Source: Candidatus Omnitrophota bacterium
Lineage (GTDB): Bacteria > Omnitrophota > JACPQZ01
Assembly: GCA_016190205.1 (NCBI GenBank)
Contig: JACPQZ010000065.1
Coordinates: 1-30,888, forward strand
Direction: 5' to 3'
Length of the DNA: 30,888 nucleotides
Shown: piece by piece, positions 1 through 30,888 of the stretch
Position numbering within the stretch: position 1 is the stretch's first letter
How the letters are laid out: the number at the start of each line of letters is the position of its first letter
Translations under genes and position numbers: made by a program
The notes under the pieces: generated by a model
Told to the model about the DNA's origin: nothing
The model's database searches: none
What the model saw: the letters and a program-made list of their open reading frames with translations, nothing else

Positions 1-702
1 GGCTACTACGGCTGGCAGCAGCAGAAGCGCGCGCCGTCGGTGCAGGGAGTTTTGGAGAAGGCGCTGGGTGAATTAACCGGTGATCGTATTCAGGTCATCG
101 GCGCCGGCCGCACGGACCGGGGCGTGCACGCCTTAGGTCAGACGGCGCATTTTCGGGCGAGACCTCGCTGGGATGAAAAGACCCTGCTCCGTGCCTTGAA
201 CGCGCGCCTGCCCAGGGATGTGCGGATACTCGACCTCCGGCTGGCGCCCCGCAGTTTTCACGCGCGCTATCAAGCCAGGGAAAAATATTACTGCTACACC
301 GTTTTAAACCGTCCGGATCCATCGCCCCTCTTGAGACGGACGAGCTGGCACGTGCCTGATCGTCTCAACGTGCGTTTGATGCGGCTGGCTGCGCGGGGGC
401 TCCGGGGACGCCGCGACTTTCGCTCGTTTCAGCGGAGGAGTTCTGAAAGGGAGGGAAGGTCACCCGTCAGAAACCTGACTCGCCTGGATATCGAACGTCA
501 TGGGCCCCTTATTACCTTTCACCTCGAGGGCGATGGTTTTCTGTACACGATGGCGCGCTCCCTGGTCGGACTTTTGGTGGAGGTGGGCAGAGGCCGGCTC
601 GGCGTCTCCGGCGCGCGTTCGATTTTAGAGGCGCGCGATCGCCGCTCGTGCCCCAAGGCAGCGCCTGGTTATGGGCTCTGTCTCATGCGGGTTGCTTATT
701 GA
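1..702 (+). CDS. truA: tRNA pseudouridine(38-40) synthase TruA, 5'-truncated by window
   Basis: TruA converts uridines 38-40 of the tRNA anticodon arm to pseudouridine in the cytoplasm. The reading frame is open from base 1, and the first visible residues (GYYGWQQQ) match the family's N-terminal D-G-x-x-x-x-G-W-Q motif, so only about ten residues are missing. The GTG at 40 is therefore internal, not the start. The catalytic aspartate lies in the GRTDRGVHA motif (Asp codon at 115-117). The segment with FHLEGDGFLYTMAR fits the conserved second half of the fold, and the gene ends normally with TGA at 700-702. The order truA-rplM-rpsI is a widespread bacterial arrangement, which supports the call. 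No frameshift or repeat intrusion is visible. Confidence 0.95.
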   Translation, partial: GYYGWQQQKRAPSVQGVLEKALGELTGDRIQVIGAGRTDRGVHALGQTAHFRARPRWDEKTLLRALNARLPRDVRILDLRLAPRSFHARYQAREKYYCYTVLNRPDPSPLLRRTSWHVPDRLNVRLMRLAARGLRGRRDFRSFQRRSSEREGRSPVRNLTRLDIERHGPLITFHLEGDGFLYTMARSLVGLLVEVGRGRLGVSGARSILEARDRRSCPKAAPGYGLCLMRVAY

Positions 703-710
703 TGCGAGCG

Positions 711-739
711 TTGACAAACTATATGGTCTATGATAACAT
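711..739 (+). promoter_or_regulatory. Sigma-70-type promoter for rplM-rpsI with extended -10
   Basis: A perfect TTGACA (711-716) is followed, after 17 bp, by TAACAT (734-739). A TG at 731-732 forms an extended -10. The expected transcription start is near 746, giving a leader of about 40 nt before the rplM ATG at 784. No Shine-Dalgarno sequence stands out in that leader. The assignment rests on consensus matching only. Confidence 0.6.
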
Positions 740-783
740 TAAACCTTTGTCCCACTTAATGTTGAACAAATACCTAACTTATT

Positions 784-1311
784 ATGATTAAGACATTTGT
801 AACAAAGCCCAGGCCGGAAAAGCGCGAGTGGGTGCTTTTGGACGCCCAAGATCAAGTGTTGGGACGGCTCGCTACCCGTGCGGCCATCCTGTTGAGAGGT
901 AAAGACAGGCCCACCTACACGCCCCATGTTGACGGGGGGCGCGGTGTCGTGGTGATTAACGCGGAAAAAATACGTACGACAGGCCAAAAACTGACGCAGA
1001 AGATATATACGCGTTATTCGGGTTACCCGGGCGGAATCAGGAGAAGGTCGCTCCAGGAGATGCTGGAAAGATTTCCGCAACGAGTGTTTGAGCACGCGGT
1101 GAAGGGGATGCTCCCTAACAGCAAGATGGGCCGGAGGCTTATGACGCACCTGCGGGTATATGTGGGGCCCGAGCATGAGCAACAGGCGCAGCTCGTCGTC
1201 CGGAATCAAACCGGTACGAAAGAGGAAGGAAGAAGGGCGAAGGACGAAGGACAAGCGAAAATGAACCCAAAACCAATTGCCAGCGACCAGCAACCAGCGA
1301 CCAGCGACTAA
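784..1311 (+). CDS. rplM: 50S ribosomal protein L13 with repeat-derived C-terminal tail
   Basis: L13 is an early-assembling protein of the large ribosomal subunit. The family hallmarks are present: [16 protein letters not shown] near residues 17-32, the [16 protein letters not shown] stretch, RYSGYPGG, and the [14 protein letters not shown] helix. The usual length is about 142-150 residues, but this one is 175. The extra tail after about residue 144 is encoded by tandem GAAGGAC-like and CCAGCGA-like units (1223-1310), not by L13-like sequence. The ATG at 784 gives the normal N-terminus, although no clear ribosome binding site precedes it. The stop (1309-1311) is separated by one base from the rpsI start, so the two are probably translationally coupled. 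Confidence 0.95.
1223..1310 (+). repeat. Heptamer-type tandem repeats inside the 3' end of rplM
   Basis: The first part consists of GAAGGAC-like units (about 1223-1253). The second part consists of CCAGCGA/CCAGCAA units (about 1280-1308). The array is translated as the last roughly 30 residues of L13 and stops just before the rpsI ATG. The CCAG family recurs at 9101-9150 and 27011-27065. Confidence 0.75.
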
Positions 1312-1312
1312 C

Positions 1313-1708
1313 ATGGCTACTATATCTACCTATTACGGAACAGGACGTCGCAAAGAAGCGACTGCCAAGGTTTGGATAACCCCTGGTGGATCGGACTTTG
1401 TGGTGAACGGGAGAAAACTCACAGAGCATTTTCCCCGTGAGACGCTGGTTGCGCTCATTAAACAGCCCCTCGTGGCTGTCAGTAAAACAGAGGGTATAGG
1501 TGTACGTGTCCGAGTGAGCGGAGGCGGAATCAGCGGTCAGGCGGGGGCTGTGCGGCATGGTCTCTCCAGGGCCCTTATTGCCTTGAGCGCTGAATTTCGG
1601 CGGCCCTTGAAGGAGGGGGGCTTCTTGACGCGCGATTCACGCATGAAGGAGCGCAAGAAGTACGGCCGCAAGCGGGCGCGCAAGAGCTTCCAGTTTTCAA
1701 AGCGGTAG
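1313..1708 (+). CDS. rpsI: 30S ribosomal protein S9
   Basis: S9 is a small-subunit protein whose C-terminal tail reaches the P-site tRNA. The 131-residue product has the usual length. It shows the N-terminal YYGTGRRKEATAKV motif, the GGGISGQAGAVRHGLSRAL signature, and the basic C-terminus ending KSFQFSKR (canonical ...FSKR). The ATG at 1313 is chosen over an upstream TTG at 1277. The TTG frame only adds repeat-encoded residues, while the ATG gives the standard N-terminus. Upstream bases are repeat DNA without an AGGAGG-like site, so initiation probably depends on coupling to rplM, which ends at 1311. Confidence 0.96.
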   Translation: MATISTYYGTGRRKEATAKVWITPGGSDFVVNGRKLTEHFPRETLVALIKQPLVAVSKTEGIGVRVRVSGGGISGQAGAVRHGLSRALIALSAEFRRPLKEGGFLTRDSRMKERKKYGRKRARKSFQFSKR

Positions 1709-1749
1709 GAGACTTGACGAGAACATAAGCGACAAAGATCAAATTCATA

Positions 1750-1806
1750 AAGCCTGTTTTGTCCTGCGTCACGCCCCGCAGATTGACAAAACAGGCTTAT
1801 TATTTT
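1750..1806 (+). terminator. Rho-independent terminator after rpsI
   Basis: A perfect 14-bp stem pairs 1750-1763 with 1785-1798 (AAGCCTGTTTTGTC and its complement). It is extended by an inner 5-bp stem (1764-1768 with 1777-1781) after a 3-nt bulge. The downstream strand continues into a T-rich run, TATTATTTT. It separates the ribosomal-protein unit from the arginine cluster. Confidence 0.85.
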
Positions 1807-1833
1807 ACAATCAAAGTTTCAGTCGTATATAAG
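1804..1833 (+). promoter_or_regulatory. Candidate promoter for the arginine cluster
   Basis: TTTACA (1804-1809) lies at the end of the terminator's T tract. TATATA (1826-1831, 16-bp spacing) or TATAAG (1828-1833, 18-bp spacing) follows. Transcription would start near 1838-1841, giving an unusually short leader of about 10 nt before argC. No ARG-box-like palindrome was recognised. Confidence 0.45.
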
Positions 1834-1850
1834 AGATATAGGTGCCATCT

Positions 1851-2879
1851 ATGTCAGTGAAAGTGGGCATTGTCGGTGTAACCGGATATTCGGGAGAGAA
1901 TCTGATTCGGATCCTGGCCAAGCATGGTAAGACCAAAATTGCCTGTGCCATGAGCCGGAGCATTGAGGAGCCCACTCCTGTGGGCAAGCGCTTTCCGGCG
2001 TTATCCGGGCAACTGGAGCTGGACATCCTGCCTCTGGATGAGGAGGCCTTGGCCAGGGCCTGCGACGTGGTATTTCTGGCGCTGCCGCATACCGAATCGA
2101 TGGAGAGGGCGGCGACTCTCATTGAAAAAGGAAAACGGGTAGTGGATCTCGCGGCGGATTTTCGTCTAAAGGACCCGTCCCTGTTTCAAAAATGGTATGG
2201 AAAGGCACACGCCGCACGCGACCTCTTAAGAGATGCAGCGTACGGACTCACGGAGCTCAACGCAAGCGAGATCCGCAAGGCGCGGCTCATTGCCAACCCG
2301 GGATGCTACGCCACGAGCGTCATCCTGGCTGTAGCCCCGCTCATCCGGGCGGGGTATCTGGCGGAGGGCGAGTTCATTGCAGACGCAAAGAGCGGGATAA
2401 CGGGCGCCGGCCGCGCTTTGAACGCCGATTTCCATTTCCCGGAAATGGATGGAAACGCCTGGCCCTATCGTGTCAACCGGCACGCCCACCAGCCCGAGAT
2501 GGAGCAGTGTCTTTCGGGCTTGGGGAACGGTCCTGTGCGCGTCATTTTTACGCCGCAGGTGATCCCGGTTTCAAGAGGGATTTTGACGACCGTCTACGCG
2601 CGGCTCGTATCGGCATGGGATACCGCGCGCCTTCTGCAGGAATATAAGGAGTTTTATGCCCAGTCGGTCTTCGTGAGGGTGAGGGAAGAAGGGTATTGGC
2701 CGCATCTCAAGGACGTGGAGAGGACCAATTTCTGTGATATCTCGCTGTCCGTCGACGAGACGGGAAAACGCGTGATTATCGTCTCCGCGATCGACAACCT
2801 GATCAAGGGCGCGAGCGGGCAGGCGGTGCAGAACTTGAACTGCATGTTTGGCTGGGAGGAGTCGGAGGGTCTTTTGTGA
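1851..2879 (+). CDS. argC: N-acetyl-gamma-glutamyl-phosphate reductase
   Basis: ArgC makes the NADPH-dependent reduction of N-acetylglutamyl-5-phosphate to the semialdehyde, third step of arginine synthesis. The N-terminal nucleotide-binding motif GVTGYSGENLIR, the catalytic cysteine in NPGCYATS (Cys152 from this start) and the HQPEMEQ histidine motif are all visible. At 342 residues it is normal length. I prefer ATG 1851 because AGGTG (1840-1844) sits 6 nt upstream. A GTG at 1842 would add three residues and cannot be excluded. The gene's stop overlaps the argJ start (GTGA at 2876-2879), so it is the first gene of a coupled arginine operon. Confidence 0.96.
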   Translation: MSVKVGIVGVTGYSGENLIRILAKHGKTKIACAMSRSIEEPTPVGKRFPALSGQLELDILPLDEEALARACDVVFLALPHTESMERAATLIEKGKRVVDLAADFRLKDPSLFQKWYGKAHAARDLLRDAAYGLTELNASEIRKARLIANPGCYATSVILAVAPLIRAGYLAEGEFIADAKSGITGAGRALNADFHFPEMDGNAWPYRVNRHAHQPEMEQCLSGLGNGPVRVIFTPQVIPVSRGILTTVYARLVSAWDTARLLQEYKEFYAQSVFVRVREEGYWPHLKDVERTNFCDISLSVDETGKRVIIVSAIDNLIKGASGQAVQNLNCMFGWEESEGLL

Positions 2880-4090
2880 GTTTTGAGCTTCGGACGGTTT
2901 CAGGAGGCGTCACGGCCGCCAAGGGATTTCTGGCCTGCGGTATGCCGTGCGGGATTAAGAGGACAGGCCGGCCGGATTTGGCCTTGATCTGGGCCGAGCG
3001 GCCTGCCCGGGCGGCCGCCGTCTTCACCCGCAACCGTTTTAGGGCGCATCCGGTGCGGCTGGACATGGCCCGCCTCAGGCAGGGGGTGGCACAGGCAGTC
3101 CTCATCAACAGCGGGAATGCCAACTGCCTCACGGGCCGCAGGGGTTACCGGCGGACTCTGCTTTTGTCAAAGCGGGCAGCCAAGATACTCAAGGTGCCCG
3201 AGTACCGCCTGTTTTTATTTTCGACAGGGGTGATCGGAATCCCCCTGCCCGCAGACAAGATCGAGATGGCTCTCCCTGAACTCGTTGAAGGCTTAAGCCG
3301 TGAGGGTGCGGGCCCGGCGGCGCAGGCCATTCTTACGACGGACAGGGTGCGTAAAGAGATCGCGGTCCGCTTTAAGGCGGGCGGGCGCACGGTCACCCTG
3401 GGCGGGATGGCGAAGGGCTCTGGGATGATCCAGCCGAATATGGCGACGATGCTTGCCTTTCTCACGACGGATGCGGTGATCGGTCTTTCCGCGCTTCGGA
3501 AGGCACTGGCGGAAAGTTGCCGGAGGTCTTTTAACCACATCAGTGTAGACGGCCAGATGAGCACGAACGATTCCGTGCTTCTGTTGGCGAACGGACTCGC
3601 CTTAAACCGCGCCGTTCGCCCGGCGGGCCGTGACTTTGAGGTATTTCAGAGGGCGCTGGATTTCGTAACGGCGAGGCTTGCGGAGATGATTGTGTCGGAT
3701 GGCGAAGGGGTGACGCGGCTCATGAAGGTATGTGTCCGGAGGGCGGCGAGCCCTGATGAGGCGGAGCGCGTGGCCTTAAGCGTGGTCAATTCTCCCCTCG
3801 TGAAAACCATGCTGAGCGGGGGCGATCCCAATTGGGGCCGCGTGCTTCAGGCCGTGGGGGCCACCCGGGTGCCGTTTGCCCCGGACAAGGTGAAGGTGAG
3901 TTTTGATTCGCATCCCGTATTTGCGAAAGGAGAGCGCACGCGCTATTCGAGAAGCAAGCTCAAAGGCGTGTTCAAACGCCGCATCGTGCCCATTCTGATT
4001 GAACTCGGCCGCGGGAAGTACTCTTGTGAGAAGCTGGGGGCGGACCTTTCTCCACTCTATGTCCGCGTCAACGCCCGCTATGGAACATAG
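2876..4090 (+). CDS. argJ: Glutamate N-acetyltransferase / ornithine acetyltransferase
   Basis: ArgJ transfers the acetyl group from N-acetylornithine to glutamate, closing the acetyl cycle; some members also use acetyl-CoA. The frame carries the NSGNANCLTG motif and the self-cleavage motif KGSGMIQPNMATML. Cleavage would fall between Ala190 and the nucleophile Thr191, giving alpha and beta chains. The NWGR motif occurs in the second half. Its 404 residues are typical. It starts at GTG 2876, overlapping argC by 4 nt, with GGAGGG (2864-2869) 6 nt upstream. No argE or argA is in the window, consistent with a cyclic pathway. Whether it is mono- or bifunctional cannot be told from sequence. Confidence 0.95.
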   Translation: MSFELRTVSGGVTAAKGFLACGMPCGIKRTGRPDLALIWAERPARAAAVFTRNRFRAHPVRLDMARLRQGVAQAVLINSGNANCLTGRRGYRRTLLLSKRAAKILKVPEYRLFLFSTGVIGIPLPADKIEMALPELVEGLSREGAGPAAQAILTTDRVRKEIAVRFKAGGRTVTLGGMAKGSGMIQPNMATMLAFLTTDAVIGLSALRKALAESCRRSFNHISVDGQMSTNDSVLLLANGLALNRAVRPAGRDFEVFQRALDFVTARLAEMIVSDGEGVTRLMKVCVRRAASPDEAERVALSVVNSPLVKTMLSGGDPNWGRVLQAVGATRVPFAPDKVKVSFDSHPVFAKGERTRYSRSKLKGVFKRRIVPILIELGRGKYSCEKLGADLSPLYVRVNARYGT

Positions 4091-4096
4091 GTTTGT

Positions 4097-4978
4097 ATGG
4101 AACAATTCATAGAAAAGGCTGACGTCCTGATCGAGGCCCTGCCCTATATCCGCTCGTTTCAGGGAAAGGTGGTGGTGGTCAAGTACGGGGGAGCCGCCTT
4201 AAACCAGGACGAAGTCAGAAAGAGCATCTTCCAGGATCTCATTTTCATGCGGCTTGTGGGGATCCGCCCCGTCCTCATCCATGGCGGCGGGAAAGAGATC
4301 AGCGAAGAGATCCGCAAGCTGGGGAAGGAGCCCCGTTTTGTGGCGGGCCTGCGCGTGACCGACCGTGAGACCATCGAGGTTGTCGAGCGGACCCTGGGCG
4401 CCATCAACCAGCGTATCACAGAGGAGGTTGTTCAACTCGGCGGCCGCGCGCGCGGGATGAGCGGCAAGGAGGATAAGATCTTTTTTGCCAAGAAGTACGA
4501 GGCGCAGGAAGACGTGGGTTTTGTGGGCCGCATCACGTTTGTGCATGCCGCACCCGTGGAAAAGGTGGTGCGCCAGAACATCATCCCGATCGTCACGCCG
4601 CTTGGGCTGGGGCAAGACGGTGAGGCGTATAACATCAATGCCGATGAGGCCAGCGCGCAGCTCGCGGTGGGTCTGGGCGCGGAGAAACTGGTCCTCCTCA
4701 CCGACGTGGCGGGAATTTTGAAAGACCCCGAAAACCCCGCAAGCCTTGTCACGCACGTGGGGCTCGCGGAGATCCCCGCCTTGATCGAGCGCGGGGTGGT
4801 CCAGGATGGGATGATCCCCAAGACGCAGTCTGCCTCCGAGGCGATCGCGGGCGGGGTTAAAAAGGTGCACGTGCTGGATGGGCGGATCAAACATTCCCTG
4901 CTCCTCGAAATCTTTACGGATAAGGGTGTCGGAACGGAGATCGTGAAGGAAAATGGAGACACAGGAACACCACGCTAA
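4097..4978 (+). CDS. argB: Acetylglutamate kinase
   Basis: ArgB phosphorylates N-acetylglutamate with ATP, the usual committed and often arginine-inhibited step. The amino-acid-kinase motifs are clear: VVVKYGGAAL near residue 24, VLIHGGGKEIS near residue 55, and NINADEASAQLA in the substrate and ATP region. The N-terminal helix before the VKYGG strand (ADVLIEALPYIRSFQGK) resembles that of arginine-sensitive, hexameric NAGKs, so feedback inhibition is possible but unproven. Its 293 residues are normal. It begins 6 nt after argJ and overlaps argD by 26 nt. Confidence 0.96.
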   Translation: MEQFIEKADVLIEALPYIRSFQGKVVVVKYGGAALNQDEVRKSIFQDLIFMRLVGIRPVLIHGGGKEISEEIRKLGKEPRFVAGLRVTDRETIEVVERTLGAINQRITEEVVQLGGRARGMSGKEDKIFFAKKYEAQEDVGFVGRITFVHAAPVEKVVRQNIIPIVTPLGLGQDGEAYNINADEASAQLAVGLGAEKLVLLTDVAGILKDPENPASLVTHVGLAEIPALIERGVVQDGMIPKTQSASEAIAGGVKKVHVLDGRIKHSLLLEIFTDKGVGTEIVKENGDTGTPR

Positions 4979-6176
4979 CGGCGCGATGAGTGCCGCCATA
5001 GAGATGTCGGGCACCTACGTACAGCCCACCTATGACCGGAGCCCTTTGGTCATCTCCAAGGGCAAGGGCTCGTGGGTGTGGGATCTTACGGGCAGACGCT
5101 ATCTGGATTTTTTTCCCGGGTGGGCCGCGAGCGGGCTCGGTCACTGCCACCCCCGGGTCATGAACGCCCTGCGCGATCAGGTGGGAAAGATCCTGCACGT
5201 CCCGAACAATTATTTCACAGTGGCCCAGGGAAGGCTCGCCGAAAAAATTATTCAAACGAGCTTTCCGGGCAAGGTATTTTTTGCCAACAGCGGGGCCGAG
5301 GCGAACGAGGCCGCGGTGAAGCTCGCCCGGCGCTGGGGGGGTAAGGACCGGTATGAGATTATCACGATGGCGGGCTCATTCCACGGGCGGACCCTGGCCA
5401 TGGTCTCTGCCACCGGGCAGGCCAAGGTGGCGTCAGGCTTTGAACCGCTCCCTGAAGGGTTTGTCCACGTCCCCTTCAATGACATGGAGGCTGTGCGGCG
5501 CGTGTTTAACAAGAAGACCGCTGCGGTCCTCCTTGAGTTTATCCAGGGCGAGGGGGGGATCCGGGAGGCGGAACCCGGATTTGTTCGCGACCTCGCGGCA
5601 TTTTGTAAGGAAAAAAATCTTCTCCTCATGGCAGACGAAGTCCAGTCGGGGATGGGACGCACCGGGAAGTATTATGCCTGGCAGCATTATGGAGTGACGC
5701 CGGACGTCATGACACTGGCTAAGAGCCTGGGGGGCGGGTTTCCGATCGGTGCGATGGTGGCGGGATCAAGGGTTCAGGATACCTTAGGTCCGGGGTCGCA
5801 CGGGTCCACCTTCGGCGGGAGTCCGCTCGCCTGCCGCGCCGGGCTCGCGGCTTTTGAGGCTATCGAGCGGGAGGGTTTGCTCAAGCAGGCGTCGCTTATG
5901 GGAGAATTTTTGAAGATGGAACTGGAAAAGCTGAAGGGGGGATCGAGCCCGGTCGTGGCGGTGCGCGGCAGGGGGCTCATGCTGGGCGTTGAACTCAACT
6001 CGCCGGGCGCCGGGGTCGTCGCGCGCGCCCGCGAGCAGGGCCTCTTGATCAATTGCACCCAGGAAAAGATCCTGCGCATTCTGCCGGCCCTAACCGTCAC
6101 GCGGGGCGAGATCAAAAAGGCGGTCCGGATTCTGACCCGCGTGTTGGGAGCCCAGGAGACCCCCCATGCTTCCTGA
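4953..6176 (+). CDS. argD: Acetylornithine aminotransferase
   Basis: This class-III PLP aminotransferase converts N-acetylglutamate semialdehyde to N-acetylornithine. PLP-site features are visible: SGAEANEAAVKLAR, EFIQGEGG, ADEVQSGMGRTG, and the Schiff-base lysine in LAKSLGGG (Lys257). The 407 residues are close to the family norm. ATG 4953 overlaps argB by 26 nt, and GAAGGA lies only 2 nt upstream of it. ATG 4986, just after the argB stop, would remove 11 residues and is a real alternative. In lineages using DapC/ArgD, the enzyme also serves lysine synthesis; here dapL makes that unnecessary. Confidence 0.94.
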   Translation: METQEHHANGAMSAAIEMSGTYVQPTYDRSPLVISKGKGSWVWDLTGRRYLDFFPGWAASGLGHCHPRVMNALRDQVGKILHVPNNYFTVAQGRLAEKIIQTSFPGKVFFANSGAEANEAAVKLARRWGGKDRYEIITMAGSFHGRTLAMVSATGQAKVASGFEPLPEGFVHVPFNDMEAVRRVFNKKTAAVLLEFIQGEGGIREAEPGFVRDLAAFCKEKNLLLMADEVQSGMGRTGKYYAWQHYGVTPDVMTLAKSLGGGFPIGAMVAGSRVQDTLGPGSHGSTFGGSPLACRAGLAAFEAIEREGLLKQASLMGEFLKMELEKLKGGSSPVVAVRGRGLMLGVELNSPGAGVVARAREQGLLINCTQEKILRILPALTVTRGEIKKAVRILTRVLGAQETPHAS

Positions 6177-6567
6177 CCTATTGTTTTCGGTGCTGTGCGA
6201 TGAGGTCCGTCGGGAACACAACGGAAAGTTTATCCTCATCGGACTCTTTGAGGTCATTGGCACGCACACCTTGCCCGCTGTCCATCCCAAGCTCACGGTG
6301 GTGAACCGCTGGGCAGGCGGGACAGGTGAATACAAACAACAGATCAGGATTATTTCCGGAGAGAACGACGCAGTGATCGCCCGTGACAAAGAGGTGGGTT
6401 TCACCCTCAAGGACACGCGCCGCAGTCATACGGTCGTGAGCGTCTTTCAAGGCCTGCGTTTCGAACGGTCCGGGACTTACTGGGTGGAGACGCTCCTGAT
6501 GGGCGAGTTGAAGCTTCGGTACCCGTTTGAAGTTGTGGTCGTCGCACAGAAACAAAGTAAAAAGTGA
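6166..6567 (+). CDS. Small DUF6941-like protein of unknown function
   Basis: A 133-residue soluble protein overlapping argD by 11 nt and therefore likely co-translated with it. The N-terminal pattern (LLFSVLCDEVRREHNGKF, then ILIGLFE and a VHPKL turn) and the C-terminal GTYWVETLLMGELKLRYPFEV resemble what I know of the DUF6941 family. It looks mostly beta-rich. No catalytic motif, signal peptide or membrane segment is visible. It sits between argD and argF, interrupting an otherwise canonical arginine gene order, but this alone does not establish a role in arginine metabolism. Family assignment is from memory and moderately sure; function is unknown. Confidence 0.75.
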   Translation: MLPDLLFSVLCDEVRREHNGKFILIGLFEVIGTHTLPAVHPKLTVVNRWAGGTGEYKQQIRIISGENDAVIARDKEVGFTLKDTRRSHTVVSVFQGLRFERSGTYWVETLLMGELKLRYPFEVVVVAQKQSKK

Positions 6568-6623
6568 GCCGCCTGAAATTTGCTGATACGGCGGCTCATC
6601 CCGAGGCGCGTAGCGCCGAGGGA
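6565..6623 (+). repeat. Two adjacent hairpins between the DUF6941-like gene and argF
   Basis: The first is a perfect 9-bp stem, TGAGCCGCC (6565-6573) with GGCGGCTCA (6590-6598), including the preceding gene's stop codon. The second is TCCC-GA-GGCGC, loop GTA, GCGCC-GA-GGGA (6599-6623): two stems separated by symmetrical GA/GA mismatches. No T-run follows, so it is more likely an RNA-processing or attenuation structure, or a dispersed palindromic repeat, than a simple terminator. Confidence 0.6.
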
Positions 6624-6665
6624 TCTCAAGAAACAACGTAGAAAGTGAAAACTCAAAAGGCAAAA

Positions 6666-7577
6666 GTGGTCAGGCACCTCCTTTCACTCGAGGCGGCAAG
6701 CGCTGCCTGGATGGAATCTCTTTTCCGGACGGCCCGGGCGCTCAAAAAGAACCGGTCTCACCGGAAGGATCTGGAGTCGAGAACGCTGGGGCTTGTGTTC
6801 AGCAAGCCCTCCACACGGACGCGTATCTCTTTTGAGGTGGCCATGGCGGAGCTGGGGGGGAGAACCACGTTTATGCGCGAGACCGAGGTGGGGATGGGAG
6901 AGCGGGAAGAGATCCGCGATGTGGCCCGGACCCTCTCGAGGTATCTCGCGGGAATTGTGGTGCGCACCCATTCCCAGCGCCATCTGGAGGAGCTGGCCCG
7001 TTATAGCTCTGTTCCGGTTATCAATGGGTTATCGGAAAGCCATCACCCCTGTCAGGCCCTGGCGGATCTTTTTACCATTTGGGAGCTCAAGGGAGGCTTT
7101 AGGGGGATCACCCTTTCTTACGTGGGGGATGGAAACAATGTTCTCAATTCGCTTTTGATGGGCGCGAGCCGTCTGGGGCTCAACGTGTGTGTCGCCTCCC
7201 CAAAGGGGTATGGGCCTAAGCCCTCGCTCATTCGGATGGCCGGGAAGGCGGCGCGGCGCGCGGGGGGTGCGCTCGAGGTGGGCGAGGACCCGAAAAAAGC
7301 CGTCCGCGAGGCCGACTTCGTATACACCGACGTCTGGACCAGCATGGGTTTCGAGGAGGAGAGGGACGAGCGTATCAAGGCGTTCCGTCCCTATCAACTC
7401 AACGCGGGGCTCGTCGCCCACGCCAAAAAAGGGGTGAGGGTCATGCACTGCCTGCCGGCCCACAGGGGGGAGGAGATCACGGGGGCTGTCATCGACGGCC
7501 CCAAGTCCATCGTGTTTGAGCAGGCGGAGAACCGCCTCCACGTGCAGAAAGCGATTTTACTGGACTTGTTGAAATGA
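6666..7577 (+). CDS. argF: Ornithine carbamoyltransferase
   Basis: ArgF condenses ornithine with carbamoyl phosphate to give citrulline. The carbamoyl-phosphate motif SKPSTRTR, the HPCQALADL motif, the DVWTSMG ornithine loop and the HCLPAHRGEE motif with its active-site cysteine are all present. I chose GTG 6666 because AAAAGG (6655-6660) lies 5 nt upstream and the product then begins VRHLLSL, as family members usually do. GTG 6645 would add seven residues without a good ribosome binding site. Length is 303 residues. It is followed by a 258-bp repeat-filled gap before argG, the first large break in the cluster. Confidence 0.95.
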   Translation: MVRHLLSLEAASAAWMESLFRTARALKKNRSHRKDLESRTLGLVFSKPSTRTRISFEVAMAELGGRTTFMRETEVGMGEREEIRDVARTLSRYLAGIVVRTHSQRHLEELARYSSVPVINGLSESHHPCQALADLFTIWELKGGFRGITLSYVGDGNNVLNSLLMGASRLGLNVCVASPKGYGPKPSLIRMAGKAARRAGGALEVGEDPKKAVREADFVYTDVWTSMGFEEERDERIKAFRPYQLNAGLVAHAKKGVRVMHCLPAHRGEEITGAVIDGPKSIVFEQAENRLHVQKAILLDLLK

Positions 7578-7580
7578 TGT

Positions 7581-7811
7581 TTTCGTACAGCGTACTGCGT
7601 ACAGCGTACAGCGTCGTGCGTACAGCGCAACGTCGGGGCGAGCAAAGATTCGTACAGCGTACAGCGTCGTGCGTACAGCGAACGAAAACCCATTCTCAAC
7701 TTTCACGCAGTACGCTGTACGCTGTACGCTGTACACTTTACGCAGTACGCAGTACGATCGCGTCTGCTTGGAATAAGGTACGCAGTACGCAAGACGCAGT
7801 ACGCAGTACGA
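7581..7811 (+). repeat. GTACAGC/GCTGTAC heptamer array with inverted arms, copy 1
   Basis: The gap between argF and argG is almost entirely degenerate 7-mers. The left part (7581-7680) repeats GTACAGC/GTACTGC, and the right part (7705-7811) repeats the complement, GCTGTAC/GCAGTAC. They flank an unrepeated core at about 7681-7706 (starting AACGAAAACCC). The arms could form a long imperfect hairpin. Two blocks, 7590-7643 (54 nt) and 7664-7715 (52 nt), are identical to 30700-30753 and 30825-30876. Frames running through this DNA are artefacts of the repeat. Confidence 0.85.
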
Positions 7812-7826
7812 CCACGGCTCGCTAAG

Positions 7827-7832
7827 AGGAGG
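7827..7832 (+). promoter_or_regulatory. Strong ribosome binding site of argG
   Basis: AGGAGG (7827-7832) lies just outside the repeat array and 3 nt before the argG ATG (7836). It fixes the start and is one of the best Shine-Dalgarno sequences in the window. Confidence 0.7.
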
Positions 7833-7835
7833 AAC

Positions 7836-9023
7836 ATGGCTCGCAAGGATAAAGTAGTTCTAGCGTATTCCGGCGGTCTGGACACTTCCTGCTGTCTCGC
7901 ATGGCTTCAGGAGGAGAGAGGTCTCGACGTCATTACTTTCACGGCGGACCTGGGCGGGGAATTTAAACCCGGGGAGATTCAGCGAAAGGCGCGCGCGAGC
8001 GGCGCTCTTAAGTGCATCATCCGGGACCTCAAGGATGAATTTATCCGGGACTTCTGTTTTCCGGCCCTCAAGGCCCAGGCGGTGTATGAGTCCGGCTACA
8101 CGCTGGGGACTGCCCTGGGCCGGCCGCTGATTGCCAAGCATCTCGTGGATGTGGCCCGCCGGGAGGGCGCGCAATTCGTCTCCCACGGGTGTACGGGCAA
8201 GGGCAATGACCAGGTCCGTATCGAGGTGGGCGTGAGCACCCTGGGAAGGGGGCTTCAGGTCATCGCCCCTTTGAGGGAATGGGATCTTAAAACCAGGGAG
8301 GAGGAGCGGGAGTATCTCAAAGAACGGGGCTTGCCTTTCTCCTCCGGCAGGAAAACTCCCTACAGCATCGACCGCAATCTTTGGGGCGGGAGCATCGAGT
8401 GCGGAGCGCTCGAAAATCCCTGGGTGGAGCCGCCGGAAGAGGTTTATGGACTGACGAAAAGTCCAGCCGGCGCGCCTCAAAAACCGCAGGTGATACGTAT
8501 TGGTTTTCGCAAAGGCGTGCCGGTCTCCATAAACGGCCGGGCCCTGAGCCCTGTTCATCTGGTGAAGCGTCTCAATGCGCTTGCCGGAATGCATGGGGTG
8601 GGGCGCTCGGATTTGGTGGAAGACCGCCTGGTGGGCATTAAATCCCGCGAGATATATGAGGCGCCTGCGGCGACGACGCTACTGATAGCCCACAGGGGCC
8701 TGGAAAACCTGGTCCTGACGCGGGAGGTCATCCATTACAAAGAGGCGCTTTCGAATCAGTATGCCCAGATGGTCTACGGCGGTCTCTGGTTCACCCCCCT
8801 CAAAAGGGCCTTGGATGCCTTTTTTGATGAGACGCAGAAGGACGTGACCGGCGAGGTAAAGGTGAAACTGTTTAAAGGTTCCTGCCAGGTCGTAGGCCGG
8901 CGCTCGGCCCAGTCGCGCTACCGCTGGGAATGGGCCACGTATTCGGCGGGCGACCGGTTCGACCGCACGCAGGCCGCCGGGTTTATCAAGCTGTGGGGTT
9001 TACCTTATGAACGTGCCAAATAA
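7836..9023 (+). CDS. argG: Argininosuccinate synthase
   Basis: ArgG joins citrulline and aspartate using ATP to give argininosuccinate. The PP-loop SGGLDTS is at residues 12-18. The conserved HGCTGKGNDQVRIE block and the YSIDRNLWGGSIECGALENPW segment follow. Its 395 residues are normal for the family. ATG 7836 is supported by AGGAGG just upstream. Repeat arrays border it on both sides (7581-7811 and 9031-9400), so it may be transcribed at a different level from the rest of the arginine cluster if the arrays fold in RNA. Confidence 0.97.
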   Translation: MARKDKVVLAYSGGLDTSCCLAWLQEERGLDVITFTADLGGEFKPGEIQRKARASGALKCIIRDLKDEFIRDFCFPALKAQAVYESGYTLGTALGRPLIAKHLVDVARREGAQFVSHGCTGKGNDQVRIEVGVSTLGRGLQVIAPLREWDLKTREEEREYLKERGLPFSSGRKTPYSIDRNLWGGSIECGALENPWVEPPEEVYGLTKSPAGAPQKPQVIRIGFRKGVPVSINGRALSPVHLVKRLNALAGMHGVGRSDLVEDRLVGIKSREIYEAPAATTLLIAHRGLENLVLTREVIHYKEALSNQYAQMVYGGLWFTPLKRALDAFFDETQKDVTGEVKVKLFKGSCQVVGRRSAQSRYRWEWATYSAGDRFDRTQAAGFIKLWGLPYERAK

Positions 9024-9030
9024 ATGCGTC

Positions 9031-9400
9031 CGTGAATCGTGAATCGTGGATCGTGGATCGTGAATCGCCATTTCGTGAATCGTGAATCGAAAAAAAGAAA
9101 CCAGATACCAGTTGCCAGTAACCAGAAGATACCAGATGCCAGAAACCAGAAAAAATACGAAATTCGAATATCGAGATTCGAAGCAAGTTAGAAATTCGAA
9201 ATCAGAAATTCAAAACAACCGTTTTCGAATTTTGAATTTTGGTCAATCGAATTTGCTTCGTGCTTCGAATTTCAAGCTTTGGATTTCATCTTTTCTATCT
9301 GGTATCTGGTCTCTGGAATCTTCTGGTATCTGGTTGCTGGTTTCTGGTTACTCAAGCCGTCAACTACGTTTCACGAATCACGATTCACGAATCACGACGA
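9031..9400 (+). repeat. Three-layer nested inverted repeat array between argG and argH
   Basis: This 384-bp gap has no gene. Its order is A-B-C-C'-B'-A'. A is CGTGAATC units (9031-9090), B is CCAGATA/CCAGTAA units (9101-9150), and C is CGAAATTC-like units (9157-9215). C' is the complement, TTCGAATTT-like (about 9221-9290), B' is CTGGTATCTGGT-like (9296-9350), and A' is CGATTCACGAATCACG-like (9371-9397). Each layer is complementary to its partner at the same depth, so the whole gap could fold into one long segmented hairpin. The core near 9211-9273 recurs at about 19296-19358. Confidence 0.85.
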
Positions 9401-9407
9401 GGCTCGC

Positions 9408-10790
9408 ATGACTAAGTTATGGGGAACACGTTTCGGCAAAAAGACGAACAGGCGCATCGAGGAGCTCACGTCGAGCCTGGCCTTTGATGCCCGTCTTGCG
9501 CCCTATGATGTTGAAGGGAGCATCGCGCACGCCCAGATGCTGGGGAAGACCCGCGTCATCAGCCGCGCGGATTCAGACCGCCTCGTGAAGGGCTTGGGGC
9601 GGATTCAGAAAAAGCTGGCGCAGGGCAGGCTCCGCCCGGATCCCAGGGCCGAGGATGTGCACACCTGGATTCAAGGTCTTCTGGAAAAAGAAGTGGGGAG
9701 GGTGGCAGGAAGGCTTCATACCGCGCGCTCACGGAACGATCAGATCGTTCTGGATGAGAAGCTGTACGTGCGGGCCGAGGGGCAAAAGATCCTGTCGGGG
9801 ATCCGCAGCCTGCAGGGGGTGATTCTCGCCCTCGCGCAGCGCGAGAGAAAAACGGTGATCCCCGGATATACCCATTTGAGGAGGGCCCAATGCGTCCGGC
9901 TGTCGCATCACCTTTTGGCGTATCTTGAGATGCTGGAGCGCGACCGCGGCCGCGTTCAGGGTTGCTTGGGGCGCGCAGACGAGCTCCCGTTGGGGGCATG
10001 CGCCCTTTCGGGCACCGCTCTACCGATCGACCGGCACCAGGTGGCCAGGGCGCTCAAATTCACGCGGGTGAGCGCCAACAGCATGGATACGGTGAGCGAC
10101 AGGGATTTTATTGTGGAGTTTCTGGGGGCGCTGTGTCTGTTCAGCCTGCATCTTTCCCGGATGGCCGAGGACCTGATTCTCTGGACGGGCGAAGAGTTCG
10201 GCCTCGCCTTACTGGATGAGTCTGTTGAGACGGGGTCGAGCATTATGCCTCATAAAATGAACCCGGACCCCCTGGAGCTCGTACGGGGCATGACCGGCCG
10301 TATTTTTGGAAATCACCTGGCCCTTCTCGTCGTCCTTAAAGGGCTCCCGCTCACGTACAGCCGAGACCTGCAGCATGACAAAGAGCCGCTCTTCGATTCG
10401 GTGGACCAGGTGAAGGGCGCCTTGGATATGATGGCGCAGGTTTTTAAGGGCTTAAGGATCCGGCATGCGCGTGCCCGGGTGCTTACGCAGGATGAAGCGC
10501 TGTACTCCGTGGATATCGTGGAGTTTTTGATCCGGAAGGGGCTTTCGTACCGCGAGGCGCATGATGTGACGGGCCGCCTCATCCGGCACTTAAGCCAACA
10601 TGGCAAGCCGCTGAGGGATATGTCCAAAGAAGCGCTGCGCGGGTTCTCGCCGGCCTTAACGCCTGACGTCAAGGGGATCATCAATCCCGTCCTGTCGGCG
10701 GGGAGGAGGAATTCGTTCGGGGGAACGGGTGACCGCTCTCTCGGGCACGCGCTTCGCCTGTGGAAAAAAAGGTGCTCCGGTCATGCATGA
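9408..10790 (+). CDS. argH: Argininosuccinate lyase
   Basis: ArgH splits argininosuccinate into arginine and fumarate, the last step of the pathway. The fumarase/aspartase-superfamily signature GSSIMPHKMNPD is present, as are HTARSRNDQ and GYTHLRRAQ. It has 460 residues, the usual length. ATG 9408 is preceded by GAGG (9399-9402) at 5 nt and gives the standard N-terminus MTKLWGTRF. A longer frame starting at 9279 is rejected because its extra 43 residues are translated repeat DNA. The gene overlaps lysA by 8 nt, physically joining the arginine and lysine clusters. Confidence 0.97.
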   Translation: MTKLWGTRFGKKTNRRIEELTSSLAFDARLAPYDVEGSIAHAQMLGKTRVISRADSDRLVKGLGRIQKKLAQGRLRPDPRAEDVHTWIQGLLEKEVGRVAGRLHTARSRNDQIVLDEKLYVRAEGQKILSGIRSLQGVILALAQRERKTVIPGYTHLRRAQCVRLSHHLLAYLEMLERDRGRVQGCLGRADELPLGACALSGTALPIDRHQVARALKFTRVSANSMDTVSDRDFIVEFLGALCLFSLHLSRMAEDLILWTGEEFGLALLDESVETGSSIMPHKMNPDPLELVRGMTGRIFGNHLALLVVLKGLPLTYSRDLQHDKEPLFDSVDQVKGALDMMAQVFKGLRIRHARARVLTQDEALYSVDIVEFLIRKGLSYREAHDVTGRLIRHLSQHGKPLRDMSKEALRGFSPALTPDVKGIINPVLSAGRRNSFGGTGDRSLGHALRLWKKRCSGHA

Positions 10791-12069
10791 TTTCAAGTAC
10801 CGCGGCAGGAAGTTATGCTGCGAACGGCTGGATCTAGCGTCCATCGCGGAGCGCGTGGGCACCCCGTTTTACTGTTACAGCCAAAAGAGCCTGCTGGATC
10901 ATTTCAATAAACTCAAGAGGGCCTTTCGTTCGATCTCGCCCTTGATCTGTTTTTCTATGAAAGCCAATTCCAATCTGGCGGTCCTGAAGCTCCTGACCCG
11001 GCAGGGAGCGGGACTGGATGTGGTGAGCGGGGGCGAATTGTACAAGGCCCGTCGAGTGGGCGTCCCGGCGCGGCGCATCGTCTATGCCAGCGTGGGGAAG
11101 ACGGAAGCGGAGATCGTCTATGCCCTTAAGGAGGACATCCTCCTCTTTAACGTGGAATCGGTGCCGGAGCTCGAGCTGATTCAGCGGCTCGCGCGGCGGC
11201 TCAAGAAGCGGCCCCGGGTTTCGGTGCGCCTCAATGTGGAGGTCGACCCGCGCACCCACCGTTATATCGCCACGGGTGTATCCACGAGCAAGTTTGGACT
11301 GGACCTTAAATCGGCGCGCGGCCTTTTCTTAAATTCCCGGCACTATGTCCCCGCGGAGCTTGTCGGCGTGCACATCCATATCGGCTCCCAGATCACGAGC
11401 GGGTCGCCGTACGCCCAGGCCCTGCGGCGCGTGGCGAGTTTTGTGAAAGACCTAAAAAAGCGGGGCGTGCACATCCCGTGGCTCAATGTGGGCGGCGGGC
11501 TGGGGATCATCTATCATGACGAGCGGCCGCAGACGGCGCATGCCTTCGCGCGCAGGGTGCTGCCGCTCTTAAAAACGCTGCCGGCGCGCCTCATCATGGA
11601 GCCGGGCCGGTTTATCGCAGGCCCCAGCGGCGTGCTGGTCACGCGCGTCACCACGGTCAAGAAGACCCCGCGTAAGACCTTTATCATCGTGGATGGGGGT
11701 ATGAGCGACCTTTTGCGGCCGAGTCTCTACGGCGCCTATCACTCCATCTGGCCCGTGCGCAGGTCTTCCAACGGTCCCCGCGTGGAGTGCGATGTGGTCG
11801 GGCCCATTTGTGAAAGCGGGGATTTTTTGGCGCGGGACCGGAAGCTCGCGCTTCCAGGATCGGGGGATCTCTTGTCGGTTCTGGGGGCGGGGGCGTATGG
11901 ATTTGTCATGGCGTCCAATTATAACTCCCGGCCGCGTCCTCCGGAAGTTCTGGTCAATGGAAGCAGGATGTACGTCGTGCGGCGGAGGGAGACGTACCGG
12001 GATCTCGTGCGCGGGGAGAGTATTCCGGCGTATCTTCGGGAAGCGGGAAGCGGGAAGCGGGAAGCGTGA
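10783..12069 (+). CDS. lysA: Diaminopimelate decarboxylase
   Basis: LysA decarboxylates meso-diaminopimelate to lysine. The PLP lysine is in FSMKANSN (Lys60). GLDVVSGGELYKA, the HIHIGSQI histidine motif, the glycine-rich GGGLGI loop, EPGRFI, and the dimer-partner cysteine in CESGDFLA are all visible. ATG 10783 has AAGGTG (10769-10774) 8 nt upstream and overlaps argH by 8 nt; an in-frame upstream start at 10729 only adds residues out of phase with argH. The last ten residues (REAGSGKREA) are encoded by four tandem GGGAAGC units and are not family sequence. Length is 428 residues. Confidence 0.96.
   Translation: MHDFKYRGRKLCCERLDLASIAERVGTPFYCYSQKSLLDHFNKLKRAFRSISPLICFSMKANSNLAVLKLLTRQGAGLDVVSGGELYKARRVGVPARRIVYASVGKTEAEIVYALKEDILLFNVESVPELELIQRLARRLKKRPRVSVRLNVEVDPRTHRYIATGVSTSKFGLDLKSARGLFLNSRHYVPAELVGVHIHIGSQITSGSPYAQALRRVASFVKDLKKRGVHIPWLNVGGGLGIIYHDERPQTAHAFARRVLPLLKTLPARLIMEPGRFIAGPSGVLVTRVTTVKKTPRKTFIIVDGGMSDLLRPSLYGAYHSIWPVRRSSNGPRVECDVVGPICESGDFLARDRKLALPGSGDLLSVLGAGAYGFVMASNYNSRPRPPEVLVNGSRMYVVRRRETYRDLVRGESIPAYLREAGSGKREA
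12038..12065 (+). repeat. Four perfect GGGAAGC units at the lysA/dapF junction
   Basis: Exactly four 7-nt units fill 12038-12065. They encode the LysA C-terminus and end at the base before the dapF GTG. The next bases, CGTGAATCG, match the A family of 9031-9090. The array also supplies the purine-rich sequence in front of the dapF start. Confidence 0.85.
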
Positions 12070-12941
12070 ATCGCAAAAATACCATTCCAATAGTGAAAAT
12101 GAGCGGGTCGGGAAACCTCTTTGTCCTCGTGGACAACCGGGCCGGCCTTTTGCGTGCCAATCTCTCATCCTGCGCGCGCAAGGTGTGCCGTGATGAACGG
12201 GTGGACGGACTCCTCGTGGTGGAGGCGGGCGCGGGGAACGAAAACGGGGCATTTCAAATGCATTTTTTTAATCCGGATGGATCGGAGCCGGGGATGTGCG
12301 GAAACGGGGCTCGCTGCGTGGCCTATTTTGCCGTCTCGGAGCTTAAACTCCCTGCCCGCGGCCTCGTCTTTAATGTGGTGAATTCGCGCGGCTCGGTCCA
12401 GGCAGATGTACGTCTTAAGGGGCATGAGGTAAGCATTTCACGGCTTCCTGAACCCACCGGCTACCAAGCGCATGTTCTGGAACCTCTGGCCGTTGGGCTT
12501 CCCAAGGGGGTGGAGATCTCTTTTATGGACAGCGGGGTCCCTCACACAGTCGTGTGGGGACTCAAGCCTGAGGCTGTGGAAGTGGAGAGAATAGGCCGTC
12601 GCATTCGGGAGCACAACGCTTTTAAACCGGGCGGGACAAACGTGAATTTTGCAGCGGTGCGGAACCGGCGCACCCTTTTCATGAGGACCTATGAGCGCGG
12701 TGTGGAGCGTGAGACCGGCGCGTGCGGGACAGGTGCCATTGCCACCGCGGTGATTGCCGCCCTGGAAGGAAGGGTGGAGTCCTTCGGGCCAGGTCAGAAT
12801 TTTCAATTGACAGCCGAGACGCGGCTCGGCGAGGAGCTTCAGGTGAAATTTGAGCTGGACCGCGCCGGGCGCACCGCGCGGCAGGTCTCGCTGACCGGAC
12901 GAGTCCAGGTATTGGAACGGAAGGAGATTGGGGTATGCTGA
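12066..12941 (+). CDS. dapF: Diaminopimelate epimerase
   Basis: DapF interconverts LL- and meso-diaminopimelate without a cofactor, using two cysteines. Both are present: Cys78 in GMCGNGARC and Cys220 in GACGTGA. The N-terminal MSGSGNLFVLVDN fits the family KMxGxGNxF pattern. The 291-residue length is normal. The GTG start overlaps the lysA stop (GTGA at 12066-12069), and the GGGAAGC array forms its only ribosome-binding-like sequence. DapF acts directly downstream of the DapL product, so its presence fits the aminotransferase pathway encoded here. Confidence 0.96.
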   Translation: MNRKNTIPIVKMSGSGNLFVLVDNRAGLLRANLSSCARKVCRDERVDGLLVVEAGAGNENGAFQMHFFNPDGSEPGMCGNGARCVAYFAVSELKLPARGLVFNVVNSRGSVQADVRLKGHEVSISRLPEPTGYQAHVLEPLAVGLPKGVEISFMDSGVPHTVVWGLKPEAVEVERIGRRIREHNAFKPGGTNVNFAAVRNRRTLFMRTYERGVERETGACGTGAIATAVIAALEGRVESFGPGQNFQLTAETRLGEELQVKFELDRAGRTARQVSLTGRVQVLERKEIGVC

Positions 12942-13843
12942 CTGCCGATTCGATCAAGGGCTCGATGACCGCACTGGTCACACCTTTTAGAGATGGAAAA
13001 ATCGACCGCAAGGCGCTGGAGGCCCTCGTAGATTTCCAGATTGAGGGCGGATCCAGCGGGCTCGTCCCGTGCGGGACCACGGGGGAGAGCGCCACGCTTT
13101 CTTTTGAGGAGCACGATGAGGTGATTGACATCGTGGTGCAAAGGGTGCGCGGGCGTGTCCCCGTTATCGCCGGGACCGGATCCAACAATACCCAAGAGGC
13201 CATCCGTCTCACGCGCCACGCGGAGACGGCCGGCGCCGATGGGGCGCTTCTCATCACGCCTTATTACAACAAGCCCACCCCGGCGGGTTTGAAGGCCCAT
13301 TTTGAGGCCATAGCCCAGTCCAGCCGTCTTCCGCTCATACCGTACAACATCGCTTCGCGCACGGCCATCAATATGAGCGCAGAGCTTGTTTCTGAACTTA
13401 CCCGGATTCCCACCGTTGTGGCCATCAAGGAGGCGAGCGGGAATCTCGAGCAGATTCAAAGGATTCATGAGTTGTGCGGGGAGCGGCTGGCCATCCTCTC
13501 GGGGGACGATTCGCTCACCCTGCCCATTCTTGCGGTGGGGGGCAGGGGGGTGATTTCCGTTGCCTCGAATCTGGTGCCCGGGGAGTGCGCGCGGCTCGTC
13601 GAGTCGTTTCTGGATGGAGATCTTGAGGAGGCGCGATCGATCCATTACAAGTTGCTGCCCTTGGTGAGGGTTTTGTTTATCGAGACCAATCCCATTCCGG
13701 TCAAGACCGCCCTGGCGCTGATGCAGAAAATAAAGCTCGAGTTCCGTCTTCCACTGGTCACCCTGAGGTCCGAAAACGAACAAAGATTGAGACAGGAGCT
13801 CTCGCGTATGGGACTCGTTTCAGCATTTTCGGTAAAGACCTAG
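12935..13843 (+). CDS. dapA: 4-hydroxy-tetrahydrodipicolinate synthase
   Basis: DapA condenses pyruvate with aspartate semialdehyde, the first dedicated step to DAP and lysine. The GTTGESATL motif, the YYNKP motif with its active-site tyrosine, and the Schiff-base lysine in VAIKEASGN (Lys165) are clear. The arginine of SRTAIN fits the carboxylate-binding position. Its 302 residues are typical. ATG 12935 is 8 nt after AAGGAG (12921-12926) and overlaps dapF by 7 nt. Its stop shares one base with the next gene's GTG. Confidence 0.96.
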   Translation: MLTADSIKGSMTALVTPFRDGKIDRKALEALVDFQIEGGSSGLVPCGTTGESATLSFEEHDEVIDIVVQRVRGRVPVIAGTGSNNTQEAIRLTRHAETAGADGALLITPYYNKPTPAGLKAHFEAIAQSSRLPLIPYNIASRTAINMSAELVSELTRIPTVVAIKEASGNLEQIQRIHELCGERLAILSGDDSLTLPILAVGGRGVISVASNLVPGECARLVESFLDGDLEEARSIHYKLLPLVRVLFIETNPIPVKTALALMQKIKLEFRLPLVTLRSENEQRLRQELSRMGLVSAFSVKT

Positions 13844-15567
13844 TGGAGGGCGTGTTGCACAACAGGCGGACGCTCACCGAGCTCATTATTTTCCTAAGCG
13901 CCCTGACGGTCTTGGCGGTTACGTGGATGGTGCAGGTCCCCGGGGCTGAAGTCCGCTTCGGACCGTTGCTCATTTTCCTCTATGTCATCCCCATCGGGAT
14001 AGCGGCCTATCATTATGGACCCACGGCTGCGTTCTGGGTAGCCGTGGCCAGCCTGGGGGCGGCGGGGACCACATTTTGTGTGCCGCAGTTCATTTATGTT
14101 GCGGCCCATGATCAGGTGGATGAGGAGGGTATTCGTCTTCTTGCTGAAAGGGTAGGTGCCGGGCCCGGACTGTCCCTCTCTGGAAAATTGGCCGACTATC
14201 TCAAAGGGAGCGGCTCCCTGGGCGGGCTTCTCGACGAGGGATTCTCCTTATCGCTCCTGCGGAATTTGTGGCCCGAGGAGGTTGACTTTGAAGGGGCCTA
14301 TTGGTCCTATGTCGCGCGGCCGCTCGTGCATACGGGTTTTCTCTGGCAGCTCGTCGCGCTTCTTGCGGGAGCGCCTTTTCTCGGGGTTCTGGCACAGGGA
14401 GGGTTCCGCCAGCGCGAGCGCCTCGAGCACGCGCGGCAGAAGATGCTGGTCTTGGAGAAGGCCCTTGAAACAGAGCGGGCCGTGAAGAGTTCGAGCGCCC
14501 TGGAGACCTCCGAAGAGATTAATCGGCTTCAATCTATGATGATTACAATTTCAGACATGGCCCGGGAGATCAGCGCCGCGCTCCAAGACCAGACGATCAT
14601 GAAGCTGGTTCTTAAGAAGACCGTCGAACTCCTGAAGGCGCGCGAGGTAGCCTTGTTCCGGCCGGACGGAACGGGGACACAGCTCGTGCTTGTCGGCGCA
14701 GTGGGATACGACCCGAAGAAACTCGGTACCCTAAATATCCGCATCTCAGAGGAGGATGGCATCCTCGGCTGGTCAAGTAAAAACAAGCTCTTTCTCGCCA
14801 TGGATGAGGTCCTGGCGGATTACCACAAGGCGGACCTCGCTAAAACGAACAAGCTGGATACGGTGTACAGTCAGCCTGTCGTCCGCTCGGGGGAGCTCAT
14901 GCTGGTGATCTGCGTGGGGCGGACTGACCGGAAGCTGCATCATAAGGCGGTCGCGCGGCTCATGTCCACCCTGGCCAACTTTGCCGCCATCGCCATCGAC
15001 AATGCCCGTCTCTTGGAGCAGACCCGCCAGCTGGCGATCCGCGACGGCCTCACGGGGCTCTATAACCACCGCTATTTCCAGGAGTTTTTGGAAAATACCC
15101 TGGAGCACTGCATGCAGCACGGGATTCCGATCGCCTGCATCCTCATCGATCTGGATTTTTTTAAAAGGCTGAATGACAGCTATGGACACCCGGTGGGAGA
15201 TGAGGTCTTGAGGCGCATCGCACGCGTGCTCTCGGAGGTCGCACCTCAAAACGGCCTTGTGGCGCGTTACGGAGGCGAAGAGTTTGCGGTGGTGGTGGTG
15301 GGCAAGGGCCTGGGTGAGACGCGGCAGATTTCGGAGCGGATGCGCCGGATGGTTGAAGAGACAAGGATAGAGGCTCCCCAGCACACGTTGCGCGTCACGC
15401 TTTCGGTCGGGGGGGTGTGGCACGATCCGGCGCGCGGGGAGCGCGTCAAGAAAGAACTTCTCGTCCAGCGGGCCGACGAGGCCCTTTATCAGGCAAAGGA
15501 AAACGGCAGGAATCAGGTTTATTTTTACGGAGACAAGACCGGGACACAACTTGCGCAAGGAGCATAA
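13843..15567 (+). CDS. Membrane GAF-GGDEF diguanylate cyclase
   Basis: A 574-residue protein with about three N-terminal membrane helices (roughly residues 11-85), a periplasmic-type stretch, and another helix near 166-187. A coiled-coil-like segment, a GAF-like sensor (about 235-385) and a C-terminal GGDEF domain follow. The active-site loop is RYGGEEF (GGEEF at 477-481), a catalytically competent variant, and DLDFFKRLNDSYGH carries the metal and substrate residues. The usual inhibitory-site RxxD upstream is replaced by Pro-Gln-Asn-Gly, so product inhibition is probably absent. It would make cyclic di-GMP from GTP. The start shares one base with the dapA stop; GTG 13852 is possible. No EAL domain is present. 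Confidence 0.9.
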   Translation: MEGVLHNRRTLTELIIFLSALTVLAVTWMVQVPGAEVRFGPLLIFLYVIPIGIAAYHYGPTAAFWVAVASLGAAGTTFCVPQFIYVAAHDQVDEEGIRLLAERVGAGPGLSLSGKLADYLKGSGSLGGLLDEGFSLSLLRNLWPEEVDFEGAYWSYVARPLVHTGFLWQLVALLAGAPFLGVLAQGGFRQRERLEHARQKMLVLEKALETERAVKSSSALETSEEINRLQSMMITISDMAREISAALQDQTIMKLVLKKTVELLKAREVALFRPDGTGTQLVLVGAVGYDPKKLGTLNIRISEEDGILGWSSKNKLFLAMDEVLADYHKADLAKTNKLDTVYSQPVVRSGELMLVICVGRTDRKLHHKAVARLMSTLANFAAIAIDNARLLEQTRQLAIRDGLTGLYNHRYFQEFLENTLEHCMQHGIPIACILIDLDFFKRLNDSYGHPVGDEVLRRIARVLSEVAPQNGLVARYGGEEFAVVVVGKGLGETRQISERMRRMVEETRIEAPQHTLRVTLSVGGVWHDPARGERVKKELLVQRADEALYQAKENGRNQVYFYGDKTGTQLAQGA

Positions 15568-15572
15568 CCTAC

Positions 15573-16634
15573 ATGGAGATGGTTGATCTACTGCAGATGG
15601 TAACGGATCGCGGCGGCTCGGATCTTATTCTGGCGGTAGGGGTCCCGCCGGTGTTAAGGGTTAACCGGCAGCTGGTGCAGTCAGAGTTGGATCCCCTGAC
15701 GCCGCGCGAGGCGCAGAGGCTCATCTTTTCTATTCTCACGGATGAACAGCGCAAGCGTTTTGAAGACCGGTGGGAGCTCGACTTTTCCTACAGCGTCCCC
15801 GGTCTTTCCAGATTCCGGGCGAATGTGCACAAACAGCGCGGCAGTGTGGCGGCGGCCTTCCGTTCCATCCCGGATGAGATCCCGAGCCTGGATGCCCTCA
15901 ATCTCCCCGAGGCCATCGTGAACTTTTGTAACCGCGACAAGGGCCTCATCCTGGTTACGGGTCCCGCCGGCAGCGGAAAATCCACGACCCTGGCGCGCAT
16001 GATTGATATTATCAATACGAGACGGGCCTGCCATATCATCACGGTGGAAGACCCCATCGAGTTTCTTTTTAAGCATAAGCGGAGCGTGATTGAGCAGCGC
16101 GAAGTAGCCAACGACACCCATTCGTTTTCGGAAGCCCTCAAGTATGCCCTCCGGCAGGATCCGGACGTGCTCATGATCGGTGAGCTTAGGGATCAGGAGA
16201 CCATTCAGGCGGCGATTACATCAGCCGAGACCGGGCACCTGGTGCTGGCGACTCTCCACACGATCAACGCGAGCCAGACCATCGACAGGGTTATCGACGT
16301 GTTTCCGCCGCATCACCAGCAGCAGGTGCGGATCCAGCTGTCGAGTATCATCGAGGGTATTGTCTCACAGATCTTGGTACCGCAGACCGATGGCAAGGGG
16401 GTGATCCTGGCTGCCGAGGTGCTGGTGGCCACGCCTGCCGTGCGCAACCTGATACGGGAACGAAATACCCATCAGATCAACGGGGTGCTCCAGACGGGGT
16501 CAAAATACGGTATGCAAACCTTTGAACAATCACTCTTGACCCTGTATCGCCAGAATAAAATCAGCAAAGATGCGCTCGTGAACCGGGCGCGGGAACTGGA
16601 CCTGGAGCGGCTGTCCACGGGGGAGGTGGAGTAA
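15573..16634 (+). CDS. pilT: PilT-type twitching-motility/retraction ATPase
   Basis: PilT ATPases drive type IV pilus retraction at the cytoplasmic base. The product has the N-terminal PAS-like domain (SDLILAVGVPPVLRVN), Walker A GPAGSGKST (residues 130-138), the Asp box near EDPIEF, Walker B around VLMIGELRD, and AETGHLVLATLHT. Its 353 residues match PilT rather than the longer PilB. ATG 15573 follows AAGGAG (15557-15562) by 10 nt. A frame reaching back to 15417 is rejected because it overlaps the GGDEF gene and adds no family sequence. No other pilus genes are present, so its role as PilT or a PilU-like paralogue is not decided. Confidence 0.92.
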   Translation: MEMVDLLQMVTDRGGSDLILAVGVPPVLRVNRQLVQSELDPLTPREAQRLIFSILTDEQRKRFEDRWELDFSYSVPGLSRFRANVHKQRGSVAAAFRSIPDEIPSLDALNLPEAIVNFCNRDKGLILVTGPAGSGKSTTLARMIDIINTRRACHIITVEDPIEFLFKHKRSVIEQREVANDTHSFSEALKYALRQDPDVLMIGELRDQETIQAAITSAETGHLVLATLHTINASQTIDRVIDVFPPHHQQQVRIQLSSIIEGIVSQILVPQTDGKGVILAAEVLVATPAVRNLIRERNTHQINGVLQTGSKYGMQTFEQSLLTLYRQNKISKDALVNRARELDLERLSTGEVE

Positions 16635-16635
16635 C

Positions 16636-17385
16636 ATGCGCTTACGCCTCGCGGTGAGCGGATGCCGGGGCCGGATGGGTCAGAGGATCCTGGAGCTGGC
16701 CGCCCGGGACGGGCGTTTTGACGTGAAGGCCGCGTTGGAGCGGCCCGGTCACCCGGAGATCGGGCAGCGGATACGCTTGGGCGATGGCGCTGCCGCACGC
16801 TCTGTTTTGGTGTACGGCGGTATCGAAGAGTCTCTTCAGGACGCCGACTGCCTGATCGAATTTACGACTCCCGAGGCGACCAGCGAACACCTCGAATGGG
16901 CTGTACGCTTAGGCCGCGCCATGGTGATCGGGACGACGGGCCTTACGGAGGAGATGTGCCGTAAGATACGGAAGGCGGGTGACAAGATCCCTGTCGTTCA
17001 ATCCCCCAATATGAGCGTGGGGGTGAACCTTTTGTTTGCCTTGACGGAGCGTGCCAGCCGGACCCTTCCCCCGGATTACGGCGTGCGCATGGTGGAGGCG
17101 CATCACAAGAATAAAAAGGATGCCCCGAGCGGAACGGCTAAACAGCTGGCCGCGATCGTGCGCAAGGAACGGGGAGTGGATACCCCCATTCAGTCCATCC
17201 GCGAGGGGGAGATCGTGGGGGAGCACACGGTAACGTTCGCAAACGCCGTGGAGGTCCTTCAATTCGAGCATGAGGCCCAGAGCCGCGATGCGTTTGCGCA
17301 AGGGGCCCTCGTGGCGGCGCTTTTTTTGCAGGGGAAGAAGAAGGGTTTTTTTGACATGCTGGATGTGTTGGGCTTGAGGTCATGA
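16636..17385 (+). CDS. dapB: 4-hydroxy-tetrahydrodipicolinate reductase
   Basis: DapB reduces the DapA product to tetrahydrodipicolinate with NAD(P)H. The N-terminal nucleotide-binding motif reads VSGCRGRMGQ, the IGTTG motif follows, and the catalytic EAHHKNKKDAPSGTA block is intact. The 249 residues are normal. ATG 16636 is 1 nt after the pilT stop, with GGAGGTG (16622-16628) 7 nt upstream. It overlaps dapL by ATGA (17382-17385), a tight coupling that fits sequential enzymes. Confidence 0.96.
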   Translation: MRLRLAVSGCRGRMGQRILELAARDGRFDVKAALERPGHPEIGQRIRLGDGAAARSVLVYGGIEESLQDADCLIEFTTPEATSEHLEWAVRLGRAMVIGTTGLTEEMCRKIRKAGDKIPVVQSPNMSVGVNLLFALTERASRTLPPDYGVRMVEAHHKNKKDAPSGTAKQLAAIVRKERGVDTPIQSIREGEIVGEHTVTFANAVEVLQFEHEAQSRDAFAQGALVAALFLQGKKKGFFDMLDVLGLRS

Positions 17386-18554
17386 TTACGCTTAAGGAAT
17401 CGGAACGCCTGAAACAGCTCCCGCCTTATCTTTTTGTTGAGATCGACCGCCTCAAGAGGGAGGCCCTGCGAAGCGGCACGGACGTCATCGATCTGGGCGT
17501 GGGAGATCCGGACCGGCCGACGCTGGCGCATATCGTGGAGGCGCTTTATCAAAGCTCCCTCGATCCCAGGAACCACCGCTATGCCCTGGATGCGGGACTC
17601 CCCCAGCTCCGGCAGACAATCGCGAAATGGATGAAGGCTCGTTTCGGAGTGACCCTGGATCCCGACGAGGAGATCCTTCCGCTCATCGGATCGAAGGAGG
17701 GCATTGCCCACATGCCGCTTGCCTTTGTCAACCCCGGCGATGTGGTGCTTGTTCCGGACCCCGGTTACCCGCCGTACCGCTCGGCGGCGATATTTGCAGG
17801 GGGCATCCCTTACAGCATTCCGCTCCTTGAGGGGAACGGATATTTCCCCGATTTGGAGGCGGTGGATCTGCAAATGGTGCGGCGCGCCAAGCTGTTGTAC
17901 TTGAACTATCCGAATAACCCGACGGCCGCGACCGCGGAAAAGAATGATCTTAAAAGGGCGGTTGATTTCTGCCTCAAGCGGAACATCTTGATCTGCCACG
18001 ATGCGGCCTACTCGGAGATCACCTACGACGGTTACCGTGCCCCCAGCATCTTCGAGGTCGAGGGGGCGCGCGCCTGCGCCGTGGAATTTCATTCCCTGTC
18101 CAAGACGCACAATATGACCGGCTGGCGGATCGGTTTTGCGGCGGGCGACAGGAGTTTTATCGGTGCGCTGGCCAAGGTCAAGGCCAATATTGATTCGGGT
18201 ATTTTTCAGGCGGTGCAATTTGCCGGCATCGCGGCCTTGGAAGGGGGCCAGGAGCACGTGGATGAATCCAACCGGATTTATGAGGAAAGACGCAATGTGC
18301 TCGTGGACGGATTGAACCGGGCAGGGTGGTCTGTCCCGAAGCCAAAGGCGACGTTTTACGTGTGGGCGCCTGTGCCTCCCGGATACACCTCCAACGAGCT
18401 CGCGCAAATGCTTCTTAAAAAGGCGGGGGTGGTGACCACTCCGGGGGTCGGCTTTGGCGCGCACGGTGAGGGGTATGTGCGCATGGCCCTTACCGTAAGC
18501 ATGGAGAGGCTTGAGGAGGCTGTGGAGCGCATACGAAAGATGCGCGGGTCGTGA
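17382..18554 (+). CDS. dapL: LL-diaminopimelate aminotransferase
   Basis: DapL converts tetrahydrodipicolinate directly to LL-DAP with glutamate as amino donor, bypassing the succinylase and acetylase enzymes (DapD/C/E). The class-I PLP fold is seen in YLNYPNNPT, in HDAAYSEITYDG, and in the Schiff-base lysine of HSLSKTHNMTGWRIGF (Lys241). The EFHSLSK and NMTGWR context is characteristic of DapL rather than of aspartate aminotransferases. It has 390 residues. With dapA, dapB, dapF and lysA nearby, it completes the route from aspartate semialdehyde to lysine. A broader aminotransferase activity cannot be excluded from sequence alone. Confidence 0.92.
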   Translation: MITLKESERLKQLPPYLFVEIDRLKREALRSGTDVIDLGVGDPDRPTLAHIVEALYQSSLDPRNHRYALDAGLPQLRQTIAKWMKARFGVTLDPDEEILPLIGSKEGIAHMPLAFVNPGDVVLVPDPGYPPYRSAAIFAGGIPYSIPLLEGNGYFPDLEAVDLQMVRRAKLLYLNYPNNPTAATAEKNDLKRAVDFCLKRNILICHDAAYSEITYDGYRAPSIFEVEGARACAVEFHSLSKTHNMTGWRIGFAAGDRSFIGALAKVKANIDSGIFQAVQFAGIAALEGGQEHVDESNRIYEERRNVLVDGLNRAGWSVPKPKATFYVWAPVPPGYTSNELAQMLLKKAGVVTTPGVGFGAHGEGYVRMALTVSMERLEEAVERIRKMRGS

Positions 18555-18605
18555 ATCGGGAATCGCCATAGGAGCAGACTGAAGACCACAGACTACAGAC
18601 GAAGG

Positions 18606-19241
18606 ATGAAGCATTCTGACAGTCACAAGGCCTACATAGGCATCGGGTCGAATATGGGCGATCGCGCCGCCATGATTCGCAAGGCCCTGGCCTACCTGGA
18701 ATCAGAGGGCTCTGTGGACGGTGGACAGTCGAGGGTGGACTCATGCGAACGGCGAGCGGCGAACGGCGAGCGGCGAACATTGGGCCGCTGTATTAAGATC
18801 GAGCAAATCAGCAGCTTTTATGAAACCGAACCAGTGGGCGGGCCCCCGCAGGGCCGCTTCATTAACGGAGCGGTGTCTGTCAGGACTCGTTATTCGCCTC
18901 ACTGCTTGCTCGAGTGCTGTAAGAGGGCGGAGCGCGCGTTGGGCCGTGCGCCGGGCGTCCGTTACGGGCCCAGACCGATCGATCTGGACATCCTTTTTTA
19001 TGATGATGAGGTGTTGGAGACGGCAGATCTTGTGATTCCTCATCCACGCCTCGCCGAGCGGCTCTTCGTCTTGATGCCCTTGGCCGAGATCGCGCCGGAA
19101 TACGTGCATCCTGTACTCGGTGTTCCGGTGAAAGAGCTCTTACAAAGGCTGACAAAGCGTGGCTCACCGCATCCGGCAGTGAGCATGGAGCCATCAGCCT
19201 TCGGCTTTCAGCCATCAGCAAAAGCCGGCGGCGGCACATGA
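18606..19241 (+). CDS. folK: 2-amino-4-hydroxy-6-hydroxymethyldihydropteridine pyrophosphokinase with repeat insert
   Basis: FolK transfers pyrophosphate from ATP to the folate pterin precursor. The N-terminal AYIGIGSNMGDR, the SSFYETEPVGGPPQGRFINGAV segment and the RYGPRPIDLDILFYDD signature are intact. At 211 residues it is about 50 longer than usual. An insert of about 25-30 residues lies between the first helix (ALAYLE) and strand IKIEQISSFY, encoded by GTGGAC- and GCGAACG-type repeats (18713-18779). The last 20 or so residues are also repeat-like. ATG 18606 is needed for the conserved N-terminus, though AAGG abuts it too closely for a good site. Activity is uncertain but conserved motifs survive. 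Confidence 0.9.
   Translation: MKHSDSHKAYIGIGSNMGDRAAMIRKALAYLESEGSVDGGQSRVDSCERRAANGERRTLGRCIKIEQISSFYETEPVGGPPQGRFINGAVSVRTRYSPHCLLECCKRAERALGRAPGVRYGPRPIDLDILFYDDEVLETADLVIPHPRLAERLFVLMPLAEIAPEYVHPVLGVPVKELLQRLTKRGSPHPAVSMEPSAFGFQPSAKAGGGT
18713..18779 (+). repeat. Tandem repeats inserted in-frame within folK
   Basis: Two arrays lie side by side. The first consists of GTGGAC-based units (18713-18740). The second alternates GCGAACG and GCGAGCG 7-mers (18744-18779). The reading frame of folK is kept across both. Confidence 0.8.
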
Positions 19242-19370
19242 GAGATGCACGACCAAATCCGAAATCCGGATATCGAAATTCGAAATCCGAAATACAAAAC
19301 GCAGTTTTCGAATTTTGACTTTGGTCCTTCGAATTTGCTTCGTGCTTCGAATTTCGAGTTTCGAATTTAA
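19189..19370 (+). repeat. Repeat block at the folK 3' end and folK-panC gap
   Basis: CCATCAG-type units (19189-19219) form the FolK tail. After the stop, CGAAATCC/CGAAATTC units (about 19257-19296) are followed by the complementary TTCGAATTT units (about 19306-19368), a C-C' inverted pair as at 9157-9290. The core GAATTTGCTTCGTGCTTCGA (about 19330-19349) is shared with 9249-9268. The 183-nt gap holds nothing else recognisable apart from the panC start region. Confidence 0.8.
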
Positions 19371-19424
19371 CGGGTCAGGGGACACGGATCACGGCGCTGG
19401 TAACGGACGCCTGACGGAATATTT

Positions 19425-20366
19425 ATGCGAGTCGTACGTACGATCAGCGCCTTGCGGCGCTGGGTTCGCTCTGAAAAGCGCAAGCGACATTCCATCGGTT
19501 TTGTTCCCACCATGGGGGATTTACACGCAGGGCATCTTGCGCTCATCCGCCGGGCGCGGCGGGAGAATGCGCGGGTCGTTGTAAGCATCTTCGTGAATCC
19601 GACACAGTTCAACGAGGTACGTGATTATCGCCGCTACCACCGGAACCTTGAGGCCGATCGGCGGCAGGCTTCCGCGTGCGGGGCGGATCTTGTTTTCGCG
19701 CCCAGCGCGCGCGAGATGTACCCCTTTGGTGTTGGGTCACGGGTACGCGCCCCCCGCCAGGCGGAGGGACTGTGCGGGGCCTTCCGGCCGGGCCATTTTG
19801 ACGGCGTGGCTACGGTGGTAGCAAAGCTGTTTAACTGCGTGGAGCCCGACCGGGCGTATTTTGGCCGGAAGGATGCCCAGCAGGCCGCCGTCGTGCGCCA
19901 GCTGGTGAAGGATCTCAATTTTCCGGTCGAGGTTCAGGTGTGCCCCACGGTCCGGGACCGAGACGGACTCGCCTTATCCAGCCGGAATCGAAGGCTCCGG
20001 CCGCGCGAGCGCGAGCAGGCAGTGCGTATTTGGCGCGCGCTCGCGGCGGTGCGAGACGAGGTGCGGGGGGGAAAGGGCGATCGGGCCTCCCTGCGCGCCT
20101 TTTTGCGGTCGCGGCTCAAAGGCCCCGGCATGCGGCTGGAGTATGCGGAAGTGGTAGATCCGGCGACCTGTGTGCCCGTCAACCGTCATTGGTCGCGGGC
20201 CCTCGTCGCGGTGTGTGTGTGGGTCGGTGATACCCGGCTCATTGATAACGTAATAGTCCGTCGTCCGTCGTCCGTCGTCCTGCGAAAGGATCGCGACGGA
20301 CGCAGGACGCAGGACGCAGGACGCAGAACGAGAAAGGAAGTCGTGATATGTTACGGCAGATGTTGA
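19425..20366 (+). CDS. panC: Pantoate-beta-alanine ligase with repeat-derived C-terminal tail
   Basis: PanC condenses pantoate and beta-alanine with ATP to give pantothenate. The HIGH-like motif appears in [11 protein letters not shown], followed by [19 protein letters not shown] and the [18 protein letters not shown]-equivalent loop. The family normally ends soon after the TRLIDN motif (near 280 residues). Here about 35 extra residues follow, encoded by GTCCGTC/GGACGCA repeats (20256-20328), and the stop lies 19 nt inside panD. ATG 19425 gives the standard N-terminus, with no good ribosome binding site. Confidence 0.94.
20256..20328 (+). repeat. Inverted GTCCGTC / GGACGCA heptamer arrays at panC 3' end
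   Basis: GTCCGTC units run from 20256 to 20280 and GGACGCA units from 20298 to 20328. A 9-bp perfect stem, CGTCCTGCG (20276-20284) with CGCAGGACG (20301-20309), can close a hairpin between them. The block is translated as the PanC tail and lies just before the panD ribosome binding site (AAGGA at 20334-20338). Confidence 0.8.
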
Positions 20367-20719
20367 AGTCTAAGATCCACCGGGCGACGGTTACGGAGGC
20401 CAACTTGAAGTACACGGGCAGCGTGACCATAGACAGCGATCTATTGCGTGCAGCCGACATCCTTCCGGGCGAGCGCGTGCAGATCGTAAATCTCAACAAC
20501 GGGTCCCGCGTGGAGACCTATTGCGTGGAGGGGGAAGCGGGTTCCGGCATCGTGTGCATGAACGGGGCGGCGGCCCGTTGGGCCCAAGTAGATGATCAGG
20601 TGATCATCATCTCCTACTCCCTGTGCGACGACAAAGAGGCGCGCGCATTGAAATCGCGAATCATCTTTGTGGACGAAAGGAACCGCATCACCCGTGAAGA
20701 AGTCAGCGCGAGCTTCTGA
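20348..20719 (+). CDS. panD: Aspartate 1-decarboxylase (pyruvoyl proenzyme)
   Basis: PanD decarboxylates aspartate to beta-alanine, the other substrate of PanC. It self-cleaves between Gly24 and Ser25 in KYTGSVTID to make the pyruvoyl group. The N-terminal [20 protein letters not shown] and the [17 protein letters not shown] stretch are typical. Length is 123 residues. ATG 20348 is 9 nt after AAGGA (20334-20338). It overlaps the extended panC by 19 nt; the overlap exists only because panC has acquired its repeat tail. Confidence 0.96.
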
Positions 20720-21536
20720 AAAGCTGCTGCGGCTGGCGGTGGTGGGCTGCGGGGCTATTGGTAGCGAGGCTGTTCGCGCGCTGGTCAAGAAACCGCTCTC
20801 CCGCGCGTACCGCCTGGCCGGGCTATGCGATTTAAAGTTGGAACGCGCCCGCAGTCTTGCCCGGCTATTCCACTATCCGGTGCCCATCCATTCTGATTGG
20901 CGGAATGTGCTGGATGATGCGGATCTCGTGCTGGAGTCCGCGTCCGGAGAGGTGGCCGGCCCCCTGGCTGAAGCGGTGTTGGCAAGAGGCGGCGACGTCT
21001 TGGTGCTTAGTGTGGGGGGGCTGGCAGGAAGAGAGGGCGTCTTGAGGCGCCTGGCCGAAAAAGGCGGACACCTCTACATACCCTCAGGGGCCATTGGCGG
21101 TCTGGACGCCGCTCAAGCGCTTGCCCTCAATGGACTCAAAAAGGTTACCCTCATCACGCGCAAGCCTCCCTTGGGCTTCCGGGGGTCTCCCGGGGCCGCG
21201 CGGCTCGGCCTGGATCTGGGGCGGCTCAAGAAAGAAGTGCGGCTCTTTCGCGGGCCGGCCAAAGAGGCGGTGAGGCTTTTTCCTCAAAACGTCAACGTCG
21301 CGAGTCTCCTGGAATGGGGCGTGGCTGCGGCGGCGCCCATTCACGTGGAGATCTACGCGACACCGGGGTTAAGAACCAATACACACGAGATTATCCTTGA
21401 AGGAAGGGCTGGTCGTATCCGCATTCAGGTCAATAACTTCCCATCCCAGGCGAATCCCAAGACAAGCCGTTTGGCTTCCCTTTCCGTCATTGCGATGCTC
21501 AGGAAGATCTCGGCGAACGTCAGAATCGGGACGTAA
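20694..21536 (+). CDS. L-aspartate dehydrogenase-like protein
   Basis: The sequence matches the aspartate dehydrogenase family (NadX-like), which interconverts aspartate and iminoaspartate/oxaloacetate with NAD(P). The Rossmann motif [11 protein letters not shown] begins near residue 14. [34 protein letters not shown], the histidine of NTHEI and [11 protein letters not shown] follow in family order. I chose GTG 20694, 26 nt inside panD, because it is the closest in-frame common start before the Rossmann fold; a TTG at 20667 is possible. Next to panD it could supply aspartate for beta-alanine, or feed NAD synthesis. The direction of the reaction is inference. Confidence 0.85.
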
Positions 21537-24410
21537 ATGGCGCAATCTGAAAAAGCCTCATGGATCGATAACGGCAAGATCCTCATCCGGGGGGCCCGGG
21601 AGCACAACCTGGCGGGCTTTGATCTTGAGCTCCCGCGCAATCGTCTCATCGTCATCACGGGGCTTTCGGGATCGGGCAAGTCCTCACTCGCCTTCGATAC
21701 CCTTTATGCGGAAGGCCAGCGGCGTTATATGGAAAGCCTCTCCAGCTACGCCCGTCAGTTCCTGGAGCAGATGAAAAAGCCGGACGTCGATCTTATCGAG
21801 GGTCTCTCCCCGGCCATCTCCATCGAACAGCGTTCTCAAGGCGCAAGTCCCCGCTCGACGGTGGGGACCACGACCGAGATCTATGATTATCTGCGGCTTT
21901 TATACGCAAAGATCGGGCGCCCCTTCTGCTACCGGTGCGGCCGTCCCATTCAGTCGCAGGACGCCGAGGCCATCGCCGATCAGATCCTGTCGCTCAAGGG
22001 TGTGACTCAAGTCGAGATCTTAAGCCCCTGGGTCCGGGGGCGCAAGGGTGAGTACGTGAAGCTCTTTGAAAAGGCCCGCCGCGAAGGCTTTGTGCGGGTC
22101 AAGGTGGACGGCGAGATCCGCGACCTGGCGGAGCCTATTCCATTGGACAAGAAGATCAAGCACGCCATCAGCGTCGTGGTCGACCGCATCGATGTGAGCC
22201 CTAAGGCCCGGAAACGCATCGTCGATTCTGTGGAGACCGCCCTTCGGTTTGGCGAGGGTCTGGCGGCGGTCCAGGTGAAAGGGAGATCCGATGAGCTCAT
22301 CTTCAGCGAGCGTTTTAGCTGCGCGCACTGCGGAATAAGTTATGAAGCCCCGGAGCCGCGTTCCTTTTCATTTAATAGTCCCTACGGGGCCTGCCGCACG
22401 TGCTCCGGTCTCGGAACCCGCATGGACATTGATTCGGGACTGGTGGTTCAGGATGAGCGCAAGACCCTCCGGGAGGGGGCCATCGAGCCCTGGCAGCGCG
22501 TGGGCGGGCGCCGGGTCTTTTTGCATTACCGGCGCAAGCTTCAGCGTCTGGGCGAGAGGCTTGGATTTGATTTGGACACGCCTTATAAAAAACTGGCCGC
22601 GGAAACGAAAAAGATCATCCTGTTCGGCGAGCGGGAGGAAGATACCGAAGCCTGGTGGCCTTTTGAAGGGGTCATCCCCAACCTGGAACGGCGGTTCAGG
22701 GAAACCGAGAGCGACTTTATCAAGACCGAGATTCTGAAATACATGAATACCGTGACGTGCCCGGCCTGCAAAGGGGCCCGGCTGCGCCCCGAGAGCCTGG
22801 CTGTCAAGGTCGGTCCCCTCTCCATTGTGGAAGCCACCCGCCTTTCGATTAGGGCCGCCCTTGAGTTTTTCGAGAAGCTGGAGCTCTCCGAGCGGGAGCG
22901 CAAGATTTCCCGTCTCATCCTGAAAGAGGTCCGGGACCGCCTCCGGTTTCTGGATACCGTGGGCTTGGGTTATCTCTCGCTCGACCGTATGGCCGACACC
23001 CTCTCGGGAGGAGAGGCCCAGCGCATCCGCTTGGCGACCCAGATCGCCTCACGTCTCGTAGGGGTTCTCTATGTGCTGGATGAACCGAGCATCGGGCTCC
23101 ATCAAAGGGACAACCGGAGGCTTTTGGAAACACTCAAGGCCCTGAGGGATCTCGGCAATACCCTGGTGGTGGTGGAGCATGACGAGGAGACCATCCGCTC
23201 TGCGGATTATATTGTGGATCTGGGTCCCGGGGCCGGTGCGCATGGCGGCCGCATCGTGGCGCAGGGGCGGGCCGAGGACATCATGCACTGCCAGGAGTCT
23301 CTGACGGGACGCTATTTGAGGGGCGAGCTCGTCGTTCCCATCCCTAAACGCAGGGAGACTCAAGGGCCCGGGGTCAAATTTCTTGAGATCGTTGGCGCCC
23401 GCGAGCACAATCTCAAAGATATCCACATCCGGATTCCCTTGAGCTCTTTTACCTGCGTAACGGGGGTGTCCGGCAGCGGAAAAAGCACCCTGGTGGATGA
23501 TATCCTCTACCGGGCACTGGCCCAGAAGTTTTATCACGCCAAGGAGACCCCGGGCCGTCATCGTGAAATCAGGGGATTGGAGCACATCGACAAGGTGATC
23601 GTGATCGATCAATCTCCCATTGGCCGCACCCCGCGCTCCAATCCGGCCACCTATACCGGGCTCTTCACGTTTATGCGCGGGTTGTTTGCGCAGGTTCCCG
23701 AGGCCCGCGTGCGCGGCTACCGTCCGGGTAGATTCAGCTTCAACGTGAAGGGCGGGCGGTGCGAGACCTGCCAGGGGGACGGCATCATCAAAATCCAGAT
23801 GCACTTTCTGCCCGACGTCTACGTGCCCTGCGAGTCCTGCAAGGGCAAGCGCTATAACCGGCAGACGCTGGAAGTGAGGTTTAAAGGTCTTTCCATCGCC
23901 GAGTGTCTGGAACTGACCGTGGAAGAGGCCCTGAAACTCTTTGTGCATGTCCCCAGCCTGCGCTCGAGGCTCGAGGTCCTGAATGGGGTGGGTTTGGGTT
24001 ATATCCATCTGGGTCAGCCTGCGCCCACGCTTTCAGGCGGCGAGGCCCAGCGGGTCAAATTGGCGACGGAGCTCGCGCGGCGCGCCACGGGCCGCACGCT
24101 GTACCTCTTGGACGAACCGACGACAGGTCTCCACTTTGCGGATGTATCCAGGCTCCTGGCCGTACTCGCGGCGCTTCGTGACCAAGGCAATACCATCGTG
24201 GTTATTGAGCACAATTTGGACGTGGTCAAGTGCGCCGATTATATTTTGGATCTCGGACCGGAGGGGGGTGAGGCGGGGGGCGAGGTGATTGCGGCCGGAA
24301 CTCCGGAGGAGGTCATGGCGACATCCCGGTCCTACACTGGCCGGTTTTTGAAACAGCACATGGGGCGGCACCGGGTACCAGATGATGTACAGACAGCCCA
24401 AACTGTCTAG
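21537..24410 (+). CDS. uvrA: Excinuclease ABC subunit A
   Basis: UvrA is the damage-scanning ATPase of nucleotide excision repair, acting as a dimer with UvrB. It contains two ABC modules: Walker A GLSGSGKS (42-49) and GVSGSGKS (643-650), each with an LSGGEAQR signature (near 490 and 830). Zinc-binding cysteine pairs occur near CAHC/CRTC and in CETC...CESC (about 742-771). Its 957 residues are normal. ATG 21537 directly abuts the preceding stop codon. Its own stop, TAG 24408-24410, lies inside the left terminal inverted repeat of the element at 24408-24646, so the last few residues may have been altered by that insertion. Confidence 0.97.
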
Positions 24411-27042
24411 AAGCTATCCCGAAACCCCCCTTCTGCTGCAATCGCTGCTTTTGGCCTGCGACCAAGCCCGGGTACCCGCGCGAACAGCGCGGGTGGGCGA
24501 AGGAAGTGCCAGAGCACGTAGTGCGACGGCCGCCTTTGCGCCGCTCGGCTTGCGCACCGCTGCGGGTGCGCGGCGCCTCACGTCGCTGCGGCTCGGCTTC
24601 AAAATCAGCGATTTCGCTACGAAGCGAGGTTTCGGGATAGCTTCTAAGATTTTTTGTAAGGTCTTTTTCGGAGCCGCGCTCGTCCTGGCGTGCGCGGCGC
24701 CGTTTTCTCCTGCGCGCGCCAAAGAGACCCAAGACGATCTTTTATTTGCAAGGAACGCTTTTCAAGATGGGTTTTACGGGATCGCGCTTTCCAAGCTGGA
24801 CAACATCATCAAGCGCGGGTTGGAGCCGGAGGTCCTGGACGAGGCGCTCTTATTGAGGGGAGAAACCCTGTTTTTTCAAGGGCGTTTGCCGGAGGCCGGG
24901 TTGGATTTCAAGCGAATCCTGGAAGAGTTTCCCAAAGGGCGGTTTGCTGCCCACGCCCAGCACTGGATGGGGGAGGTGGCCTTCCGTGAGGACCGCTTTG
25001 ATGAGGCCGTCGACGCCTATTCCAAGTCCGTTCGCCACTTTCCAAAGTCGGAGGTAGTGGCGCTCTCCTTATATGGGCTGGGCTGGAGCTATTACGAGCA
25101 GGGGAGGGACGATGAAGCGGCGGAGGCCTTCAAGCGGATCATCCGGGAACACAGCCGGCACGAGGTTTTCGGCGAGTCGCAGTTTAAATGGGCCGAGTGC
25201 ACTTGGTTTTTGGGGAAATATGACGAATCGGCCTATGCGTTCCGTCAGTTTATCAAAAAGCATCCACGGTCTGGCCTCGTACCCGTCGCCTATTTCTGGC
25301 TGGGGGAGAATAATTATGCCCTGGGGCGATACTCCCAAGCCGGGGAAGATTACCGCGAAGCGGTCCGGCTGGCGGGTGACGCCGGTGAAGGGGACGCGGA
25401 GTGGGTGGGAAAGGCGCATTATGGCGCTGCCTGGGCGGCTCTTAAAGCGGGTGATTACGGGGAGGCGCAGGCCCAAGTGGAACGTTTCATGGAATATTTC
25501 GCTGGGGACCGGCTGTTCGAGTCGGCCCTGTTTTTGAAGGGGGTCGTTCTGGGAGAGCAAGGCGATCATCAGGAATCTTTACAAGTTTATGACGAGCTCT
25601 TGGACAGGTTTCCCGACGGCGCTTGGGCCGGCCACGCCCTCTTCCGGAAGGGCAGTCTGGAGCTTGAAGAGGGGGATTACAACCATGCCCTGGCCACTTT
25701 TCTTGAGCTCGATCAGCGCGCCCAGGGAGGGCTATTGTATGACGGCCGATACCTCATCGGAAAGAGTTACGTCGCGCTGGGGATGTACGGGCATGCCATC
25801 CGGACGCTTGAGTCACTCGCGGGCGACCCCGCCGTCCGGGAGGACCTGCGTGTGGGGGCGCGGGCACTTTTGGCAGACACGTTTCTAAAATCAGGACGGG
25901 TGGAGGAGGCGCTTGGAGCATACGATGAGATTTTGAACCAGCATGCCCAGCATCCCCTCGCCTCGATGGCACAGTACCGGGTGGGCGAGATCTTTTATAA
26001 GCAGGGTCAGTATGAGCAGGCGATGACCGCCTTCCGGAACCTGATGGTCAATCTCCGCCACGCAGCCCTTGAGGAAAGGGCCCAATATAAACTCGCCTGG
26101 TGTAATTTTCACTTGGGCGATTACAAAACGGCCGGTCAGCTTTTTGCGGCGGTGGCGCACGACTATCCCCAGTCTCCCTGGGCGTGGGATGCCCGTCTTA
26201 TGGCTGCCGAGTCTGTCTTCAACGCAGGGGATTTCAAAGAGGCCTTGAAACGCTTTCGCGAGCTTCGGGAGGAGACGGAGGAGCCGGAGGAAGGGCTGCA
26301 GACGGACTACGGCATAGCCTGGAGCCTGTGGCAGTTGGGGGAAGAGGGGCACGCGGCTCAAATCTTCTCTGCCCTTGTGAGCGAATACCGGCAGCATGCG
26401 CTTACGGCGGACGTCCTATTTTGGCTGGGCCAATATTACTCCGACCGGGGAGAGTGGAACGAGGCCCAGCGGATGCTTAAGGAAATCCCTCTCCGCTTCC
26501 CCCAGCATGAACTGGTCCCTGACGCCCTGTACGCATCGGGCTGGGCCTTCTACCGGCAGGGGGATTTCCTGTCGGCCCTGGAAACATTCAAGGGATTTTC
26601 TGCGCGCTTCCGTGAGGGCCCTCTATCGGGAGATGCCCTCTATTGGACTGCACAGATTGAGAAGGGACAGGGGAAGCTCAAGGAGTCAATCCTCCATTTT
26701 CAAAAGGCCCTGGAGGTTGCAAACGCGGCGCTGAAGCCGCGCATCCAGTATGAACTGGCGCGGTCGTATCAGGACAGCCAGGACCCTGACCAGGCCATAT
26801 TGGAATATCTGAAAGTAGCCTATCTCTATCCTGATGTAACTGAGTGGGTTACGAAGGCAAACCTGCAGGCGGCCTGGCTTTTTGAGCAGGGCAAACGTTG
26901 GTCCGAAGCCGAAACGATTTACACGAAACTCGCTTCGGCCGAAGGTGAGGAGGCCACCGTCGCCAAGAACCGGTTAAATTGGATAAAAGAGAATGTTAAC
27001 CACGCAGGAGAGACCAGTAACCAGAAACCAGTGACCAGATAG
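24382..27042 (+). CDS. Multi-TPR periplasmic protein; start codon unresolved
   Basis: From about residue 115 the frame is a long series of tetratricopeptide-like repeats (roughly 18-20), of the BamD/YbgF type found in envelope proteins. A signal peptide is visible just before ([21 protein letters not shown], cleavage likely after ARA). The coordinates give the full open frame from ATG 24382, but the first 88 or so residues translate the end of uvrA and the inverted-repeat element and are not natural protein sequence. No ATG, GTG or TTG lies between the element and the signal peptide: candidates are GTG 24493, TTG 24550 inside the element, or the rare ATT 24649. The final residues (TSNQKPVTR) are encoded by CCAG repeats. 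It precedes exbB-exbD-tonB and probably works with them. Confidence 0.8.
24408..24646 (+). repeat. 239-bp element with 19-bp perfect terminal inverted repeats (MITE-like)
   Basis: TAGAAGCTATCCCGAAACC (24408-24426) is repeated in perfect inverted orientation at 24628-24646. The interior is rich in smaller hairpins, such as CCCGCGC/GCGCGGG (about 24475-24493) and CGCACC/GGGTGCG (about 24553-24571). The arms show further weak complementarity inward (AATCGCTG and TTTTG blocks). It carries no transposase and resembles a non-autonomous or REP-like palindromic element. No target-site duplication was evident. It contains the uvrA stop codon. Confidence 0.7.
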
Positions 27043-27256
27043 ATTCCAGAAGCCAGATACCAGAGAGAAATGATGAAATTCGAAATACGAAATTCGAAGC
27101 ACGAACAAATTCGAAATCCGAAATGTAGAACACTGGATTTTGAATTTCTAATTTCGAATTTCGATATTGTTCGGATTTCGATATTCGAATTTCGGATTTT
27201 CCTGGTTTCTGGTATCTGGTCTCTTCTGGTAACTGGCAACTGGTATCTGGTATCTA
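27011..27256 (+). repeat. Nested inverted repeat array between the TPR gene and exbB
   Basis: Order B-C-C'-B': CCAGTAA/CCAGAAA units (27011-27062, including the TPR gene's last codons), CGAAATTC/CGAAATCC units (27072-27122), the complementary TTCGAATTT units (about 27137-27200), and CTGGTATCTGGT units (27202-27256). It is the same B and C families as 9101-9350 without layer A. The conserved core lies here in its reverse-complement form (GAAGCACGAA at about 27097-27106). The 244-nt gap holds no gene. Confidence 0.85.
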
Positions 27257-27286
27257 TTTTTACAAGGTAACTGAGGAGAACATAAA

Positions 27287-27919
27287 ATGTTTGAAGTGAT
27301 ACAAAAAGGCGGCCCGCTCATGATTCCGATACTGGGCTGTTCGGTCCTGGCCATGGCTTTTGTGATCGAGCGTCTGGTCCATCTTTACCGGGCCCAGATA
27401 GATACCCAAGCTTTTCTAACCCAAATCAAACGGGTCCTGGCAAAGGGCGGTGGCCGGGAGGCGGTGGAGCTGTGCAACCGCACGCCGGGTCCGGTGTCTC
27501 ATATTCTGCGCGCCGGAATTCTAGACCGTGAGAAGGGTAAGGCCCAGATCCGCGAGTCTATTGAAGACGCGGCGCTTTTCGAGGTACCCAGGTTGGAACG
27601 GAATCTCAATCTCCTCGCGACGATCGCGCACATCTCCCCCCTTTTGGGGCTCTTGGGCACGGTGACAGGAATGATCCGTGCCTTTCAGGTCCTCCAGGAA
27701 AAGGCGGGGGGTTTGGCACCGATCAATCCGGCGGATCTCGCGGGCGGAATCTGGGAGGCGCTCATCACCACGGCGGCGGGACTCTTGGTGGCCATTCCTA
27801 CTTATGTCGCGTACAACTATCTGGTGAGCAGGGTCAATGGCTTCGTCCTCGATATGGAGAGGAGCGCGACACAGCTCGTGCAGATCCTGACGGAAGAAAG
27901 GGTGACCCATGAGGTTTAA
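27287..27919 (+). CDS. exbB: ExbB/TolQ-type proton channel subunit
   Basis: ExbB/TolQ proteins form the inner-membrane pentamer that, with ExbD/TolR, converts proton-motive force into mechanical work on TonB or TolA. Three membrane helices are seen (about 8-30, 100-125 and 148-170), with the conserved SPLLGLLGTVTGMIRAF segment and an AGGIWEALITTAAGLLVAIP helix. Length, 210 residues, is typical. ATG 27287 has GAGGAG (27273-27278) 8 nt upstream, a strong site. It overlaps exbD by 11 nt. The TonB-like gene downstream favours ExbB over TolQ. Confidence 0.93.
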   Translation: MFEVIQKGGPLMIPILGCSVLAMAFVIERLVHLYRAQIDTQAFLTQIKRVLAKGGGREAVELCNRTPGPVSHILRAGILDREKGKAQIRESIEDAALFEVPRLERNLNLLATIAHISPLLGLLGTVTGMIRAFQVLQEKAGGLAPINPADLAGGIWEALITTAAGLLVAIPTYVAYNYLVSRVNGFVLDMERSATQLVQILTEERVTHEV

Positions 27920-28301
27920 GCAGAGGACGCGCATCGAACGCGGCCGCTTGGATATGACCCCACTCATTGACGTGGTCTTTCTGCTCCTCATCTTCTTTAT
28001 GCTGACCTTTACGTTCATCACCCCTCCGGGCATCAAGGTCAAACTGCCCAAGGCGGTGACGGCGCAGGCCCTTGAGAAGGACCAGATTGTGATTACCCTG
28101 ACCCGGAAAAAGGAGCTTTTCTTGGAATCGGAGCCTATCACCCGCCAGGCGCTCGAGGAGGTGCTCAAGGGGGCAGCCCAAAAGAACAAAACGGTTCTCA
28201 TCGAAGCCGACCGGGAGGTTGTTTTCGATGAGGTGATATCCATTTGGGATAAATGCAGGTCGACAGGCGTATCGGAAATTAATATCGCGACTACTCCTTG
28301 A
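27909..28301 (+). CDS. exbD: ExbD/TolR-type biopolymer transport protein
   Basis: A single-pass inner-membrane protein that pairs with ExbB. The membrane helix carries the conserved proton-path aspartate (Asp21 in DMTPLIDVVFLLLIFF). A periplasmic domain follows, with the usual EADREVVFDEVISIWDKCRSTG pattern split over about residues 98-119. Its 130 residues are normal. The start overlaps exbB by 11 nt and the stop overlaps the next gene's TTG by 4 nt (TTGA), so the three subunits are probably made in fixed ratio. Confidence 0.93.
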   Translation: MRFKQRTRIERGRLDMTPLIDVVFLLLIFFMLTFTFITPPGIKVKLPKAVTAQALEKDQIVITLTRKKELFLESEPITRQALEEVLKGAAQKNKTVLIEADREVVFDEVISIWDKCRSTGVSEINIATTP

Positions 28302-29014
28302 ACACGCTGATGCTACCCAACCGCGTTTTTGCCGGCGCCCTGCTGGGTTCTGTGGGCCTCCACGCGGCGGCCATGAGCCTTTTTACGGTCGTTCTCGGGC
28401 CTCACCTAACGGTTTTTCCCCGCTCCATGGACACGATTTTTCTGGGGGCTGTTCTTGAGGAGAGGTTGTGGGCTTCCCTCAATCAGGGAACCAAGCAGGC
28501 GGAGAGAGACGCCCGGCTTTCAAAGCGCGTACCTCTCGAGGAGCAAACGTCCGATTGGGACGAAATGGAAGTAGAGGTGCCGGGACTCAATCCACCCTTA
28601 CCCGAGAGGGAAACGGCGGTATGGCAACGGACTTCTCGGTCGTTTTTTGCGCCCTCTCTCCCGTCTCCGAACAAAGAGCTGGGTGCTGAACCCGCGCCCG
28701 AGAGAGTGGAAAGCCCCATTCTCTTGGAAGGGCCGGCAGGGACGAGACCGCTCATCTGGACTCCGGGGCGGAAAGAAATGGTCTCTTTGATACAGGAGTT
28801 CAGGGGCGCCCGCAGGACGGCGTCATTTAAATTTTGGGTCTCGGAGGAGGGCTGGGTAACTCGTGTCATTCCTATTCGTTCCACCGGCTTTATCGAGTCG
28901 GATAACCGGGTCATGCAAGTCCTGCGCCGTTTTCGCTTTGCCCCCCGCGAGGGCGGCGGGGAAGAAATGGAGTGGGGCGTGGCCACGTTGGAAGGCAGGA
29001 CCGATGCTGGGTGA
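28298..29014 (+). CDS. TonB-like energy transducer
   Basis: A 238-residue protein with one N-terminal membrane anchor (about residues 11-32, starting VFAGALLGSVGLHAAAM) and a proline- and charge-rich linker. Its C-terminal domain ends in a TonB-like pattern (SEEGWVTRVIPIRSTG ... VMQVLRRFRFAP). It would span the periplasm and pass energy from ExbB/ExbD to an outer-membrane partner. The histidine in the helix (GLHAAA) fits the TonB-type S-H motif position. TTG 28298 overlaps the exbD stop; ATG 28310 is an alternative four codons later. No TonB-dependent receptor is in the window, so the partner is unknown. Confidence 0.8.
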   Translation: MNTLMLPNRVFAGALLGSVGLHAAAMSLFTVVLGPHLTVFPRSMDTIFLGAVLEERLWASLNQGTKQAERDARLSKRVPLEEQTSDWDEMEVEVPGLNPPLPERETAVWQRTSRSFFAPSLPSPNKELGAEPAPERVESPILLEGPAGTRPLIWTPGRKEMVSLIQEFRGARRTASFKFWVSEEGWVTRVIPIRSTGFIESDNRVMQVLRRFRFAPREGGGEEMEWGVATLEGRTDAG

Positions 29015-29258
29015 AATAGAATTTGCTACGGCCTGTGCGGCCTATCTGGGAATCACCGTTTTGGCTGTGCTCGTTATCTGGGGCGTAAGTACATTCTTCA
29101 AGAGGCAATGGGCGGTATCTCCTGAGCCGCACACAAGAGTTTGGGAGTGTTCTATTTGTCTTCATATATATTTGAGTAGAGAGGACCTGAACGTTACGGA
29201 ATGCCCCTTATGCAAGAGCTATAACGAATGGCCAGTTCAGCAGTTGAGAGCTTCATAG
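29004..29258 (+). CDS. Small membrane protein with C4 zinc ribbon
   Basis: An 84-residue protein. It has one membrane helix (about residues 12-31: YLGITVLAVLVIWGVSTFF) and a cytoplasmic or periplasmic C-terminal C-x2-C-x16-C-x2-C zinc ribbon (CSIC ... CPLC). ATG 29004 overlaps the TonB-like gene by 11 nt, and AGGA (28997-29000) is 3 nt upstream. I do not recognise a named family. Its place at the end of the exbB-exbD-tonB unit suggests an accessory role, but that is inference. A longer frame from 28863 is rejected because it lies wholly over the previous gene. Confidence 0.7.
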   Translation: MLGEIEFATACAAYLGITVLAVLVIWGVSTFFKRQWAVSPEPHTRVWECSICLHIYLSREDLNVTECPLCKSYNEWPVQQLRAS

Positions 29259-29268
29259 ACGCTATTGT

Positions 29269-29277
29269 TGCTATAAT
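29269..29277 (+). promoter_or_regulatory. Candidate extended -10 promoter upstream of the 29341 gene
   Basis: TGCTATAAT (29269-29277) is a perfect extended -10. No convincing -35 is seen at the proper distance (TTGAGA at 29244-29249 is 22 bp away), which extended -10 promoters can tolerate. Transcription would start near 29284 and pass through the AT-rich palindrome at 29289-29304. Confidence 0.5.
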
Positions 29278-29288
29278 GCGCGTTGGCT

Positions 29289-29304
29289 TATATAATATTA
29301 TATA
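29289..29304. promoter_or_regulatory. 16-nt perfect AT palindrome, possible operator
   Basis: TATATAATATTATATA is a perfect palindrome of A and T in otherwise GC-rich DNA, lying directly downstream of the extended -10. It could be an operator, a DNA-unwinding site or a second -10 region. No regulator is identified. Confidence 0.4.
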
Positions 29305-29340
29305 GAGGCTATACACTAATTGGGAAGGGGGGAGACAAGA

Positions 29341-29616
29341 GTGAGTGTAGATCCAACGGAGGAGGTCCAGGAGGAACGCCCTCCTATAGCGCCTCCGCTT
29401 AAGCTTGTAAAATTTCGTACGATCAGCAAGGGTGTGGGCTGGTGGTCTGCCGTTGTGATGGTCGAATCTTGGGGCAAAAAGATTGTGAGCCTCTATCTCT
29501 GGCAGCGGAAAGACAAGGAGTGGAGGCGGAAGCAAAAGTTCACCATCCGCAATAAGGAGAACTGGCACGCCATTCATACCGGCGTCGATGCCTTTCTCAA
29601 CGAGGTTAAGGAATAA
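29341..29616 (+). CDS. Conserved-looking small protein of unknown function
   Basis: A 91-residue soluble protein starting at GTG 29341, chosen because GGAG (29331-29334), part of a longer G-rich purine run, lies 6 nt upstream. The N-terminal 20 residues are acidic and proline-rich. The rest is basic and rich in tryptophan and lysine (LWQRKDKEWRRKQKFTI, HAIHTGVDAFLNEV), which would suit a small beta-sheet protein that binds nucleic acid or another protein. No catalytic motif, signal peptide or membrane segment is seen, and I do not recognise the family. It is followed 15 nt later by cutA. Confidence 0.65.
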   Translation: MSVDPTEEVQEERPPIAPPLKLVKFRTISKGVGWWSAVVMVESWGKKIVSLYLWQRKDKEWRRKQKFTIRNKENWHAIHTGVDAFLNEVKE

Positions 29617-29631
29617 GACGCGGCGGCGTCC

Positions 29632-29982
29632 ATGTCTTGGAACATCCTCATTACAAGCGCTGACAGTAAAGAGAAGGCGCGCACGATCGCTCAACATCTC
29701 CTTAAGAATAGACTGGCGGGCTGCGTGACGGTCATTCCTCGCGTCGAATCCACGTATTGGTGGAAGGGCAAGCTGGAAAGGGCGCGGGAATGGCTTTTGC
29801 TTATTAAAGGCAGATCCAGCCACTTTTCCAAGGCCTCGCGGGAAATCAAGAAGATCCATTCCTATGAGTGTCCCGAAATTATTTCTATTCCCATTCAGAG
29901 GGGGAGCGCAGACTATCTCGCGTGGCTGGATGCTTCTCTGGGAAGTAAAAAGTTAAAAGTTAAAAGCCAAAAGTACAAGTAA
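29632..29982 (+). CDS. cutA: Divalent-ion tolerance protein CutA1
   Basis: CutA1 is a small trimeric ferredoxin-like protein linked to divalent-metal tolerance; its exact role is not settled. The family pattern is clear: NRLAGCVTVIPRVESTYWWKG, then HSYECPEIISIPI (usually HPYE-PEI) and YLAWL near the C-terminus. Family members are about 100-110 residues; this one has 116. The last 10-12 residues (KKLKVKSQKYK) are encoded by AAAAGTT/AAAAGTC repeats beginning near 29945. ATG 29632 lacks a strong ribosome binding site but gives the normal N-terminus. Confidence 0.93.
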   Translation: MSWNILITSADSKEKARTIAQHLLKNRLAGCVTVIPRVESTYWWKGKLERAREWLLLIKGRSSHFSKASREIKKIHSYECPEIISIPIQRGSADYLAWLDASLGSKKLKVKSQKYK

Positions 29983-30062
29983 AAAGTCAAAAGTAAGTCG
30001 GATCGGTGGCCTTTTAGGTTTTAAGTTGTACTTTTGGCTTTTGGATTTTAAGTTTTAACTTT
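29945..30062 (+). repeat. AAAAGTC-type inverted heptamer array after cutA
   Basis: AAAAGTT/AAAAGTC/AAAAGCC units (29945-29994) face their complement (30014-30062). A 17-nt block, AAAAGCCAAAAGTACAA (29962-29978), is perfectly complementary to 30026-30042. The long A-rich/T-rich hairpin covers the gap between cutA and the PilZ gene. It could also act as a terminator. Confidence 0.85.
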
Positions 30063-30081
30063 CATGGATTGTGAGGGGTGA

Positions 30082-30426
30082 ATGGAGCATCGGGCCCGGG
30101 CGCGCCTTGAGGTGGCCCTCAAGGTCAAGTGGAAGTTTCTGGAAGGGGATGCGAAAGACCTTTCCCTCATCCGGGACGTGAGCGAAGAGGGCCTCCAGAT
30201 CGAGGTGGAGAAAGAGATCCTTCCCGGGACGAGGCTGGGGTTAAGTATACAACTTCCCGGTGACGAATCCATGATAGAGGCCGAGGCGGTCGTTTGCTGG
30301 ACCCGGAAGGCGCACGAGACCTGGCGGACGGATTACGACGCAGGTTTAAGGGTGACCCGCTTGAACGAATCTGACCGTGAGCGCCTTTTCCATTATCTCA
30401 AGCTGCGCATGACGGGGCAGGTATGA
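30082..30426 (+). CDS. PilZ-domain protein, probable cyclic di-GMP receptor
   Basis: A 114-residue single-domain PilZ protein. The two c-di-GMP-binding motifs are present: RxxxR (Arg4 and Arg8) and DxSxxG (Asp32, Ser34, Gly37). The C-terminal part ends with the usual GLRVTRLNESDRERLFHYL helix. ATG 30082 is preceded by GAGGGG (30073-30078). It overlaps the next gene by 4 nt. With the GGDEF protein at 13843-15567 it forms a potential producer/receptor pair in the same window, although nearly 15 kb apart. Its effector partner is unknown. Confidence 0.9.
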   Translation: MEHRARARLEVALKVKWKFLEGDAKDLSLIRDVSEEGLQIEVEKEILPGTRLGLSIQLPGDESMIEAEAVVCWTRKAHETWRTDYDAGLRVTRLNESDRERLFHYLKLRMTGQV

Positions 30427-30659
30427 GCGGCGGGGCTTCGGAGCCTGGGGCCCGGTGGTATACGAGCCGCTGGTTCGTGTTTGTTTCTATGCTTCCGCTG
30501 TGGCCGGTCAGCCTCTGGTTTTTGTGGAAGAGCCCGCTTTTCGGCAAACCCCTAAAGATTTTCTGGACTGCGGCAAGCGCCGTTTTGGCCATCCTAATTA
30601 CTGTATGGCTCGGTGAGCTGAACGTACAGCTCTATCGTCAGTTGGAGGAGCTTCTGTAA
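30423..30659 (+). CDS. Small two-helix membrane protein
   Basis: A 78-residue protein with two predicted membrane helices (about residues 17-35, FVFVSMLPLWPVSLWFLW, and 45-64, IFWTAASAVLAILITVWLG). No family motif is recognised. ATG 30423 overlaps the PilZ stop (ATGA at 30423-30426), so the two are probably co-translated; the protein could be a membrane partner of the PilZ receptor. It ends 24 nt before the terminal repeat array. Confidence 0.65.
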   Translation: MSGGASEPGARWYTSRWFVFVSMLPLWPVSLWFLWKSPLFGKPLKIFWTAASAVLAILITVWLGELNVQLYRQLEELL

Positions 30660-30682
30660 GGCTATTATTAGTAGGGTAGCCT

Positions 30683-30888
30683 GTTTCGTACAGCGTACTG
30701 CGTACTGCGTACAGCGTACAGCGTCGTGCGTACAGCGCAACGTCGGGGCGAGCGGGATTCGTACGGCGTACAGCGTCGTGCGTACAGCGCAACGTCCGCG
30801 CGAGCAGGATTCGTACAGCGTACTGCGTCGTGCGTACAGCGAACGAAAACCCATTCTCAACTTTCACGCAGTACGCAGTACGCAGTAC
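30683..30888 (+). repeat. GTACAGC heptamer array, copy 2, running off the window
   Basis: Same family as 7581-7811. The blocks 30700-30753 and 30825-30876 are identical to 7590-7643 and 7664-7715. An extra near-duplicate of the middle part (about 30760-30810) makes this copy longer between the blocks. The right inverted arm (GCAGTAC units) begins at 30868 and continues past the end. Confidence 0.85.

Follow-up and report, generated by a model that had tools for sequence, protein, structure and literature searches.

The heptamer-armed palindromes of an Omnitrophota genome are probably hairpin mobile elements that resemble the intervening sequences (IVSs) of 23S rRNA, present as intact, gene-less or decayed copies and mostly without a gene. 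For decades, heptamer repeats without an owner have been described from Cyanobacteria, Xanthomonas, Beggiatoa and other bacteria, and S23p has hitherto been a passenger of unknown function, mainly of rRNA inserts. Here we report that inverted heptamer arms flank S23p genes (the S23/IVP four-helix-bundle genes; TIGR02436; PF05635) in several phyla as well as inside rRNA, that the unit length is 7 whatever the heptamer sequence and the polarity is fixed, and that S23p subfamily and heptamer are cognate. In cyanobacterial plasmids, the elements are found as discrete insertions at otherwise identical sites. The arms and S23p gene known from IVSs are thus seen between protein genes, across many bacterial phyla, and bacterial 7-base repeats, a class long without explanation, likely gain their owner.

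Heptamer arrays in the source genome

In a preliminary description of the window (the whole stretch of 30,888 nucleotides (nt) analysed), at least eight sequence-unrelated repeat families with a 7–8-nt unit and, in most, inverted arms were said to fill nearly every sizeable gap. All eight heptamers named there are present, near where they had been placed. The source genome (G000, about 1.65 Mb) was pieced together to 1,647,403 of 1,648,513 bases and is about 93% complete. TRF returned 357 merged arrays, including 200 of period 7, 71 of period 14 and 18 of period 21, against a single period-6 array and two period-8 arrays, and a Markov control gave 7 rows, none of period 7. Because lag-7 segments number 315, compared with two each at lags 6 and 8 and none at lags 4, 5, 10 and 11, the unit is 7 rather than 7–8 nt. 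The sharp mode, the many families (about 28 multi-copy families and 58 singletons) and the mostly intergenic location agree with that description; neither a broad spread of unit lengths nor confinement to one contig was seen, the arrays lying throughout the genome. A dominant 7-nt intergenic tandem unit is likewise the mark of the cyanobacterial short repeats and other heptameric simple-sequence repeats (SSRs).

Approximately 22% of array bases fall within called coding sequence. The filling of nearly every sizeable gap holds in the window, where all called gaps of 180–385 bases carry arrays except 29015–29340, but not genome-wide, where arrays occupy 32% (146/462) of co-directional gaps of at least 60 bases, 3/45 divergent gaps and 2/15 convergent gaps. 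Nor are the families unrelated in the strict sense, as the S23p-linked heptamers have a weak common pattern, WYAGNNN (2.67 bits versus 2.04 ± 0.06 in column-permuted controls), and a common polarity. The inverted-arm layout was borne out: where arrays of the same family adjoin in opposite orientation, polarity is constant (CGTACWG, 7:0; ACCAGNN, 5:0; CGTGCTT, 6:0), and the inverted arms are frequently nested. By eye, homologous loops and layouts recur at C54, C37, C70, C23 and C26 and at C37, C59 and C71, and a 4+3 ACCAG layout is repeated at unrelated sites; homologous copies are thus dispersed within one genome, as are those of mobile elements.

S23p genes between heptamer arms

The S23p genes were reached through the interior of one palindrome. 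Inverted heptamer arms frame four of the five TIGR02436 genes of G000, each with a different heptamer (CGTACAG, CGTGCTT, a GTGAGTG type and ACCAGNN), and these four complete copies hold the S23p open reading frame (ORF) characteristic of IVSs; the fifth gene (C16) is without arms. The two largest heptamer families of the genome, both present in the window, are among those that frame S23p, and four multi-copy families drawn at random would reach the same number of arrays with a probability of 0.002. The majority of the G000 palindromes carry no S23p gene, and for CGTGAAT, CGAAATT, GGGAAGC, GGACGCA, GCGAACG and AAAAGTC this ~93%-complete genome contains no S23p copy; by their form and nesting, these families would belong to the same element.

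Among 75 S23p genes of the Omnitrophota phylum, a lag-7 array lies upstream of 46 and downstream of 48 (61–64% of flanks), as compared with 0–3 arrays (0–4%) at other lags and 1% for lag-7 arrays in a control stretch. Ordinary gaps carry a lag-7 array in 5/48 cases (10%) in S23p-rich genomes and in 0/43 in S23p-free genomes; the per-genome correlation of S23p with arrays draws on 20 short samples, four of them under 6 kb. In other phyla, 14 of 21 S23p genes have such an array upstream and 11 of 21 downstream. The arrangement recurs in Planctomycetota, Atribacteria and Cyanobacteria, including named cyanobacterial and other plasmids, and in Azospirillum it sits inside the LSU (23S) rRNA as a classical "intervening sequence". 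The arms are inverted at 85% of 108 S23p loci, with an inverted-repeat stem enclosing the ORF as in IVSs, and swapped pairs make up 8%. In the Omnitrophota-phylum set, S23p is sense to both neighbours in 57 of 74 cases and antisense to both in none, a bias that the small sample of other phyla did not show.

Between different genomes, S23p similarity predicts heptamer similarity (r = 0.17; 0/1000 permutations). The nearest relative (67%) of the divergent ACCAG-type S23p, in G034, is likewise ACCAG-armed, and a relative at 60% occurs in G056, where the ACCAG pattern is matched 120 times and one array lies 20 bases from the gene (the flanks in G056 and G016 were judged from coordinates). The correspondence is not absolute: G037 has an ACCAG-type S23p and no matching arrays, and G016, G007 and G010 carry ACCAGTC arrays and no ACCAG-type S23p, which rules out that such arrays always imply this type.

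Insertion of whole elements

Closely related cyanobacterial plasmids have full and empty element sites at otherwise identical positions. The L382/L386 pair differs by a clean 428-bp insertion, arms included, with the 5-bp sequence GTAAT duplicated, and the L394/L385 pair reveals a second site with the duplication TTCTA; target duplication is clear at these two sites only. Presence or absence together with target duplication thus marks the cyanobacterial relatives as mobile elements. Insertion takes place at discrete sites and involves whole elements, so that more than a plain array-generating process is at work. The possibility, raised earlier, of one common mechanism that governs length and symmetry gains support, with the S23p element as the candidate factor, so that the preliminary interpretation is, overall, partly supported.

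Comparison with known systems and alternative origins

Although no comparable system had been nameable at first, the palindromes resemble the long-known 23S rRNA IVSs, and similar elements occur in other genomes. In Coxiella, two to three GACAGAT heptamers precede S23p, the IVS is excised by RNase III and S23p is seemingly unexpressed (PMC4990558). The IVSs with an S23p/IVP ORF (Coxiella, Leptospira and, here, Azospirillum) and the complete elements both consist of an S23p gene in an inverted-repeat hairpin, heptamers adjoin the gene in Coxiella (from the published text) and Azospirillum (this analysis), and the distribution of both is sporadic. By contrast, most of the present elements lie between protein genes and are many-copy, mostly gene-less and nested, with diverse heptamers. 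Since the window and G000 copies are located between protein genes, with the Azospirillum locus the sole one within LSU rRNA, we describe them as IVS-like rather than as rRNA IVSs. In the literature searched, which was without bioRxiv and most subscription journals, we found no link between S23p and dispersed heptamers beyond the Coxiella note.

The heptamers of Cyanobacteria and Xanthomonas (GGGGATT and GGGAATC) share the 7-nt unit, the intergenic, dispersed location and the occurrence of inverted pairs; earlier descriptions treat them as SSRs or G-quadruplex sequences and name no owner protein. The TAACTGA repeats of Beggiatoaceae, Cyanobacteria and Bacteroidetes are also intergenic heptamers of patchy distribution, and their complement strand, TCAGTTA, matches the weak WYAGNNN pattern, but they are a single sequence, direct rather than inverted, and have been read as translational control sites.

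S23p is homologous to Avd, the pentameric four-helix-bundle protein of diversity-generating retroelements (DGRs), which PF05635 resembles (PMC10053308). The palindromes could on this basis be retro-elements, with S23p aiding a reverse transcriptase encoded elsewhere and an RNA stage fitting the sense-strand bias; we consider this unlikely, as the ~93%-complete G000 has no RVT_1 (PF00078) match, which also sets the elements apart from DGRs proper. REPIN/MITE-type palindromes moved by Y1 transposases (REP-associated or IS200/IS605), with S23p as a passenger, would similarly be dispersed and gene-less and rely on a gene elsewhere; REPs are described as dispersed intergenic palindromes (PMC3116915, PMC3733652), and G000 has four Y1_Tnp genes. 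None of the four is framed by inverted heptamer arms, as a REPIN/RAYT identity demands (one has a one-sided array), a 7-nt unit is not expected of REP families, and REPINs and MITEs lack 7-nt array arms, leaving this origin rather improbable.

It is more doubtful still that the arrays are regulator binding sites on the mRNA of neighbouring genes, held by selection, in line with the translational control proposed for TAACTGA in Beggiatoaceae (MacGregor 2015, PMC4679880). Such a role would suit the preference for co-directional (146/462) over divergent (3/45) gaps and the strong hairpins expected in transcripts, but the sites differ between near-identical plasmids, about 28 different families coexist in G000, and copies decay and nest; single copies could nevertheless have acquired a regulatory role later. 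Equally improbable, ordinary SSRs arising by slippage and unequal recombination, and adjoining S23p by chance or a joint intergenic preference, would accord with the over-representation of heptameric SSRs in Xanthomonas and Nostoc (PMC4692102), the variable array copy number and the single arrays within coding sequence in the window, but the tests of flanks, inversion and empty sites speak strongly against them: arrays lie in 61–64% of S23p flanks, as compared with 10% of the ordinary gaps of S23p-rich genomes, the arms at one locus are inverted and matched, polarity is fixed, unrelated sites share homologous loops and the 4+3 ACCAG layout, and whole elements are inserted.

Proposed mechanism

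In its complete form, the IVS-like element would comprise a left array X (mostly 4–5 heptamers), a ribosome-binding site, the S23p/IVP gene and a right array rc(X). It is typically intergenic, most often lying directly behind a stop codon and in the same coding sense as the neighbouring genes, and it encodes no transposition enzyme. We infer a role for S23p in binding the arms or in moving the element. The protein would recognize the arrays with one subunit per heptamer, and this geometry may explain how the unit length stays fixed while heptamer sequences vary among diverging paralogues. The MITE-like, gene-less palindromes would use a cognate S23p in trans, and elements may build up in operons since their hairpins, once transcribed, would be tolerated or, as with 23S IVSs, cleaved by RNase III. 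Nesting would result from the insertion of an element into the loop of another, the composite then spreading. More tentatively, S23p and its cognate arms might form a bacterium-wide class of mobile elements to which most orphan bacterial heptamer repeats belong, with a small RNA- or DNA-binding pentamer, devoid of known catalytic domains, directing insertion beside stop codons, setting the 7-nt unit by geometry and mobilizing many gene-less palindromes in trans. The link renders both the repeats and the protein testable: a matching S23p should exist, or once have existed, for every repeat family, each S23p should recognize its own heptamer, and hairpin processing sites and element-made protein tails are predicted in many operons of uncultured phyla.

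Palindromes and single arrays of the window

The palindromes of the window, given here without strand, have no ORF, and thus lack the S23p gene of IVSs; no flanking target duplications were recognizable by eye, and no Rfam family matched in the window. The CGTACWG palindrome in the argF/argG gap (7584–7810; left arms 7584–7629 and 7652–7682, right arms 7705–7756 and 7778–7810; RNA fold z −7.1) belongs to the family of the S23p-bearing element G000:C13:782-1244. A second CGTACWG palindrome (30687–30888) has a long left arm with a ~52-nt super-repeat and a right arm that passes the window end. The argG/argH gap contains a nested triple palindrome (9031–9397; −169 kcal/mol, z −13.7), in which an outer CGTGAAT layer (9031–9089 and 9366–9397) encloses a middle ACCAGNN layer of 4+3 units (9101–9150 and 9298–9349) and an inner CGAAATT layer (about 9154–9216 and 9223–9280). 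Another nested palindrome (27009–27255; z −11.0), with ACCAGNN outside and GAAATTC inside, has a left arm that reaches into the 3′ end of the TPR gene upstream and is followed by an ExbB-like gene, whereas the AAATCCG/AATTTCG palindrome in the folK/panC gap (19255–19368) represents an inner-type family by itself.

Several window arrays are unpaired, and some arrays extend or enter genes. On the plus strand, a single GGGAAGC array (12037–12073) supplies the final codons of a decarboxylase (lysA-like) ORF, ACGAAGG (1216–1252) and CCAGCGA (1280–1308) arrays lie at the rplM 3′ end (1216–1308), and a single GCGAACG array (18745–18778) lies in frame within folK (HPPK), of which 155 residues align with a profile of 116 positions. 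The left arm of the AAAAGTC/AAAAGTT palindrome (29943–30062) lengthens the C terminus of the CutA1 gene, and a facing pair of GTCCGTC (20256–20280) and GGACGCA (20298–20330) within the panC 3′ end (20256–20330, without strand) gives the panC product a repetitive C-terminal tail.

Genome-wide heptamer periodicity

The eight heptamers that the preliminary description had reported in the window were all found at their places, and the sharp 7-nt mode across many families that it had proposed as a test holds for the whole genome, with neither a broad spread of unit lengths nor confinement of the arrays to one contig. We detected 315 segments with 7-nt tandem periodicity (lag 7), compared with two segments each at lags 6 and 8 and none at lags 4, 5, 10 and 11. 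Clustering of the arrays gave 28 multi-copy families. Harmonics are present at lags 14, 21 and 28, together with lags 24 and 31 (14+10 and 21+10). Tandem Repeats Finder (TRF) assigned period 7 to 200 of 357 arrays, and a Markov control yielded none of this period. The assembly (1.65 Mb, 76 contigs, approximately 93% complete) was reassembled from stretches for this genome-wide analysis. Its Omnitrophota label is only likely on sequence grounds, because, among named relatives, the argG match of the window is 58% to an Omnitrophota genome and 60% to a Poribacteria contig.

Association of heptamer arms with S23p genes

A TIGR02436 search of the source genome revealed five genes encoding S23p, the S23/IVP four-helix-bundle protein. 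Inverted heptamer arms enclose four of them, and the family differs each time: CGTACAG on contig C13, CGTGCTT on C21, a GTGAGTG-type on C31 and ACCAGNN on C24. The fifth (C16:13603-13908) has no arms, and a GGAGCSA-type array starts about 110 b downstream of it. The S23p-bearing families cover abundance ranks 1, 2 and 4, and a random draw of four multi-copy families would reach their array total with a probability of 0.002. None of the four Y1 transposase genes of this genome (C34:1303-1638, C13:21973-22293, C32:10230-10553 and C66:4946-5197) is framed by heptamer arms. An ACCAG palindrome (C24:38967-39197) contains a fragment that resembles, by eye, the 23S rRNA intervening-sequence (IVS) protein; it is at best an S23p remnant, as the profile search missed it at E 0.01.

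The association is general. Among 70 S23p genes of phylum relatives, lag-7 arrays occur upstream of 61% and downstream of 63%, compared with 1% in a control stretch 450-600 b away; with the five source genes added, the counts are 46/75 and 48/75, and those at other lags 0-3. Arrays occupy 5/48 ordinary gaps in S23p-rich genomes and 0/43 in S23p-free genomes. A small set of random 20-kb samples gave 17 arrays per 200 kb in S23p-rich genomes (5 of 10 genomes) and none in 136 kb of S23p-free genomes (0 of 10), the latter including four short contigs. Outside the phylum, lag-7 arrays lie upstream of S23p in 14/21 cases and downstream in 11/21, and arms were seen by eye at S23p genes on complete plasmids of Nostoc, Stanieria, Geminocystis, Anabaena, Calothrix, Gemmatirosa and others. 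Across 108 loci, the arms, usually of four to five units, match as inverted repeats in 85%, compared with 8% for swapped pairs and 17% for direct repeats. With neighbour strands inferred approximately from the longest open frame, S23p is sense to both neighbours at 57 of 74 phylum loci and antisense to both at none; the few loci sampled in other phyla showed no such bias (7 and 3). A true link between S23p genes and heptamer arms is very probable.

Architecture of the palindromes

Neighbouring arrays of opposite orientation keep a constant polarity within any one family of the source genome. The ACCAG arms inspected (window 9101-9150 and 27009-27068, and further copies in the genome) consist of four units, a 10-nt step (7+3) and three units, and this step accounts for the secondary lags of 24 and 31. 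Loops without repeats resemble one another between palindrome copies, which, together with the constant ACCAG layout, indicates that whole elements have spread. The window palindromes are probably elements of the S23p type: S23p copies in the same genome connect those of CGTACWG and ACCAGNN to this type, and the remaining families are assigned by form and nesting only.

The hairpins nest in a modular manner: the loop of one family's palindrome holds a palindrome of a second family, and a given composite is repeated at several unrelated sites. CGTGAAT enclosing ACCAGNN enclosing CGAAATT occurs on C54 (the window), C37 and C70; ACCAGNN encloses other cores on C23, C26, C32, C60 and C67; and CGTACWG encloses TGCACWT on C37, C59 and C71. 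The triple palindrome of the window folds as RNA at -169 kcal/mol, compared with -91 ± 5.7 kcal/mol in shuffles, and palindrome transcripts would be predicted to form long hairpins.

With genes from our own simple caller, arrays were found in 146/462 co-directional, 3/45 divergent and 2/15 convergent gaps. Arrays overlap the 3′ coding ends of rplM, a lysA-like gene, panC and cutA, and folK holds one internally. Housekeeping proteins thereby gain in-frame insertions or repetitive C-terminal tails (folK 18745-18778, panC 20256-20330, cutA 29943-29982 and rplM 1216-1308).

Correspondence between S23p and heptamer sequence

Between different genomes, S23p similarity tracks heptamer similarity (r = 0.168, 0/1000 permutations, 92 loci), and the ten closest S23p pairs match at a mean of 5.22 of 7 heptamer positions, compared with 3.33 for all pairs. 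Read in the arm sense, the heptamers share a weak common pattern, WYAGNNN. The ACCAG-type S23p of the source genome forms a divergent branch, whose closest sampled relative, in genome G034 (relative score 0.69, 67% identity; next 0.27), also adjoins ACCAG arms; that locus was first retrieved through its DNA pattern, independently of S23p. Relatives of at least 53% identity occur in 5 of 57 genomes (G034, G035, G056, G037 and G031). G056 has 120 ACCAG pattern matches, one array lying 20 b from its S23p gene. Counter to this correspondence, G037 has such a gene and no matching arrays, and G016, G007 and G010, which all belong to a single family within the phylum, carry ACCAGTC arrays (many in G016) without an ACCAG-type S23p; their cognate protein, if any, would belong to another branch. 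The correlation is not proof of binding, because co-transfer of gene and arms predicts the same. That S23p recognises the arrays and sets their unit at 7 nt is proposed tentatively, as possible rather than probable.

Relation to the ribosomal intervening sequence

In Azospirillum lipoferum 4B, S23p and inverted GGACAGA-type arms lie within bacterial LSU rRNA (1344 bits). In the Coxiella IVS, which RNase III excises, two to three GACAGAT heptamers directly precede the S23p start (PMC4990558). The intergenic elements therefore comprise the same parts, S23p and heptamers, at a different location. rRNA IVSs with S23p and dispersed heptamers were already known separately; the literature searched contained neither the link between the two nor multi-phylum non-ribosomal residence, cognate heptamers or nested gene-less copies.

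Insertion at discrete sites

Near-identical cyanobacterial plasmids include full and empty forms of the same site. Trichormus variabilis plasmid C differs from Nostoc linckia by a 428-bp insert comprising arms and S23p, flanked at both ends by GTAAT, which is single in the empty site; Nostoc C052 has a decayed copy there. A second site has TTCTA at both ends, with one further base differing, and a third has ATG. Full and empty forms of a TraM operon, an integrase operon and nrdB/nrdA are too divergent for their ends to be set. In the cases read, the insertion point lies at or directly past the upstream stop codon. Insertion is more likely than loss, because the empty form is commoner among the matches listed. 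In Stanieria cyanosphaera (plasmid loci L402 and L375), an internal deletion between the arms has removed S23p and kept array stubs, and such deletion is one route to gene-less arrays. On plasmids of Pseudanabaena (locus L378) and Anabaena 90 (L379), S23p elements have inserted into CRISPR operons, where they separate cas6 from cas4, and the long AAAAGCT/AAAAGCC arrays of L378 share one orientation rather than being inverted.

Follow-up and report, generated by a model that had tools for sequence, protein, structure and literature searches.

The window, a stretch of 30,888 nucleotides on contig JACPQZ010000065.1, belongs to a metagenome-assembled genome (MAG) of a Candidatus Omnitrophota bacterium (1.65 Mb, 93% complete). 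The genes argG and argH are separated in it by a gap of 384 nt (9024-9407), which is occupied by heptamer arrays in the block order A-B-C-C'-B'-A'. The genes and arrays of this locus are as follows:

7836-9023, plus strand: argG, argininosuccinate synthase, the upstream neighbour (Pfam PF00764/PF20979).
9031-9089 (9031-9067 and 9073-9089), plus strand: left arm of layer A, CGTGAATC-type heptamers, pairing with 9366-9397 (TRF and repeat search).
9096-9152, plus strand: left arm of layer B, CCAGNNA-type heptamers in two sub-arrays, forming 49 pairs with B' (repeat search).
About 9154-9217, plus strand: left arm of layer C, GAAATTC-type heptamers, forming 47 pairs with C' (repeat search).
About 9223-9292, plus strand: right arm of layer C (C'), the complement (repeat search and fold pairing).
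9296-9352, plus strand: right arm of layer B (B'), CTGGTNN-type, the complement (repeat search and fold pairing).
9366-9397, plus strand: right arm of layer A (A'), CACGAAT/CACGATT-type, the complement (repeat search and fold pairing).
9408-10790, plus strand: argH, argininosuccinate lyase, the downstream neighbour (Pfam PF00206/PF14698).

A sequence-only reading had described the gap as three heptamer families nested in mirror order, with arms complementary at matching depths that form a segmented hairpin of over 100 bp per arm, and this description agreed with both the repeat search and the fold. The RNA fold of 9020-9410 was predicted at −171.3 kcal/mol, compared with −93.4 ± 5.6 kcal/mol for shuffled sequences (z = −13.8), and 124 of the 140 predicted pairs joined matching layers (A-A' 28, B-B' 49, and C-C' 47). 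The matching layers were also paired when DNA parameters were used (28, 49, and 37 pairs, respectively). The stem is broken by mismatches of 1-2 nt along its length, and the ungapped inverted repeats extend over 31 nt for A/A' (84%), 60 nt for B/B' (78%), and 48 nt for C/C' (73%). Each block had also been taken as one degenerate tandem repeat, which is correct as to the heptamer families but not as to the continuity of layer B. This layer consists of two sub-arrays (about 30 and 24 nt) with a mutual offset of about 3 nt, and thus its left arm is not a single continuous heptamer run.

argG and argH were adjacent in 25 relatives, the nearest of which share only the phylum with this genome, and their gaps were short (−17 to 264 nt) and array-free. 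By comparison with these distant relatives, the nest was probably inserted between argG and argH. Versions with only the outer or only the inner layers, which the sequence-only reading had proposed to seek in orthologous gaps, were found at other loci of the same genome but not in the gaps of the relatives.

BLAST of the gap against its own genome returned 113 matches, and its closest copies elsewhere were at 96% and 91%. Across 367 kb (about a quarter of the MAG), 174 period-7 arrays were identified; other periods were almost absent except for multiples of 7 and for 24, the unit of layer B, and zero period-7 arrays were found in the shuffled control. Beyond what had been read from the gap, its layers therefore belong to a dispersed, genome-wide family, of which the number of tandem units varies between copies. 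Like the heptanucleotide repeats known as STRRs, the nest is composed of tandem, degenerate, intergenic heptamers. Further elements were located in the window by the repeat search, without assignment to a strand:

7584-7810: heptamer-armed palindrome in the argF-argG gap, CGTACAG/ACGCTGT family; on contig C13, this family also borders an S23 gene.
19255-19368: solitary C palindrome with neither A nor B.
20256-20330: GTCCGTC/GGACGCA heptamer pair.
27009-27255: second B(C) nest, without layer A, whose best match is the argG-argH element in minus orientation (82%).
29943-30062: AAAAGTT-type heptamer palindrome.
30687-30888: CGTACAG-family copy, cut by the contig end.

Seven contigs of this genome (C71, C60, C37, C74, C12, C70, and C24) and the right end of the window terminate within such elements, and the elements thus fragment the assembly. 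The distribution of CCAGNNA heptamers across the phylum was patchy, with more than 100 matches in each of two genomes (G056 and G253), tens in each of three (G016, G249, and G251), and none in most others.

The layers behave as separable modules, as had been proposed; solitary B, solitary C, and the nests B(C), A(B), and A(B(C)) all occur in the same genome, and B also surrounds other palindromes. The cores of 29 paired B elements ranged from 24 to 379 nt and were of at least five kinds: some were nearly empty, and others held the C palindrome, a second palindrome (P, CTTCGAA), pieces of a further sequence, or an S23 gene. In the complete clusters, C was inside B in 14 of 14 and A was outside B in 7 of 7. 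The A(B(C)) composites of the window and of contigs C71 and C70 had cores that were 91-97% identical and flanks that were unrelated, indicating that the composite itself was copied. Successive insertion into the centres of earlier palindromes and one element built of concentric layers had been offered as the two origins of the nest, and each is partly right, as modules were nested and the finished A(B(C)) was then copied whole. The fixed order of A outside B outside C could instead mean a single ancestral composite rather than repeated targeting, although solitary copies of C interleaved by similarity with those enclosed in B. At another locus, about 125 bp of GC-rich sequence (L083, about 1253-1376) interrupts a P palindrome exactly at its centre, between CTTCG and CGAAG. 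The palindrome is itself within B arms, and its counterpart is unbroken in L080 and L082; the insert adds a third level of nesting, different in kind from the others.

The B palindrome represents the terminal arms of an element that carries an S23 (23S_rRNA_IVP, PF05635) gene. The gene is intact between B arms at C24:40299. About 1.2 kb away, a second B copy shares these arms and the beginning of the gene but has an internal deletion of 263 bp; its remainder is identical at 205 of 216 positions. A third copy, which also includes the beginning of the gene, is truncated by the end of its contig. As the deleted copy retains the arms and the gene start, the gene-less B hairpins are internal-deletion derivatives of the S23 element. 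The copy of the nest in the window carries no gene, and the S23 gene between arms was found for its layer B; no gene-bearing copies of layers A or C were found. Layers A and C probably also derive from S23 elements. Inverted heptamer arrays enclosed four of the five S23 genes of the genome, with a different heptamer family at every gene; no inverted arm pair was found at the fifth (C16). The parent of layer B encodes S23 only, with no transposase gene within the element, and the S23 protein is not a transposase. Neither the S23 protein nor the argG-argH gap, searched as DNA, had a match in phages.

S23/IVP genes in 23S rRNA have been known since the 1990s, and orphans (named 'four helix bundle protein') are present in many genomes, where they are sometimes filed as CRISPR-associated. 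PF05635 was present in 114 of the 193 genomes of the window's phylum. We compiled a test set of 107 S23 loci from about 20 phyla (80 loci from named genomes, plus plasmids and the window's phylum). Period-7 arrays were found within 220 bp of the S23 gene on the left at 68, on the right at 80, and on both sides at 59 of the 107 loci. The left and right arrays matched as inverted heptamers (6-7 of 7 positions) at 46 of the 59 loci, compared with 3% for re-dealt pairs. The rate of period-7 arrays dropped to 4-5 of 66 at a distance of 600-800 bp from S23 genes, and control loci of argH had arrays on one side in 7 of 25 cases and on both sides in 0 of 25. A period-7 arm was present at 89 loci and a period-8 arm at 10 more, so that 99 of 107 had one or the other on at least one side; the remaining 8 had neither. 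The period-8 loci include L107, L154, L163, L169, L172, L182, L189, and L200, and L151 has period 9. Unit length is thus a property of the element, mostly 7, with period 8 at about a tenth of the S23 loci. The same hairpin anatomy was found in complete plasmids and isolates. For example, an S23 gene of Xanthomonas vasicola, 90% identical to the solved XCC0516 (2GSC), lies between GGGAATC arms.

Precise insertion was observed by comparing filled and empty sites. The Trichormus plasmid C locus (L123) has 428 bp inserted with GTAAT on both sides relative to plasmids of Nostoc linckia and Tolypothrix (L210/L211, ~98% identical), and that of Nostoc ATCC 53789 pNsp_a (L216) has an insert of 417 bp with a TTCTA duplication relative to Nostoc C057 (L218). 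In the window's own phylum, L105 has an insert of 440 bp with a GTTT duplication relative to congeneric species (L224, L227, and L228), and its insertion point is between a terminator-like hairpin with a T-tract and a promoter-like TTGACA. The target duplication was clear in these three pairs, all of them gene-bearing; the flanks of L118, L122, L124, and L220 were too diverged or ambiguous. The chance of a 4-bp match at one fixed junction was estimated at about 1.4%, assuming an AT-rich composition. Other heptamer-armed inserts, with different units, were seen in related genomes (L222 and L226) at the intergenic point of L105, just past the terminator-like hairpin.

An S23 gene lies between cmr2 and cmr3 in Picosynechococcus PCC 7003, and the related plasmid of PCC 7002 lacks this copy. 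S23 genes in cas operons are therefore at least partly insertions. In three cyanobacterial plasmids (L119, L128, and L220), a cas operon was interrupted at the cas6-cas4 or the cmr2-cmr3 junction by an S23 gene whose arms were heptamer arrays or similarly periodic.

We consider it probable that the argG-argH gap consists of three nested, gene-less, MITE-like hairpins of a widespread class of mobile 'S23 elements'. A complete element comprises, in about 420-480 bp, a mostly purine-rich degenerate heptamer array, a short S23 gene, and the complementary array, and its S23 (23S_rRNA_IVP) product is a four-helix-bundle protein. Full elements enter intergenic or operon gaps and generate a target duplication of 4-5 bp. 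Loss of the gene by internal deletion leaves a bare hairpin, which would be mobilised in trans; newer elements would settle at the centres of older hairpins to give A(B(C)), and the finished composite is copied onward as a single unit. The S23 protein may bind the heptamer arms, as RNA or as single-stranded DNA, and the cut with a stagger of 4-5 nt may be made in trans by a host or foreign enzyme. Insertion may prefer hairpin centres, and such targeting would fit the nests, the insert of L083, and the known intervening sequences (IVSs), which take the place of tetraloops in rRNA helices and so occupy a hairpin tip (PMC4990558).

An unlikely alternative is that REP/BIME-like hairpins are moved in trans by a Y1 tyrosine (RAYT/IS200-like) transposase, with S23 as a mere passenger. 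Y1 transposases act on hairpins in single-stranded DNA, and the genome contains four PF01797 genes. However, at the three PF01797 loci examined, none of the genes lay between inverted heptamer arms (one had a distant single array). Target duplications of 4-5 bp are not expected for Y1 transposition, and the association of S23 with the arms is much too tight for a passenger. The elements share with REP, BIME, and REPIN sequences and their RAYTs the form of dispersed intergenic palindromes that are thought to be moved in trans, but they have heptamer-array arms in place of GTAG/CGTC-tagged units of 20-40 nt.

The resemblance of PF05635, with its solved relative XCC0516, to Avd of diversity-generating retroelements (PMC10053308) raises the rather improbable alternative that S23 is homologous to Avd and that hairpin RNA, which the arms can form, is copied by a reverse transcriptase supplied in trans. 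Unlike a genome with a diversity-generating retroelement, the 93%-complete MAG yielded no RVT_1 match despite its hundreds of arrays, and the clean duplications of 4-5 bp look like a fixed stagger in DNA.

Selection of the nest as a regulatory RNA hairpin of the host argFGH transcript (acting in attenuation, in processing by RNase III, or on the stability of the mRNA) is very unlikely. The very stable fold in an operon gap and the heptamer palindrome in the argF-argG gap are in its favour, but the same element is found at dozens of unrelated loci and the gaps of the 25 relatives lack it. Furthermore, the Rfam scan of the window gave no match, and arm pairing in the nest rests on a common heptamer consensus and not on base-by-base covariation. 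The order of variant units matched only weakly between the two arms across 47 S23 loci, which argues against strong covariation at the variable heptamer positions. In the B arms, pairing at variable positions was 51%, compared with 67% after re-dealing (29 pairs, own genome); the lower value is attributed to a conserved asymmetry between the arms combined with two insertion orientations. A regulatory effect of the nest may exist as a by-product.

The formation of the arms at each locus separately, by replication slippage and local inverted duplication, is highly implausible. The number of units does differ between copies, and slippage may have changed it after insertion, but the enrichment is limited to period 7, its multiples, and 24, the same arms surround unrelated cores at many loci, and clean empty sites exist; the earlier argument against slippage is thus borne out. 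An assembly artefact is scarcely credible even with seven contigs ending inside elements, because argG-argH synteny is conserved in the relatives, further copies of the composite occur at other loci, many copies of the elements are internal to contigs, and complete plasmids and isolates have the same anatomy.

The S23 elements thus favoured were compared with known systems. The 23S rRNA IVSs with an S23 ORF, such as that of Coxiella burnetii (~430 nt), have been called selfish and horizontally spread (PMC4990558). As in these IVSs, the complementary arms on either side of an S23/PF05635 gene form a long stem; compared with their description (a 28-bp stem), the elements reported here have periodic heptamer arms and are mostly gene-less and nested, and the argG-argH nest is between protein genes rather than within a 23S rRNA gene. 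Short length, lack of coding sequence, inverted terminal arms, and derivation by internal deletion are shared with MITEs, and a target duplication like that of MITEs was seen in three gene-bearing relatives. Unlike in MITEs, the parent encodes S23 instead of a transposase, and the arms have a periodic sequence and can differ from each other. The element is therefore IVS-like outside rRNA, with MITE-like derivatives, and its nested architecture has no description in the open literature covered.

Heptamer repeats have been described again and again, with their origin left unexplained. GGGAATC of Xanthomonas and GGGGA(C/T)T of Nostoc are degenerate, tandem, and intergenic, and frequently form convergent inverted pairs, of which a Xanthomonas genome has 70-75; they were not found to be tied to mobile elements, and S23 was not mentioned (Rehm et al. 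2015, PMC4692102). In the present study, GGGAATC was found as the arms of the X. vasicola S23 gene. Period 7, degenerate units, and an intergenic or hairpin-tip position are features that the present elements share with the heptanucleotide STRRs found in heterocystous cyanobacteria, with P6b, a heptanucleotide hairpin in the tRNA-Leu intron of Nostoc (PMC3488679), with the TAACTGA repeats of Beggiatoaceae (PMC4679880), and with the 49 GGGACCG elements of Geobacter metallireducens (PMC2700814). In the passages covered, these are described as separate curiosities, with regulatory guesses and no link to S23. S23/IVSs in rRNA, heptamer repeats of several lineages, and the resemblance of S23 to Avd are thus known separately. 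No paper joining heptamer repeats to S23 genes was found in the part of the open literature covered, and the link of scattered bacterial heptamer repeats to one kind of mobile element appears to be new.

We tentatively suggest, as a possibility, that S23 elements are a distinct minimal class of prokaryotic mobile elements. In such a class, a four-helix-bundle protein without known catalytic function would recognise the periodic heptamer arms of the hairpins and direct a host enzyme to insert them at hairpin centres, and a dedicated process would write the arms stepwise, usually by 7 nt at a time but sometimes by 8 and rarely by 9. Most bacterial 'heptamer repeats' would then be relics, and nesting would be the signature of loop targeting. 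The tie between S23 and heptamers explains both the repeats and the orphan S23 genes and makes a mobile element without a known enzyme directly testable, and nesting explains how concentric palindromes can arise. 23S_rRNA_IVP genes inside cas operons have been read as possible CRISPR-associated functions (PMC3936711); those studied here are flanked by arms of heptamers or of similar periodicity, and the copy between cmr2 and cmr3 is an insertion. For annotation, S23 genes in operons (cas, arg, nrd, and tra) should be treated as insertions and not as pathway partners.

Two smaller observations concern nesting. A small GC-rich palindromic module (GTCCGCC...GGCGGATCCGCC...) was present inside C arms at L062:19563-19825, L065:10562-10835, L067:6349-6763, and L068:15289-15578. 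On the Nostoc plasmid pNsp_c, a gene-less insert (L215:872-1100) with outer arms GGGAACTCTTAA and inner arms GGGAACAGG has the appearance of a cyanobacterial nested heptamer hairpin.
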